A stretch of DNA of 64,000 nucleotides. It comes from Desulfosarcina cetonica JCM 12296 (lineage in GTDB: Bacteria > Desulfobacterota > Desulfobacteria > Desulfobacterales > Desulfosarcinaceae). Every line of letters starts with the position of its first letter. The first letter of the stretch is position 1. This document shows positions 1 to 64,000 of the stretch, one piece after another. The notes beneath the pieces are model-generated. The model was not told the origin of the DNA. It searched no databases and saw only the letters and a program-made list of their open reading frames with translations. Made by a program: the position numbers and the translations under genes. The stretch spans positions 1 through 64,000 of the forward strand of contig NZ_BBCC01000008.1 in the NCBI RefSeq assembly GCF_001311845.1, written 5' to 3'.

Positions 1-119
1 CCACCATGAGATATTCTCATCTGGCGCCCGATATTAAGCGAAATGCGGTCAATAAACTGGTGGAGACCTTGGGTTCTGTCAATAATGCCAAAGTGGTCAA
101 TTTGAACGATAAGAAATGA
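1..119 (+). CDS. Tyrosine recombinase/integrase, C-terminal end (partial)
   Basis: This reading frame is already open at the window edge and ends at the TGA at 117-119. The peptide contains TMRYSHLAPD, the motif around the nucleophilic tyrosine of phage-type tyrosine recombinases (family knowledge); the Tyr codon is at 12-14. Only the last 38 codons are visible, so other catalytic residues cannot be checked. The gene is followed by excisionase-like and primase-helicase genes in the same direction, which fits the integrase of an integrative element occupying roughly the first 11 kb. Confidence 0.75.
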   Translation, partial: TMRYSHLAPDIKRNAVNKLVETLGSVNNAKVVNLNDKK

Positions 120-213
120 TCTGTTTTCGGGGATAGAGCGACGGCTCGAAAAGCCGGTTTCCTGGACCGGCCCTCCCCGGATCAAATACCAGGAGCGCAT
201 CAGGAACGCGATA

Positions 214-957
214 ATGCCCAAAAGATCCAAACCAAAGTGGGGGTGGAATGCAAGTGGTTCTTTAAATCCAGGATTAATCTTTGACGAAGATAAAGGGAAG
301 ATATGCGAAGTTCTTAAAATTGACGCTGTTTCAGACGAAATTTGTTATCGACTGACAGAAGCAATACACCATTTTCAAATCCACCAATCATGGGACCTTG
401 ATGCCCCTCGCGTCTCCCAAATCAAGACGGCATTGGAACAGCTGAAGCACCAACTTGAGTTGATATTGAAGGAGGCGCGCAGAAATCGCCGACGTGAATA
501 TTCAAGGCGGTTGGTAAAGACTTTGCAAAAGATAGATCGAAAGACCGCCAATCAAATTTCAATGGTTGAATTCCCATCCAATCTTAACTTGTTCGACCTT
601 TCTGAAACCGCCATTTCCGAAATTGAGCAATGGGAAATTGACGGTTGTAGCCTCAAAAACATCCCAGCAACCCTGACGCAACTTAAATTTTGCATTGACA
701 AAGCGAATCAAAAACTCATGCCTGATTCTGGCGGGCGCCCACAAGAGCGGGGTGCCTTGAGAGGGTTTATAAGATATCTATCTTCGATTTACACAGAAGC
801 TACGGGGCGAAAAGCTGGAATATCCCGCAGCCCAATGTTTGGAGAGCCTTCCGGCCCGTTCTTCAGGTTTGTTAAACACATGATGACAATGTTAAATATC
901 GAGCCTCTCACCCCCCAGACGCTTGCATCTCAAATCCAAAAAGCCCTCCATTCTTAA
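214..957 (+). CDS. Hypothetical protein, 247 aa, mobile-element cargo
   Basis: I do not recognise a family. The protein is polar, with a charged helical middle (residues about 60-110, many Arg/Lys/Glu/Gln), no predicted membrane segment and no Cys motif. The last third (GGRPQERGALRGFIRYLSSIY onward) resembles the style of small phage-encoded DNA-associated proteins, but this is only an impression. An AGGA sequence sits 8 bases before the ATG. It follows the recombinase remnant and precedes the excisionase-like gene, so it probably belongs to the integrated element. Confidence 0.6.
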   Translation: MPKRSKPKWGWNASGSLNPGLIFDEDKGKICEVLKIDAVSDEICYRLTEAIHHFQIHQSWDLDAPRVSQIKTALEQLKHQLELILKEARRNRRREYSRRLVKTLQKIDRKTANQISMVEFPSNLNLFDLSETAISEIEQWEIDGCSLKNIPATLTQLKFCIDKANQKLMPDSGGRPQERGALRGFIRYLSSIYTEATGRKAGISRSPMFGEPSGPFFRFVKHMMTMLNIEPLTPQTLASQIQKALHS

Positions 958-1109
958 TCCTTTTTCGAAATCAACATCACCTTGTTTTAAAACTTCAACC
1001 CCCTTTTCTGCCAAAAAAAGGGGGTGGTTTTTTACATTTTTTTCGGGCAACAAAAAAAATTGGTATCTACTATCCCAGTGGATAAACAGAGAACTATTGG
1101 GAGATATAG

Positions 1110-1379
1110 ATGAACGAGACGCAAACTACCGAGGATCAATTACGAACTGCCTTCGAGCGAATGGCCGCTAATTGGCCGTCTGAAGTCGTTGCCCGTACCA
1201 GTATTGAGAAATTTTCAGGTGAGATGGTGTCGTCAAAGGCGATGGCGAATTATGACTCTCTGGGTGAAGGTCCTGAAGGCCGAATTAAAATCGGCCGCAA
1301 GACTGGATACCTCAAGGAGCCCCTCATCCAGTGGTTGATGGCCAGGTCAAAGCTGGTCAACCCCGAGATTGTCCGATGA
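1110..1379 (+). CDS. Excisionase-like small DNA-binding protein
   Basis: This 89-aa protein has a C-terminal half (about residues 50-80, around RIKIGRKTGYLKEPLIQWLM) that looks like the winged-helix part of AlpA/Xis-type excisionases, where a basic wing is followed by a helix ending in a conserved W-L pair. The N-terminal half is unassigned. GGAG lies 6 bases upstream of the ATG at 1110. Its stop overlaps the next start as ATGA, indicating translational coupling. The expected role is directionality control of the recombinase or early transcription control; assignment to the family is inference from a short motif. Confidence 0.45.
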   Translation: MNETQTTEDQLRTAFERMAANWPSEVVARTSIEKFSGEMVSSKAMANYDSLGEGPEGRIKIGRKTGYLKEPLIQWLMARSKLVNPEIVR

Positions 1380-1480
1380 TCGCCCGCGCCTTATCAAGAC
1401 TCGCGGCATGGTCCTCATGGTGGCCGATCGTGGCTTTATACCTTCCAGGTATGATCTTGTTGGCTGATGGGGGTTGGTGA
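1376..1480 (+). CDS. Small membrane protein, 34 aa
   Basis: A 34-codon frame begins with an ATG that overlaps the previous stop (ATGA at 1376-1379) and ends with a TGA that overlaps the primase start (TGATG at 1478-1482). The product is largely hydrophobic (LAAWSSWWPIVALYLPGMILL), consistent with one membrane segment. Tight coupling on both sides is the main support; homologues cannot be checked here. Confidence 0.4.
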   Translation: MIARALSRLAAWSSWWPIVALYLPGMILLADGGW

Positions 1481-3839
1481 TGATGGCAACTGCCCGCGCC
1501 GACAACGGCGATATCCAAGATACAGCGACAGCCCTAAAGGCCGCCTTACCTGATCCACGGCAGTACATCCAGGTCGCGGAGACAAAGCACGGCGGTGAGG
1601 TGGCCGGCCCCTGTCCGAAGTGTGGTGGGACCGACCGTTTTTTTATCCGCCAGGACGATTCTTTTATGTGCCGCCATTGCGGGGCCAAGGGTGGTGACCG
1701 GATCGACTTTTTTCAATGGATTGAAGGCGCTGATTTTAACGAACTGGTCCAGAAATATCTCAGCGGTGACGGCCACCAAAAGCCCAAACAGGAACCAGCC
1801 CGAGCGATCCCCGCAAATCTTAAGGCTACATACCGCTACACCGACGAGTCGGGAGCCGAGTTGTTCCAGGTTTGGCGGTACGAAGAGCCAGGCCGCGAGA
1901 AGACCTTTCGCCAAGGGACCAGGACACCCAGCGGCGAATTCAGGTTTGGGATCAAGGGCATCCGCCGGGTCCTCTACCGCCTCACCGAAGTGAGCAAGGC
2001 CGGCACCATTATTCTCACAGAAGGCGAAAAGGACGCGGACCGCCTGGCAGAGATAGGACTCACTGCCACCACCTCCCCCATGGGGCCAGTAATTGGAAAA
2101 ACGAATATGCCGCGACTCTACGCGGTAAGAACATCGCCATCTTCCCCGACAATGACTCGGCCGGCCAGAAATATCTGGACTCAGTACTGTCGTCATTAAA
2201 AGGTGTAGCGCGCTCTGTAACGGTCGTCCGGGTGCCAGTCGGGAAGGATGTTACAGACTGGATTCAATCCGGCGCCACAAAGGATGATATCCAGCACGCC
2301 ATCGATGTGGCTGTTGAATATCGATGGGGCGAAGCAAACCATGCTGAGGTGGTCGCCGACTGGCCAGATCCTGAACCGCTGACATCTACCATTGATCCGC
2401 AAACATACCCGGTTGATGCGCTGCCAGGCTTGATCCGCGAAGCGGTGGAAGAGGTTCAATTATTTGTCCAAGCCCCCTTAACCCTGGTGGCATCTAGCGC
2501 ACTGTCGGCGGTATCGCTCGCCTGCCAAGGCCTGGCTGACGTCGAACGTGCTGCGGGCTTGTCTGGCCCATCATCGCTATTTCTCCTTTCGATTGCCGAA
2601 TCCGGCGAGAGAAAAAGCCAAATCGACAAGCACTTTTTCTCGGGCATCGCCGAATACGTTGAACACCAGATTGAATTGGCCAGTCCACTACAGGCCGAAC
2701 ACGCTGCAAAAATGGCAGTATGGGAAGCAAAGCGGTCGGCTATTCTTGATCAGATCAAGAAAGATACCAAGGCAGGAAAGAGCACGGGCGAGTTTGAGGC
2801 TAAACTTGAAAAACACCAGAAAAATGAACCAAATCCGCCACGAGTGCCGCGCCTGATCATAAAGGACGATACACCAGAACGTCTCGCACAATCATTATCG
2901 GAGGTGTGGCCGTCGGCCGGCGTCATATCGTCAGAAGGCGGCGTATCCCTTGGCGGTTCCGGTATGGGCCAGGATTCTTTGATAAGGAACCTATCCCAGC
3001 TCAACGTTCTATGGGATGGCGGCACAATCGACATGGGACGCAAGACAAGCGGTTCTGTTCGAGTATCGGGAGCGCGCTTGTCGATGGGCATCCAGATCCA
3101 GGAGGCGACGTTACGGGCGTTTTTTGACTCCACCAGGGGACTTGCCCGGGGAACCGGTTTTCTCGCCCGGTTCTTGATGGCATGGCCAACTTCGACCATG
3201 GGGACACGCATGTTTCGTGAACCACCCGCCTCATGGCCAGCACTAAACAGGTTCAACGGTCGCATCATCGGCCTGCTGGAGTCGCCCTTGCCGTGGGACA
3301 CCGGCGGCGCCTTTGCCATCCGACCTACCATGTTAACATTGTCAATAGATGCAAAAGCCGCCTGGGTAGCATATCACGACGGCATTGAGCGCGAACTTAG
3401 AACAGGCGGAGAGCTGGCAGACATCCGAGATGTATCAGCCAAAAGCGCTGACAATGCGGCACGATTGGCGGCATTGTTCCACCTATTTAATAGAGATGGC
3501 GGTGAAATATCCGCTGATGACATGACCAGAGGTTCACGGATCGCGGGGTGGCACCTCTCCGAATCGATGAGGTTTTTTAACGAAATCTGCTTACCCGAGG
3601 GGATGGCAAACGCGGAAAAGCTGGACGCGTGGCTTCATGAGCATTGCAGGTCTAAAAAGATACAGGAGGTGTCAACACGAGACATCCAGCGGCTCGGACC
3701 GTATGCCCTGCGCGATACTGACAGGTTGGCGGGTGCCGTCAGGGAATTGGAAAATCTTGGACGGGCCAGGCTGGCCACGGTGGGCAAGAAAAAGGTGGTG
3801 CGGGTCAATCCAAAACTTATCACGGAGGCGTCCAAATGA
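1480..3839 (+). CDS. Phage/plasmid-type primase-helicase (frameshifted)
   Basis: The product combines a CHC2-like zinc ribbon (CPKCGGTDRFF ... CRHCGAKGGD, about residues 46-70), a Toprim domain (TEGEKDADRL ... IAIFPDNDSAGQKY) and a long DUF3987-type region with a P-loop-like segment (ESGERKSQID). Such fusions prime and unwind DNA during replication of phages and integrative elements. The frame changes at a G4 run (2082-2085): adding one G joins TTSPMG to ASNWKNEY, which is the expected Toprim continuation. Either the sequence lacks one base or the gene is recently broken. The start at 1480 is chosen because it is coupled to the 34-aa frame upstream. Confidence 0.8.
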
Positions 3840-4567
3840 TTCTTGAATCCCTCATTAAGTACGGACCTGTCGCAGGTGTCGCAACTGTCGCAGTCGCAAA
3901 CAATAAAACAGCTAAAAATAAATCTGTCGCAAGCGAAGCACAGTCGCTTAGGTTCAAAAATAGAGAAAAAGTTAATATATATAATAAAAACAATAATATA
4001 TGTTTTTCTAGCGGCACTCTGAAAAATAAATTTAACGGCGCTGCGACTGCGACACCTGCGACACCTGCGACACTTCCCAGCGCCTGCCCCTTGGTAGACG
4101 GCGGCATTTGTCCCCCCGGCTGCCGGTTCGAAACCAAGCTTATGGTCCGTATGCTCGAAAACGGCACCCTGCCTGATCCGAAAATCGGCTGCCCGCTCCG
4201 GGGCGCATGCGGATTGTTCAGCGAATGGCCCCGAGCAGACCGCCAACCGTTACCACTGCAATGTCTCGGTCACGATTGTCAACACGTTGCCAGGGACCCC
4301 GAAACGGCGGCTCTGCGCTGCGAGAAAGCCGATGCCGAAGTCATCGGTATGGCCGAGTGCCCCATGGGTAGATGGTCACGAGGCCTTCCAAAATCAGCGA
4401 GACAGACAAGCACGCCATATGGTGATCCTGGCGATTGTGAGTGTTGCTCGGCCTGCGACAAGACCACGATGATGTGCCACCACACGGCCTTTTTCGAACA
4501 TAAGGCCGGCCGTGGAGTGCCGTGTGCGCAGATCCGGGCGAACTGCCCACGGATGGGTGAGAGATGA
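3836..4567 (+). CDS. Cys-rich protein downstream of primase, 243 aa
   Basis: The start overlaps the primase stop (ATGA). The C-terminal two thirds contain many cysteines in zinc-finger-like pairs (CPLVDGGICPPGC, CPLRGAC, CECCSACDKTTMMC), suggesting metal binding. The first 75 residues are low complexity (VAGVATVAVA ... ATATPATPAT) because the DNA there is a large inverted repeat around an AT-rich core (see 3868-4072). The function is unknown. The gene may be translated through a cis-acting DNA element, or the true start may lie after it. Confidence 0.5.
   Translation: MILESLIKYGPVAGVATVAVANNKTAKNKSVASEAQSLRFKNREKVNIYNKNNNICFSSGTLKNKFNGAATATPATPATLPSACPLVDGGICPPGCRFETKLMVRMLENGTLPDPKIGCPLRGACGLFSEWPRADRQPLPLQCLGHDCQHVARDPETAALRCEKADAEVIGMAECPMGRWSRGLPKSARQTSTPYGDPGDCECCSACDKTTMMCHHTAFFEHKAGRGVPCAQIRANCPRMGER
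3868..4072. repeat. 31-bp inverted repeat flanking AT-rich core; candidate replication origin
   Basis: Three TGTCGCA copies spaced 9 bp (3868, 3877, 3886) are mirrored by three TGCGACA copies spaced 9 bp (4048, 4057, 4066). The complete arms 3868-3898 and 4042-4072 are inverted copies matching at 29 of 31 positions. Between them lie about 140 bp that are very AT-rich (3945-4035), plus another TGTCGCA at 3925. Position immediately after a primase-helicase gene, repeated binding-site-like units and an easily melted core are typical of an origin. The 9-bp spacing also equals three codons, so a coding repeat is the alternative. Confidence 0.5.
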
Positions 4568-4743
4568 CTACCGATAGAATTCGAATCCAATACGGCAACG
4601 GTGAAAATCCCATCGATGCGCTTCACCGTGCCATACAGCGCTATGGCCGGGAAAACGCATTTATTCTGGTGCCGACAAGTTTATGGCGGCGACTGAGCAA
4701 CAATCAACCCAAACGAGGTAAAGATGAAAGAAAGAGAATTTGA
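4564..4743 (+). CDS. Small hypothetical protein, 59 aa
   Basis: The frame starts within the previous stop (ATGA overlap at 4564-4567) and overlaps the start of the next gene by 20 bases. The product (MTTDRIRIQYGNGENPIDAL...) is basic and soluble with no recognisable domain. Support comes only from coupling and position within a same-direction gene string. Confidence 0.4.
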   Translation: MTTDRIRIQYGNGENPIDALHRAIQRYGRENAFILVPTSLWRRLSNNQPKRGKDERKRI

Positions 4744-5017
4744 CCAGGCATTCAGACAAGCAGCAGTGGACATGTTTCACACCGAACTCCAAAACGCAGA
4801 GCGGTCCGCCGATGGAATAGAAGTTATTGAGAATACCTTCCCGGGATTGGCCTTCCAGGTTTGGGCCAGCCACGTGGAGCGTATGACACTGGCTGTTGTC
4901 CCGGTTATCGACCACATCCCTTCTGACCTATTGCGGCGATATCACACCATGATGAAGCGGTATTTGGATGTTATCGAAGAGGCCGCTGTCATGGCGGAGA
5001 GTGCGGGTGTCAACTAA
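4724..5017 (+). CDS. Hypothetical protein, 97 aa
   Basis: A GAGG motif lies 5 bases before the ATG at 4724. The protein is predicted to be helical and soluble, with no cysteine motif or membrane segment, and I recognise no family. It closes the primase-proximal gene string; the following 200 bp are AT-rich with TTGACA/TTGACT hexamers near 5127 and 5173 and may contain the promoter of the next gene. Confidence 0.5.
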   Translation: MKEREFDQAFRQAAVDMFHTELQNAERSADGIEVIENTFPGLAFQVWASHVERMTLAVVPVIDHIPSDLLRRYHTMMKRYLDVIEEAAVMAESAGVN

Positions 5018-5219
5018 GAATGGTATTTTACTTCCAAAACGAGCATTTGAAACGCCCAAGTCAACCGCAAAATGACCTTACAAAACCTAATACTAAAGTT
5101 AACTTAATTGGTTGATTTTTGTGGTTGACATAAACCGCAACAGTTTGAACTAACTATAAATTAATGGAAGTTGACTCGAACTTAATTTTAGCAACACCAT
5201 TTAATGAAGGAGAAGTAAA

Positions 5220-6422
5220 TTGAATCTCACTGAATTTGATATGCAAATACTGCTCAAGGCATTGGAAAACCGTGCCGGGCATGGCCGCGATAACGTCTTG
5301 CCCAAATGGCGATGTATCGCAATTCAACGGTTTGACCAAACGCCGGCCGAGATTGAAACGGTTAACGCACCGGAAGTGGCGACACCGGCCTTCGGGTTGT
5401 CAACCATGATGACGATGGTCAGTGCGGCAGACATCCACAATCGGGCATCGAGCGCCCGTGCGAATTTGGCTACACGGTTGGAAGCGGCGAGAGCCAAAGA
5501 CCCGGATTTCGGAAGTTCACGGCAGGTTGACCCGGAGATGTTTATCCGCCTGGGGTTCGTCTGGGTGGGCTCCCGTCCCAAGCTTTCCAAGGCCGATTCT
5601 GAAGAAGTCGCAAAGGACTGGCGGAACAAAGGGTTTGAGGTTTTCGTTCATTGCCAAACTGGAGATGGTGCGGATCTGTATGAACTTCAGGCCGTCAACC
5701 TGATCCCAAAATTCGCCAAAAAAGCCCAGCTTGACCACCTGCCCAGCGATAGCAACCGGGGAATCGTTTTTGGCACCATCGAGGCCGCCATCCCCGACGA
5801 GAAGATTGCTGCAGAGGCCTGGAAGGAGGTCGACACGGCGTTCCAAACCTTGGAATCAGAAGGTCTCGTCGTGAGGGTGCAAGGCGTCAATATGGGCGCC
5901 AGGTGGCAAGGAATTTCCCTCTCGCACGAAGGACTGGCCGTGGCCAAAGACATGAAGTTTCGGCTGCGCCAGCAGTCCGCCGATGATGCGAAACCGAAAG
6001 GTGTGGGGCCGTTTCACGTATGTTGCCCGAACTGCAAGCAGGTGTTTATGAAAACCACGGATATGTATACTGAGGACTCCCCCGTACATGGGTATATGTT
6101 GGAGTTTTTGCCGCAGTACAAAAAGCTCAAATGGTCCCTGCCTTTCATGCCTTCGGCCATCGGCCAGAACATAACCTGCCCGGGCTGCTCCTGTGTATTG
6201 ACCGGAACGAATAATCGTTTCCTGGACGGCATTCTGACCGATCCGAACGAGGAAGAGAAGGCCGATATTCAACCGGATGAGTCAACCGGTGGTAAAATCG
6301 ATGATGAGGCGTTGTTGAAGATGGTTGACGAAGGCAAACCTCAAACCGAGATTGCCCGATTCTTTCAAGTCAGTAAGCAAGCGGTAAATAAAAAGCTCAA
6401 AGCCCTGCGAGAGGCGGTTTAA
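5220..6422 (+). CDS. Hypothetical zinc-ribbon/HTH protein, 400 aa
   Basis: The TTG at 5220 is taken as the start because a GGAG lies 7 bases upstream. The central part is unassigned. Residues about 265-330 carry two CxxC pairs (CCPNCKQ and CPGCSC) that would form a zinc ribbon. The C-terminus (ALLKMVDEGKPQTEIARFF then VSKQAVNKKLKAL) reads as a resolvase-type helix-turn-helix. Together this suggests a DNA-binding protein of the integrated element, possibly a regulator. No catalytic motif is visible. Confidence 0.6.
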   Translation: MNLTEFDMQILLKALENRAGHGRDNVLPKWRCIAIQRFDQTPAEIETVNAPEVATPAFGLSTMMTMVSAADIHNRASSARANLATRLEAARAKDPDFGSSRQVDPEMFIRLGFVWVGSRPKLSKADSEEVAKDWRNKGFEVFVHCQTGDGADLYELQAVNLIPKFAKKAQLDHLPSDSNRGIVFGTIEAAIPDEKIAAEAWKEVDTAFQTLESEGLVVRVQGVNMGARWQGISLSHEGLAVAKDMKFRLRQQSADDAKPKGVGPFHVCCPNCKQVFMKTTDMYTEDSPVHGYMLEFLPQYKKLKWSLPFMPSAIGQNITCPGCSCVLTGTNNRFLDGILTDPNEEEKADIQPDESTGGKIDDEALLKMVDEGKPQTEIARFFQVSKQAVNKKLKALREAV

Positions 6423-6509
6423 AGACGATTCAGGGGCAAGTGGCAGGCGATGTTTTGCCTGCCACATCACCCGCTGAAGGTTAACAATAGATAACGCGAG
6501 GAATCGAAT

Positions 6510-6626
6510 ATGACCGACTTCAAGAACGTCAAACACGCTTGGGCAATCGTCCAAAGCTTTGAGAAGCTACCGGATGACGACCCCACCCTGATGCTCGATG
6601 AGAACATTGGTACCAACCTATTATGA
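6510..6626 (+). CDS. Small hypothetical protein, 38 aa
   Basis: An AGGAA motif precedes the ATG at 6510, and a strong hairpin terminator follows at 6705. The acidic product (MTDFKNVKHAWAIVQSFEKL...) has no recognisable domain. It may be the last gene of the unit that begins at 5220. Confidence 0.35.
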   Translation: MTDFKNVKHAWAIVQSFEKLPDDDPTLMLDENIGTNLL

Positions 6627-6704
6627 GCAGGCAGATGGCACATTTGTCAAACGGGGGCCTGGATGCCCGCCGGCGATGTGAACCATGCCACAACGCATGA
6701 AGAG

Positions 6705-6730
6705 ACGGCCCTCCCCCGGGGGCCGTTTTC
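6705..6730 (+). terminator. Intrinsic terminator
   Basis: ACGGCCC (6705-6711) pairs with GGGCCGT (6720-6726), and TTTTC follows. It closes the 5220-6626 unit and lies upstream of, not inside, the Rha fragment if that fragment starts at 6747. Confidence 0.7.
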
Positions 6731-6746
6731 ATTTCCGGGCCGGCCG

Positions 6747-7115
6747 GTGACCACCTCGCTGAAGGTGGCTGAATATTTTGGGAAGCGGCATGACAATGTG
6801 ATTCAGTCTATCCAAACACTTGATTGTTCAGATGAATTTGGTGCCCTGAATTTTCAGGAGACCTCATATGTGGACAAATCGAACCGCCAAAAGCCCATGT
6901 ACGAAATGACCCGAGACGGTTGGGCGTTTCTGGTTATGGGTTTCACCGGTAAAAAAGCTGCCAGGTCAAAACCGAAATTGCGCACTTTTGCGCACTTCCT
7001 ACGCGCGCGCAAGAACAGGGTTGCAGGGAGGTTGCAGGGTGCAACGCACGCGCGAGAACATCCATGTTTTCGAGTGAGTGTGGCCCGCCTGGCGATCCGT
7101 GGTGGGGGCCAATAG
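6747..7115 (+). pseudogene. Rha-family phage regulatory protein, truncated
   Basis: The stretch VTTSLKVAEYFGKRHDNVIQ through YEMTRDGWAFLVMGFTGKKAA matches the N-terminal domain of phage Rha proteins (family knowledge). After GKKAA the expected helix leading to AFN is missing and the frame runs into unrelated, Arg-rich sequence, so the domain is cut. The N-terminus also seems replaced, because a terminator hairpin sits at 6705-6730; I start at the GTG at 6747. It is likely a remnant of a phage regulator. Confidence 0.6.
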
Positions 7116-7130
7116 GTTGATTGAAAGATT

Positions 7131-7167
7131 GCAGCCCCGAACCAGCTCAACCTGACCGGGGCTGCTT
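7131..7167. terminator. Hairpin, terminator-like
   Basis: GCAGCCCCG (7131-7139) pairs perfectly with CGGGGCTGC (7157-7165), with a 17-base loop. Only two T residues follow, so termination is uncertain. The rest of 7116-7550 shows no gene I trust. It does contain a second imperfect copy of the phrase ATCCATGTTTTC...GTGTGGCC (7063-7085 and 7415-7439). Confidence 0.4.
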
Positions 7168-7550
7168 GGTGATGAAGGTGGCTGTGAATTTGTTGCTGCT
7201 ATGGAGGTTGAGGGCACAACAGTGGGGCAACAACCAGCCAGACGCTTGGACGGCGTTGCATTCCTTTAGAAGGCAAGGCCCTATGCAGTCAATAGGCACC
7301 ACCGAAAACCGCAAAAAGCTGATGGAATATCGCAAATTTCTCCATCATCAACGAATCCGGCTCTATTTCCTCATTCTGCGATCCCGCAAAAAACTACCGA
7401 AAAAACGCAAAAATATCCATGTTTTCAAGCTGGTGTGGCCTTGACAGAATTGGCCCGCATATGCGATGTGAATAGTGCAACTGTAAGTCCAGTTGCCCGG
7501 GGTGACAGCCGGAAAACTCCAAGGCGCATGAGCGCTGAATGTCCGTTTGG

Positions 7551-7669
7551 ATATGGCGCTTTTCGTTTTTCGCCGTATAGTGCCCTATGGGCGGCGTATG
7601 CGCGGGGGCTTTGTGCCCGTCGGTATCCTTGGAGGCCGGTCTGTCAACCGAGCATATGCCGCCCTTTTT
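7551..7669 (+). ncRNA. Structured intergenic region, candidate small RNA with terminator
   Basis: A first hairpin pairs ATATGGCG (7551-7558) with CGCCGTAT (7571-7578). It is followed by a 13-bp closing stem, GGGCGGCGTATGC (7589-7601) with GCATATGCCGCCC (7652-7664), containing one G-U pair. TTTTTG follows directly. Inside the closing stem, GGGC/GCCC and CGGT/ACCG can form two small hairpins. The arrangement looks like a multibranched RNA ending in an intrinsic terminator, just upstream of the small-gene string at 7722. No Rfam family is recognised. Confidence 0.4.
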
Positions 7670-7721
7670 GTTTGACAGCGAATCGGGCGGCCTCTTTCAA
7701 CCTACTCCAAGGAGAACCGCC

Positions 7722-7974
7722 ATGAAAAAAGAACCCCACCACCCCCACGGCCCCAACCGAAAAGAAAGTCCCCGGCCAACTGTCTGCCGCTGACCAAGAG
7801 CTTGCCAAAGCAATGATCGAGTTGTTGACCGACCTTGGCAGCGATGGCAACGATTCAATGGAGGGCCTTTTTGCGAGAGAGCGCCTTTATTTTGATGGTA
7901 TAAGTTACCTCTCGGATAGATTTGACGCCATTTCCGATGAACTCAAAGAAGCTTTGGAAGGAGGTGCCGCATGA
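7722..7974 (+). CDS. Small hypothetical protein, about 83 aa (frameshifted)
   Basis: AAGGAG precedes the ATG at 7722. The frame starting there stops early, but removing one C from the C4 run at 7734-7737 joins MKKEP to TTPTAPTEKKVPGQLSAADQ and gives an open frame that ends at 7974, overlapping the next ATG (ATGA). The acidic helical product is unassigned. It begins a run of five small coupled genes. Confidence 0.5.
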
Positions 7975-8162
7975 AAAAAAGAAACTTGGTTGATTGCTCC
8001 TATATGATGGCATGGATAGCTCTCGTCATTGAAGAGCTCCCAAACTTCAGTCGCAAAGAGCTATCAGATGTGGAGGCAAAAGGCTGGTCAATGATTTTAG
8101 AGGACATCGCCGACCGAATCACCGCATGCAAATCCAGCAAAGAGGAAGGGGGTGTCGCATGA
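7971..8162 (+). CDS. Small hypothetical protein, 63 aa
   Basis: GGAGG precedes the ATG, which overlaps the previous stop. The product contains EAKGWSMILEDIADRI, which resembles EANGWGIMIHDIADRI in the gene at 8632-8810, so the two look like paralogues. No catalytic or binding motif is recognised. Confidence 0.55.
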   Translation: MKKRNLVDCSYMMAWIALVIEELPNFSRKELSDVEAKGWSMILEDIADRITACKSSKEEGGVA

Positions 8163-8410
8163 AATTCATCGATGATCGAAGCCCCACCGAATTAATCCAG
8201 AGTGCTCAAGAGTACAACACCAGAATCCAGGCCATGCTGGTGCAATTGAAACATGTTTTCGACGGGTTGGAAGATGCTGACAGGTACGAGCTCTATGCCA
8301 TTAACCTGCTTTGCGAGCGTGGCGTTGAAGAGTGCGCTTTGGATGCTTCCGGTGTCCAGGACGATCTCGACAAGGCCCTCATGGCGATGAAAGGCGGTGC
8401 CCATGCCTGA
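8159..8410 (+). CDS. Small hypothetical protein, 83 aa
   Basis: The ATG at 8159 overlaps the previous stop (ATGA) and is preceded by a G-rich Shine-Dalgarno sequence (GAAGGGGG). The protein is helical and acidic (MKFIDDRSPTELIQSAQEY...). It is unassigned and lies in the small coupled gene string. Confidence 0.5.
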   Translation: MKFIDDRSPTELIQSAQEYNTRIQAMLVQLKHVFDGLEDADRYELYAINLLCERGVEECALDASGVQDDLDKALMAMKGGAHA

Positions 8411-8654
8411 AAAGCAAAATGAGCATTCTGCATCAGATCGACTTGTCACCGAGATGAACAAGATCAATGCATTGATGGACCTATTCGCATCAGCCGCGAT
8501 TCACGACGATGGAGCCAAGTTCTCTCTATCCGGTACAATCGGCATGCGTGAGATCCTGGATACCGTCAGCAACGAACTCAACGATATTTCCTGGGAAGTT
8601 GACGCCATGGAAAGAAAATTGGGGGTGCGCGATGATGCAAGAGAGGAATCTTAA
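8403..8654 (+). CDS. Small hypothetical protein, 83 aa
   Basis: The ATG at 8403 overlaps the previous gene by 8 bases and has GGCGGTG upstream, matching the other junctions of this string. The product (MPEKQNEHSASDRLVTEMNK...) is predicted to be a helical, probably coiled protein. It is loosely similar in style to the product of 7722-7974, but true homology is not certain. Function unknown. Confidence 0.5.
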   Translation: MPEKQNEHSASDRLVTEMNKINALMDLFASAAIHDDGAKFSLSGTIGMREILDTVSNELNDISWEVDAMERKLGVRDDAREES

Positions 8655-8810
8655 AGAGTGCGCCGACATGCTCCGGGGTATCGCCTACCTGTTTTGCGAG
8701 AAGGTTGCCACGGCGCCGGACCCACCCAAGAATTCCGAGGCGAATGGTTGGGGATCATGATCCATGATATTGCCGACCGGATTGAGGATATCGGCGGCGA
8801 GAAACGGTAA
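8632..8810 (+). CDS. Small hypothetical protein, about 59 aa (frameshifted)
   Basis: The gene starts inside the end of the previous one (ATGATG at 8632) behind GGGGGTG. It appears to stop after NGWGS, but one extra G in the G4 run at 8750-8753 would continue the frame as NGWGIMIHDIADRIEDIGGEKR to the TAA at 8808. That restored tail matches the paralogue at 7971-8162, which argues that the shift is a base-call error or a recent mutation. Confidence 0.5.
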
Positions 8811-8817
8811 CCAATGG

Positions 8818-8844
8818 CGGCCACCTGGAAACGGGTGGCCGTTT
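8818..8844 (+). terminator. Intrinsic terminator after the small-gene string
   Basis: CGGCCACC (8818-8825) pairs with GGTGGCCG (8834-8841), followed by TTTC. It directly follows the last small gene at 8810. Confidence 0.65.
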
Positions 8845-8898
8845 CATTTCACGGTCCGATTTCAGGTTTTTTCAGGAGACGGCGGTCCTGTTTCCCAG

Positions 8899-9260
8899 AG
8901 TCACCGAATCAGTGACTTTAACCGATCTCCCGCCACATGGGTAGGGAATAGTAGGCAAAATTGCTGAAAAATGCTGAAATTCAGGTTGAAAATGGTCTCC
9001 ATGCGCGCGGAGACAATGTGCCTCGTGGGTGGGCAACAGTAGGCAAAAGGCGCTCACACGCAATAGGACCCTCCAACCTTGGATAGTCCTCCCCGTGGAT
9101 TGTGACCACCAATCCAAAGTTGGATTCGTTAATCATGGTGACATCGACATCCTGTAGACCGCCAGGGGTGTGTTTAGTGAACACCCACACGCAAGAGCAA
9201 AAGAGGTGCCCTCAAATTTGAGGGGATCTCCATGGGATTGTAATCGCCTCAAAGTTGAGG
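8899..9260. repeat. Cluster of six short palindromes, no gene
   Basis: The 533-bp stretch 8811-9343 shows no credible gene. It holds AGTCAC...GTGACT (8899-8917), GTCTCC...GGAGAC (8995-9014), AATCCAA-AG-TTGGATT (9111-9126), GGGTGT...ACACCC (9166-9186), the perfect 16-mer CCCTCAAATTTGAGGG (9209-9224) and CCTCAA-AG-TTGAGG (9247-9260). The phrase AGTAGGCAAAA also occurs twice (8950 and 9040). Several related palindromes in a row suggest operators or a cis-acting replication or partition region; the function is not known. Confidence 0.45.
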
Positions 9261-9343
9261 GCGTTGATTGTCCATGGCGTAAAATAGTTGCGCGATATTG
9301 TACCTCCTTAACGTATCGGTAAACGGGAGGATGAGGCGATAAG

Positions 9344-10387
9344 TCAATAGATTCTTAAACCGCTAGGAGCTGGTATTCCAGATTTTCCTACTTGTTCATT
9401 ATTTGTATTAATAGCTGAGTTGTCGATAACTTTTTGACCTTCTTCCATGGTAATTAAATTGTGCTCTAGAAGTACATCTAATATTCCTAAATATAATGAT
9501 AAAATATTGTAGCCTCCATAAAGAACGCCCTCGGAGTTTCTTGAATTTTCTATAATTTCATTGCTTTCATCCTGGGTGATTATTTTTTTGGATATCATTG
9601 CAGTAAGAAAAAGATCTGAAAGATATACAATTCGGTTTGATATAATTCCGTCATTTTTTAAATCTGATATCTCATCTTTTATTCTTATATTGAAATCGTC
9701 ATCCAATATTTTCTTTTTTTCCATTAAGGCAATTAAATTTTTTGAAAATAATAGAACATCGTACCCAGCAAATCCATTTGATATTTTGTCGTTATAACTT
9801 GTATTTTCATCAGCATAGGTTATTGGCGGTGTTAAAATGGAAAATATTTTGGAGAGTATTTTTTGGGTTTTATACCAATTAGTTTTATTACTGGCAACGC
9901 ACAAATCGTAGTCGTTTTTATTTGTTATGTATTTAGTCAGGGTAAATACATATTTAACGCCTGAATCTTTCGGGAAGTTTTCTATGGTTTCAAAAAAATA
10001 AGAATTGTTTTTTTTGGTTTTTGGATTCCATACTTCCATCATGTTAGGATTGTAATTTTTTTCAATCGTTATGATCTCTATATTATTACCGAAAGAAATT
10101 TGACAGTGAAGTTTTTCTTCTTCCTTTTCTCCAATATTAGTAATAGAGATAGCTAAGTTTGGTGAGGGAATCGAAGCGGGAGATTGAATTTTAAATTTTC
10201 CAGCGTAAACGTTAACTGTAGCTCTTGGGCTGTTGTATTCATCTAATATAGATATGTCCGGTTTTTCCGGTGGATTTGCCACTAGTATGGCACTCACCAC
10301 TGAGACAATAATCGGAAGGACCAAACTACAAAACATACGATCTAAAATACCATATAATTTATTTTTGGTCCTTTGAGAATCTTCCAT
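9344..10387 (-). CDS. AT-rich membrane-anchored hypothetical protein, 347 aa
   Basis: An N-terminal membrane segment (about residues 18-38, MFCSLVLPIIVSVVSAILVA) precedes a long polar domain with no recognised motif. The DNA is much more AT-rich than its neighbours and the gene lies at the end of an integrated element next to a tRNA remnant, which points to recent acquisition as cargo. Such accessory genes are often phage-defence or surface functions, but nothing in the sequence shows this. A bidirectional-looking hairpin lies upstream at 10690. Confidence 0.6.
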   Translation of the reverse strand: MEDSQRTKNKLYGILDRMFCSLVLPIIVSVVSAILVANPPEKPDISILDEYNSPRATVNVYAGKFKIQSPASIPSPNLAISITNIGEKEEEKLHCQISFGNNIEIITIEKNYNPNMMEVWNPKTKKNNSYFFETIENFPKDSGVKYVFTLTKYITNKNDYDLCVASNKTNWYKTQKILSKIFSILTPPITYADENTSYNDKISNGFAGYDVLLFSKNLIALMEKKKILDDDFNIRIKDEISDLKNDGIISNRIVYLSDLFLTAMISKKIITQDESNEIIENSRNSEGVLYGGYNILSLYLGILDVLLEHNLITMEEGQKVIDNSAINTNNEQVGKSGIPAPSGLRIY

Positions 10388-10396
10388 TTAAACGCA

Positions 10397-10492
10397 TCAG
10401 AATAAAGGGATTAGGAATTTTACAGTTACGATAGATGCAACAGCTGGAATGATTACTGAGAACAAGACACCTTTTATCGCTTTTTTTAACAT
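10397..10492 (-). CDS. Possible 31-aa membrane peptide
   Basis: A 31-codon frame (MLKKAIKGVLFSVIIPAVAS...) ends 9 bases before the start of the 347-aa gene. It is basic at the N-terminus and then hydrophobic, as in single-span peptides. The ribosome binding site is weak, so this is tentative. Confidence 0.25.
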   Translation of the reverse strand: MLKKAIKGVLFSVIIPAVASIVTVKFLIPLF

Positions 10493-10689
10493 TTTTCAAG
10501 AACTCCATGAAATTAGGTTTTTTTATACGCCAGTGTATACAAATGTATATTTATTCCTACTAATCAACCAGAATTCGCCTATATTTTAGGCTATCACCAC
10601 AGAACAGCAATTATTGCGCCATGATCATTAATAAATTGTGCGGATTACAAAAATTGCACAGTGCGTTACGTTTTTTGCACCTCTAAAAA

Positions 10690-10727
10690 AACTATTTGAT
10701 ATTAATGTATATTAACATCAAATAGTT
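10690..10727. terminator. Long AT-rich inverted repeat
   Basis: AACTATTTGAT (10690-10700) and ATCAAATAGTT (10717-10727) are perfect inverted copies with a further TAAT/ATTA pair inside, and T-rich sequence follows on one side. It may end transcription or be an operator upstream of the AT-rich gene. The rest of 10728-11054 shows no gene I trust; the minus-strand frame there has no recognisable content. Confidence 0.4.
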
Positions 10728-11054
10728 ATATATTTTACTTTGCGCAAGACAAATATCTGAAGCAAGTATGTTGCCATACCCTATGCCGGATGTAGGAAAT
10801 AGGACGACATTCGAAGAGCATCTGAGGATTTCCCCTTCTTTTTCGATCATGAAGGTCGGTTGACAATCCAGATGCAAACTGATCAGAAGGCAGGCGATAT
10901 GCTTGACTACTTGGACCATTGACCGTACCTATAAAACGGGACGGGATAAATAGTTGTAGAGATTGTTTTCTTGTTGGCAATTTTTTGACGGTGGGGGGGC
11001 AAAAAGGTAGATTTTTGAGCTGAGTGCGGGGACTGTCCTGTGTGGACCAAGAAA

Positions 11055-11095
11055 AAGGGCTCAGCGGGTGATTTCGCTAAGCCCTTATTTTGTTT
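11055..11095 (+). terminator. Intrinsic terminator
   Basis: AAGGGCTCAGCG (11055-11066) pairs with CGCTAAGCCCTT (11075-11086) with one mismatch, followed by ATTTTGTTT. In the minus direction the loop is also preceded by an A-rich stretch. It lies beside the tRNA remnant and may have been the tRNA terminator. Confidence 0.6.
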
Positions 11096-11128
11096 GGCTC
11101 CCCAGTACGGACTCGAACTGTGGACCCC
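11095..11128 (-). other. tRNA-Asn 3'-end remnant, probable attachment site
   Basis: Read on the minus strand, this sequence ends in GTTCGAGTCC...CTGGGGAGCCA, the TPsiC arm, acceptor strand and CCA of tRNA-Asn (family knowledge: Asn tRNAs end in GGAGCCA). The T stem has mismatches and the 5' half is absent, so it is not a functional tRNA. Together with the recombinase at the window start, this suggests the right attachment site of the first element. The stretch to 11488 contains no gene I can support. Confidence 0.45.
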
Positions 11129-11479
11129 GAAGGATAATACACCTGGAAACGGATCTGATCAGTGAGGGACAGCGCCCCTCACACTGACTATATCGGATGG
11201 TCCGGATCCGAATTTGGGCGGCAACCCCTGGCCGGTTACCGGTTCCCCGGGGCAAGATGATAATCCGGTAATGTTTCGGTCATCCCCCGGCAAGGTGCGG
11301 GGGATATATCAAGGCGCAACACGGAACATTCCCCACCGTGTTACTTCCTCTTTCTCCCGGCCGGGCTGCCTTTGGTGGTCCGGCTCTTCATTTTAGATAG
11401 TGCAAGCTGCAACCACCGTCCATCAAGATGTGGAATTCTGCAAAACGTTGGACTATGGTTGGACAAAAAAGGTTTTTAA

Positions 11480-11512
11480 AAAATAAAAGGCTAACCGATC
11501 GTCGGTTAACCC
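11480..11512 (-). terminator. Terminator of tRNA-Arg
   Basis: On the minus strand GGTTAACCGA pairs with TCGGTTAGCC and is followed by TTTTATTTTTT. It lies just downstream of the tRNA-Arg gene. Confidence 0.7.
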
Positions 11513-11524
11513 CCTTGTCTTTAT

Positions 11525-11600
11525 TGGTGCCCCCGGCGTGAATCGAACACGCGGCACATGGATTAGGAATCCATTGCTCTATCCACTGAGCTACGGGGGC
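11525..11600 (-). tRNA. tRNA-Arg (anticodon CCT)
   Basis: The 76-nt minus-strand sequence starts GCCCCCGTAGCTCAG and ends GCCGGGGGCACCA. It has a perfect 7-bp acceptor stem, a D arm, an anticodon arm ATGGATT-CCT-AATCCAT, a TPsiC arm with GTTCGATTC, and an encoded CCA. The anticodon CCU reads the arginine codon AGG. Confidence 0.95.
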
Positions 11601-12072
11601 TAAGTTTAATTATCGCATTTGGTTGGGACGTTTTTTCGGACTGCTTTTTTTCGTAAAATCATGGATTGTGCCCGTAACTTTTCCAGGGGATTTTTCCTGT
11701 TGCCGGGCAGCCGCCCTCGGATCGGGGTCGTTAACGATTTTATATCGGTCAAATACCGATCTTGCCTGACGCCCCGAAACCAGCATTGCCACTTCTCAGG
11801 CACACCGGAACGAACCATGTTTCTCACTGCAATCCGCCTGAAATCGTGGAAGTGTCTTAAGCCAATCTTTGCGTCTTTGCAAGCTTTTTCACAGGCTTTA
11901 TCGAACCCTTTTATCCCATCTTTTCGGGGTCTATTGAGGAAAACAGAGGCGCGTAGCCCCCCTTTCTAAAGAAAAGGGTTCAGCTAGTCGAGTCGCTCTT
12001 TTATCCTTCGGACAGCGTAGCCCGTTTGCGCATGGGATGACTAGGTTAAAACCGAGAGGAGATGGCCAAAAT
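11601..12072. other. Intergenic stretch without a supported gene
   Basis: No open frame here has family resemblance or a ribosome binding site. It separates the tRNA-Arg gene from the tRNA-Lys remnant and probably carries the tRNA-Arg promoter upstream of 11600 on the minus strand. Confidence 0.4.
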
Positions 12073-12109
12073 AAAAAAGGGGCAACCCTGATAAGGTTAC
12101 CCCTTTTTT
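12073..12109 (-). terminator. Strong intrinsic terminator of the former tRNA-Lys
   Basis: AAAAAAGGGGCAACC and GGTTACCCCTTTTTT form a long stem with T-runs on both sides, so it could act in both directions. It is placed as expected for the terminator of the tRNA-Lys copy at 12118. Confidence 0.8.
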
Positions 12110-12117
12110 ATTTGTTT

Positions 12118-12165
12118 TGGTGGGCCGTGAAGGAATCGAACCTTCAACCTACTGATTAAGAGTAA
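12118..12165 (-). other. tRNA-Lys(CTT) 3' fragment, attachment site
   Basis: The minus strand reads ACTCTTAATCAG, then GAAGGTTCGATTCCTTC, then CGGCCCACCA. That is the anticodon loop, T arm and acceptor end of tRNA-Lys(CTT). The 5' half (D arm and the first acceptor strand) is missing. A tyrosine recombinase gene starts 90 bp away, so this is most likely one end (att) of an island integrated into the tRNA-Lys gene. Confidence 0.75.
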
Positions 12166-12256
12166 GTTCGCCATATAGTAACTACCCGAGAATATACAAA
12201 TAAATACGATGCTAAGAGACAAGCTTGTCATCAGTCTGCCAAAAATATATTGGTTA

Positions 12257-13291
12257 TTATTCAAGCAAATCAACGGCTGTCCTTTTCTTATTGATGGCAA
12301 CGTGTGTGTAAACCTGAGTTGTGGCAATATCTTCATGGCCCAATAATTCCTGGATCGTTCTCAGGTCCGCGTCAGCTTCGAGCATGTGGGTTGCAAAGCT
12401 ATGCCTCAAGATATGCGGCGTCACCTTTTTCAATATACCGGCTTTTTCAATCGCGTTCCATAATGGCCGGCGAATGTCTGTCAATTGCTTGCCGGTTCGC
12501 AGTGAAGGAAATGCCAGGGTTTCATCCCACGGGACTTTCGTTTTTGGATTCGAAATAAGATCGTCCATCAAAGAAAAATGTCTTTTCATCGCTTCGGATA
12601 AAGTTTGTGTCATCGGCACCGTTCTGGTCTTGTCACCCTTACCGATTACAGTTATCGAACAGCCTGTAAAATCAACATTATATCGTTTCAACGTCATCAC
12701 TTCATTGGCCCTTAATCCAGCGTGGTACAAACAAAGAAACATGGCTTGTCGATGTGGACCGGCATTGTGAAAAATAGCCATACATTCTGACTTTGTTAGG
12801 ACTTTGGGCGGTTTTCTCTTATAAGGGAGCTTTGACATCTTGATAGGCATAGTCTGGCAGTACCCGTTTTGATATGCCCACTTCCAGAAACCGGAAAAAT
12901 AGATCAACTCAAGGTTGATGGCCCTGTGCTTTTTGCCAATATCGTTGACCCTTTTTCTCTTGTAAGCTTCAATCGTTGATGTGTACACGAAATCAAAGTG
13001 CATTTTGCGGAACATGGACATTATAGGGCCACGAAGGATCCTATCTTTTTCCTCCCACGTTTTATGAGCTTTGTGCAGCTTTTCATATTCAAGGTGGGCA
13101 TTGACCAGATCACCAATATTGTTGTAGGATTTTTTTTGCCTACCGTCTTCCTGATCACACTGGCGCTTTAAATAAGTATATGCTTTTTCAGCTTCAGCCT
13201 TTGAACCATAAAAGACCATACGGGTGCGGTTGCCTACACCACGGCTTACATCCAACTGATATTTATCTGTCCCTATTTCACGCACGGCCAT
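12257..13291 (-). CDS. Tyrosine recombinase (island integrase)
   Basis: The protein has an N-terminal SAM-like domain and a C-terminal catalytic domain. The full catalytic set is visible: Arg in HAGLRANE, Lys in GKGDKTRTVP, His-x-x-Arg in HILRHSFATHML, His in LLGHEDI and Tyr in TTQVYTHV. It integrates or excises DNA by breaking and rejoining strands through a 3'-phosphotyrosine link. I take the ATG at 13291 as start. The frame is open to a TTG at 13348, but that would overlap the 60-aa frame upstream by 70 bases. Its nearness to the tRNA-Lys fragment makes it the integrase of the island that begins here. Confidence 0.85.
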   Translation of the reverse strand: MAVREIGTDKYQLDVSRGVGNRTRMVFYGSKAEAEKAYTYLKRQCDQEDGRQKKSYNNIGDLVNAHLEYEKLHKAHKTWEEKDRILRGPIMSMFRKMHFDFVYTSTIEAYKRKRVNDIGKKHRAINLELIYFSGFWKWAYQNGYCQTMPIKMSKLPYKRKPPKVLTKSECMAIFHNAGPHRQAMFLCLYHAGLRANEVMTLKRYNVDFTGCSITVIGKGDKTRTVPMTQTLSEAMKRHFSLMDDLISNPKTKVPWDETLAFPSLRTGKQLTDIRRPLWNAIEKAGILKKVTPHILRHSFATHMLEADADLRTIQELLGHEDIATTQVYTHVAINKKRTAVDLLE

Positions 13292-13460
13292 TCGATTTTT
13301 TAACACGGGTAAGTTGTTTATGTAAACGTCTGGATATCTCTTGTTCAATATCCCGGTCTGACCGTTGAGGAGTGGCCCCGACTCCCAAATGGTCCATCAG
13401 CGCCGATAGTTGCTTTTTGATGGCCTCAAGGTCTTTCTTTATCTGTACTGTTTCAGTCAA
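13278..13460 (-). CDS. Small helical protein before integrase, 60 aa
   Basis: The frame starts at a TTG with GAGG upstream and ends 14 bases inside the integrase gene. The product (MTETVQIKKDLEAIKKQLSA...) looks like a short coiled coil. It might be an accessory recombination or antitoxin-like protein; no family is recognised. Confidence 0.35.
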   Translation of the reverse strand: MTETVQIKKDLEAIKKQLSALMDHLGVGATPQRSDRDIEQEISRRLHKQLTRVKKSNGRA

Positions 13461-13995
13461 GCCAGCCTCAATCTGGTGGATTGAAGATTAGCGCACGAAC
13501 TCTCTTTCAAGTTCATCAATGACACCCATTTTTTTTCCTGAATTGTTTTTATTTAATGAAAAATGAAAAGCTGCCATTGTAATAAGATTAGGACAAATTT
13601 GTTTGTAACCCATTGATTTTACATGCCTGTTGGATATGCAACGAATTTATAATTTCAGTGGGTTAGCATCAGAACAAATTTCCCGTTGTAATAGGATTTG
13701 ATTCCATTTCCGTATTAATGTAATTTAAGCGTAGACCCATCCAGGATTTCAGCATCATTGAAAACATTTAACGCTGAGACCATATTAAGAGTCGATTTAC
13801 GTTAAGCAGTTACATTAGTTATCAAATTGGGAGCCTACATCTGTATTCCTGGCGAAAATTAAAATCGTGATGTAAATCAGTTGAGTATGAGGCGCTGCAG
13901 TTTCTATTTCAGAGGGGGATCAGGCTCAATTGTAGGATTGTAAACCATTGTTACATAGAAAAAGAAATGATTGTCAAGAAAAAAATTCATAATAG
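13461..13995. promoter_or_regulatory. 535-bp regulatory intergenic region with TGTAA...TTACA repeats
   Basis: No gene is visible. Two related inverted motifs occur: TGTAACCCATTGATTTTACA at 13604-13623 and GTAAACCATTGTTAC at 13940-13954. The second lies about 45 bp before the XRE gene. They look like repressor operators, most simply for the adjacent XRE protein controlling itself and the divergent integrase. Confidence 0.4.
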
Positions 13996-14562
13996 ATGAA
14001 AAAATACATGGTTGACATCAATTTTTATGAAGTCCTTGAACGTATCGAAAGGGAGATGGAAGGTTATTCCCGAACTGAATGGGCGAATAAAGTGGGCGTG
14101 AGGATCAACGTGGTGTCCAATATTCACGGTGCCAACGCCAGGCAAAATCCTTCATTAAATTACATATTGGCTGTATCTGTGGCGACCCGGAAACCGATGG
14201 ACTATTTTCTATGGGGACGAGCTTCCTACATTTCATCTGAATTGCCTGATAAGATAGTAAAAGAGGATGAAAAGTTATACTCGAATCTCGACACCACCGA
14301 AGATATGATTGATTCGGCGACTCAAGACCCGGAGATGGGCAAACGGGTGCGCTATTGGCGTGAAGATATGGGTTTCAGTGTAGCAGAAGTTTCAAAACGT
14401 TCCGGCTTACCTGTCGATCTAATCAAAAGCATCGAGGCTGGCAATAACACAAGTACGGATGTGATCGTAAAACTGGCCAATACCTTGCGGTGTTCAATCG
14501 ATTTTTTACTGGGGTGCGGTGGTTCCTCCGTTGCTCACTATCCAATTGTAAGCAGGAAGTAG
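13996..14562 (+). CDS. XRE-family transcriptional regulator with two HTH regions
   Basis: The C-terminal part (about residues 115-172: GKRVRYWREDMGFSVAEVSK ... LIKSIEAGNNTSTDVIVKLA) is a classical Cro/CI-type helix-turn-helix. The N-terminal part (SRTEWANKVGVRINVVSNIH ... NYILAVSVATRKPMDYFL) looks like a second, diverged copy. Such proteins repress mobile-element genes. The start is uncertain: neither the ATG at 13996 nor the one at 14008 has a clear Shine-Dalgarno sequence. The operator-like repeats upstream suggest autoregulation. Confidence 0.75.
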   Translation: MKKYMVDINFYEVLERIEREMEGYSRTEWANKVGVRINVVSNIHGANARQNPSLNYILAVSVATRKPMDYFLWGRASYISSELPDKIVKEDEKLYSNLDTTEDMIDSATQDPEMGKRVRYWREDMGFSVAEVSKRSGLPVDLIKSIEAGNNTSTDVIVKLANTLRCSIDFLLGCGGSSVAHYPIVSRK

Positions 14563-14623
14563 GGCCGGGCAGCAAAACTCAATTCGCAGTATATTTTCAT
14601 ATAACAATGGCTTAAGTGGCCGA

Positions 14624-15296
14624 TCACGACGAATTTGTCCTAATGGCCTTTCGCCCAAAAGGCAGCCCCAACTTGTTCATACGGCTACGAAGGGTGTTGG
14701 GATGGATGTTTAACTGTGCGGCCGCACCATCCTTTCCCTGGATTTTGCCGTTAGTCGATTGAAGGACGGCTTCGATGTGTCGACACATGACCTCATCAAG
14801 GGTGTGAGCGGCCGGCTGGATTTTTCATCTAAAAGCGCCCGAACTTCTATATCCGATCGTTCCCCTGCCAGATCATCGAAACGCAGGGGGAGATTTTCAT
14901 CGCGGCTTTGATGCCTGATCAAGGCGCGCTCTACCATGTTTTCCAACTCCCTGACATTTCCCGGCCATGCATAGGCGGTCAGACGTTCCATGCGCCGGGG
15001 GCCAACACCGGGTGCTCCGACAGGCCGAACGCCTTGAGTTTGCGGTCGATGAAGTGATGGACCAATGAGGGGATGTCGGACTTACGCTGGCGCAGGGGCG
15101 GGATGTGAATGGGAAAGACATTGAGACGGAACCACAAGTCTTCCCGGAACCGGCCTTCCTTGACCATCTCGGCCAGGTTGCGATGCGTGGCCGCGACGAT
15201 GCGGACATCCACTTCGATGGGTTCCACCCCGCCGACCCTTTCAACGAGCCTGTCCTGAAGCACGCGTAGCCCGTCCTGAAGCACGCGTAGACGATA
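14624..15296 (-). pseudogene. Sigma-54-dependent regulator, C-terminal part (split gene)
   Basis: This is the continuation of the gene at 18368-19245. It encodes the end of the AAA+ domain (VDVRIVAATHRNLAEMVKEG, REDLWFRLNVFPIHIPPLRQ, AYAWPGNVRELENMVERAL) and a Fis-like DNA-binding end (AAQLNIHPNTLRSRMNKLGL), ending at 14624. Frame changes near 14990 and 14825 break it further. Next to the insertion, a 21-bp segment encoding LRVLQD plus one residue is tandemly duplicated in frame. An IS110/IS1111 element separates the two halves, so the regulator cannot be made intact. Confidence 0.85.
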
Positions 15297-15415
15297 TGGT
15301 TGAACGCCAGCCAGACGACCACCAATAGAAAAGCCTGCCAAACCTTGAAAACGTGGGTTATAGTCAGCGTTCATGAGAAAACCCAACTACAGAGCCAAAA
15401 TCAAGGAGGCAGGCC

Positions 15416-16522
15416 GTGAGCAAGATAGTAAAATATGTTGGTTTGGATGTCCACAAAGATTCGATCACCATTGCCATCGCCGATGAAGGCCGTGACGGAA
15501 ACGTCCGGGTTTATGGGAAAATCAACAACGACATGGGGCAGATAGATCAAGTTATGCGAAAGCTGATCTCAACAAACGGCGAACTGCGGTGTGTCTATGA
15601 AGCCGGCCCTTGCGGATACCCAATATACAGGCATCTAACGCGCCAGGGCATTGATTGCGTGGTCGTAGCCCCGGCGCTGATCCCCAGGAAAGCGGGTGAT
15701 CGGGTTAAAAATGATCGCGTGATGCGACCAACCTGGCGACACTCCACCGTTCAGGCGAACTGACATCGGTGTATGTTCCCGATGAGACGGATGAAGCTGC
15801 GGGACCTGGTTCGAACGCGAAAGGATATCACCATCGCCCTGCGTAAGGCCAAACAACAGATCAATGCGTTTGTGTTGCGCCAAGGGTTCAGCTATCCGGG
15901 CAAATCCAAATGGAGTAAAGCCCATTTAAATTGGCTGAAGGAGTTGAAAATGCCGCATCCGGCCCAGCAGATCGCCATTACCGAGTATCTGGACGCCATG
16001 GAAAACCATGAAGCCCGCGTCAAACGCCTCGAAAAAGCGATTGTGGCATCCTGCCAGACCTGGCGTCTTTTGCCGGTTGTCGACGCCCCGCAGGCGCTCC
16101 GGGGAATTTGCATGGTCAGCGCGGTAACCCTGGTCGCTGAACTGGGCGATTTGACACGCTTCGACAAGCCCACACAACTGATGGCTTACATGGGGCTGGT
16201 CCCGTCGGAACATTCAAGTGGCCCCACTGTCAAAAGGGGGCCTATTACCAAAACCGGCAATACCCATGTCCGCAGAACATTGATCGAATCGGCGCAAGCC
16301 TATCGGCTGCCGGCCCGGAAAAGCATCACGATCCGAAAACGCCAGGACGGCTTACCCGAAGATGTTTGTGAGATCGCCTGGAATGCGCAGCTGCGATTAT
16401 GCCACCGCTACCGCAGGCTAATGGCAAGGGGCAAAAGCCACAACCTTGTCGTTACGGCGATCGCACGTGAACTGGCCGGGTTCATCTGGGCCATCGCCCG
16501 GATCGTTCCCATGGCGACGTGA
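15416..16522 (+). pseudogene. IS110-family transposase (frameshifted)
   Basis: The N-terminal DEDD domain (GLDVHKDSITIAIADEGRDG ... VYEAGPCGYPIYRHL) and the C-terminal transposase_20 domain (LRGICMVSAVTLVAELGDLT ... YMGLVPSEHSSGPTVKRGPI) are both present. AAGGAGGC precedes the GTG start. About one base is missing near 15719 and two near 15800, so the middle (expected DRRDATNLATLHRSGELTSV) is out of frame. The enzyme would act with a non-coding guide RNA, as established for IS110/IS1111 elements. Confidence 0.85.
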
Positions 16523-16899
16523 GTCATTGTGATGTTAATGGACGCCGCTGAATCGGGCTGGACTATAGCGTGGAAACCCAGGCCTATCAAGGCCAAGCCC
16601 TAAAGGTGCTCGCTACGCTCGCAGCCTTGACAGCCCTGACTTTCCACGCTGGACGGAACTTAGCGACGGCGAGAGAAGCGCGACTGTCGCTCCGGCTCAA
16701 GAAGCTGGAAAATTACTTCTCGGTGCAATCCTCAAAAAGAAGAAAAAGGGACCTGCGTAATCAAAAAACCAAGATAACCATCGAGCGTTTGGATAGGGGC
16801 GCGGTCGCGGTTTGGAGAACCCTCGTCGCTCCTATCGGAATAGGTCCTTGCGGCTGAAACTCCAGCTTGTAGACCGAGGCAGCTCCACGACGAAGCTTA

Positions 16900-18215
16900 G
16901 GCGTCAAGCAAAAATAACTTGAACAATCATGCCCATCCGACTACGATGGATATATGACAGACATGCCCACGATAGAGAAGAAATTTCAAGCGTTGTCTTC
17001 ACGGTTGGACGAGGCTGCCTTGCGCGCCTGGGCGGCAGCGGAAGCCCGTAGCCTTGGGCGTGGTGGTGTCAGTTTGGTCGCCAAGGCGACAGGCTTGTCG
17101 CGCACGACGATTTATGCCGGTCTTGCCGAATTGCAGGCTACCACTGTGCCTCCGGGGAAGACGCGTGGCGAGCGGAAGCGAATCCGAGCGACTGGCGGCG
17201 GACGAAAGAAGCTGGTCGACAAGGATGCCGCTCTGATGGAGGCGCTTGACACCTTGGTGAATCCAGTTACACGCGGTGACCCGATGTCGCCTCTCCGGTG
17301 GACCTGCAAGAGTACCCACCGACTGGCCGAAGAGCTCAATCGAAAAGGACATCGAATCGGTCAACGCACGGTGTGCAACCTGTTGCGACAAGCTGGATTC
17401 AGCCTGCAATCGACACGAAAGACCCGTGAGGGCATACAGCATGAAGACCGGGATGCGCAGTTTTCCTATATTTCCCAAACGGTTGCCGGGTACCAGGCGG
17501 CAGGTGATCCGGTCATTTCTGTCGATACCAAGAAAAAGGAGTTGATCGGCGATTTCAAGAATGCTGGCCGTGAATGGCAGCCTCAGGGCGAACCGGAACC
17601 AGTCAGGTTCATGACTTCATTGATCGCGAACTGGGTAAAGTGGCGCCATATGGCGTTTACGATGTCACGGCCAACAACGGATGGGTCAGCGTGGGTATTG
17701 ACCACGATACCGCAGAGTTTGCAGTGGAAAGCATTCGGCGATGGTGGCGGGAGATGGGATCGCCGGCCTACCCCGATGCTCGGCGTCTTTTGATTACCGC
17801 CGACTGCGGTGGCAGTAACGGGAACCGCGTGCGGCTGTGGCGCCGCGAGTTGCAGAAACTGGCGGACGAGTTGGGGTTGCCAGTCCAAGTGTGTCATTTT
17901 CCTCCCGGCACCAGCAAGTGGAACAAGATTGAGCACCGCATGTTTTGTCATATCACAGCCAACTGGCGCGGTCGCCCACTTCTCAGTCGTCAGGTCGTTG
18001 TGAATCTCATCGGCAACACGGTAACCAGGACCGGTTTGAGCATCAAGGCCGCTATCGATGAAAACACTTACGCAAAAGGCATTAAGGTTTCCGATGAGGA
18101 ACTTGCCACCTTCGCCATAGAGCGGGACAATTTTCATAGGGAATGGAATTACCGATTACTCCCTCGAAATACTCATGGCTGATTTAAAATGTTCAATTTA
18201 TTTTTGCTCGATGCC
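16900..18215 (+). mobile_element. ISAzo13-type insertion sequence, 1316 bp, inside IS110 copy 1
   Basis: Imperfect terminal inverted repeats begin GGCGTCAAGCAAAAATAA on the left and GGCATCGAGCAAAAATAA on the right (reverse strand). They are flanked by a TTA direct repeat (16897-16899 and 18216-18218). The flanking sequence is the IS110 3' region: its conserved phrase CCGAGGCAGCTCCACGACGA ends just before the left repeat, as in copy 2 at 32070. It carries one transposase gene. Confidence 0.85.
16954..18182 (+). pseudogene. ISAzo13-type DDE transposase (frameshifted)
   Basis: The sequence follows the family from the N-terminal HTH region (LVAKATGLSRTTIYAGLAEL) through DPVISVDTKKKELIGDFKN, LLITADCGGSNGNRVRLWR and NKIEHRMFCHIT, which carry the D, D and E catalytic positions. 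The frame changes at 17606-17607; one more G would join EPVR to VHDFIDREL. The gene fills its element. Confidence 0.85.
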
Positions 18216-18367
18216 TTAGTCCGGCGGTATCCAACCCGCGAATATCAGAGTGCTCAACCGTCGTTATTGCGGACCCCGCCTCTATCCAAACGCTTGATGA
18301 AAATCATCGACCCAATTTTTTTGGAATGGATAAGTTTTTCTATTGACAACTGTTCAACCATATCAGG

Positions 18368-19245
18368 AGCCGGACCTGGGCCGCGGGGGGCAATTCACCG
18401 ACTTCATCCAGAAAAAGGGTGCCGCCGTGGGCGCGCTCGAAACGCCCCCGCTTGCTGCGGATGGCGCCCGTAAAGGCCCCCTTTTCGTGGCCGAAAAGTT
18501 CACTGTCAAGCAGGTTTTCGGCAAAGGCACCGCAATTCACCTTCACCAATGGGCCGTCCCGGCGGGGCGAGGTGGTGTGGATCGCATTGGCGATGACCTC
18601 CTTTCCCACGCCGGTTTCGCCGGTGAGCATGATATGGCTGGAAAGGGGCGCCACCTGGTGGACCATTTCCATCACACGCCGTAACCCATACCGGGCGCCA
18701 ACAATTTCATCCCCTGAAAGATTACGCAATTCCTGCTGCAGGTAGCGGTTGTCATCGGCCAAGAGATCCTTGAGCCGCAGGAGTTCGCGGTGCCGGAGAA
18801 CATTGGCCATGGCCACGGCGAAGGGGTCGTGGAGCAATCCCATCAGCCGGATGTGATCGTCGGTGAAGGCATTCTCATCCGTTGAAAAGACGATGACCAC
18901 GCCAAGCTTTTCCTCATCCAGTTTAAGATGCAGAACAATTTGCGGGAAAGGGGTGATTCCCAGTGCTTGGCTGAATTCATGGGCGATGAGGTCTTTTTCC
19001 GCTTGCCGGTACAGGTAAACGCCTTGCTCCATTTTCGCAAGAAGCGATTGAGCCTCTTCAGACAGGTAGATGGGGGTGTCCCATGGGGCCGTCGAGACGG
19101 TTGCTGACAAGGCGAGAATCCGAACCGCCCCTTTCTCCGGCTCATAGGTGCTTAGCATGAGACCCTCCAGGGGGATGTAGGCGCTGAGGTAGCCGGCACA
19201 TTCCCGCACGACCTTGTCGGTGTCCAGGCTGCCGCAAATTTTCAT
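18368..19245 (-). pseudogene. Sigma-54-dependent regulator, N-terminal part (split gene)
   Basis: The N-terminal half has a GAF-like sensor region (residues about 1-165) and the first part of a sigma-54 AAA+ domain with Walker A (GETGVGKE), the sigma-54 contact GAFTGA motif (GHEKGAFTGAIR) and Walker B (GGTLFLDEV). The gene then runs into an IS110-type element after AAQVRL, and the rest lies at 14624-15296. Its very N-terminus was also cut by an IS66-type remnant starting at 19265. It probably once controlled the divergently oriented MO gene at 21490. Confidence 0.9.
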
Positions 19246-19264
19246 GGTGGCCTGGTGAAAAAAG

Positions 19265-19629
19265 GTAAGCGTTCACGGGGCGAGTGTCTGAAGCGGGGAT
19301 TAGATCCAGTTCACATCAACAGAGATGCCTGCAAAGTAACATTCCAGGCATTCGACCAGAAACGGGAATGTGGCTTTACCTCTCAGTCGGCAGGTTTCTT
19401 TTACAGACAGGATTCGTTCGACCCAGCGGTTGCCTTTGTCGCTTTGCGTTCCCAGGCTGCACTTGCGCCATAGCACGCCAAAGCGAAGGGAGCGTTCGGC
19501 ACGGTTATTGGTGGGCTCGACGCCTTCGTGTTCGAGAAATGTCCACAGTGCATCCAGCTCCCGCACCATTTGCCGGGCCAGGCGGCCGGCATCGTCACAG
19601 TCGTCCTCAAAAAGGCTGAGGGTCAGCAA
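19265..19629 (-). mobile_element. IS66-family remnant (end plus transposase C-terminus)
   Basis: The element end begins GTAAGCGTTCACGGGGCG, typical of IS66 termini. The minus-strand frame 19300-19629 encodes the last 109 residues of an IS66 transposase (GVEPTNNRAERSLRFGVLWR, WVERILSVKETCRLRGKATF). The rest was replaced by the IS701-like element that begins at 19630. Confidence 0.8.
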
Positions 19630-21174
19630 TAACCCTACAACGATACTTAATATGATTTAAGATTGAAATCTTTCTTTTGGTCTACCATACTAAGAAACAA
19701 CACTTAAAAAAGGAGGCAGGCCATGTTACCCACCATTCGATGCGACGAATATCTTTACCCGGTTCCAAAGTTTGATCTTGGCAAGGGCGATATCAAAGAT
19801 TTTAATAATGAATTAAAAGGATTTCACGAGCAGTTTGCCGATTGTTTCCAGCGCAGTGAATCCAGGGATCACTTTTTTAACTACATGTCCGGACAATTCA
19901 GTCCAATTGAGCGGAAATTCATCGAACCCATCGCTTTGGCTGTGGAAGATGGCAATGTAAGATCGATGCAACGCTTTGTTAGTGATGCTCCATGGGCAGA
20001 GAATAAAATGGCTACCAAGTATCGTAGTTTTGTTAACGACGATCTTGGCAGTCCAGACGGCGCCATGCTTTTCGATGAGAGCGGCTTCGTTAAAAAGGGC
20101 GATGACTCGATCGGGGTTGCCAAACAATACTGCGGGACCATCGGCAAGGTGGATAATTGCCAGGTCGGCGTCTTCGCAAGCTATGTTTCCGAATACGGCT
20201 ACGCGTTGATCGACAAACGCTTGTTTATCCCGGAGAAGTGGTTTGCCGACGATTATTCCGGCCGGCGAAAAAAGTGTAAACTGCCTGAAGACGCGACGTT
20301 TAAGACAAAACCGCAGTTGGCTGCTGAAATGCTCATCAGTCTCAATAGCGAGAACATATTGCCGTTCAAGTATGTTCTGGCCGACTCGGTATATGGGGAA
20401 AGTCCTGAGTTTATCGCAGCGGTTGAATCCATGATAGATATAACCTATCTCGTGTCGGTTGCAAAAGATACCCTCTGCTGGCTCAAACGGCCGATGACGA
20501 TAAACAAAGAGTACCGCTGGGGTGGCAAGACACGCACCAAAACCATGTTGATCGACCCGGATAGTAAACCAGTAACCATTGAGGAGCTGGCAAAAAATAT
20601 AAACGATTATTTTTGGTATCGCCGCAAGGTGTCTGAAGGAACCAAAGGACCTATCGTTTATGAGTTTACCCGCCGGAGGATTGTCCTTTCAAATGCCGGG
20701 CTACCGCAAAAAACTGTCTGGCTGCTGATCCGGCGGAACCTTGGCGATGATCCGCAATACAGCTTTTCCATCAGCAACGCCTCGTCGAGCACGAGGTTGA
20801 AAACGCTTGTATGGTTAAGCGGACTACGCTGGGCGATCGAGCAGTGTTTCGAGGAAACCAAAACCGAATTGGGCATGGACCACTATGAGGTGCGCAAGTT
20901 CCCAGGATGGCACCACCACATACTCACGTGCATGCTGGCTCATTTTTTCCTCTGGCACCTGAAGATCAGGCTGGGAAAAAAAAGCACCGTCTATTACGCT
21001 GTCGAAGCTTAGAACCCTTATCGAAGTCATTTTACCGATGAAACGTCGCACATTTGAAAACCTACTTGAGAAGATCCTTTGGATTCAGGATCGGAACCAT
21101 CGCGCTTATTTGTCGCATAGGAAAAAACGCCTACGTGAGCTTGGCGAATATGACCAAGTTGCGTTGTAGGGTTA
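19630..21174 (+). mobile_element. IS701-like insertion sequence, 1545 bp
   Basis: Perfect 13-bp terminal inverted repeats TAACCCTACAACG (19630-19642) and CGTTGTAGGGTTA (21162-21174) bound one transposase gene. No clear target duplication is seen because the left flank is the truncated IS66 remnant. Confidence 0.8.
19723..21169 (+). CDS. IS701-family DDE transposase (frameshift near end)
   Basis: The protein has the DDE motifs in AMLFDESGFVKKGDDSIGVA, PFKYVLADSVYGESPEF and RWAIEQCFEETKTELGMDHY. GGAGGC precedes the ATG at 19723. The printed frame stops at 21012, but removing one A from the A8 run at 20976-20983 continues it through KLRTLIEVILPMKRRTFENL to the TAG at 21167-21169, close to the right inverted repeat. 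The element may therefore be intact and active. Confidence 0.8.
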
Positions 21175-21489
21175 AGCGACGCAAAAAAGCTGCCGAGCGG
21201 TCATTCCGATTAGCTGCATAGCAGTTTCAAATGTTTGGAAAAGCAAAAGCCAATAGGCGAAGTGTTTTCAAATTTTGCTCAAACCAAAAAAATATCGAGG
21301 AGATTTACTTTTTAAGCGAAGTAATTCGCGATCACAAAATGAATCATAATTACTTCTGTCTGAAAATTTACTAGAAAAAGGGGTTTTCGGCCAGGCACTA
21401 TATATTCCCCGGGAATCATGTGTCGTAGTATCGCCTGTGATTTTCTCATAGGGGGGCAAAACTGACCTTTCATTGGGAAGAAGAGATTG
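21175..21489. promoter_or_regulatory. Intergenic region upstream of the MO gene, with inverted repeat
   Basis: This 315-bp stretch separates the IS701-like element from the MO gene. It contains GAAGTAATT (21318-21326) and AATTACTTC (21348-21356), a perfect 9-bp inverted repeat that may be an activator site. I looked for a -24/-12 sigma-54 promoter and found no convincing match. GGAAGAAGAGA precedes the start at 21490. Confidence 0.4.
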
Positions 21490-23040
21490 ATGAGCAAAAT
21501 TGACGTGAGGGGAGATAAGCGCGTCGTCCGGTCTGCCTGTCGAATGTGCCATGGCGTATGTCAGGTGCTTGTCCATCTGGACGGCGATCGGGTCGTAAAA
21601 GTGACCGGTGACCCGGACAGCCCCGTCAGTCGGGGATACCTATGCCCCAAGGGTGCGGCCTCGCCCGAACTGCTTTACCATCCGGACCGGATCACCTATC
21701 CGCTCCGTCGGGTGGGAAAGCGTGGGGAAAACAAGTGGGAACGCATTTTGTGGGAAACCGCCCTTGATGAAATGGCCGAACGATTTGCGCGCATAAAGGC
21801 CGAAAGCGGTTCCGAATATGTAGCCATCGGGCAGGGCACCGGCCGGCCCCTCATCGAATTTACCCTGCGGTTTGCCAACGCCTTCGGCACCCCGAATTTC
21901 GTGGCGCCCAGTCATGTGCGTTATGCTCCCAGGGTCGCGGCGAGCAAGATTACGCTGGGACAGCTTCCGGTGACCGACGTATACGGATTCGGCGGTCAAG
22001 ATACGGCCGGGATGATGATTTGGGGATGCAATATTACCCAATCCGGCTCGGCCGACGGCATGTGCGGCGGCATGATTCAACGCGCCCTGAAGAAGGTCAA
22101 AAAACTGATTGTCGTCGACCCCAGGCGGACCCGGCCGGCAAAACAGGCGACCCATTGGCTCCAGCTTCGGCCGGGTACCGATGATCCACGTCATTGTCAG
22201 GGAAGAACTGATCGATCACGATTTTGTCTGCAATCATACGGTCGGATACGAACAACTGGCCGCGCATGTTAGTCCCTTTACGCCTGAATGGGCCGAGGGG
22301 ATCTGCCGTGTTCCTGCGGGGCAGATCGAGGCGGCTGCCAGAACCTATGCCACCACATCGCCTTTTTGCATGCTTTGGGGCAGCGCCACGGACGCCAGTG
22401 CGACCAGTTACCAGACCGCCCGCAGTCTTTTGATATTGCGCGCCATTACCGGCAATATCGATTGCCCGGGGGGGATGTGCTCTGGGTCCCTCCGGAAGGC
22501 GTCCATCAGAAATCCGTATTCATGAACCCGGATCAGGAAGGGGCGCAGTTCCTTGCCCCGGAAAAAAGAGGCCGGGCGGTTACATGCGGACGATTTCCCC
22601 TTGAAAAGGCCGTGCATCCGCCGACCTTCTGGAAGTCGGTCGTGACCGGTGACCCCTACAAGGTCCGAGGCATGTGGATCGCCGCATGCAACCCGCTGCT
22701 ATCCCAGACCCACCCGCTGGTCACCGAAAAGGCCCTGCGGGATCATCTGGAGTTTACCGTTGTTTCCGATTTCTTCATGACGCCCACCGCAGCCCTGGCC
22801 GACATGGTATTACCGGCTGCCATGTGGCTCGAAACAGACGACGTCGTGAATCTTCACAAGATCTGGTGCGTACTGGCGAGAAAAGCGGTCGCCCGGGTCG
22901 GTGAGGTTCGCGATAACCGGGAAGTGATCCTTGAGCTGGCAAAGCGCCTTGGTATGGACGCTGCCTTTCCCTGGAAGGATTATCACGATTACCTTCAATG
23001 GGTGTTGAAAGAGAGCGGGATGACGTTTGACGCGTTCTGC
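21490..23040 (+). pseudogene. Molybdopterin oxidoreductase, N-terminal two thirds (MO5, split by transposon)
   Basis: The product starts with a [4Fe-4S] motif (CRMCHGVC ... LCPKG) and bis-MGD domains typical of the DMSO reductase superfamily (RVGKRGENKWERILWETALD, KLIVVDPRRTRPAKQATHWL, FFMTPTAALADMVLPAAMWL). About 19 bases seem deleted after RPGTD (22185), and one G is missing in the G7 run at 22468-22474. The usual Mo/W-ligand Cys position reads HVRYAPR, with Arg in place of Cys. At 23040 a 9.7-kb transposon interrupts it; the C-terminal part resumes at 32750. Clearly inactive. Confidence 0.9.
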
Positions 23041-23145
23041 TGCTACGTCCCAGTTTAGTTGACTCTGTTTGTCTCAACATATTTGACCTTCCTTCATTCC
23101 CACAATAATTGAATCAGATTGCTCTCATGTTCATTGATCGGATAG

Positions 23146-23439
23146 TCAACCCATCCAATGAGATCTGTTTTTCAATCGCTCCACCGCATCGACGAAGCTG
23201 CAGTGGGTAACGGCGATGACCATATCAATCGGATTGAAGTTTTTCTCGCAGTCAAAACATCGTGCCAGGTTGGTTTTCGGATTTGTCGCCGTATGAAAGC
23301 GATCACACAAGGGACAGCGAAAGCGCAGCAGTGTATCATCGGGGCGGACATCCAATCGCAGCATATCGACAATGACCGTGTCGATCGAGATACGGTTTCT
23401 GAGCGTTCTCAACAGGCTTGAAGCGTAGTGGTTAGCCAT
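23146..23439 (-). CDS. CHC2-type (DnaG-like) zinc-finger protein, 97 aa
   Basis: The protein has a zinc-binding pattern CPLCDRFHTA...CFDCEKNFNPID, as in the N-terminal finger of DnaG primases (family knowledge). A helix with DAVERLK follows, but there is no catalytic primase domain. AGGAGG precedes the ATG. It lies just after the ATPase gene in the transposon operon, so it may help target-site or end recognition. Confidence 0.75.
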   Translation of the reverse strand: MANHYASSLLRTLRNRISIDTVIVDMLRLDVRPDDTLLRFRCPLCDRFHTATNPKTNLARCFDCEKNFNPIDMVIAVTHCSFVDAVERLKNRSHWMG

Positions 23440-23447
23440 GTTTCCTC

Positions 23448-24235
23448 CTATGGCAGATGGAATTCACTCATGGTTTCGTTGACCAAGGCGTCGTTGATTT
23501 TTTCAGGTTGCGCGATGCGGCGTGGATCAGACAGGCGGTAGCGACGTTGTTGATTTGGCGGGGGACGCCGCCGGTGTAGTCATGGATCAGGTTTTTGGCC
23601 TCGGTTTCGAAGATCTTGGTGTTTCCACCGGCCAAGGTCATGCGGTTGTCGATATACGCGCCGGATTGTCCCTTGGAGAGCGCATGCAGGGCAAAGTGCA
23701 TGTTGATGCGATGAGCCAGATCGGTATGCGAGGCGCGTTTGAGGATATCCCTGATGCTGTCCTGGCCGCATAAGACGATTTTGAGCGATATCTGTTCATC
23801 GATGGAGGAGATCAACAGGCGCAGGTCGGTCAGGGTTTGGGGATCAATCAGATGGGCCTCATCGATGATCAACAGGGTGCATTTTTCGTTTTGTTTGATG
23901 CGGTCAAGGATCTGCAGCAGCATGCGGTCCTTTCCCATTTTGGGTTTTTCGCCGAGTTTGGTGACCATGAGCCTGAGAAAGGCATTGGCCTGGATGGGTG
24001 TGAGATGAAGGTAAATCGGATGATACCGGTTGTGCGGCAACTCATGGATGAAGAGCCTCAATAGAGAAGATTTGCCCAGTCCGGTCTGACCGATGATTAA
24101 GGCCAGGGCGCCTTGTTGTTCAAAGAATTTAAGCCGTGCCAGGGCCTGTTCGATTCTGGGATCGCGCTGCAGCCATTCAATGGGTGGCTTTTCGGCAAAC
24201 GGATGGGCCGTTAAAGAAAAATGGGTCAAAAACAT
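23448..24235 (-). CDS. ExeA/TniB-like AAA+ ATPase of the transposon
   Basis: Walker A is IIGQTGLGKSSLL and Walker B is CTLLIIDEAHLI, with a sensor-like ISLKIVLCGQDS segment. This family includes ExeA-like ATPases and the transposition regulators TniB/IstB/MuB. It would bind target DNA and activate the DDE transposase. Adding one A in the T6 run at 23498-23503 (plus strand) continues the frame through NDALVNETMSEFHLP to 23448. The ATG overlaps the stop of the DDE gene at 24235. Confidence 0.85.
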
Positions 24236-25009
24236 TAGCGGTCTCCTTTGATGAGTTGTTTGAGTTCGGCGATGATGTAGGGCACGCTGGGTTGTCTTGC
24301 GTTTTCAAAGGCGTTTTTAACCATCTGCCGGTCGATGGCTGAACTTTGGTTATAGACCTTCTTGAGCGCTTCCAGGTCGCCGGAGCAAAGCGCGGTCAAG
24401 CCGGCTTTAAATCCGAGAAGCTGAGCCACGGTGCTGGCGAATTGGTGAAACGGCCACCGGCGGTGTTCGACGATGTTGCGATAATCGATACCGCCGGCTT
24501 TTTCCGCCAGTTCTTGTCTGTGCTGCTGGATCAGAAGGTCGGTGTAGTTATGCTTGGGTTTTCCCCTGCATGGGTCCGGGGCAGCCGGCAGACCGGTTTG
24601 GCGCTGATGCAGTAATCCGGTGCCCAGATACTGCCCATCCAGGGAATGGATCTGGACCTTATCCCAGGTTGAAAACGGATCGAAGCGGACCTCTACCCGG
24701 TCTCCGCGCAGTTTGGGATCCACCCGGTAGAAGCGTTTATTGATCTGGACATCGGAAAAGGTCCGATTGACGGTGCGCGGGATGGCTTGCATGAACGATT
24801 CGATCACGCGACTCATGTCAACCTGGCGGATGATGGTCAGGCCCTGTCGATAGCGGTCTTCAGGCGATTGTCCGGTCTCGCTGTGGATGTCTTTGTGGTA
24901 AGCGACGGACAGCCAGGCGGACAGCGCGCGGTTGAGTTGCTCCAGGGTGAGCAAATCTCCGGCGCGGACCTCGGCCTCGAACTGATGTTGGGCGGTTTGG
25001 AAGAATCGT
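24235..25009 (-). pseudogene. DDE transposase, C-terminal part (split by RIT element)
   Basis: From RFFQTAQHQFEAEVRAGDLL onward this is the C-terminal half of a DDE integrase (IS481/Tn552-like), with the Mu-type C-terminal barrel region (FYRVDPKLRGDRVEVRFDPF). It continues the fragment at 28165-28945: joining the flanks gives LIERFFQTAQ, the usual sequence around the catalytic Glu. The RIT element at 25010-28164 separates the parts. Confidence 0.85.
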
Positions 25010-25119
25010 TTATGCGGACATCCGCATAAACGATTTAATGCTGACTTCACGATTATGCGGAGTTGTTAACATCACACTTTGGTGGGATGTACTACAATGC
25101 AGCACGGAACTCCGCATAA

Positions 25120-26127
25120 TCAAAGGCCCTCCAAGAATGAAAGCAAGCGATCAGAGGGGCGGTATTTCCCAGGTTTTGTGAATGGTGTATTGAGTTTATC
25201 GAGCGCTCGTTGTTTCATTGTCAGATCTGCTTCAACATAGTGATGTGCGGTAGCCGGGCTTTCATGACCGAGCCAAAGGGCAACGACTGTGATATCTACA
25301 CTGGCCTGTAGCAAATGCATCGCCGTGGTATGTCGGAAGGTATGCGGTGATATACGCCGATTGTAAAGTGACGGTTGCTCTTTCGAGGCTTGTCGCACAG
25401 CAAGTTTCAGCCGTTTTTCCACCCCGGAACGGGACATGATTTGGCCGAACCGATTAGGGAAAAGAGGAGCTGTTTGGGCGGAATCAACCTCCTTGAGCCA
25501 TCGTTTGATCACCCGTGCGGTACGTTTCCAAAGCGGCATGGTGCGGTGTTTGCGGCCCTTGCCTTGAAGATGGACGGAAGGACTCTGCTCCAAGCGCACA
25601 TCCCCAACTTTCAGGTTGGTGATTTCGGATACGCGTGCTCCCGTATTGTACAGTGTGGCAAACAAGCAATGGTCTCGCCGACCGCTCCATCGTTGCGGGT
25701 CGGGCACATTGATAATCGCTTCGACCTCTTTCCGGGAAAGGAACTCCACAGCAGAACGATCGAAGCGCTTGGTGGGAACAGCCAACACGGATTGGACAAC
25801 ACCAAGACAGGTGGGCACTCGTCCTGCTGCATAACGCATAAAGGACCGTACAGCAGCCAGCCGAGTGTTGCGGGTACGAATGCCGGCTCCGCGAACCTTT
25901 TCCAAGTGGTCAAGGAAGGCCAGGACCAGTTCTGCATCAAGGTCGGCAAGCTTCAGGTTGCTGGGCTGTATCCCCAGACGCGCTTGTGCAAACCGAAGCA
26001 AAAGGCGAAACGTATCGCGGTAACTGGCGACTGTCTGTGCACTGAGACCGCGCTCGGCCATCATATGTTGGCAGAAGAAGTCCTGCAGTAAACCAGGGAA
26101 GTCTGGTTGTATTCGAGTCGTTTTCAT
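25120..26127 (-). CDS. RIT tyrosine recombinase, third gene
   Basis: This 335-aa recombinase has catalytic residues in NTGARVSEI (Arg), GKGRKHRTMP (Lys), HTFRHTTAMHLL (His-x-x-Arg), LGHESPAT (His) and HHYVEAD (Tyr). It starts 3 bases after the stop of the preceding recombinase, so the three are co-translated. The full set of residues suggests an active enzyme. Confidence 0.9.
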   Translation of the reverse strand: MKTTRIQPDFPGLLQDFFCQHMMAERGLSAQTVASYRDTFRLLLRFAQARLGIQPSNLKLADLDAELVLAFLDHLEKVRGAGIRTRNTRLAAVRSFMRYAAGRVPTCLGVVQSVLAVPTKRFDRSAVEFLSRKEVEAIINVPDPQRWSGRRDHCLFATLYNTGARVSEITNLKVGDVRLEQSPSVHLQGKGRKHRTMPLWKRTARVIKRWLKEVDSAQTAPLFPNRFGQIMSRSGVEKRLKLAVRQASKEQPSLYNRRISPHTFRHTTAMHLLQASVDITVVALWLGHESPATAHHYVEADLTMKQRALDKLNTPFTKPGKYRPSDRLLSFLEGL

Positions 26128-26130
26128 CTG

Positions 26131-27081
26131 TCACAATCCTTTTAATCTTGAAGCGTTTTCAAAACGTTCAGCTACGATAGCCAACAGTTCAGGTACGGCT
26201 GTCAGGTACCAGTAGGTATCGCTGACTTTCACGTGACCCAAATAGGTTGCCAAAGCCACGATTTTTGCGTGCACATCTGCATTTTGCTGGTACCAGCAGA
26301 GAAGCCTGCGGACGGCAAATGTGTGGCGTAAATCATGGATCCGAGGTGGGCCCTTTAAATCGCTACCGTGCCAACCGAGCTTCTCGCGCAACGCTTTGAA
26401 AGTCATAAACGTTGAGTGATACTTCTGCGGCGTCGCATGTTCTGTGAGGAAGAATGAAGTCAGGGCACAATGAGGGTGCCGGTTGCCCCGGTGTTGAATA
26501 TAGCTCCGTAATGCCGCCGTTGAAGAAGGATGAAGAGGAACGAGCCGGGACTTTTTGAACTTGCCGGCACGTACCGTCAGAAGGTCGTCTTCGAGATCCA
26601 CATCCTGCAGATTCAATCCCAAAGCTTCGGAAATGCGTAGACCCGTGCTGGCCAAGAGGCCGAAGAGCGTGACGAAAGTATGGGGTCGCAAGCCGTTCTG
26701 AGGACCAAGTTCCGATGCTGCTTTAAGCAGCGCCGCTATTTCGTCGTCTGTATAGATATGTGGCGTTGGCCGTGGATGATAAGAAGGTCCCAGCAGTCCC
26801 TTTACAGGGATTTCGGTTTGTGGATCAAACAGAGCCCGATGGTTGGCCAGACGCCGAACCATGTCCAATCTCCTTGCATGATAGACTCTGCTTCCCTTGG
26901 TGGGAAGCGTGGCCCACTTTACTGCAAGATCGGTTGTGATAGGGCCATGATGTCCGATTTTATCTGCAAATTGTCCAAATCGGCGCAGCTCTTCTCCCTC
27001 AATTTTGAGCTGATAGCCGAGCTGGCGTCGATAGTCCAAATATTGCTGGACGATTTCAGTGATGGGTGTTTTCGATTTCAT
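26131..27081 (-). CDS. RIT tyrosine recombinase, second gene
   Basis: The ATG at 27081 overlaps the preceding stop (TGATG). Catalytic motifs are STGLRISEAL (Arg), GKFKKSRLVPLH (Lys), HDLRHTFAVRRL (His-x-x-Arg), LGHVKVSDT (His) and YWYLTA (Tyr). The protein belongs to the middle recombinase class of RIT elements. The frame is complete. Confidence 0.9.
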   Translation of the reverse strand: MKSKTPITEIVQQYLDYRRQLGYQLKIEGEELRRFGQFADKIGHHGPITTDLAVKWATLPTKGSRVYHARRLDMVRRLANHRALFDPQTEIPVKGLLGPSYHPRPTPHIYTDDEIAALLKAASELGPQNGLRPHTFVTLFGLLASTGLRISEALGLNLQDVDLEDDLLTVRAGKFKKSRLVPLHPSSTAALRSYIQHRGNRHPHCALTSFFLTEHATPQKYHSTFMTFKALREKLGWHGSDLKGPPRIHDLRHTFAVRRLLCWYQQNADVHAKIVALATYLGHVKVSDTYWYLTAVPELLAIVAERFENASRLKGL

Positions 27082-27998
27082 CAGTATGCCTCCGGCCAAG
27101 GTAGTGCGACCTCGCGCAGGCGTGGCAGGTCCACTTTTATGTAGGTCATGCTGGTATCAATGTGGCGGTGTCTGAGTACATCAGCGATTGCTTTGATGTT
27201 GACACCTTTGCGGACCATGCGCGCACCAAGGGTATGGCGCAACACGTGTGCTCCTTTGGCAGAGAGATCAAGGTCAGTGCGCTTAAATGCCCTGCGTACG
27301 GCGGCAGATACGGCGCTGCTGTTCAGACTGGATCCGATTGAAGACGCGTGCTTAACAAAAACTCGGCGCACGTCGGTTTGCGGCCGCCCATTGCACAAAT
27401 AATCCGCTATGGCCTTGCCAACGTCCTCTACTATTGGCAACTCATCGAAACGACGCGCCTTGTTCGTCGGTATTCGTAGGATGGCCGAACGCCAATCGAT
27501 ATCGTCGAGGGAAAGCCGAGCAACCTCCCCGGCTCGGAGCCCAAGATCCACCATACATTTGATCATCGCATAGTCGCGACATCCCACAGGTCTTGAGCGG
27601 TCAATGCAGCAAAGCAGATATGCGAGTTGCTTATCGGACAAACTGGCAGGTATCGCGGACAGCCGGTAGGAAGGGATGGTAGGAACGGCGCTAACGAGCA
27701 GTTCATTGCAACGCCCTGTGACACACAAAAACCGCAAGAAGCTTCTGATCGCAGTTGCCGCAAGCTGGGTGGTCTTGGGTTTGTAACGAGTGGCTCGTTC
27801 GGTTACAAACGCAATGACATCTGTGACTACCAACATGCCCAGGTCTGGGTTCGATCTGCCAAACCGTTCTTGAAGAAACGTCCTGGCGTGGCTTTTATAG
27901 CGCAGTTGTGTTCCTTCAGATGCTCCGCAGCAGTCACATAAATACCCGCCAAATTCGTCAATTAATTTGCTAATGGTGAATCCGCGCTCCTCTCTCAT
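27081..27998 (-). CDS. RIT tyrosine recombinase, first gene
   Basis: This 305-aa recombinase carries DLGLRAGEVA (Arg), TNKARRFDELPI (Lys region), HVLRHTLGARMV (His-x-x-Arg), LRHRHIDTS (His) and MTYIKVD (Tyr). Its N-terminus includes CDCCGASEGT, a Cys-rich segment. The gene is the first of the operon and starts about 130 bp inside the right inverted repeat. Confidence 0.9.
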   Translation of the reverse strand: MREERGFTISKLIDEFGGYLCDCCGASEGTQLRYKSHARTFLQERFGRSNPDLGMLVVTDVIAFVTERATRYKPKTTQLAATAIRSFLRFLCVTGRCNELLVSAVPTIPSYRLSAIPASLSDKQLAYLLCCIDRSRPVGCRDYAMIKCMVDLGLRAGEVARLSLDDIDWRSAILRIPTNKARRFDELPIVEDVGKAIADYLCNGRPQTDVRRVFVKHASSIGSSLNSSAVSAAVRRAFKRTDLDLSAKGAHVLRHTLGARMVRKGVNIKAIADVLRHRHIDTSMTYIKVDLPRLREVALPWPEAY

Positions 27999-28164
27999 CG
28001 TTCCTCCCTTCTGCCGACATCGGCGTAGGATTTGCGTAAAAGAGGAGCATATATTATGTGGAGTTATCTACGCATCCCTGATCACATAACGCTCACTCCT
28101 GCAACGGGATTTGCGATTCTGTTCCCAACAACTCCGCATAATCGTGAAGTCAGCATTAAATCGT

Positions 28165-28945
28165 TCGATCAGGCCGCCGGGCGCCGGGTCCCGAGGAGGC
28201 CGGTGAAGCAGTCGGGTGTTCAAGCGATAACAGGCCGCCTTGAGCCCGTTGGCGTGGTACACCTTGGCATTGTCCAGATACAGTTCCAGCGATGCGCCGT
28301 GATTGGACCATGCCCGGATCAGTGAATCGATGAGCACATCCAGGTTCTGCCTGAAGTAATAGCGGGCCTCGACCACAAAGCGGCTGTGGCAGTCGATGAA
28401 GGCGGACAGGCAGGTGGGCACGACGTCGTTTTTTCGGTGACGTAGGGCCCTTCCTCGAAGTCACCGACCCATAGATCATGGGTGTGCTGCCGGGTCCAGC
28501 GTTTGCGGACCTTCAATTTAGTAATGCCCAGCTTGATGCGTGTCGCGCCGGCGGCTTTCAGGTGACGGTAAAGCGTGGAGCGGGGAACGGTGGTCGCATA
28601 CGTGGTTTGTAGAAAGCGGTTGATGGCTCCGTGGCTGCGGTAGGGCTGCTCTTTTTTTAGATCGATGGCCTTTGCGATGATCTCGGGACCGACACCGCGG
28701 GGCTTTCCCCGATCGCTGCGCGTTTGTCGCTCAAGGCCGTCGAATCCTTCTTGCCGATACCGGTTCAGCTTGCGCCGCAGCGTGGATAGCGAGGGTGTTT
28801 TGATTTCTCCGTCAGGGAAACGAAGCGGCTCTTGGGCCAGCGCTTTGAGAAACCGGTTCGTCGCATTCTCGTCGATCTCTCCGAAAATTACCGGATTTAA
28901 GAGATCGCACCAGAAGATGGCCCATTTTTCTTGTTCTTTGTCCAT
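28165..28945 (-). pseudogene. DDE transposase, N-terminal part (split, frameshifted)
   Basis: The N-terminal HTH region (TPSLSTLRRKLNRYRQEGFD, SHGAINRFLQ...STLYRHLKAAG) is followed by the start of the catalytic core (DLWVGDFEEGPYV, then AFIDCHSRFVVEARYYF and ELYLDNAKVYH). A missing base in the T6 run at 28429-28434 shifts the frame between the two; with it, VTEKNDVVPTCLSAFIDCHS reads through. The gene is then cut by the RIT element after GGLIER. Confidence 0.85.
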
Positions 28946-28985
28946 TGCATCACCTCCTTTGATGGTTCTCGGAGGTGACTCTACC

Positions 28986-29394
28986 TCAGGTGAACGCGCA
29001 GCGTATTGCCAGGTTGGTGAAAACCGACAGGGTGAAGGTGGCCTTGAAAAAAGCCTCGACAGCGATCAACCGCAAGCAACCGAGCAGTTGCTTTTTGCGG
29101 GACGGACGTTTGAATTTGCCGGTCGCAATCTTCAATTGGGCCAAATCGCGGTATGCCCGTGTGGCCGGGTCTTCCTGGCCGATCAGGTTCAATGCCGTTT
29201 GCGTGGTGTGGAGCAACCCCGACAGCGTCCTCACCCACCGGTGCACCGTTGATGGTGCAAGGCTTTTTTCTCCACCAGGATATCCCGCGACACTGAACTG
29301 CTCCATGTCCATGACCGCCTGTTGATAGGTGATGGTATCGGATGCGAAATAGTTTTCGGTAAATCCCATGATCGATTGACGGGTATAGACATAA
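28986..29394 (-). pseudogene. DUF6431-like transposon protein, C-terminal part (split)
   Basis: The fragment begins YVYTRQSIMGFTENYFASDT and contains SLAPSTVHRWVRTLSGLL, a helix-turn-helix-like segment suggesting DNA binding. It ends 40 bp before the DDE gene. It belongs with the N-terminal fragment at 32259-32578: deleting the IS110/IS1111 element and one TG core gives PHKHYVYTRQ in frame. Confidence 0.75.
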
Positions 29395-29624
29395 TGGTTG
29401 ACAGTTAAGCCCGAGCAATCCGGGACGTTGATACGAGCTACCCGCGAAAATTCATCATGCCTCCGACGAGCATTTGTGGGCCCATTCTCGGCCATGATGA
29501 ATTTCGCTGGCTTCCGCGACGAGCCTGGATAAAAAAACCTGCCATCCTTGCAAACGTGGATTATGTTAGGCGCTCTACACACACCAACACAGAGCCAAAA
29601 CCAAGGAGGCAGGTTATGAAGAAT

Positions 29625-30811
29625 CCATGCCTATCCGGATGTTGCACACACGCTTATTCAACTGCGTCTATCTCCAGAATGTTTCCACGCACCCTTGTAG
29701 AGCTCAGCGTAGGTGTAGGTCGGTGAATCCACTCTCGCTGCAATTTTTAACACACTATCGAAAGCTACCAATGGCCAAAAACGTCGGTTGAATCGGAACA
29801 CGAATTCGTTGAGGTACCCTTGCAAGTGTTTATGACTGACTCCATGATGCGTTCCCAGAAGCCATGCATCCAAATTCCCGAAGACTATGTGTATCATTGG
29901 GAGATGCTGGTCCATCTTAGCATGATCACCTTGGACGGCTACTGGTTTGTGTTTGTAGCCTAATTTTTCTAAATTCTCATAACCTGTCCATCCATCCGTT
30001 CGCACCTCTGTTCCCGGTTGTATGTTTTCTAAAACAAAAGACTCCATTACTTCTTGCGTTCGGTTTGGAATGATATGGAGTCGCAATCGGCCTGCGATGA
30101 CGTTACGCCCATGCCCACCACGATGTTGAGGGCGCTGGCCGGACGGCAAGTTTGGATCGGGACCGGGAGCCTTCTTTCGCGGACGGATTTCGACTATACC
30201 GGCCACCAGTGTTTTGTGGTGCCGCCCGCGACCTTCACCTTGCGTGGCACCACCGACGAATGTCTCATCCACTTCAACTGGCCACTCACCGCCAATTGAA
30301 TCACGTCCTGGCCGAACCATTGCGGCACGCAATTTGTGCAGCATGCTGAACGCAGTCTCATAACGTTTGATCCCAAGCATCTTTTGAAATTGGAGCGCAG
30401 ACATTCCGGGCGTCAGGGATGTAACAAGGAAAGCGCCCCAAAACCAAGTGCAAAGAGACACCTTACTATTCTGCATAATTGTACCAGCAGTCAGCCGCGT
30501 GTCTCGTCTACAGCTCCGGCATCGGAGCATATCTGGCCGTCCTTCGAAACGGAATGCTTCCCCTGTCCAGCCGCAGTAGGGACATAAAAAACTATCAGGA
30601 AAGCGTGCTGAGTATAGGTAGTCTGAGCAAGTATCCTCGTTGGGAAATATCTGCTGAAATTCCGGTAGAGACTTCGGTGTGGTCAAATTATCTCCGTGTC
30701 TTCGGGTTCAACGACGACACCGGTGTTTGATATTCTGTGTGGCTTTCTGCCGCCGCCTACGTGGATATTACCCCAGAAACCGGGTTGTGTGCAACATCCG
30801 GATAGGCATGG
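29625..30811 (-). mobile_element. IS1595-family insertion sequence, 1187 bp
   Basis: Perfect 26-bp terminal inverted repeats (29625-29650 and 30786-30811, beginning CCATGCCTATCCGG) bound a single transposase gene. AAGAAT occurs directly on both sides (29619-29624 and 30812-30817), a likely target duplication. It sits in the fourth codon of the IS110 transposase. Confidence 0.9.
29658..30686 (-). CDS. IS1595-family transposase
   Basis: The 342-aa protein has an N-terminal zinc ribbon (CPYCGWTGEA...CRSCRRDTRL) and an ISXO2-like DDE domain (VEVDETFVGGATQGEGRGRH, EVRTDGWTGYENLEKLGYKH, VFGNLDAWLLGTHHGVSHKH). The frame is complete and matches the usual family length, so the element may be active. 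Confidence 0.95.
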   Translation of the reverse strand: MTTPKSLPEFQQIFPNEDTCSDYLYSARFPDSFLCPYCGWTGEAFRFEGRPDMLRCRSCRRDTRLTAGTIMQNSKVSLCTWFWGAFLVTSLTPGMSALQFQKMLGIKRYETAFSMLHKLRAAMVRPGRDSIGGEWPVEVDETFVGGATQGEGRGRHHKTLVAGIVEIRPRKKAPGPDPNLPSGQRPQHRGGHGRNVIAGRLRLHIIPNRTQEVMESFVLENIQPGTEVRTDGWTGYENLEKLGYKHKPVAVQGDHAKMDQHLPMIHIVFGNLDAWLLGTHHGVSHKHLQGYLNEFVFRFNRRFWPLVAFDSVLKIAARVDSPTYTYAELYKGAWKHSGDRRS

Positions 30812-31923
30812 AAGAATCATAGCATATTTATCGGTATGGACGTCCATAAAAATTCCATTGATATCGCCATCGCTGAGCAAGGTCGCGATGGTCAGGTACG
30901 ACACTATGGTAAAATCAACGGCACCCTCGATGCCCTGGATAAAATTGTTCGAAAGCTGATCAGCACTGACCAACAACTGCACTTTGTCTATGAAGCCGGT
31001 CCCTGTGGCTATGAAATCCATCGCCATCTTACCGCTCAAGGATTGGATTGCGCGGTTGTGGCTCCATCTATGATTCCCAAGCCGGTCGGCCGTCAAATCA
31101 AAAATGACCGCCGAGATGCCCTGATGCTTGCTCGCTTGCATCGTGCCGGGGAACTAACTGCAGTTTACATTCCCCGTGCCGAAGATGAGGCGATGAGAGA
31201 TCTGACCCGTGCAGGGAAGATGCCAAAAACGACGAAAAGAGAAGCAAACAACGCCTGCTGTCTTTTCTTTTGCGTAGCGGTAACCGCTACACGGGCGGCT
31301 CACCGTGGAGTATTGCCCATATGCGCTGGCTGTCTGATATAAAGATGCCTCATCGTTCCCAGCAGGTAGTCCTGCAAGAGTATATTGATACTGTTAATCA
31401 GTGCGGTAGACGCGTGCAACGCCTAACCGAACAAATTCACCAGTTGCTGCCCGAATGGCAGCTGTTTCGCATCGTTCAAGCACTTCAGAGCATGCGTGGC
31501 GTCTCGACGATTGTAGCGGTCACAACCGTTGCCGAGGTTGGCGATCTGAAACGGTTCCATACACCGGCAGAGCTAATGAGCTACCTGGGCCTGGTTCCGT
31601 CCGAGCATTCCAGCGGCCAAAAGACCAAACGTGGTTCGATCACCAAGGCTGGGAATGGACATGTACGTCGTGTTCTGACCGAGGCGGCCTGGGCCTACCG
31701 ACTGCCTGCCCGGGTCAGCCGGGCCTTGCTCAAACGTCAAGAGGATCTGCCGGAATCCATCTGCGAAATTGCATGGAAGGCCCAACTCAGGCTCTGTTCC
31801 CGTTACCGGCGCCTATGGAACAAAGGGAAAACCAAGCAGGTTGTTGTAACGGCCATCGCCCGGGAACTATGTGGGTTCATCTGGGCCATCGCAAATGAGG
31901 TTGAAGTGCCGGCAAACGCCTGA

Positions 31924-32258
31924 GCCCAACAAATATCAAAGAGCAACGGGTAACAAGGAAGATCTATCGAACCAATCGAACAACGATTCCAAGGCAGCCA
32001 CAGGGGCGCAACCACGGCCAGGAGAACCCTCGAAAACACTACTGGATAAGCCGTATAGCCGAATTCCCGCAAATAGACCGAGGCAGCTCCACGACGAAGC
32101 TATGTCATGCGGTACCCAACCCGCGAATATCAGAATGATCAACCGTCGTAACACCGGTTCCGCCTCTTTGGGTGCCTTGGAATAAACCCAGGCAAGGACC
32201 ACTGAAAAACAGTTGGCAGGGAGTTCTTTTTCCTCTTGACAACTGTCAACCATATCAG
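31924..32258 (+). ncRNA. IS110/IS1111 3' non-coding region, candidate guide (seek/bridge) RNA
   Basis: In IS1111-type elements the guide RNA lies downstream of the transposase gene (established). This 335-nt stretch has no gene, and two blocks are conserved with copy 1: CCGAGGCAGCTCCACGACGA (32072 here, 16874 in copy 1) and CCAACCCGCGAATATCAGA (about 32118 and 18229). Conservation in non-coding sequence between two otherwise diverged elements supports an RNA scaffold. The exact RNA ends are not known. Confidence 0.5.
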
Positions 32259-32578
32259 TGTTTATGCGGGAGGGCAAAATCTGGATAAAAGGATACCGTT
32301 TTCCCGCAGGCCGGGCAGCGAAAACGCACCAACGGTGCATATTCGGATTGTACCGTCATATCGACGATGATCAGGAAACGGCGTTCCCGATAGGCGTGGA
32401 TCTTAAAGTAGCAGGCGGCAAGACCGCATTGGGTGCAGTCGGGTAAGCGATGGGGTTTGATTTGGTCCTTTTCGATGAGCTCCAGATATGCTGTAATGTC
32501 CTCACGTGTCGCTGTTGGCGGCATATGGGGTATCCTTTTTTGGTGTTTGGGGGTTGTGGTGACCTTCCCATTTACCAA
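32259..32578 (-). pseudogene. DUF6431-like transposon protein, N-terminal part (split)
   Basis: It contains a zinc-ribbon pattern (DCTQCGLAACY ... RFRCPACGKTVSFYPDF) and the phrase AYRERRFLIIVDM that I associate with DUF6431 proteins found beside DDE transposases. It breaks off at PHKH where the IS110/IS1111 element begins. Directly upstream, the phrase GGCGGGGTA occurs twice (32600, 32650) near the transposon end and may be a transposase binding site. Confidence 0.7.
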
Positions 32579-32743
32579 AGGGGATACCCCATTTCAATTG
32601 GCGGGGTAGCCTGGACTATCGTCCGAATTCAAAAAACCGAACTGAACTGGCGGGGTATCAAGACCTTGCGGGATAGCTGTCGGGCGGGGTTGCTGGGTAT
32701 ATCATTTTGGGACTCCCAGGATCAGATATTCTGAGAGGTAGCA

Positions 32744-33312
32744 TTCTGCCAAAAGGGCATGCTTCAAGGAAACATGCGTTACTACAAATATAAAGAGAAC
32801 GGCTTTGATACCCCGTCCGGCAAATTCGAGATCTACAGCGGCATATCCAAAGAGTTAGGATTGTCACCCCTTCCGGAATACCGTGAGCCGGCCCTTTCCC
32901 CCGTCTCCTCACCGGACACATTCAAGGCGTATCCCCTGATATTGACGACCGGGGTCCGCAGCAAGGCCTATTTTGTCAGCGAAGGCCGACAAATCAAATC
33001 CCTGCGTAAAATAAACCCGGACCCCTGGTGGAAATCCATCCCGAGACCGCCCGATCTTTGGGCATCCGGGAAGGGGACTGGGTCTGGATCGAGACATCCG
33101 AGAATCGGATCCGGATGCGGGCCAAACTGTTCGACGGGATCGCTCCCGATGTGGTCAGCGCCCAGCATGCCTGGTGGTTTCCCGAAGAAGGTCCCCCGGA
33201 ATATGGATGGAAACGATCGAATGTCAATCTTCTTCTGGGTGACCGGGCCTGGGTTGATCCTGAAACCGGGTCCGAATGTCTGCGCAGTTCCCTCTGCAAG
33301 GTTTACAAATAA
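32744..33312 (+). pseudogene. Molybdopterin oxidoreductase, C-terminal part (MO5)
   Basis: This is the molybdopterin dinucleotide-binding domain of the gene broken at 23040: GFDTPSGKFEIYSGISKELG, YPLILTTGVRSKAYFVSEG, then EIHPETARSLGIREGDWVWI and QHAWWFPEEGPPEYGW to the stop at 33312. One C is missing in the C4 run at 33022-33025. The parts together would give a protein of about 700-720 residues, the usual length of the family. Confidence 0.9.
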
Positions 33313-33354
33313 ATCCGCGAGACCTCAAAATTTACCTTTCCCTGGCGAAAGTTG

Positions 33355-33475
33355 TCAACTGCTGTGATAGACAATCGAGTTGAACGGTGGCCGGACACAC
33401 CGGAAATAGAATGGCCTGCCAAACTTGAAAGCGTGGGTTATAGTAAGCCTTCCTAAAAACGCTAACTGTAAAGCC
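33355..33475 (+). mobile_element. Solo left-end remnant of an IS110-type element
   Basis: This sequence runs parallel to the left end of IS110 copy 1: TTGAACGG, AATAGAAtgGCCTGCCAAAC, TTGAAAGCGTGGGTTATAGT, then CTAACTGTAAAGCC. No transposase follows. It marks a former insertion or excision scar at the end of the MO5 gene. Confidence 0.6.
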
Positions 33476-33482
33476 GTTTCGT

Positions 33483-34538
33483 TCAGACCAGAGACTCTGA
33501 AGCGGCATTGATCATTGCCTTGACGTGACGCGGATTTTCCCCGCGATGCAGGGAGCAGCTCGCCATGAGAACGAAACCGTCCGGACCCGCTGCCTGAATA
33601 CAAGCCTTTGCTGCGCTTCGAACCCGTTGGGGAGGACCGGGCTTCAGGATTGTGAGAATATCGACGTTGCCAAGGATGGTCAACTGATCGCCCCATCGCT
33701 GCTTGGCCGTATAGAGATCACACTCCTCCGAGAACTGTAAGCCCTCGATGCTGGCGGCGATGCATTCGTCTACCAAAGGAGCGAATCGCTCGCTGGTAAA
33801 ATCTCCATGGGGATGAAAAACGACCGGCAAATCGAGTGCATGGGCAGTGTCGACCAGGCGCGCCAGATATGGCAATGTAAAGGATTGAAACAGTTTCGGC
33901 CCGACAATCCCTGGATTGTCGGCCGCCGAGGCCAAGAACACGAAATCGGCGCCGGCGCGTGCCAGATGCTCCATATGAAGGATCGAAACCCCGGTGGCGA
34001 AATCGAGCAGCTGGTAGGCATATTCCGGATCGCTTATAAGGTCGGTCATCAGCGCCTGAGTGCCTCGCAAGATAGCCGCTTTGGTGAGGGGGCCTTCGAC
34101 GTTGGCGGCCAGGGCCGCATTTTCACCGACCGTTTCCCGCACCCTTTTGAATGCCTCGAGATATCCGGGCAGGCGCCCATCCCGGTCCATACGCGGGATT
34201 TCGGCGGATCTCAGACAGGAGCGATCGGCAAAAGCCGGTTTTCGCACGAAGGGTACGCCTTTGGCCGGAAAATCGACCACGCCGCCCAGGGCTTCCGTGT
34301 CGAGCCCCAGGTCGTGAATACTGCCGACCAGCGCGTCCTGCCCCAGGTAACGCCACAGGGAAAGCACACATTCGGCCGAAAGCGGACCATTGTAAGTTCC
34401 TCCCGGCCCCCCGGCGCATACTTCCCGTGTATCGGCGTCGAGCATGTCCATTCCCAAGGTCAGATCTCGCGGAAACACGGGCGGACGGTCCACTGGTTGG
34501 CGCGCCAGAGCCGCCAGGATACGTTGCCGACCGTTCAT
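33483..34538 (-). CDS. URO-D/MtaA-family methyltransferase-like protein
   Basis: The 351-aa protein follows the uroporphyrinogen decarboxylase fold family (MNGRQRILAALARQPVDRPP at the start, AGADFVFLASAADNPGIVGP, LTILGNVDILTILKPG). Members with zinc ligands transfer methyl groups to corrinoid or thiol acceptors; here HPHGD and MASCSLHRGENP offer His and Cys ligands. It lacks the Arg-rich start of HemE, so a methyltransferase or unknown role is more likely than heme synthesis. The ATG overlaps the stop of the ABC binding protein (ATGA), so it is the last gene of that operon. Confidence 0.75.
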   Translation of the reverse strand: MNGRQRILAALARQPVDRPPVFPRDLTLGMDMLDADTREVCAGGPGGTYNGPLSAECVLSLWRYLGQDALVGSIHDLGLDTEALGGVVDFPAKGVPFVRKPAFADRSCLRSAEIPRMDRDGRLPGYLEAFKRVRETVGENAALAANVEGPLTKAAILRGTQALMTDLISDPEYAYQLLDFATGVSILHMEHLARAGADFVFLASAADNPGIVGPKLFQSFTLPYLARLVDTAHALDLPVVFHPHGDFTSERFAPLVDECIAASIEGLQFSEECDLYTAKQRWGDQLTILGNVDILTILKPGPPQRVRSAAKACIQAAGPDGFVLMASCSLHRGENPRHVKAMINAASESLV

Positions 34539-35548
34539 GGCGCAAAACCCGCGATCGCTGCCCGCCCGTGGCTCAGATCGGCAGCGTCGATGAAGAAGGC
34601 GTCCAGTATTTTGCTCAATTTCGGCGATTCCCGGAGCTTGCCGCTTTGGGTCAGGAAGGCGGCCGTTTGAGCCAAACTGGTTTCGACCTTGCTATCCAAC
34701 ACCACCTGCCAGGAGAGTCGCTTCAACACCTCAAACTCTCTTTCTGAGGCAACGCCGGTAACCCGTCCAATAGTTTCGGCAGCCTTTTCTGGCCGATCGC
34801 GCATGAACCGGATCGCCTAGTCAGTGGCCCGCAACATGGCAATCACGACATCGGGTCGGGATTCGACCATTTTTCGGTTCACCAACATCATTAACGGATA
34901 ATTGTTGCCTAAACCGGAAAGGGTGGCCAACGTATAAGCGCCGGGAACCCTTCGCAGGATATTTCCTGGCCAGGGTTTGCTACCGGCGGCGGCGTCAATC
35001 TGGCCCGTGGACATGGCATCGGGCATGTCCACGGGCCGTAGGGGAATAATTCGGACACGGTCCGGATCCACACCGTATTTGTGAAGATAAAGCAGCAATG
35101 CACCATGCGTGCTGCTGCCATGTTGAACCGCAATCCGCTTTCCGACCCAATCGATAGCAGACGTTAGCGTAATACCGGATCTGACCACGATACTATGCAT
35201 ATTTTCCCCGCCACCGTATGAGGCGACGATATATACCGGGCTACCAGAAGTGACGGCCATCAATGCCGGAACATCCCCCATGACAGCCACATCGACCGCT
35301 CCGGTGATCAAGGCTTCTGCATTCTGACTGCCGGCCAGCAAAATCTTGAAATCGATCTTAACGCCGGCATTTTTGAAATATCCAAGTTCGACCGCCAATA
35401 TCTGGGGCGCGTAGTGAATTTTGCGGCCATAGGCCAGCCTTACGGGTTCGGTATCCACGGCCATTACCGGCTGATGGAGCATAAGCAGGCTTAGCGGTGC
35501 GACCAAGCAAACTCCCCGGATGATACGCCTGAATTGGGTGCTTAACAT
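34535..35548 (-). CDS. ABC transporter substrate-binding protein, NitT/TauT type (in-frame TAG)
   Basis: A signal peptide (RRIIRGVCLVAPLSLLMLHQ ... MAVD) precedes a periplasmic binding domain of the NMT1/SsuA family (KIHYAPQILAVELGYFKNAG, VDVAVMGDVPALMAVTSGSP). An in-frame TAG interrupts it (LRATD-stop-AIRFMRDRPEKA at 34817) where the family normally continues, so it is a nonsense mutation, a base error (GAG to TAG) or readthrough. I start at 35548, behind CAGGAAG. Substrates of the family include sulfonates, nitrate, thiamine precursors and aromatic acids; which one applies cannot be told. Confidence 0.8.
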
Positions 35549-36362
35549 GCTTCCTGCCTTGTTTTGTATGGGTATGGATGTTCCTTTGAAATACATATCG
35601 GTATCGGGGACGAGGCCGCTGAGGGCAGCTGATCCAGATGGCCGCGCAGTTCATGCACGAGCCGTTGAAGGTCCGCCCCCTCACGGTCCCTGGGGCGTTC
35701 CAGGTTTACGATGATGCGTGCCGTAATTCCCAATGGGGCATGGGCCATGATGTAGATCGTGTCGGCCAGGTAAGCTGCCTCCAGAGGGTTGTGGGTTACG
35801 AAAAGCACCGGACAGTTGCCCCGGACCTTGAGCAGTTCGTCCTGCAGCCGCTCTCGGGTGGGAGGGTCCAATGCACTGAACGGTTCATCCATCAACATGA
35901 CCTTCGGGTTCACCACCAGTACCCGTGCCAAAGCCACTCGTTGCTTCATGCCGCCCGATAGCGTATGCGGCAGCGCTGCTTCCTGATCCGCCAGCCCCAC
36001 CATGGAAAGGGCCGTCATGGCCAGGCGATGACGCTCTCCGCGGCTTAGTCCCATACTGGTCAGACCGAATTCCACATTCTGTCTGACAGTCAGCCAGGAA
36101 AACAGGACCGGTTCCTGAAACACAACGCCACGGTCCAGTCCGGGATCGGATATCGGATTACCGTCGAACCATACGCGGCCGCGGGTCGGACGGGTAAACC
36201 CGGCGAGGAGATTGATCGTGGTGCTTTTACCGCAACCGCTAGGTCCCAGCAAACAGGCGAACTCGCCGGTCTTTACCGCCAGGCTGACATCGGAAAGCGC
36301 CACCGTGTTCGGCCGGTTTCCGGATCGTGATATGCCTTGCGGATATTTTCCAGACGGATCAT
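35542..36362 (-). CDS. ABC transporter ATP-binding protein, SsuB/TauB type (frameshifted)
   Basis: Walker A is GPSGCGKST, the Q-loop FQEPVLFSWLTV, the signature LSGGMKQRVALARVL and Walker B VMLMDEPFSALD. The N-terminus MIRLENIRKAYHDPETGR is in another frame; one more A at 36308-36309 gives GRNTVALSDVSLAVK. The start overlaps the permease stop. It energises import with the permease and binding protein of this operon. Confidence 0.9.
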
Positions 36363-37173
36363 GGTGTCATATCCTTGAAGGAGAGCCCTCGCCTGGCCAA
36401 TGCTCGCCGTTCCAATGTGCCGAGTAGCAGATGTTCGAAGGCCAGTCCGAAGAAACAGATGATCATGATGCAGACAAATGCGGCTGCGTAATCCATGCTC
36501 CAACGGGACTGGATGATGGTGTAGCCCAGGCCGGTTCCGGTGCCTACGACCATTTCCGCCGCTACGACCACCCGCCAGCTGTTCCCCAGCCCGACGCGCA
36601 GGCCTGTGATAATTTGCGGCAGGGATGCCGGTAAAAGCAAGCGCCAAAGAAAATGGATCCGTTTTGATCCCAACATGCGCGCTGCGCGGATAGTGTTGAA
36701 ATCCACCCGCTGAACCCCGTCGTTGACGTTCATGACGATGGGCGCGAAGGCGGTGACCCACAGATCATGAACGCCGTGGTTCGCTCTCCGACACCGAACA
36801 GCAGTAAGGCCACGGGTATCCATGCCAGGCCGGGAACCAGCTGAAGCACATAGACTCCCGGGCGGGTGATCCGGGACAAGATACGGTTCCGGCCCATGGC
36901 TATTCCGAAGGCGATGCCGGTCAACGTGGCCACCACGAAGCCGGAGCTCCATCTGAGCAGGCTGCCAAAGGTGTGACGGAAAAGGGAGTGGTCCAATATC
37001 GTCGCGCCAGCCAGAAGGCTCCCCAATCGTATGGCAGTTGACAATGGGGTCGGAAAGGGAACGCCGCGGACATGGGTAGCCACTAGGGCAACGGCCTGCC
37101 AGACGGATAGAATCAAAAGGATCGGAGACACCCCAAGAATGAGTTGTCGCCATGGACGGAAGAAGCGATCCAT
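36359..37173 (-). CDS. ABC transporter permease, SsuC/TauC type (frameshifted)
   Basis: About six hydrophobic segments and the EAA-like loop (IRAARMLGSKRIHFLWRLLL) identify an inner-membrane permease of the NitT/TauT group. A one-base shift near 36757 separates the first half (MDRFFRPWRQLILGVSP ... ERTTAFMI) from the second (WVTAFAPIVMNVNDGVQRVD onward). It is the first gene of the minus-strand operon permease, ATPase, binding protein, URO-D. Confidence 0.85.
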
Positions 37174-37405
37174 TGTTATCACGCAGTACAATTGGATGGC
37201 AGCATAGGGGCACACTCCATTTCTGTTTGTATCGCATGACGATGCTTGATGCCCTATATACACGCGCCTCTTTTCCATGTCAGCCTGGCTTTCACGGGGG
37301 CTGGCACCGACTTACGGGAAAAAGAGGTTGTAATACGGCGATCAAGGATGCTACGTGAGGTTCATGGGTGCAATGGGTGCGAGGGATAGTCCCCCCCCAT
37401 GTTGC

Positions 37406-37582
37406 CTAATTAGCAACCTTTACGATTGCCCCTTCATCGCAGATGAATACACAGGCACCACATGCGACGCAAATTCCTTGGTCAATTTCATATTTTTGTC
37501 CTTCTTCTTTTATTGCCGTGATTTGACACTCATCGGCACATCTACCGCAAAGGCTACAGTCATCCGTTATCTCGTAAAGCAC
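37406..37582 (-). CDS. 2[4Fe-4S] ferredoxin, 58 aa
   Basis: The frame starts at a GTG with AGGAG 7 bases upstream and encodes two cluster motifs, CSLCGRCADEC and CVACGACVFIC, in the clostridial-type ferredoxin layout. It is the natural low-potential electron carrier for the FAD oxidoreductase whose gene ends about 190 bp upstream. The pair resembles FixC/FixX or geranylgeranyl reductase/ferredoxin arrangements. Confidence 0.85.
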   Translation of the reverse strand: MLYEITDDCSLCGRCADECQITAIKEEGQKYEIDQGICVACGACVFICDEGAIVKVAN

Positions 37583-37770
37583 TGTATGTCTCCTAATAAA
37601 TATTATAGCGTGTTCCGTAATACTTGATGCTAAAATGAGAAGCTACATACCTGCCAAAACTACTATATACTGTGATCCGCGAGAACTTTAAGCGCTATAA
37701 GTAATATCATGATTTCCGGTACATGCTATAGTTACTATAATATTCCAGTAGATCATTAACCGCTAAAGCT

Positions 37771-38886
37771 TTATTTGCCAAATGAAAATCCATAGTTGGC
37801 CAAATTGGGTTGCACTTTTTTACAAATCGCCCATTCCGAATGGACTAATTCATGTTCACTGTAATGCTCCATCGGGGGCCTGCCTGACTTAATGCTCTGC
37901 AATATAGCTTCCCCTGCAGCTTTTCCTGAAACAAGAGCCCCGGTGATGCCGTCAAGCGCCCTGACAAAACCGGCAGACTCGCCAACGAGAAGAACATTCT
38001 CCTTGCCAAGCAAATAATTCTCTCTATACGGCATATCGTTCATAACTATTCCGCGGCTCATTATTTTCTTTCCTATTTTTAATCCATGATTATTTTTTAA
38101 AAAACTAACAAATCTTTTTAGTGCATTTATAGCGGTCTCTTCTTTACTATTGGAGACATTGAGATGAATGTTACCACCTTTATGGATGAGACTTCCAAAA
38201 GATATTGGATCAATAATCCAATACATCCATTCAGGGTCCAGATCAATTTTCCCTTCATAATGCTCTTCATAAAGCGCCACCCAATTTAATGTTTTATCAA
38301 ACTCAGGAAAGAGTGATCTTCTCACTCTGGATATGGGGCCATCCGCTCCGATCAGATACTTTGTTTTGATTCTCATATAGTTACCATCATGTTTAACTCG
38401 CACTGAAATATCACGCCCGTCCTTTTTGTAGTCAATTAACAAACAATTGTCTGCCATCAGAGCTCGGCTTTCCTTACAGAGCCAGAAATCAAAACCAACA
38501 CGATCAATACTTAAACCGAACTCCCGGTTGGGGAGGGTGTCCCCCAAATCAAGACCGGGACAATCAATGACCTGGGCTTGTGGGTCACATGTCGACATAT
38601 ACCGACTCCCCTTTATTTCCTTCGGTTCAGTAAAAAGTTGTTTCGGAATATCGTCATAATTTTCCGAAAGAAATTTCCGGGCGCTTGGCAGGATGATACC
38701 ACCGCACATCTTATCTCTTGGAAGAGAACATTTTTCTATGATTACTACATCTAAACCCGAGCCAATGAGCGTTTTAGCTGCCGATGCACCAGCAGGTCCA
38801 GAACCCACTACAACAACGTCATAACTTTTTTTCATTTCTTTTGTGATTAAAGTATTATTGTCTATCGTTCTATTTTTTTCTTTCAT
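37771..38886 (-). CDS. FAD-dependent oxidoreductase, geranylgeranyl reductase/FixC-like
   Basis: The 371-aa protein has the dinucleotide-binding start YDVVVVGSGPAGASAA, the family motif LPRDKMCGG (PxxxxCGG type) and the second FAD motif NVLLVGESAGFVRALDGITG. Relatives reduce isoprenoid double bonds or pass electrons from flavoproteins to quinone. The ATG at 38886 has AAGGA upstream. It follows lipBA on the same strand after an IS200 remnant, so it may be the end of the long operon or a separate unit. Confidence 0.8.
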   Translation of the reverse strand: MKEKNRTIDNNTLITKEMKKSYDVVVVGSGPAGASAAKTLIGSGLDVVIIEKCSLPRDKMCGGIILPSARKFLSENYDDIPKQLFTEPKEIKGSRYMSTCDPQAQVIDCPGLDLGDTLPNREFGLSIDRVGFDFWLCKESRALMADNCLLIDYKKDGRDISVRVKHDGNYMRIKTKYLIGADGPISRVRRSLFPEFDKTLNWVALYEEHYEGKIDLDPEWMYWIIDPISFGSLIHKGGNIHLNVSNSKEETAINALKRFVSFLKNNHGLKIGKKIMSRGIVMNDMPYRENYLLGKENVLLVGESAGFVRALDGITGALVSGKAAGEAILQSIKSGRPPMEHYSEHELVHSEWAICKKVQPNLANYGFSFGK

Positions 38887-38916
38887 ATTATTTCCTTGCC
38901 CTCTGTGTGCGGATCT

Positions 38917-39043
38917 TTACTGTCGGATGATATTCCGTATCGATTTTCCAATTTCACTTTTGAGTACTCGAAGCCGATATTTCGGACACCATGCGATGTG
39001 GTATTTGCATTCCCATACAGCACGTGCTAATTTATTGAAGTTA
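38917..39043 (-). pseudogene. IS200/IS605 TnpA N-terminal remnant
   Basis: The minus strand encodes NKLARAVWECKYHIAWCPKY followed by RLRVLKSEIGKSIRNIIRQ, the beginning of IS200-type Y1 transposases, then a stop. The catalytic HUH and Tyr regions are missing. It lies between the lipBA and FAD oxidoreductase genes. Confidence 0.75.
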
Positions 39044-40533
39044 ATGATTGAACACCTCCTCCGCTCGGTATGAGCTACGCACCAAAGGACCTGAGGCGAC
39101 TTCCTTAAATCCATATGATTTTCCCATACGGTGCCATTGCGCAAACTCATCCGGAGAAAGATAACGCGACACCGGAAGGTGTTTTTTTGAAGGTGCAAGG
39201 TACTGCCCCATGGTGAGGTACTCACAACCGGTTTTACGAAGGTCTTTCAACGTTGAGGCGATTTCTTCCGGCAGTTCTCCTAAACCGAGCATGATACCTG
39301 ATTTTACAGCTAATCCTTGGTCCGCCGCCCTGGCCAGAAGGCCTAAAGACCTCTTATAATTGGCCTGAGGTCTCACCATCGGATATAATCGCGGGACCGT
39401 TTCTATGTTGTGATTAAACATATCAGGCTTTGCCGCTAAAACGGTATCAACGGCCAACACAATCCCCATGAAGTCGGGGACAAGGATTTCAATGCGGGTA
39501 TGGGGACATCGTCGACGAATGGCACGGATGGTATCGGCAAAATGCTTTGCCCCCCCATCAGGGAGATCGTCCCGTGTTACCGATGTGACCACCGCATAGT
39601 GCAGGCCGAGCGCGGCAACGGCGCTGGCAACACGTTCGGGCTCTAAAGGGTCAACGGGAGGCGGTGTTCCCTTGTCGACCGCGCAGAATCGACAACCCCG
39701 TGTACAGTGGTTGCCCAAAATCATGAATGTGGCGGTCCCTTTGCCGTAGCATTCTCCCATGTTGGGACAATGGGCGCTTTGGCAAACCGTACTGAGATTC
39801 AAGCCGTTAAGAAGCGCCTTCATTTCCCGGCAGCGATCCGCATCCGGACTGGGGACGGTGAGCCAGCGGGGATGCCTTCTTTCATGAACTTCCTCGAAAT
39901 CGAACCGTTTTTTGAAGTGCGCCACAAACCGCGTTTCTATCCGGGAAAGGTCGAGGGTCAAGCCCAACTCTTGCTTCATAGACGTCATTTGCTGGCCAGG
40001 CATACCGCAAGGGATGATACACTTAAACCCGGCAAGATCATTGTTAACGTTCAGGGCGATCCCGTGGTAGGTGACCCATTTTTTCATGGCGACGCCGATA
40101 CTGGCAATTTTTTTATCATTCACCCAAACGCCCGGTGATTCTTGCTTGATGATGGGCGACAAACCATGGTCGCGGAGCAGGTCCGTGACGACACCGAGGA
40201 GGGTGGAAACATACCAGTGCACATCTTTTTTCGTTAGCTTGAGGATGGGGTAGGCGACCAGTTGACCGGGGTTATGAAAGGTCGTTTTACCGCCCCGATC
40301 ACTCAGCTGGCAGGAAATCTTTTGTTGATGAAGCGTTTTTCGGGATACCGTCAGATCGTTTTCAGCGCCTGACCGACCCATCGTGATGACGGACGGGTGT
40401 TCCGTCAGCAGCAGACGATCAGGCGTAATTCCGGCAACGCGTTGCGCGACCATTTCTTTTTGTGTGGCCAAGGCGCGGAATATTCTTTGCGGCCTAAGCG
40501 AATGATCTCAAGCGAGGATAAAGCCTCCCCCAT
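39041..40533 (-). CDS. Fused octanoyltransferase (LipB) and lipoyl synthase (LipA), frameshifted near the start
   Basis: The first half is LipB: EHPSVITMGRSG, DRGGKTTFHNPGQLVAYPI, KIASIGVAMKKWVTYHGIAL (Lys) and CIIPCGMPG (catalytic Cys). The second half is LipA with both Fe-S motifs, CQSAHCPNMGEC and CTRGCRFC, and the terminal RSSY. LipB moves octanoate to the E2 lysine and LipA inserts two sulfurs, so one polypeptide could complete lipoylation of the nearby E2. A one-base shift near 40470 separates the first 20 residues (LEIIRLGRKEYSA) from ATQKEMVAQRVAG. The two enzymes are usually separate proteins. Confidence 0.85.
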
Positions 40534-40636
40534 ATCGCGACCCGTAGAAGCCGGCATATCGTTTGTTTTCAAGTATGATTTTGTAATCACTCGCTAATTC
40601 AATCCACTTGCCGATAAACGGTTTAGCAAAGCGTGT

Positions 40637-43379
<2,743 letters not shown>

Positions 43380-43402
43380 GGTAACCTCACTTTCATGATG
43401 AC

Positions 43403-44365
43403 CTAGTAACAGACGGATTGAATGGCAGCGACGACTTGTTCCACTTGAGGAATGCAGTACTTTTCCATCTCCGCACCGGCAACGGGCATATTGGCGGAGC
43501 ATACCCTGGCGACGGGCGCATCCAGATAATCAAAGGCTAATTCCATAATTTGTTGCCCGATTTCCGCTGCCACGCCACAACGTTGCGTATCTTCGTCCAC
43601 CACCACGACGCGGTTGGTTTTCTTTATTGATTCGATGATCGTATCCATATCCAAGGGTTCAAGGGAGCGCGGATCGATGACTTCAACACTGATTTTGCCC
43701 TCTAATTGCTTTGCCGCTTCAAGGGCGTGGTGAACCATGTACAGCGTGGCGACAACGGTAACATCCGTTCCCTCGCGTTTGATATCAGCCTGACCCAGCG
43801 GGATGAGATATTCATCTTCGGGTATTTCCTGCTTAAGCCCCATCAGTTTCTTATGAAAAAAGTAACAGACCGGATTGTTGTCGCGGATAGCCGTTTTCAT
43901 CAACCCTTTGGCATCATACGGGGTGCTGGGCAAGACAAGCTTCAGGCCGGGATTGTTGAGAACCATCGCGGACGGGACATGGGAATGTTCGGGACCGGTA
44001 CCAAAACCACCGCCGGCAACACCTAAAAAAACACATGGCGCATTGACCTTGCCGGCATGGGCAAAATTTTGTTGAGCGGCTTTCAACAAAATTTCATCGG
44101 CGGCGCAGTAAATAAAATCGGCAAAATTCAAATCACAAACCGGGCGATAACCGGCGCATGCAGCACCCACCGTTGCACCGGCGATCGCCAGTTCGCTCAA
44201 TGGGGCATCCATGACCCTTTCCGGTCCGAACCGTTGGATAAGTTCCCTCGTCGCCATGAATGGTGCTTCCTGAACGTTCTCACCAATGATGAATACCGTT
44301 TCATCCCGTTCCATTTCCTCGGCAAGTGCTTCCGCGATAGCCTGCCAATAGTTAATTTCTTTCAT
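43403..44365 (-). CDS. acoB: E1 beta subunit, 2-oxoacid/acetoin dehydrogenase type
   Basis: The 320-aa protein matches the transketolase-like beta subunits (EEMERDETVFIIGENV, MDAPLSELAIAGATVGAACA, VEVIDPRSLEPLDMDTI). With the alpha subunit it forms the thiamine-diphosphate site. The gene lies 16 bp after the alpha gene and ends 23 bp before the E2 start. AAGGGGA precedes the ATG. Confidence 0.9.
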   Translation of the reverse strand: MKEINYWQAIAEALAEEMERDETVFIIGENVQEAPFMATRELIQRFGPERVMDAPLSELAIAGATVGAACAGYRPVCDLNFADFIYCAADEILLKAAQQNFAHAGKVNAPCVFLGVAGGGFGTGPEHSHVPSAMVLNNPGLKLVLPSTPYDAKGLMKTAIRDNNPVCYFFHKKLMGLKQEIPEDEYLIPLGQADIKREGTDVTVVATLYMVHHALEAAKQLEGKISVEVIDPRSLEPLDMDTIIESIKKTNRVVVVDEDTQRCGVAAEIGQQIMELAFDYLDAPVARVCSANMPVAGAEMEKYCIPQVEQVVAAIQSVCY

Positions 44366-44381
44366 GTTGTCGTCCCCTTGT

Positions 44382-45362
44382 TTAAGGTGCGTAAACGAGT
44401 GTGTTCAGAATAGAAGGATCGGGATATGGGCTTTCAAGCGCGAACTTCTCTGTTTCCTTGGCTTTTTCGTCAGCTTCCAGTTCGATCTCATCAATAAGGT
44501 TTTTTGTCAAAATTTTCTCCTTTACGAGTTTCTTTTGACAAAGAACAAGGGGATCTCTCTTCTTCCATTCGGCGATCTCTTCTTCGGACCTGGGTAGATA
44601 ATGGCAAACATCGGGCCTTCCCTCGGAATGCGGTCGAAAGCGATAGGTCTTGCATTCAAGCATTGATGGTCCATCGCCTTTGCGCGCAAGATCGACCGCT
44701 TCTTCAGCAGCCTCGCGGACGGCAAAGACATCCATGCCGTCGATAACTTTTCCTGGCATATTGTAACTTTTGGCCATATCGGCGATGTTTTTGAGCGCAA
44801 AGCTGTCGCAGCATGGGGTGAACCAAGCCATGAGATTGTTTTCGACCACCCAGACGACGGGAAGTTTCCAGCAGGATGCCAGATTCATGGCTTCATGGGC
44901 CTGGCCGCGCTGGACGCTTCCGTCGCCGACAAAGCACATGCATACCTGGCCAGTTCCGTTTTTTTTAGCGGCCAAGGCAAAGCCGGCCGACAAAACAAAT
45001 GCCGAGCCGATGGTTCCCCCCTGTGCAAATATGCCGTTTTCCTTGTCAACAATATGAACTCCGGTAATTCCGCCGCCCCATCCGGTCGCCTTGCCCAGGT
45101 GCTCGCTGACCGAAGGTTTGGGATCCATGCCTTTTCCGACCACATAGGGGATGCCGTGTCCTCGCAGATGCGGATACAAATAGTCGTCTTTATGCAATAC
45201 CGAGCAAGCCCCGACACCGATGGCTTCGTGTCCCTGAGCGCTGTGATAGAATGTCCGCAATTTACCTTCGGAAGCCATCCGGACATTGAGTTCATCATGT
45301 TTTCGGGTGTGAACAAGCTTCCGATATAATTCTATTTTGTCTGTATTCGTCAAATTTGACAT
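44382..45362 (-). CDS. acoA: E1 alpha subunit, 2-oxoacid/acetoin dehydrogenase type
   Basis: The thiamine-diphosphate motif spans GDGSVQRGQAHEAMNLASCW to the ENN of VWVVENN. The active-site region FYHSAQGHEAIGVGA and the loop KTYRFRPHSEG are family-like. After ENN the sequence LMAWFTPCCDS departs from the usual acetoin/pyruvate E1 text (commonly YGMGT), which may reflect a different substrate. It cleaves a C-C bond next to a carbonyl and passes the acyl group to the E2 lipoyl arm. Confidence 0.9.
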   Translation of the reverse strand: MSNLTNTDKIELYRKLVHTRKHDELNVRMASEGKLRTFYHSAQGHEAIGVGACSVLHKDDYLYPHLRGHGIPYVVGKGMDPKPSVSEHLGKATGWGGGITGVHIVDKENGIFAQGGTIGSAFVLSAGFALAAKKNGTGQVCMCFVGDGSVQRGQAHEAMNLASCWKLPVVWVVENNLMAWFTPCCDSFALKNIADMAKSYNMPGKVIDGMDVFAVREAAEEAVDLARKGDGPSMLECKTYRFRPHSEGRPDVCHYLPRSEEEIAEWKKRDPLVLCQKKLVKEKILTKNLIDEIELEADEKAKETEKFALESPYPDPSILNTLVYAP

Positions 45363-45399
45363 AGTGATAACTCCCTAATATTACGGACTCGCCTCCGTT

Positions 45400-46620
45400 T
45401 TAGCGAGGGGCACAGACCATCAGCTCTTCGCATGGCCATTGGGTGATGACTTTGTTGCCGGTTTCAGTAACAATGATTTGTTGTTCGATTCTGGCTCCAT
45501 CCCCGCCTTCACCGCAAAAGGTCTCCAGCGCAAAGTGCATGCCCGGCTCTAGTACGGTGGGATAGTCATTGAAAAGACGGCTGATGATCGGTTTCTCATG
45601 GATACTCACGCCGATGCCGTGTCCCACGCACAGACCCATCGCCGAAAGTTCGTCGCTAAATCCCAACTCTTTTGCCGTCGGCCATGTGTTGGCCACATCG
45701 GTTGTCGTCGCGCCCGGTCGGACAGCCTCAATGGAGGCCTGTAACCAGTCATAGGCTTTCTGGAAGAGATCCTTTTGCCGTTGCGTTGCCTTGGTCGTGG
45801 CAAAGGTGCGATAGTAGCACGTGCCATAACCGAGATAATGGCCCATGATGTCGATGAAAACGAGTTCTCCCGGTCTGATCATGCGGTCGGAATAGTCATG
45901 CGGATGGGGATTGCTTCTTGGACCTGACACACAGTTTACGCCCGTAACCCGATCGCATCCATGGCTCAGGAGCCATCCGTAGATGTCGGCCACAATGTCG
46001 GATTCTCTAATCCCGGGACGGATCCGTTCGGAGACATATTGATAGCAACCATCGGCGATGGATGCGGCGGTCTCGATAATCGCCAGTTCTTCCGGACATT
46101 TGATAATACGGGCATCCCACATTACATCCCAGCCGTTGACGATGTTCAGCCCGGCGCCTTTGAGTCCTTCGAGGATGTACATGTCCATCATATCGATACC
46201 GATGGGCATGTCGGCGACCTTAGCCTCCTGCAAGGCAATCTTTATGTTCGAGGCGGTGGCGTTGACGGCGTTATCGACACAACCGGGGCCGGTGGCGCCA
46301 CGATTCCATGGACTGCTAGGACGCACATGATCTTGCGGTAACCAGGGAGCGAGAATATTCTTGACCTTTACTGCTGATCCCAACTCAAAAAGGTAGGGAT
46401 CCCCCTCGCGGGGTACGATACACCAACGAATATACTTGTCTCGCGCCCACTCTCCAAGTGCCGTACTAGATGCGTATCTGACATTGTCCGGATCAAACAG
46501 CACGACGGCGCCCATATCTTTTTTCGCCAACTGCTCCTGAATCCGAGTGACCTTGTATTTCCTCATTTTGGCAAAGTCTATTCTTTGCTCAACATCGGAT
46601 TGCATTGTCCCGAGCGTCAT
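45400..46620 (-). CDS. DddP/creatinase-like M24-family protein with altered metal site
   Basis: The 406-aa protein aligns with M24 (pita-bread fold) enzymes and in style with DMSP lyase DddP (MRKYKVTRIQEQLAKKDMG, VLFDPDNVRYAS, SGPRSNPHPHDYSDRMIRPG). In ligand order I see Asp in LVFIDIMG, then Cys where the second Asp is expected (GYGTCYYRT instead of GYxxDxxRT), His in VGHGIGVSIHE, Glu in ALETFCGEGG and Glu in RIEQQIIVT. The Asp-to-Cys change should alter or weaken the dinuclear site. A peptidase role is unlikely in this operon; a lyase or hydrolase acting on the pathway substrate is possible. Confidence 0.8.
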   Translation of the reverse strand: MTLGTMQSDVEQRIDFAKMRKYKVTRIQEQLAKKDMGAVVLFDPDNVRYASSTALGEWARDKYIRWCIVPREGDPYLFELGSAVKVKNILAPWLPQDHVRPSSPWNRGATGPGCVDNAVNATASNIKIALQEAKVADMPIGIDMMDMYILEGLKGAGLNIVNGWDVMWDARIIKCPEELAIIETAASIADGCYQYVSERIRPGIRESDIVADIYGWLLSHGCDRVTGVNCVSGPRSNPHPHDYSDRMIRPGELVFIDIMGHYLGYGTCYYRTFATTKATQRQKDLFQKAYDWLQASIEAVRPGATTTDVANTWPTAKELGFSDELSAMGLCVGHGIGVSIHEKPIISRLFNDYPTVLEPGMHFALETFCGEGGDGARIEQQIIVTETGNKVITQWPCEELMVCAPR

Positions 46621-46643
46621 TTTATGTCTCCTTTTCCCTTATT

Positions 46644-47525
46644 TCAGAGTCCTACGTCCATAAAGTCGATGTTGTCTTTGCCGTAGGCATCCTTGCTGTA
46701 GGTCTCCGTTCCGGCTTTCATCATCTGAACACTTTGTTCAATCAGTCTTCTGGGGATGGCGGACATTCTGCCGCCGTCTACTGGTATTTCCACACCGGTA
46801 ATGTATTCCGCGTCGGAAGAGGCCAGAAAAAGAGCGGCTTTGGCGACATCCAGCGGTGTGGCCATGCGGTTCATGGGAACCTGTTTGGCAAAATTTTCCC
46901 ACATTTCAGGGGGATGATGCCGAAACATATCCGTCTTGACAAAGCCGGGGACAATGCAGTTCACTCGAATTTCGGGACTTAGCCAACCCGCGAGAACGCG
47001 GTAGAGCGCAGTTACCGCGTTTTTAGCGGTTACATAATGGGGATCCACGGGTGTCGCCGTGCCCGCGGAACTTGTCGAGGTAAAAATGAGACAAGCGTTA
47101 CCGCTTTTTCTCAAATGGGGAATCGCTAACTTCGAAAGAAAAAAAGGGCCCTTGATGACACTGTTGTAGGTCATGTCCCATACTTCTTCGGTCACATCTT
47201 CAAGGTTGGGACAGACATAATGCATGGCGGCATTATGGTAGAGGATATCGAGCTTGCCGAACTTATCGATACAACCATCCACAAGCTTTGGCAGATCTTC
47301 CATTTTGCCGATATTGGCTTGAATGGCAATGGCACTGCTGCCGAGCTCTTCAATCTTTTGGACGACCTGATCCGCGGCTTTTTTGTTGCCATGGTAGTTG
47401 ATGACGACATTTGCGCCATGTTCGGCGAAAAGAAGTGCCGCTGCCCGTCCCATTCCACGGGACGATCCGGTAATGATCGCCACCTTGTCTCTTAGTTTTT
47501 GATCAACATGCTTTGCCCAAGCCAT
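46644..47525 (-). CDS. Short-chain dehydrogenase/reductase
   Basis: The classical SDR features are NAD(P) motif TGSSRGMG, NAA in LYHNAAMH, catalytic Ser in TSTSSAG, and Tyr/Lys in HYVTAKNAV. The 293-aa length includes an extra C-terminal tail of about 35 residues. It is 24 bp from the M24 gene and about 120 bp after the MO1 gene in the same operon, with AGGAG before the ATG. It likely oxidises or reduces an alcohol/ketone intermediate of the unknown substrate. Confidence 0.9.
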   Translation of the reverse strand: MAWAKHVDQKLRDKVAIITGSSRGMGRAAALLFAEHGANVVINYHGNKKAADQVVQKIEELGSSAIAIQANIGKMEDLPKLVDGCIDKFGKLDILYHNAAMHYVCPNLEDVTEEVWDMTYNSVIKGPFFLSKLAIPHLRKSGNACLIFTSTSSAGTATPVDPHYVTAKNAVTALYRVLAGWLSPEIRVNCIVPGFVKTDMFRHHPPEMWENFAKQVPMNRMATPLDVAKAALFLASSDAEYITGVEIPVDGGRMSAIPRRLIEQSVQMMKAGTETYSKDAYGKDNIDFMDVGL

Positions 47526-47646
47526 TATTTTTCTCCTATAAAGGGTTTAAAAGGAGGCCGTATTAATTTCGGAGGAGGAAGAAAAAAATGGACGAAATTA
47601 ATAGACGGCCCCCCGATCTTCATTGATTGTCGACTGTCAGCGCCTT

Positions 47647-50155
47647 TTAAAATCTCGGATTCGTGTCATCTTGCAGATGATTTCCGTCTACCACTTTATA
47701 CACTTTGCAGGGGATGGCCGTATGTGGCCAGGTGCCGAACACGGGATCACACAATTCCGGATCATCCTCTGTCAGCACATTTGTGCTCGATTCCCAGATA
47801 CCATGCAGGTAGGGTTCTTCACCGGGCATTTCCGGATACCAGAAGTGGTGGGTGGTCTTGACACAGTTTTCAGCAAGGCCAAAAGTCAATCGCGCCCGTT
47901 GTTTGATTCGTCTTGCGGGTTTCGATCCACACCCAATCCCCGTCGGTGATCGGCGGGTCCATCAGCCTGGCCGTGTCGTAATGGATGTCCATAATCGGCT
48001 CTGGGCACATTTTTCGCAGCGAGGGGACTTCATAGAATTGAGAGTGGTAATTCGGTAAATGGCGGTCAATGCCGATTAGGGTCAACGGATACTCTTTATA
48101 GAGTTCCGGAACATTATGGGGGCTTAGTGCCGGCTCTACAAAACTCGGGAGAGGATCATAGCCCAGTTCCTCGAACATAACCGACCAGATTTCGGTCTTA
48201 GCCGTCGGTGTGGCAAAGCCGTTTCTAATCTTGTATTGTTCAACCACCGGCGACGGGTAGTCAAAGCCGACTGTTTCAGCAAATTCGGCGATATCTTTAC
48301 AGTCATATTCCTTCAACAACCCTTGTGCCCGCCAGTTGTAGCATTCCGTGAGGTCTTTCCATTTCCAGTCGTCACCAAAACCGAGCCTTTCGGCAAGTCC
48401 TTTGAATACATCATAATCGGAACGGCGCTCGAACTCCGGTTTCATGACGGCATCAGACATATGAATGAAATTAAAGATGTCACAGGGCGTGGAAGGACCG
48501 ATCTCCGGTCTTTCGAACCAGTCCGACATCGGCAACACATAGTCACCCATCACCGCGCTGCTTGTCATGTTAAATTCGAGGCTAACGATCAGATCCAGCT
48601 TTTTCATGGCCTCGTAAACCCGCTTGGTGTTGCCGTATTTGATCATCGGATTGCTGCCATTAATGATCATGGCGCGGGTACGATCGGGCTTTTCATCAAT
48701 GAGATCCTGCCACATGGAGACATGGGGATGCCCCTGGTTGGAGTACATCGCATTGGAAGCGACCCCCCACTGTTTTTTCTCGTACTTGGCTTTCAGATCA
48801 TAGCCCACCCAAGTCAAAGCGCGGAAACTGTTCCAACCCGGCTGTCCCTTTTTTTCTTCTTCCGAGAAAGCCTCATCAGGCTTGAGTTCCATCTCGTAAA
48901 TGCTGACCAGCTTTTTATTATCATAGCATCCGGTCAGCATTTCAGTGCGATCCATGTTGCCCACAATAGCCTTGATGATGTGACTGACACGGAAAACGCT
49001 TGCGGATCCGGGGGCGAAGGCATCATAACAATGTCCCGACACCAGAAAAAGTCCGGGTGTGTTGACCGCATAAGTTTCACATGCCTTGACGATCTTGTTA
49101 GCCGGTATGCTTGTCACTTCGGCCGCTTTTTCAGGCGTCCACTCCTCGGCGCGTTCCGTAAGGAGCGTCCAGGCGGTTTTGCACTGCACGGTTTCCCCAC
49201 TTTTGAGCGAGATAGCGTATTCGCCTGTCAAAGCTTTCTCAACACCGTCTTCCATGTACTGGCGAGCTTCGGCATTCCAGATTGCCGGTGCTTTTGTTTT
49301 TATATTCCACACCACAAAAGCATCCCGGGGTACGCTATCGACAACATCTTCCGCCCTCAGGATTTTTCCCGTGTCGGTTCGAACGAGAAAGGGGCCGTTG
49401 GTCCAGTCATAAACAAATTCCTTATCGAACCATTCATTTTCGATGATCAGTTTCAACCAGCACATCCAAAGGGCGATATCGGTGCCGGGCCGTATTTGAA
49501 GAAAATGCGTCGCAAGGGTTGCCGGTGCGGTGACCCGGGGGTCGACCACGATCAGTTCGACACCCGCCTGTGCGGCATACTTGAGCATATTGTACATCTG
49601 CGGGATGGTTTCATGAACATTGCCGACAATAACCATTGACTTGGGAACAATCTCCGGATTGGGAAACGCACTGTTCGGCCATCCGAAGGTTGCCTCTGAA
49701 GTAATAAACTGAACGCCGTAACAGATCTGTTCATTGCCGATCTTATTCATTGTTCTAAATCCGGTCATCCAGCGGAATGGCACCCAGTTGTTATCGGAGT
49801 GATGGGCCGTGCCCGTGGCGAGGCAGACGCTATGGGGGCCATAGGTGTCTTTCAGACCCTGAAGTTTTTCCGCAATCTCGTCAAGGGCCTGATCCCAGGA
49901 GATACGCTTCCATTTGTTTTCCCCACGTTTACCGGCACGTTTAAGCGGATAATTGATACGTTTATCACCATAGTGATATTCGATACTTGCTTTGCCGTTG
50001 TCCGCTAGAAATCCTCTGGTACAGACATCGACACAAATTTTTTCTCTGTCGGGGGTCACCTTTACCAGCTTTCCGTCTTCGATGTGCGCTTTTACGAAAC
50101 AAGCTGTATGGGCACATCCATAACATGTTGTTGTTTTAACTTCCGTTTTACCCAT
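47647..50155 (-). CDS. Molybdopterin (Mo/W) oxidoreductase MO1, DMSO reductase superfamily (frameshifted near the end)
   Basis: A [4Fe-4S] motif (CYGCAHTAC ... CTRG), bis-MGD domains (ELIVVDPRVTAPATLATHFL, SAVMGDYVLPMSDWFERP) and a likely Mo/W-ligand Cys in NEQICYGVQF are present. The residue after the second cluster Cys is Ala, not the catalytic Asp of acetylene hydratase. A one-base shift near 47910 separates the last 80 residues (LTFGLAENCVKTTHHFWYPE ... to 47647). AGGAGG precedes the ATG. It is the first gene of the minus-strand operon and has its own operator-bearing promoter at 50290-50338. Confidence 0.9.
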
Positions 50156-50289
50156 TGGGACCTCCTGTATTTCCGTTAAAGAAAAACCCTTGCATTTATT
50201 TTTTAAAATGACAGCGACGGGTGGAGAGCGTCGGCGGTTAATGGAAAATTGTACGAATTGGTGCGGATTTTATATTAAACGTTCAAAAA

Positions 50290-50338
50290 GGTGCCACCGA
50301 ATGGTGAATTAATACGATTGCATTCATTTTGTTGTCAA
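50290..50338 (-). promoter_or_regulatory. Promoter P1 of MO1 operon with GGTGCCACC operator
   Basis: On the minus strand, TTGACA (50338-50333), an 18-bp spacer and TATTAA (50314-50309) form a sigma-70-like promoter. Directly downstream, over the expected start of transcription, lies CACCATTCGGTGGCACC (reverse of 50290-50306). The same sequence type occurs at P2 and P3, which suggests control by one repressor. Confidence 0.75.
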
Positions 50339-50549
50339 GTATTTTTTTCATACCCAAGATATTTGTGTGATTGATGATCGATAGCTTCTCTCATAGATAA
50401 AGGCGCAGGCTCATGGTGGTTGGTGAAGAAGATAAAAAACAATAAATATAAAATAGTTATCAATGTGACAGGTATAAAATAAGGGTTGACAAAGGAATCA
50501 ATAGTGACGTGTTTGACATTGTCCAATACTTCTAATGATCAAAAAAAGC

Positions 50550-50606
50550 TTGACAAGCGAAGCAAACATTCTGCATAAAATCACTAAAAGGTGCCACCGA
50601 AAGGTG
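50550..50606 (+). promoter_or_regulatory. Promoter P2 of the MO2 operon with GGTGCCACC operator
   Basis: TTGACA (50550-50555), an 18-bp spacer and CATAAA (50574-50579) precede GGTGCCACCGAAAGGTG at 50590-50606. The operator is in the opposite DNA orientation to that of P1, as its partly palindromic form allows. P1 and P2 are divergent and about 215 bp apart. Confidence 0.75.
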
Positions 50607-50622
50607 AAATAAAATTAGTCAA

Positions 50623-50681
50623 GCGCGCAGAGCACGGGGTTGTGATGGGATGTCACTCATCACAACCCTTCTTGGGCGCGC
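50623..50681 (+). promoter_or_regulatory. Stem-loop in the 5' leader of MO2
   Basis: GCGCGC (50623-50628) pairs with GCGCGC (50676-50681), and GGGTTGTGAT (50637-50646) pairs perfectly with ATCACAACCC (50659-50668). The structure sits in a leader of about 140 nt; a T8 run follows only about 20 bases later. It could be an attenuator, an mRNA stabiliser or a metal/cofactor sensor; no riboswitch class is recognised. Confidence 0.5.
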
Positions 50682-50743
50682 AGTCGTTTCTGTTGAATCC
50701 TATTTTTTTTATTTACATGGTTAACTTTTAAGAGGGGGGACTT

Positions 50744-53355
50744 ATGGATACATTCGGTATCCCAAATGGATATGTGGACGAAGAGGGTGTGAAATGGGTA
50801 AAGAGCCGATGCTTTTTTTGCAGTATCAATTGCGCCATTCTGGTTGGCGTGAAGGACGATAAAATCGTCAAGATGCGTCCCAATGAAGAACATGGGACAT
50901 TGCTCTGTGAACGCATCGGCGAAAATGGAGAAAGGGCGATTAAGTTTCACTACCATCCCAAGCGTGTGAACTATGCATTGAAACGGGCCGGCGAGCGAGG
51001 CGAAAACAAGTGGGAACAGATTCCCTACGACCAGGCGTTGGATGAGATCGCTGAAAAATTGGAAAAATTGAAAAAAGAGTACGGGCCTGAAACGCTGGGT
51101 GTAATTGAGGGCACGTATCGGTCGGATCATTTATGGGCCAGGAGTCGATTTACCAATCTTTGGGGAAATCCAGGCACATTGGCCGATCCGGGCACGGTTT
51201 GCTGGTGTTGGATGTTTACCGTCAACATGGCGGTGGTGGGAAACCAAATCGAAACAACCCTAACCCCTGGTGTTGAGAATTCAAAATGTCTCGTTGTCTG
51301 GGGATGCAGGATAAATGAGCGGTTTTCACCCAAAGGATACGTCAACCGGGTACTGAAGGCTTGTACCGAGGATGAGGAGACCCGTGTTATCGTGGTTGAC
51401 CCGGTGATGATCGATGCGGTCAGAAACGCGGATGTTTACCTGCAGGTCCGGCCGGGTACGGACCTGGCGATGATGTTGGGATGGTGTAATGTCATTCTCT
51501 CCGAAGGGCTGTACCATAAAGATATGTTGGCGCAATGGTCAAACGGTCCATTCCTCGTTCGAATGGATAATGGAAAATTGCTGCGTGAGACGGACATTGC
51601 AAAAAGCCCTTGGGAAAACGAACAGCGGCAAGTAAAGGGGACAGGGAAAACTTTGTCGCATGGGATACCAAAAAAGGGCGACCGGCCATATGGTTATCGG
51701 CCCAGAACAAATACCGCATTGAGGGCGTCGAAAATGCGCTGGAAGGTGAATATGAAGTAGAGTTGTTGAATGGGGAAATCGTTACCTGCAGAACCGCGTT
51801 TTCTTTGCTGATGGAACGGATTTCCGAATATACGCCGCAAAAGGTCAGCGAAATAACCGGCGTACCGGCCTATAAAATTCAGGAAGCGGCCCGCATTTAT
51901 GCGACCCATGGGCCAAGCACGATCGGTTGGGGTGTCGGATCGTGCGACCAGTCCGGGTGGAATGCCAGCTATGCCGGTCTGGCAAAAACCTTGCTCCGAT
52001 GTTTTTCAAGCAATGTGGATGTTCCTGGCGGTGACTACCTGCCCGAAGTCGGGCCGATCATTGACGGCAAAATGCCCATCCGAGAAAGTGAATTGGAAAT
52101 GGCGCATACCGTCAGTCCTGAAGCCAGAGCCAAGTTTCTCGGTAATGACCGCTTCCGCATGATGAGCTGGAAGGGGTTCGAGTTGATCGATAAAAGTTAC
52201 CAGGAAACATATGGTATTCCCCGACCTCAGGTGCATCAATTGCTGACTACCGCGCCGTTATTGTGGAATGCGATTCTCGACTCCGATCCCTACCCCGTTC
52301 GGGCCTGCATTTGCTGGGCTGCCAACCCCATGATGTGGGCGCCGAATACCAAGCGGGTCTATAAGGCATTGAAGGCTCTGGACTTGCTGGTTGTACTGGA
52401 CTACTGGAAGACGCCGACGGCCGCATTGGCTGACTATGTTCTTCCGGCTGCGGACTGGATGGAGCGTCCCATGTGCACGACTTTCGAAGACTCCTTCGAT
52501 TTCCTGATGGGAGGAGATCGTGCGGTGAAACCTGAAGGCGAACGTCGCATGGACTACGATTTTTTCCGTGGGCTGGGCATTCGCACCGGGCAGGAGGAGT
52601 ATTGGCCGCATGAGACCTTCGAGGAAAACATGGCATACCGACTTGGGCGTGCGGGCGTGAGCTACGAAGAGTTTGTTGAATCCGGATTGCTCGTCGGCGA
52701 TCTTCGGTTTGAAAAACATAAACTCATCCGGGACGACGGTCAACTGCGTGGTTTTGCGACACCTTCACGTCGCATAGAGATTTATCCAAGTATCTTTGAA
52801 GAGTTGGATTATGATCCCCTGCCAAGCTATAAAGAACTTCCGGAAACACCGCTTAGCAATCCGGAATTGGCCAAGGAATACCCTATTGTTCTGAGTACCG
52901 GGGGTCGGTTCGTTCCCATGTTTCACTCCGAACACCGTGTCCCGGGAACAGGAACACGGGAAATGCATCCATGGCCGATTTTCCAAATGCACTTTGAAAC
53001 CGCCAGAGAGTTGGGCATCCGGGACGGTGACTGGTGCTGGATCGAAACGCCTCGCGGAAGGATTCGGCAAAAGGCAAAATTGGGATTTGAAATGCGACCG
53101 GGAACGATTATCGCGCAACCGAGCTGGTGGTATCCGGAGTTGCCCGTCGAAGAGCCATGGCTTTGCGGTGCTTTTATCTCCAATGCGAATGTGTTGACGG
53201 ATGACAATCCGGATACACTGGACCCCATGTGCGGCAACTGGGTGAATCGCGGATTGCTGTGCAAGGTCTATCGCTGTGAGGAACCGGAGTACCTGGCGGA
53301 TCGGCTGCCGCCCGAATTCTTCCATGAAAATAAATCAGGATTTCCCAAGGCATAG
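50744..53355 (+). CDS. Molybdopterin (Mo/W) oxidoreductase MO2 (frameshifted)
   Basis: The N-terminal cluster motif is CFFCSINC ... LCERIG, and bis-MGD domains follow (ALKRAGERGENKWEQIPYDQ, YLQVRPGTDLAMMLGW, WKTPTAALADYVLPAADWME). The likely Mo/W ligand is a Cys in GTVCWCWMF. Adding one G in the G4 run at 51637-51640 joins EQRQVKG to DRENFVAWDTKKG. The full product is about 870 residues. The gene is led by P2 and a leader hairpin; AGAGGGGGG precedes the ATG. Its reaction is unknown; Ser follows the second cluster Cys, so it is not an acetylene hydratase. Confidence 0.9.
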
Positions 53356-53472
53356 TCGCTTAGATGTGAGAAAACTATCCGGTCAAATCATTTCCTCTGA
53401 CTTGGCCGGATAGAAGACGGAATAGGAGTAAGCAAAACAGCAGTCCTGTCATCGTTTGTGGAGGATGAAAGC

Positions 53473-53694
53473 TTGTTCGTAAGAGTTACAAAGTATCGTT
53501 ATAGACTGCGGGTGGCGACGCGGCTATGCACTAAATGCTTTGAGTGTTTAAAGATATGCAGTACTGGCGCATTAGGTGTGTCTGAGCAAGGGTTCCCTCA
53601 AATTAGAAAGACAGGGCGTTGCACGGGCTGTTGGAAATGCGAAAATATATGTAAAACCCGTGCCATTAAAATTACCTTCGAATCCAGTATTTAA
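53473..53694 (+). CDS. 2[4Fe-4S] ferredoxin-like protein, 73 aa
   Basis: Two cluster motifs, CTKCFECLKIC and CTGCWKCENIC, are seen. I start at the TTG at 53473 because GGAGG lies 9 bases before it; a GTG at 53458 would add five residues. It lies 120 bp after MO2 and could be its electron-transfer partner. Confidence 0.8.
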   Translation: MFVRVTKYRYRLRVATRLCTKCFECLKICSTGALGVSEQGFPQIRKTGRCTGCWKCENICKTRAIKITFESSI

Positions 53695-53788
53695 TGCTTG
53701 GCGTCCCAAAAAAGCAAAACATCTTCCATGCATGAAGGATCCTTGATCGATCATTATTATTCCTTTTCCAGAGCGTATGACAAAAGAC

Positions 53789-53846
53789 TTGACAAAGCGC
53801 CATCTTTGTTTGTAAATGTGATACCAAAAGGTGCCACCAATAGGTG
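53789..53846 (+). promoter_or_regulatory. Promoter P3 with GGTGCCACC operator
   Basis: TTGACA (53789-53794) and a weak -10 (GTAAAT at 53812, 17-bp spacer) precede GGTGCCACCAATAGGTG at 53830-53846. It is the third copy of the operator of P1 and P2 and controls the genes from 53870 onward. Confidence 0.65.
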
Positions 53847-53869
53847 CAAAAAATAAAGGGGGAAATCTT

Positions 53870-54250
53870 ATGTGCTTCAGACCGACCGTTGCTGTTAAAA
53901 AGACCGTAAAATGTCCTAAATGCGGGGAAGTCAATCCGTTGCCCCTTTCGATTGATTCATCAATGAAGGATATCATGGAAAACGAGAGCGGCAAGGCCAT
54001 CATCGAGAATCACTGCGCGGCTGTTTTGGCCGATCCACGGTTTAAAACGGCTTTGGGCATGACGCTTAAACAGATCAGGCCCATGTCCGGGGGGAAGGTC
54101 ACGCCAGATATGATTCAGGCGGTTGGGAATGAATTGGCAGAACTGCCGAAACCGAAGTGCATCTCTTGTGGCGAGGAGATCTCACTAACCAAAGGCGCCG
54201 CCGGGCCAGCGGGTCCAAAAGGACCATCCGGACCTTCAGGCCCTAAATAA
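53870..54250 (+). CDS. Zinc-ribbon protein with short collagen-like tail, 126 aa
   Basis: Two CxxC pairs (CPKCGEVN near residue 15 and CISCGEEIS near residue 100) could form one zinc ribbon around a helical middle. The C-terminus is GAAGPAGPKGPSGPSGPK, six collagen-type Gly-X-Y triplets that are rare in bacteria. A GGGGG motif precedes the ATG, and promoter P3 lies directly upstream. The function is unknown; the tail may trimerise or mediate binding. Confidence 0.7.
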   Translation: MCFRPTVAVKKTVKCPKCGEVNPLPLSIDSSMKDIMENESGKAIIENHCAAVLADPRFKTALGMTLKQIRPMSGGKVTPDMIQAVGNELAELPKPKCISCGEEISLTKGAAGPAGPKGPSGPSGPK

Positions 54251-54290
54251 AGCTGATTTGATCTGCCAAGATAGAACCGGGAGCGAGTAT

Positions 54291-55148
54291 ATGGAATACG
54301 TATTTCTCGGTACTGGTGCCGGAAACGGTGTGCCGGAATTCTACTGCAACTGCGACGTCTGCCGTGAAGCGCAATCCAGACCCGAATGTCGTCGAACAAG
54401 GTCTGCTATCGCAGTCATCGGAGACGAGAATATACTAATCGATGCTCCTCCCGAACTTTCATCACAGCTGATACGCGAAAAAATTACCCACATTGATTAT
54501 TTATTCATAACCCATTCTCACCATGATCATAGCGCCGGCCTTGGTGACCTTGAAATCTACACTCGCTTTCATCGAAAAGAAAAACTGCCTGTTTTCATGA
54601 GTAGGAATACACTGGTGGAACTCCAAAAGAGTTACCCATCGCTGGATGCGTGGATGGGGGTGACGCTGATTGAACCCGGGGACGTCACGGAACTGCCGGA
54701 TATCACCGTCACGGCCGTCGAAGTGGCCCATTGCAGTGGAGCCCTGGGGTTTATTTTGGGTCGAGAAGGCAATCGCGTTGCTTACTTGCCTGATACGGGT
54801 CCGCTGATCGATCGAACCCAAGAGGCGTTGTTGGGTATTGAAACACTGATAATGGACGCAACATTTTGGGGTGAAAATTGGTATCCGGAAAGCCACCGTT
54901 CTGTTGATGAAACCATCAGAACGGCACAGTCGCTTAATGTGGGCACGCTCTATCTAACACACCTTTCCATGCACTATAGTGTGCCGGTAACCTGCAAGGA
55001 AATCGAGAAATTGATTGAACGGTACGGTGGGCAGGTGAAATTGGCCTATGACGGAACACGGTTTAACTTGGAAAGGGTTGCGCGTGGATACACGCAAACG
55101 CCAACCCTGGCTGTAAAGCGTGCAATGACTGACGCGATTCACATATAA
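54291..55148 (+). CDS. PhnP-like metallo-beta-lactamase-fold hydrolase
   Basis: The HxHxDH motif (THSHHDHSAGLGD) and downstream His/Asp ligands (AYLPDTGP, LTHLSMHY) form the di-metal site. The N-terminal CNCDVC matches the extra structural zinc site of PhnP phosphodiesterases. The start at 54291 has GGGAG upstream. In C-P lyase pathways PhnP hydrolyses cyclic ribose phosphates, but no phn genes are present here, so its substrate in this locus is open. Confidence 0.8.
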   Translation: MEYVFLGTGAGNGVPEFYCNCDVCREAQSRPECRRTRSAIAVIGDENILIDAPPELSSQLIREKITHIDYLFITHSHHDHSAGLGDLEIYTRFHRKEKLPVFMSRNTLVELQKSYPSLDAWMGVTLIEPGDVTELPDITVTAVEVAHCSGALGFILGREGNRVAYLPDTGPLIDRTQEALLGIETLIMDATFWGENWYPESHRSVDETIRTAQSLNVGTLYLTHLSMHYSVPVTCKEIEKLIERYGGQVKLAYDGTRFNLERVARGYTQTPTLAVKRAMTDAIHI

Positions 55149-55165
55149 CAAGTGAGCATGTAAGG

Positions 55166-57258
55166 ATGAATCAGATATCTACAAGCGAGATTATCAATCA
55201 GGTTCGGGGAACGAAATCCGTCCCAGGGGTATGCATCATTTGTCCCTGGCATTGTCCCACAGAGGTTTTTGTTCGCGATAACAAGGTGGTTTATGTCCGA
55301 GGAAACGAGAATGCGCCGAATAAGACCACACGTTGCGTCAAAGGTGTCTCCAGCATTCATCTGAGTCGTGACCCGGATCGCTTCTTCATCCCATGAAAAA
55401 AGATAAAAACGGCAATTTTAAGATGATCTCCTGGGATGACGCCTTCTCATTCATTGCTGAAAAGCTACTTGAGATCAAAGAGAAATACGGACCGGAAGCG
55501 GTCGGATATTTATGGCATCTTGACTCCAACGAGATGTTTAGCCAGCAGTTATTCACGCAGCTTTACGGCACACCCAACTGGTCGGGCCACGGCGCGGCCT
55601 GCGATCAAAGCCGGCGGTTAGCCGGCCTGATGACCTACGGCCATCCCCTGCCAACCAAAGACTACGAGAACAGCCGATTTATCATGCTGTGGGGAGAAGA
55701 TCCGCTAGGTCCCAATCAAAGCCTGCACGAAAATCGAGAGCTCGTGGAAGTCCTTAAAAAAGGTGCCAAGCTGGTGGTTGTGGATCCTTATCGGAGTCGA
55801 ACAGCGGAAAAAGCACATGTATGGTTGCCGATCAACCCAGGCACCGATGGCGCCCTCGCGCTGGCCATGACCCACAGAATCATCGAGACCGGCGCATATG
55901 ATGCGGATTTTTGCGAGAACTACATCTACGGCTTCGAGGCCTATGCCGAGCATATCAAGTCGAATGGCTACACACCGCAATGGGCCGAGCCAATCACAGG
56001 TATTGATGCGAAGACCATTATTGACCTGGCGGATGAGTTTGCGCGCACAAAACCGGCGGTGGCGGATGGGCTAAAGGGAATCGTTAACTATACCAACGGA
56101 TTTCAGGCCCTGCGAGCGATATTCAGCTTAAACGCGATCACCGGCAACGTGGACGGACCGGGATGCCTTATCTTGAAAGAGGCCGGTCCCCTGGCTCCGC
56201 CCCTGGTGATTCCCGAGGAAGCGGTGGCGGTGCCGCAGCGGCCGATTATCAGCGCCGAGATGGGCTATCCGCTGGCGCCCGATATCCCCAGCCAACTGTT
56301 TCCCAAGGCCGTCCTGGAAGAAGATCCCTACCCGTTGAAAGCGCTCTTTTTTCACATCGTCAACCCGGCCATGGCTGATCCGAACACGGCGCTTTTCAAG
56401 AAAATGATGGCCGCCCTGGAACTTTCCGTAACCATCGACGTCTACCTGAGCGAAACCGCTCAACTCAGTGATATCGTTCTTCCCGAAGCGTCCATGTTCG
56501 AAAGGGCTGAAGTCAGGGAGAGCCTATGGTCCGGGCCCCAGGTGATCATGTCTCAACCGGCGATTCCCTGCCTGGGGAGTTCAAAGCCGCTATACGATAT
56601 CATGCGGGGACTCGGCGAGAAGATGGGGTACGGCAAATATTTTCAATGGGAAAGCTGGGAGGACTGGGCCAAGGTGGCCACGGCCTATCTGCCGGTCACC
56701 TTTGAAGAGCTTAAAGAGAAAGGGGTCTGGCACGGGGAATTGCGGTACCATAAATATCTGGAAGATGGCTTCATGACATCCACTGGCCGGGTTGAAGTCT
56801 ACTCCGAAACACTTTCTGAATTCGGCTACGACCCCATGCCCGCTTATGATGATGGGAACCGGGTAAAACCGGATGCGGATTATCCGTTTCAGTTGATCAA
56901 CGGCAAGATGCAATATCACTGTGGCACCCATACGCAGAACAATCCCTATTTGATGGCCATCGAAGGTGAGAATTGGGCCGAGCTGAATCCTTTGGATGCC
57001 CAAAAACTTGGAATAGCGGATGGCGATACCATCGAACTGGCGTCTCCCATCGACAAGGTTAAAATCGCGGTGCGGCTTAAAGAAGGCCTCAAGCCCGGAA
57101 TCGTTCGGGTGGTGCACGGGCATGGTTTCGGACGCACCATGGGATCGGTCGCGCGGGGAAAGGGAACGCACGTCAACCCGATTTTTGATTCCGTGGTCAA
57201 CGATATCTCAGGTGGTATCGGATACAATGAATGCAAAGTCAGCATAAGGAAAGCCTAG
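55166..57258 (+). CDS. Molybdopterin (Mo/W) oxidoreductase MO3, catalytic subunit (split by frame change)
   Basis: The first 76 codons hold the [4Fe-4S] domain (CIICPWHC ... RCVKGVSS) and stop at 55394. The remaining 621 codons start at an ATG overlapping that stop (ATGA at 55393-55396) and contain the bis-MGD domains with likely ligand Cys in GAACDQS. In relatives the text continues as RDPDR--YPMKKDKNGNF, so one base is probably missing just before CCCATG. Otherwise the cluster domain would be a separate coupled protein. It is followed by matching beta and membrane subunits, like thiosulfate/polysulfide reductases. Confidence 0.85.
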
Positions 57259-57266
57259 GAGACCAC

Positions 57267-57794
57267 ATGAGCCAGTATGGGTTTTATTTCGATAAGGAAA
57301 AATGCGTTGGCTGTCGGGCCTGTGAGATCGCCTGCCAGATATGGAACGATTCGGTGCAGACCGTCAAATGGCGCAATGTCGCAATGACCTTCGAAGGCAG
57401 TTATCCGGATGTTTCCAATGTGAATGTCTCCATGGCGTGTATGCATTGTGGTGATGCCCCATGTAAAAAAGCCTGCCCCCGGCAAGCCATTACCAAAGAC
57501 GACGAGACCGGACGCGTGACGGTCAATCGGGAATTGTGTGTGGGGTGCATGCTATGCTTGTGGGCCTGCCCCTTTGGTGCGCCGCAGTTGGGGATCCATG
57601 GAAGAATGGAAAAATGCACGTTTTGTGAGGATCGACCCATGGGGATAAAGCGTGCCTGTGAGGAGATCTGTCCGACCCAGGCCATTGTCACCGGAAAAAT
57701 TGAAGATCTTGCAAAATTCTCCAAACAAAACGTCAGCGGCCGGCTTTTGCATGATGAGAGCCCTGGGGTGTTGCTTGGGCATGAGGGAAACTGA
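57267..57794 (+). CDS. Four-cluster ferredoxin subunit (DmsB/PhsB-like)
   Basis: Four Cys groups are present: CVGCRACEIAC, CMHCGDAPCKKAC, CVGCMLCLWAC and CTFCEDRP...CEEIC. Such subunits move electrons between the catalytic MO subunit and a membrane quinone-reactive subunit. AGGAG lies before the ATG at 57267. The stop overlaps the next start (TGATG), so the three subunits are co-translated. Confidence 0.9.
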   Translation: MSQYGFYFDKEKCVGCRACEIACQIWNDSVQTVKWRNVAMTFEGSYPDVSNVNVSMACMHCGDAPCKKACPRQAITKDDETGRVTVNRELCVGCMLCLWACPFGAPQLGIHGRMEKCTFCEDRPMGIKRACEEICPTQAIVTGKIEDLAKFSKQNVSGRLLHDESPGVLLGHEGN

Positions 57795-58612
57795 TGATGG
57801 ATAAGTTTACCTTTTTCTGGTGTCTGATCATCGTCGCAATGACATTCTTTTTTATCGGGGTATATAAGAATTTCGCCGTCAAAATCGGCTTTATCCTATG
57901 GGTCAACAACCGGCGGCACAACGGCGAGGGGATTGGCTGGCGAGAAAATTTGGCGCTGTTGATACCCCTGCCGAATCGTCAGGTTGTTATGGATGAAGCG
58001 CTATTGCAGCGGCGCATCAAGAACCGTTCCGAATTCCTTTGGCTGCGTCACTTGCTGATTTTTTCCGGGTTTGTCGTGATTTTTGCGCTCGATCTGTTTT
58101 TAACCTTTGCCGGCCATTATGCGCATCATTACTTCCATTACGAATACTTTTTAAGCGGCCCGGGAAAAGGCTTGCTCAAGTTCGGAATGGAACTTAGCGG
58201 TGCGGCGCTATTCATTGGCCTGAGCTTGGGCATGATCCATCGCATCGTCTATGCAAAAGCGGAAAAGACCTATGTTGAATTGAAACTGCTGTTGCTGCTC
58301 TGGCTGGTCACCGCAACCGGGTTTCTGGCCGAGGGGATACGGCTGGCCGGACAACCCAATGATCCGCTCATGTTATCGTCGTTTATCATGCGACCGATCG
58401 CCCAATGGCTGGGTACATCCTTTTCCTGGAATTGGCCGGTGCTGGCTGACGGGGTGTGGTGCCTGCATGCGACATTCGCCGCCGCTTTTTTCGCCTATAT
58501 TCCGTTCAGCAAATTTATTCATATCCTTTCCGCACCGCTGGGTCGCAGTATCACCCAGAACGGAGAATATGCTTATCAAAAGCGACAGCGTATCAGTGAG
58601 GGTTTATTATAA
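57794..58612 (+). CDS. Membrane subunit, NarI/nitrate reductase gamma-like cytochrome b
   Basis: The 272-aa protein has about five to six hydrophobic segments with several His residues inside or next to them (LWLRHLLIFSG, GMIHRIVYA, WCLHATFAAAFF), the usual heme b ligands of this family. It would link the MO3 complex to the quinone pool in the cytoplasmic membrane. It overlaps the beta-subunit gene by one base. Confidence 0.8.
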   Translation: MMDKFTFFWCLIIVAMTFFFIGVYKNFAVKIGFILWVNNRRHNGEGIGWRENLALLIPLPNRQVVMDEALLQRRIKNRSEFLWLRHLLIFSGFVVIFALDLFLTFAGHYAHHYFHYEYFLSGPGKGLLKFGMELSGAALFIGLSLGMIHRIVYAKAEKTYVELKLLLLLWLVTATGFLAEGIRLAGQPNDPLMLSSFIMRPIAQWLGTSFSWNWPVLADGVWCLHATFAAAFFAYIPFSKFIHILSAPLGRSITQNGEYAYQKRQRISEGLL

Positions 58613-58614
58613 TC

Positions 58615-58817
58615 ATGCCAATCAATAAAACCATAAAATATCTTTACCTCTGTTTGGCGGCGTTCTTTCAGCTTTATCTGCCTATGCGGCCACATTGTAT
58701 CTCAAGATCGATTCTTTGTCTTTTGGCCTAGTCGTATTGACGGCCGTATGTTCGGTTGCGGCAATCGCCTATTACATATGTGTCGTCTTTGAAAAAGAAA
58801 ACCCCGAACAAAAATGA
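58615..58817 (+). CDS. Small two-span membrane protein (frameshifted)
   Basis: The frame from the ATG at 58615 (MPINKTIKYLYLCL) appears to shift near 58655 into LSALSAYAATLYLKIDSLSF and then VVLTAVCSVAAIAYYICVVF, ending at 58817. The restored product of about 67 residues has two membrane helices. It lies 2 bp after the NarI-like gene, so it is probably an accessory part of the same complex. Confidence 0.45.
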
Positions 58818-58898
58818 TCGGAACGTCTACGACTTTACACGATAGATGCGGTGGATCTCCTTGGGTGATCGTGTGTGGACTGAAAGGAAGACTGAACG

Positions 58899-60031
58899 AT
58901 GGAAAAACTGTCGAAAAGCGTTCAACCCTTTCTTGAACAATGCAGCCGATGTGGCGCATGCGTCGAACAATGCCATCACTTACAGGCCTATGCGTATGAA
59001 AGTCCCGCAGATATCGCCGCTGCGCTAACAAGCGGAGATTTGGACGAATCACTGACAAATATCGTTTTAGAATGCTCCCTGTGTGGTCTGTGCCACCAAG
59101 TCTGCCCGGAAGAATTAGATTTCAAGCAACTGGTTCTTGATGCGCGGTGTGCATTTGTAGCCTCCGGAATCACCGATTCCCAGAGATATCGTTTCTTATG
59201 GGTGGATTATGATTGGTGTCTGTTTTCCATTTTTCGGGATACCTATGGGCTTGATGACTGCTACGCGCATTTGATGAAAGCGTCTTGTGATGTGTTGTTT
59301 TTTCCCGGATGCATGCTTTTGATGCAGGGGCACCGGATCGTTGAATCGGTATGCCAGTGGTTAGCCAAAAGCGGTGATTCCGTGGCCATGCTTACCGAAT
59401 GCTGCGGTGCGCCCTTGCTGCAAATGGGGCAACCCGACCGTTTTAAAAGCTATACGGAAACCCTTTGGCGTACCATTAAGGCGAAAGGACCGCGACAGAT
59501 CGTCACGGCCTGTCCAACCTGTCATGCACAACTCGTTGAAGGATGCGATTCTGCGGATCATATTGAAATCATTTCGCTATACCAGCTAATGGCGGAAAGT
59601 GGGCTGAGAGCAAAAGTGTTGGTAGCGGAAGCGCAACGGTGCATGACTCATGCACAGACCGGAACGGACAGATTGGAACGTATGTCCGAATGTTGCTCAA
59701 GGATTACGAGCTGAAAGAAATGGCGCATCATGGTGCCAACACCATCTGCTGCGGTTCGGGAGGCCTCGTTTCCGCAGTTGATCACATGGTATGTGCCTTC
59801 CGTGCGCAGACACGATTGGACGAAGTGGCGGCCACCGGGGCCGATACCTGTGTCACCTATTGCATGGCCTGTGCGCATCGATTGGCTTCACAAACGGATA
59901 CAAACAATGTCGCCCACATCCTGGAATTGGTGATGGATGACAGGGTTGATTATGAAAAATTCGACGAAATGGCCGGTGCGATGTGGGACGGCCCGGTGGG
60001 TGAAAGAAATATCGAGCGCATGCAAGACTAG
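58899..60031 (+). CDS. HdrC/GlpC-like Fe-S protein with two CCG domains (frameshifted)
   Basis: Two [4Fe-4S] motifs (CSRCGACVEQC and CSLCGLCHQVC) are followed by two CCG domains (FFPGCMLL ... ECCGAPL ... CPTCH and HDSCTDR ... ICCGSGG ... CMACAH), the layout of GlpC and fused HdrCB proteins. A one-base shift near 59640 lies between them. Such proteins pass electrons between quinone, disulfide or flavoprotein partners. The gene follows the MO3 membrane module and probably couples it to another redox partner. Confidence 0.85.
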
Positions 60032-60035
60032 TATT

Positions 60036-60180
60036 GACGGATTCGTAAAAAGCCCGATATCGGCGTTACGCTTCATCCTTCGTCACTGCGGCGTACGCTA
60101 AGTACGCTGCCTCCGGCACCCGCGATAGCGGTATTCTCAGGATTCGCAAGCCTTGATCTCGGGCTTTTTACGAATCCGTC
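60036..60180. repeat. 145-bp element with 25-bp terminal inverted repeats (MITE-like)
   Basis: GACGGATTCGTAAAAAGCCC at 60036 is repeated inverted at the other end; 24 of 25 bases match (60036-60060 and 60156-60180). A small palindrome, GCGTACGCTAAGTACGC, lies inside. There is no gene. It fills the whole space between the HdrC-like and radical SAM genes. It looks like a non-autonomous mobile repeat; as RNA the stem could also act as a terminator or stability element. Confidence 0.75.
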
Positions 60181-60184
60181 GGAA

Positions 60185-61566
60185 ATGCGACTTTTTATGA
60201 GTTCATCAGGATTCGGCTATAAATTTGATGCGCATATCAACTCACTTCAAATGAGTGTGCCAAGCGTGGACCTGTTACGCCAAACAAAAAGTGTATGCCC
60301 GTACTGCCTTAAAACTTTGCCGGCGGCCATCTATCAAAAAAACGGTAAGGTTTACATGCACAAGCGTTGTCCGCAACACGGTGAATTCGATATCTACCTG
60401 TGGCCGGATGCAGCGCGCTACATTTCATATGGTCAATTAGACTTTCCCGCCGTGCCGCGCAAGGCCCAAACCCGGATTAACCAAGGATGCCCACAGGATT
60501 GCGGATTATGCCCGGCTCACAAGCGGGGAATTACCTTGCCGGAAATTGAAGTCACGTGGAGATGTAATTTGGCGTGTCCGGTCTGTTTCATGTTCGATGA
60601 TCAAGTGCCGGAGGATCCGACCATACCGGAGATTATCCGCATGTACGAAAGTATTCAAAAGCATGACGGGTATGATTTGCCCATCCAGATTACCGGTGGT
60701 GAACCCACGGTTCGCAGAGATTTGGATGAGATCATTGGGTGGGGAAGACGGCTTGGGTTTTGTGCCGTTGAACTGAACACCAATGGGCTGGTCATCGGAA
60801 AAGACCGTGATTATTTAAAACGACTGAAAGACTCCGGGTTGACGAATATCTATCTTCAATTCGACGGCTTGGATGAGAAAAGCACGATCGCCCTGCGTGG
60901 CAGGAATCTACTGGCTGAAAAGCATCAGCCATTGAAAATTGCAGGCAGGAGGGGATACCGGTCGTGCTCTCGGTGGCTGTCGTTGAAGGGATCAATGATC
61001 ATGAATTGGGCGATCTGATTTCATTTGCCATGCACAACCTGGACGTTGTGTGTGGATTGGCGTTACAGCCCGCATTCGTTTCCGGACGTTTCGATGTAAA
61101 GGATCGCCACCATTTATCCGTGCTGGATGTGGCCCATTTGATATCCCGGCAGACCCGGGGAAAGATCGATGCATCGGATTTTTGGCCGGTCAGCAGCAGT
61201 CATCCGCTTTGTTACGGCTCCACCTTTCTTTCAGGGGCCGGTGATGATTATGAACCGCTCACCCGCCACATCAGTGAAGACGCATATCGCCAAATGTTCG
61301 ACCCGGCCAGTCCCCAAGGTGCCGTGTTTAAGGATATTGCGGCCAAATCGAGGCCCGAGGCGGAACCGCCCGGAGGACTGCCGATTCTGATCATGGAATA
61401 CATGGACGCCTGGACCATGGATTTGGACCGGGCCAGTCAGTGCAATTTGGCGGTGACCCAGTTGGATGGACGTTCAATTCCTTTTTGCATTTATCATTTG
61501 AGTGATTCAAAAGGACGAAGGCTCTACCCCCATGGCGGCAGAACGACAAATGCAGCGCGCTCGTAA
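60185..61566 (+). CDS. Radical SAM protein, Tes (MJ0619)-like (frameshifted)
   Basis: The N-terminal Cys-rich region (SVCPYCLKTLPAAIYQKNGK ... CPQHGEF, GCPQDCGLCPAHK) and the radical SAM CxxxCxxC motif (WRCNLACPVCF) are arranged as in the MJ0619/tetraether lipid synthase-like group. The ITGGEPTVRRDLDEI and NTNGLVIGKD segments also fit. A shift near 60926 separates RNLLAEKHQ from ENCRQEGIPVVLSVAV. The full protein is about 460 residues. These enzymes do radical C-C or C-S chemistry or methylation with extra Fe-S clusters; the substrate is unknown. The start is uncertain since the MITE ends 5 bp upstream. Confidence 0.75.
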
Positions 61567-63727
61567 ATCCAATTGCCATTTGTGCGGCTACTTTTGCGGT
61601 GTGGCGGTGCAGGTGGATCAAAACGAGCGGATAACCCATATCCTTCCGGATCCCGACCGTTATCCATGCGATCCCGCCGTGATGGGGCGTTGTCAGCGGT
61701 TTGTAGCGAATCGGGATCTGATTGACCATCCGGCAAGAATGAACACTCCATTGAAGCGGGTCGGCAAGCGGGGTTCCGGAAAATGGCAGCGGGTTTCATG
61801 GGCACACGCCATGGCGGATATCGCCAAGCGTCTGACCCAGCAGAAAGAGACCTACGGTGCGGAATCCCTTGCCACCTGTATCAGTGCACCCCACACCATC
61901 TACTGGCCCCTGCATCGTTTTCTCAACCTTTGGGGGTCACCAAACAATGTCGGCATCGGCATCGTGTGTTGGAACCCGAGAATCTGGGTGAATAGTCTGA
62001 CCTACGGCTGGCCCATCGAGGATGAACTCAATCCCGCAGAAACCCAGTGTGTGATGATTTGGGGCATGAATCCGGCGGAGTCGGATCGGTCCTTGTTTTG
62101 GAAAACGTTAAAGGATTTTGCCGGTCAAGATCGCAAGATTGTGGTCGTCGATCCCCGCCGCACACGAACGGCAGAACTGGCCGATCATTGGCTGCCAATC
62201 AGACCGGGTACGGACGGCGCCTTGGCCCTGGGAATGCTGCACGTCATTATTCACGAAGGCATTTATGACCATGCGTTTGTAAAAAACTGGTGCCAGGGTT
62301 TCCAACAGCTCAGCGAACGGGTGAAGGCTTACGACCCGGCAAGCGTATCGGCAATCACCGGTATTCCGGTATCCGTCATCGAAACGACTGCAAGATTGTA
62401 TGCGTCATCGAAACCCGCCTCCATTTTCACCGGCCTGGGTATCGACATGAGCGGCTATAATTGTACCCACGCGCTACGCGCCATCGCCTGTTTGCGGGCA
62501 ATTACCGGGAATCTGGATGTCCCGGGCGGATCCTTCATCAATGAAAGACCGGATTTTATACCCGAGGTGGATTTGGAACTGAGCCATATGCTCCCGGCAT
62601 CCCAGCGCGCGAAAAAACTGGGTCAAGGCCGTTTCACGCTTCAACGATACGAAGGATACGAAACCCTCACGCGATTTACCTTGAAGCACGGTAAACGGTT
62701 GCCGGCACGCTATTTGACGTCCGCGCACCCCCATCTTGTCTGGCAGGCAATGCTTACCGGCGATCCTTATCCGATTCGGGGATTGATCTGCATGGCAAGC
62801 AATCCGCTGCTTTGCCAATCGGATTCCCAGCTTGTGCATCAGGCCTTAAAAAGTTTGGATGTATTAGTTGTTCTGGAACAATTTATGACGCCTACCGCCA
62901 TGTTGGCCGATTATATCATGCCGATCGCCGGCAGTTTCGAGCAGCCCTTGATGCAGATGAACGGTGGCGTCGCCAATCTGGCATACGGTGGTGCCGCCGC
63001 CCTTGCGCCGCGCTTCGAGCGTCAAACGGATTTTTATTTTTGGTCTGAACTGGGCAAACGTTGCAGTCAGGAATCCTATTGGCCATGGGAAACCCTTGAA
63101 GACGCCATGCAAGAAATTCTCGCTCCGGCACAAATCACCTGGGATGACTTCTGTGAAACAGGGGGGTATGCGCCTGAAAAGACCTATCAAAAGTACCAAA
63201 AACAGGGATTCGCGACACCCAGTGGCAAGGTGGAACTGCATTCAACAATCATGCAGGATTTCGGGCATGACCCATTACCGATGTATTTCAAGGTGAAAAA
63301 CGGCAACCAGGAATTCCCGTTGACCTTGATGACCGGGGTTAGAAAACACCCGTATTACTCTTCAGAGTTCAGACAGCTGCAACGTTTCCGCAATCGCCAT
63401 CCATGGCCAAAGGCAGAAATATCTCCCGCGACAGCGGCCCGATTGGGATTACGGGAAGGGGATTCTGTCTGGATTGAAACCCAACAGGGACGCATATGGC
63501 AGGCATTGACGATAAGTGACATGCTGGACGATCTTGTGAGCATCGAGTACGGCTGGTGGTATCCTGAAAAGGAGGCCGCCGAACCGATTTTGGGCGGGGT
63601 GTTCGAATCCAATGCGAACGTGTTGACATCGGCGGATACAGCCAAATGCGATCCCGCATTCGGACAATGGAACCTGCGCGCGGTTCCCTGTAAACTCTAT
63701 AAAGCCAAAGAGAAGACCGATGATTGA
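61532..63727 (+). CDS. Molybdopterin (Mo/W) oxidoreductase MO4
   Basis: This intact 731-aa protein has cluster motif CHLCGYFC ... RCQRF, the likely Mo/W ligand Cys in GIVCWNPRI, and bis-MGD domains (KIVVVDPRRTRTAELADHWL, FMTPTAMLADYIMPIAG, GFATPSGKVELHSTIMQ, VSIEYGWWYPEKE). It most resembles the acetylene hydratase/thiosulfate reductase branch, but Gly follows the second cluster Cys, so the acetylene hydratase Asp is missing. The ATG at 61532 overlaps the radical SAM gene by 35 bases. Confidence 0.9.
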   Translation: MAAERQMQRARKSNCHLCGYFCGVAVQVDQNERITHILPDPDRYPCDPAVMGRCQRFVANRDLIDHPARMNTPLKRVGKRGSGKWQRVSWAHAMADIAKRLTQQKETYGAESLATCISAPHTIYWPLHRFLNLWGSPNNVGIGIVCWNPRIWVNSLTYGWPIEDELNPAETQCVMIWGMNPAESDRSLFWKTLKDFAGQDRKIVVVDPRRTRTAELADHWLPIRPGTDGALALGMLHVIIHEGIYDHAFVKNWCQGFQQLSERVKAYDPASVSAITGIPVSVIETTARLYASSKPASIFTGLGIDMSGYNCTHALRAIACLRAITGNLDVPGGSFINERPDFIPEVDLELSHMLPASQRAKKLGQGRFTLQRYEGYETLTRFTLKHGKRLPARYLTSAHPHLVWQAMLTGDPYPIRGLICMASNPLLCQSDSQLVHQALKSLDVLVVLEQFMTPTAMLADYIMPIAGSFEQPLMQMNGGVANLAYGGAAALAPRFERQTDFYFWSELGKRCSQESYWPWETLEDAMQEILAPAQITWDDFCETGGYAPEKTYQKYQKQGFATPSGKVELHSTIMQDFGHDPLPMYFKVKNGNQEFPLTLMTGVRKHPYYSSEFRQLQRFRNRHPWPKAEISPATAARLGLREGDSVWIETQQGRIWQALTISDMLDDLVSIEYGWWYPEKEAAEPILGGVFESNANVLTSADTAKCDPAFGQWNLRAVPCKLYKAKEKTDD

Positions 63728-64000
63728 AATCGAAACGGCCAAACCGGAAGATCGAAGTCGCGTTGTCAACCTGCTGATGGAAAATGGCATGGATTACATA
63801 GATCCCATAGAAGATTTTACCGTTGCCCGCGCAAATCACGCGATCGCCGGGTGTATTCGGACTGAACAGCACGCCACGGTCAAAATGATCCGTCCCTTGG
63901 TGGTTGCCAGTGCCTATCGGAAAACAGGCGTCGGTCGCCTCTTGCTGGAAAGCGCCATGTCAAACGGCAGGCCTGTTGTGATTGTCTCCAGAGGGGAATC
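63720..64000 (+). CDS. GNAT-family acetyltransferase (partial)
   Basis: The gene starts within the MO4 stop (ATGA-type overlap at 63720) and runs off the window. The visible part (IEIETAKPEDRSRVVNLLME ... VVASAYRKTGVGRLLLESAM) has the acetyl-CoA-binding motif A (YRKTGVGRLLL), as in N-acetylglutamate synthase-like proteins. Its coupling to MO4 suggests it is part of the same operon. Confidence 0.75.
   Translation, partial: MIEIETAKPEDRSRVVNLLMENGMDYIDPIEDFTVARANHAIAGCIRTEQHATVKMIRPLVVASAYRKTGVGRLLLESAMSNGRPVVIVSRGE

Follow-up and report, generated by a model that had tools for sequence, protein, structure and literature searches.

A block of about 18 genes in Desulfosarcina cetonica JCM 12296 combines four molybdenum/tungsten enzymes (MO1–MO4) with a complete lipoyl-dependent E1-E2-E3 complex and an enzyme resembling M24 peptidases. 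It lies within the 64,000-nucleotide stretch of DNA analyzed here, which we call the window. We tentatively read the block as an anaerobic catabolic island that dsrA-bearing bacteria acquire by horizontal transfer and that would act on a hydroxylated substrate by lipoyl-dependent cleavage. To our knowledge, few substrates of lipoyl-dependent E1-E2-E3 complexes are known. If the reading is true, the island would be a new route by which a hydroxylated compound yields acyl-CoA and electrons in the absence of oxygen. No description of the gene set or of a cassette pairing M24 with E1 appears among the open-licence literature matches listed, and the accessible portions of PMC13416013, PMC10470551 and PMC12771579 hold nothing on the gene set.

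The genes fall into two divergent units, A on the minus strand and B on the plus strand, sharing a gap between 50155 and 50744. This bears out the two divergent operons proposed in the initial annotation. All the gene types named there are also present: four MOs of the DMSO reductase family, SDR, M24, E1α, E1β, E2, E3, a LipB-LipA fusion, a radical SAM protein, a PhnP-like MBL hydrolase and the series MO3-FeS-NarI-CCG. The genes, and those adjoining them, are as follows.

Unit A and the adjoining gene:
47665..50155, minus: MO1, acetylene-hydratase-like molybdo/tungsto enzyme; reading frame changes near 47911; 62–84% identity to copies in genomes G371, G395 and G396
46647..47525, minus: SDR, short-chain dehydrogenase
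45403..46620, minus: M24-fold enzyme of a Cys-variant subfamily (PHPH...TCYYRTF)
44385..45362, minus: E1 alpha (TPP)
43406..44365, minus: E1 beta
42063..43502, minus: E2, with lipoyl, E3-binding and acyltransferase domains; open reading frame as listed, the real start being probably near 43.38 kb
40640..42030, minus: E3, dihydrolipoyl dehydrogenase; reading frame changes near 41760
39044..40471, minus: LipBA, octanoyltransferase fused to lipoyl synthase
37774..38886, minus: FAD-binding geranylgeranyl-reductase-like gene adjoining unit A, outside the conserved block
Unit B:
50744..53352, plus: MO2, acetylene-hydratase-like; reading frame changes near 51602
53428..53694 (ends approximate, by eye), plus: small 2[4Fe-4S] ferredoxin, from its Cys pattern; a similar open reading frame follows MO2 in G395
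53870..54247, plus: small Cys-pair protein (MCFRP) with a Gly-Pro-rich tail, without a Pfam match
54258..55145, plus: metallo-beta-lactamase-fold (MBL) hydrolase, PhnP/RNase Z-like
55166..57255, plus: MO3, Phs/Psr-like catalytic subunit; reading frame changes near 55390
57231..57791, plus: FeS subunit, DmsB-like
57794..58609, plus: membrane subunit, NarI/QmoC-like
58899..60031, plus: CCG-domain Fe-S protein; reading frame changes near 59610
60275..61563, plus: radical SAM protein, TrsS/Tes-like; reading frame changes near 60930
61502..63724, plus: MO4, acetylene-hydratase-like
63720..63998, plus: GNAT gene, truncated by the window end; a DUF2064 gene is next on the contig

Unit B thus runs beyond the window end, through the GNAT and DUF2064 genes. 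The fetched stretches of G371 and G395 contain nothing that matches the FAD reductase-like gene at 37774–38886.

Six genes (MO1, E3, MO2, MO3, CCG and the TrsS-like radical SAM gene) contain one frame change each. With six changes within about 20 kb, and with IS701, IS1595 and tyrosine recombinase genes in other parts of the window, the window copy might be taken as a decaying one, and the island as dead in this strain. However, all six genes are single open frames in G371 and G395, and the identity to G371 is alike on either side of each break (in MO1, 83% then 88%). Since this is a draft genome of 558 contigs, sequence error is the simpler cause of the breaks, and we regard decay as improbable.

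Units A and B are both found in G371, where the NarI gene is interrupted, and in G395, in differing arrangements. In G396, the block is partial and lies at the ends of two contigs. Gene content and local gene order are nevertheless repeated in all three, which marks the block as more than a chance assembly. MO2 is a member of unit A in these three genomes, and there the E1 and E2 genes are flanked by MO1 and MO2 within one run. The linkage to MO genes, which the initial annotation had proposed to check by gene order, therefore appears as one conserved gene set in all four carriers. Among 395 genomes searched from the phylum, 3 have MO1 at E≤1e-100, including the window's own, and in 60 relatives (12 congeners and 17 of the same family among them) it was found only in the window's own genome. 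The window MO1 is 83% identical to that of G371, which belongs to another order. Because MO1 was not found in the congeners and same-family genomes searched, the block probably moves horizontally. The dsrA gene scores above its cut-off in 4/4 carriers, a few distantly related bacteria that resemble sulfate reducers.

The lipoyl-dependent complex is complete in its parts. By identity, its E1α stands far from true pyruvate and acetoin E1α: outside the carriers, no E1α compared is more than 42% identical to it. Its scores are under the NCBIfam cut-offs for pyruvate dehydrogenase (PDH) E1α with both TIGR03182 (257.2 of 393.85 bits) and TIGR03181 (223.2 of 411.35), so that the PDH E1α equivalog is not reached. 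The E1β narrowly misses the PDH E1β subfamily NF006667 (316.6 of 321 bits), and the E2 does not reach the cut-off for acetoin E2. The E2 has lipoyl, E3-binding and acyltransferase domains and a DHRIMDG motif. The intact E3 of G395 scores above the dihydrolipoyl dehydrogenase cut-off (540.7 of 408.8 bits), the two window pieces scoring 397.7 and 110.7. LipBA passes both equivalog cut-offs (370.3 of 310.25 bits for lipA, TIGR00510; 135.3 of 83.55 for lipB, TIGR00214). Separate LipA and LipB are also encoded in all four carrier genomes, which agrees with the initial annotation in giving the system a lipoylation enzyme of its own. In G396, LipBA sits in a separate acetoin-like operon, and the E3/LipBA stretch of the block is missing from the assembled contig.

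Could this be a standard acetoin or pyruvate dehydrogenase operon, placed by chance beside unrelated MO genes? In the Acinetobacter operon of acetoin dehydrogenase, E1α, E1β, E2 and E3 are likewise clustered with a lipoyl synthase and an SDR-type reductase. In the approximately unbiased (AU) test, a joint clade of the carrier E1α with the acetoin-type E1α of L164, L162 and L002 is allowed (p 0.166), and one with PDH E1α is borderline (p 0.063). The near miss of E1β and the LipBA in the acetoin-like operon of G396 fall on the same side. The free E1α tree places the carriers apart from L164, L162 and L002 but, with a starred branch, next to L158, a plasmid-borne E1α on a long branch whose annotation is acetoin:DCPIP oxidoreductase. 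However, the block differs from acetoin dehydrogenase in its distant E1, in the added M24 and MO genes and in a fused LipBA replacing LipA. Outside the carriers, the top six matches of the window E1β in a set of 59 rows all come from M24-linked loci, two of them being the same gene. With MO1 and MO2 flanking E1-E2 in three genomes and two further E1 pairs in the window genome, an ordinary operon is very unlikely. As signs against its reading, the initial annotation had named a tight grouping of E1 and E2 with true pyruvate or acetoin dehydrogenases together with a lack of conserved MO linkage. We find neither, though the kinship of E1α with the acetoin type is still allowed at the p value above.

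Among solved structures, MO1, MO2 and MO4 match acetylene hydratase (2e7z) best, at ~30–35% identity in the aligned columns of a partial chain. They share with it the N-terminal [4Fe-4S] Cys set and a Cys at the metal-ligand column. A Cys ligand is found in 13/13 aligned MOs, an alignment that left out the broken window MO2 and MO3, with window MO2 inspected separately. The Asp that adjoins the second cluster Cys of acetylene hydratase, which we take to be Asp13, is replaced in the block by His in MO1 and in the MO2 of G371 and G395, Ser in window MO2, Gly in MO4 and Pro in MO3, the column being alignment-dependent in MO1. The block also differs from acetylene hydratase in having three paralogs, together with an E1-E2-E3 complex. 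Acetylene hydratase is also the nearest relative of the catechol dehydroxylases, according to the accessible part of PMC7028382, and it is by published description only that we compare these to MO1, MO2 and MO4. MO3 is of a different kind, with thiosulfate/polysulfide reductase 2vpw as its best solved match. The MO3-FeS-NarI gene order is that of Psr/Phs-type respiratory complexes, but here the module is inside a catabolic block with CCG and radical SAM genes.

The initial annotation likened the block to the resorcinol/hydroxyhydroquinone pathway of Azoarcus anaerobius, in which MO enzymes are likewise combined with an acetoin-dehydrogenase-like complex. RhL and PgtL have an adjacent small Fe-S subunit. 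The accessible part of PMC10100899 describes them as Ser-ligated MOs. Membership in that scheme (resorcinol hydroxylase, hydroxyhydroquinone dehydrogenase and hydroxybenzoquinone cleavage) would account for the MOs and E1-E2-E3 sharing one cluster, but the ligand residue and the PDB matches both argue against MOs of this type. The aligned MOs have Cys in place of Ser, and the block combines acetylene-hydratase-type MOs with M24, MBL and LipBA. Pyrogallol transhydroxylase appears as a match only for MO4, at 1e-4, and for MO3, at 5.5e-16, and is missing from the lists for MO1 (E≤1e-10) and for the C-terminal part of MO2 (E≤1e-5). A DmsB-like small subunit adjoins MO3 only, and none adjoins MO1, MO2 or MO4. 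The small ferredoxin follows MO2, and none adjoins MO1 or MO4. We therefore reject the MOs as members of this type and hold the scheme to be very unlikely.

The M24 protein belongs to a subfamily marked by PHPH and TCYYRTF motifs and by the change of one metal-ligand Asp to Cys. The metal ligands of M24 metallopeptidases are D, D, H, E and E; here D257, H334, E366 and E379 are kept, and the second Asp is C268. This Cys is present in 79/79 rows drawn from contigs and 15/26 from a genome search, with a scan pattern that favored Cys. A Foldseek search with the model gave as top matches DddP (DMSP lyase) and DoeA (ectoine hydrolase), which are M24-fold enzymes of small molecules. The block M24 differs from both in the Cys ligand and the PHPH motif, and a score of 109.5 of 600 bits for NF043017 rejects its identity as DddP itself. 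The subfamily ranges over Pelagibacteraceae, Actinomycetota and Dehalococcoidia, and many plasmid records annotate its members as Xaa-Pro peptidases.

An M24 gene lies within 6 kb of an E1 gene in 43 of 80 loci, in several phyla; it lacks an E1 in 16 of the 39 loci with full room, and also in a second G396 copy. The M24-linked E1s are not one clade (the E1β tree and that of the M24 proteins themselves are quick trees). That every M24-linked E1α goes back to one origin is rejected at p 0.00013, with long branches present, and so one inherited M24-E1 operon cannot account for all the pairs. M24 and the lipoyl complex probably serve one pathway, and their repeated pairing across phyla gives a concrete handle on proteins labeled Xaa-Pro peptidases. 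A broader proposal, of which we are less sure than of the island itself, is that the Cys-variant M24 is a widespread, unrecognized catabolic enzyme making or processing the substrate of dedicated TPP-lipoyl complexes. The island would then be the anaerobic, MO-fed form, opening a hydroxylated, possibly aromatic-derived compound by a new lipoyl-dependent C-C cleavage.

In the pathway that we envisage, the cytosolic MO1, MO2 and MO4 would act on a hydroxylated substrate, which may be phenolic or alicyclic, by adding, removing or shifting water or hydroxyl groups. Oxidation of a hydroxyl by the SDR would yield an α-hydroxyketone or 1,2-diketone, and M24 would carry out a non-peptidase hydrolysis or lyase step directly before or after that stage. 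E1 would use TPP to cleave the C-C bond next to the carbonyl, E2, lipoylated by LipBA, would pass the acyl group to CoA, and E3 would yield NADH. MO3-FeS-NarI and CCG would send electrons to the quinone pool. A conserved and probably transferable block places E1-E2-E3 between acetylene-hydratase-type MOs and a membrane redox module. Both a hydroxylated-ring substrate and an acyl-CoA product are what we infer; the product is better supported, because the E2 is complete with its DHRIMDG motif. The genes that could be identified in the block include neither a ring reductase nor a CoA ligase.

The substrate may instead be aliphatic, a sugar acid, polyol or cyclitol, from which the SDR would make an acyloin; M24 would prepare it and E1-E2-E3 would split it, in the manner of acetoin dehydrogenase, into acyl-CoA and an aldehyde, leaving the MOs to dehydration or to aldehyde or electron chemistry. 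In Phaeobacter, the order SDR-M24-E1α-E1β-lipoyl protein-semialdehyde dehydrogenase-E2-lpdA adjoins sugar ABC genes, and strain SC52 has a nearly identical cassette. Other M24-E1 loci have a LacI-type regulator (L067) or a 2-hydroxy-3-oxopropionate-reductase-like gene (L079) nearby, and L085, whose M24 is without a nearby E1, has a TRAP transporter. The gene cluster of the Phaeobacter semialdehyde dehydrogenase has members in 13/86 loci, by a clustering of neighbors with greedy ORF choice that keeps antisense ORFs in GC-rich DNA. Since the aerobic cassettes with identified neighbors carry sugar-type regulators or transporters, they point to polyols rather than rings. Aldehyde ferredoxin oxidoreductase (AFOR) genes that are 50.6% identical adjoin the system in G371 and the Dehalococcoidia M24-lipoyl cassette L079. 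However, neither the window nor the fetched contigs of G395 and G396 (the latter incomplete there) contain an AFOR match, so that the enzyme is not a constant partner. No sugar transporter is identified in the anaerobic block, and the E1s and SDRs of the other loci are mostly about 25–50% identical to the window's. An aliphatic substrate is possible, then, but rather doubtful.

Among the remaining genes of the island, the SDR reaches none of the listed family cut-offs, and the MBL hydrolase scores 104.3 of 272.25 bits for PhnP (TIGR03307). The MCFRP protein was found in 1 of 297 genomes, the window's own, in a draw that did not include G371 and G395, and the G396 contigs stop short of the gene. 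The radical SAM protein called Tes-like in the initial annotation is nearer to TrsS than to Tes; the intact G395 copy falls below both cut-offs, with 382.7 of 490 bits for TrsS and 331.4 of 450 for Tes, and the window pieces score lower.

Between 37.8 and 64 kb of the window, NCBIfam and Pfam scans bear out every gene that the initial annotation had listed for a block of DMSO-reductase-family molybdoenzymes (MO1 to MO4) and a lipoyl-dependent cleavage complex (E1-E2-E3). The source genome is a 7.09 Mb draft in 558 contigs, 86.8% complete, and the window makes up the first 64 kb of its 72,878-base contig. The genes form two runs.

Genes of the two runs in the window
Minus-strand run: MO1, SDR, M24 peptidase-fold enzyme, E1α, E1β, E2, E3, LipB-LipA fusion (LipBA), FAD reductase-like gene
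Plus-strand run: MO2, small ferredoxin, small Cys-pair protein (MCFRP), metallo-beta-lactamase-fold (MBL) hydrolase, MO3, DmsB-like FeS subunit, NarI-like membrane subunit, CCG protein, TrsS/Tes-like radical SAM protein, MO4

The E2 has lipoyl, E3-binding and acyltransferase domains, the last with DHRIMDG, and LipBA retains the LipA cysteine sets and RSSY. The catalytic motifs of both proteins are intact. Six block genes are each spread over two frames in the window. The same six are single open frames in two other carriers, G371 and G395, and identity to G371 is alike before and after each break. The simplest cause is error in the draft assembly sequence; the breaks may instead reflect recent decay of the window copy.

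Few genomes carry the block. In a sample of the phylum, M24 matches at E ≤ 1e-40 came from 16 of 297 genomes, one of them the source of the window, and only G077 among the other 15 reaches at least 70% identity. A scan of a contig collection found M24 at 71–72% in L039 (on that same genome, also designated G396) and in L040, from a groundwater Deltaproteobacteria MAG (G395), both among the best 80 of 582 confirmed matches. MO1 at E ≤ 1e-100 occurs in 3 of 395 phylum genomes: the window's own, G077 and G371, the last a single contig of 4,536,740 bases. In the other carriers, unit A runs MO1-SDR-M24-E1α-E1β-E2-MO2-(Cys-rich genes)-E3-LipBA, the Cys-rich position after MO2 being a ferredoxin in G395, and unit B runs Cys-pair protein-MBL-MO3-FeS-NarI-CCG-radical SAM-MO4. 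The units are divergent in the window, where MO2 is grouped with unit B; co-directional in G395, spanning ~25 kb; and convergent in G371, with an aldehyde ferredoxin oxidoreductase (AFOR) and cofactor-type genes in between. The unit B NarI gene of G371 (L151, about 6.4–8.2 kb) is broken by an opposite-strand 502-aa ORF, probably an insertion element. In G396, contigs end inside MO2 and, separately, inside MBL, so the block E3, LipBA and MCFRP are not visible there. The gene-order comparison proposed in the initial annotation thus finds the same block genes together in all carriers, in varied arrangements. MCFRP (53870-54247), with two Cys pairs and a Gly-Pro tail, is present in 1 of 297 phylum genomes, and unit A of G371 and G395 encodes a partial relative of it. 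A TauC/NitT-like ABC permease (36362-37237) adjoins unit A in the window, with no counterpart in the examined stretches of the other carriers.

Among 60 relatives of the window genome, MO1 (E ≤ 1e-100) was found only in the window genome itself, with no match in 12 congeners or in 17 further members of its family; among 59 relatives of G371, it was found only in G371. Yet the two MO1 proteins are 83% identical although their orders differ. This patchiness, combined with such identity, suggests that the block has been transferred horizontally, although some of the genomes lacking MO1 are incomplete. IS701, IS1595 and tyrosine recombinase genes lie at 19–31 kb of the window. Pieces of a fifth MO, with broken frames (21487-23058), adjoin an IS701 transposase; the first piece shares 79.5% identity with an ORF that neighbours unit A in G371. 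Each of the four carriers has dsrA above the curated cut-off; the comparison genome G198 has no match that exceeds it.

In PDB sequence searches, acetylene hydratase is nearest to MO1 (E 1.4e-79), MO2 (C-part 2.6e-76, N-part 4.9e-31) and MO4 (6.1e-111), and thiosulfate/polysulfide reductase to MO3 (5.5e-78). Pyrogallol transhydroxylase does no better than 1e-4 with MO4 and 5.5e-16 with MO3. We aligned 13 MO sequences from four genomes, omitting the broken window MO2 and MO3 and counting acetylene hydratase positions along the printed chain. The metal-ligand column is Cys in 13/13, and the Asp that adjoins the second cluster Cys in acetylene hydratase is a different residue in the aligned MOs (n = 13). 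According to a superfamily survey, the ligand is Cys in acetylene hydratase but Ser in resorcinol hydroxylase and pyrogallol transhydroxylase (PMC10100899), which sets the aligned block MOs apart from the latter two. Acetylene hydratase is also reported as the closest relative of the catechol dehydroxylases (PMC7028382).

The motifs PHPH and TCYYRTF mark the subfamily of the window M24, in which Cys replaces the second Asp of the five M24 metal ligands. That Cys is present in 79/79 rows from the best 80 of 582 contig-scan matches, a set biased toward Cys by the scan, one of whose two patterns contained TCYYR, and in 6/6 plasmid rows; separate genome-search rows have Cys in 15 and Asp in 11 of 26. 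The His pair, outside the scan patterns, is conserved in the same 79 rows (H239 78/79, H241 79/79). Foldseek with the AlphaFold model of the window M24 (pLDDT 91.8) places DddP nearest to this predicted fold (E 1.5e-29), followed by DoeA and prolidases, with creatinase lower.

The window E1α shares 67–72% identity with the E1α of the other carriers and at most 42% with the non-carrier E1α compared. It falls below the NCBIfam PDH E1α cut-offs, and E1β is slightly under a PDH E1β subfamily cut-off (316.6 of 321 bits). The free E1α tree (62 rows) does not show the tight grouping with true pyruvate or acetoin dehydrogenases that the initial annotation named as refuting it: the carriers stand apart from two pdhA-annotated rows and from L164, whose operon is the clearest of the acetoin rows and has lipA, acetoin reductase and butanediol dehydrogenase genes alongside. 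Under constraint the separation is less firm: a clade of carriers and acetoin-type rows L164, L162 and L002 survives the test (p 0.166), and joining the carriers to the two PDH rows gives a borderline p of 0.063. The block E1 is thus distinct, but at a deeper level it may be kin to the acetoin-type or PDH rows. A starred branch unites the carriers with the long-branched L158, a plasmid E1α whose annotation reads acetoin:DCPIP oxidoreductase and whose placement the program flagged as unsure. The best E1β matches beyond the carriers are M24-linked (G198 53%, Phaeobacter 50%, SAR324 49%); a quick E1β tree puts them near the carriers (support 81, unstarred), with the Phaeobacter and SAR324 rows nested in a broader M24-linked group. 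The E3 of G395 scores above the dihydrolipoyl dehydrogenase cut-off. Besides the fused LipBA, each of the four carriers encodes LipA and LipB as separate proteins elsewhere; the G396 fusion adjoins a different, acetoin-like E1-E2-E3 set, so LipBA is tied to the block in three genomes. That set (L168, contig C211) is a separate E2-E3-LipBA-E1α-E1β run, its E1α 41% identical to the window's.

The association of M24 with E1 extends well beyond the carriers. Among the best 80 of 582 M24 loci, E1α or E1β lies no more than 6 kb away in 43 (41 same-strand, 30 at 400 bases or less); where a full 6 kb is available on both sides (39 loci), 23 have E1 near M24 and 16 do not. Since the window genome has just three E1α places in 7.09 Mb, such proximity is not expected by chance, as judged by that density. 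E1-linked M24 rows span Pseudomonadota, Actinomycetota, Chloroflexota, Acidobacteriota, Deinococcota and SAR324. A single clade for all M24-linked E1α is rejected (p 0.00013); The E1s paired with M24 therefore come from at least two lineages, a result that speaks for a common pathway. An annotated Phaeobacter plasmid carries SDR-M24-E1α-E1β-lipoyl protein-semialdehyde dehydrogenase-E2-lpdA with sugar ABC genes alongside, and strain SC52 has a similar cassette. In Dehalococcoidia isolate BS750m-G42 (L079), M24 adjoins a divergent E1α-E1β-E2-E3-LipB-LipA-AFOR run, with MO and FeS genes farther along; this AFOR (1482-3242) is 50.6% identical to that beside the block in G371. Against a strict partnership stand other M24 contexts, such as a Xanthobacteraceae group and a second SDR-M24 pair of G396.

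The individual parts are of known kinds; their combination is new, and neither it nor the pairing of M24 with E1 turned up in open-licence literature, though this argues only weakly that no description exists. Given which genes are present, how they are conserved and patchily distributed, their family placement and the E2/LipBA motifs, we propose that the MOs would shift water or hydroxyl groups of a hydroxylated compound, the SDR would yield a ketone neighbouring a hydroxyl or carbonyl, and M24 may carry out a non-peptidase hydrolysis or elimination. E1 would then split the bond adjacent to the carbonyl, E2 would form an acyl-CoA, and MO3-FeS-NarI would pass electrons back to quinone. Acetoin-type cleavage would additionally give off an aldehyde, which fits the aldehyde-oxidising genes next to some cassettes, though not in every carrier. 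For G371 and L079 the gene is AFOR; for the aerobes it is semialdehyde dehydrogenase. The substrate is possibly a ring compound, as the MOs favour, or possibly an open-chain polyol-like compound, as the aerobic cassettes favour.

The second SDR-M24 pair of G396 (L032, contig C230, 4600-6738) is without E1; its neighbours are RNase Z-like MBL, GST-like, PreA-like and acetophenone-carboxylase-like genes. A Paenarthrobacter plasmid (L124) has a Cys-variant M24 with RidA, a reductase, an SDR and lpdA; a flavin reductase bearing the annotation SulR lies ~2 kb away.
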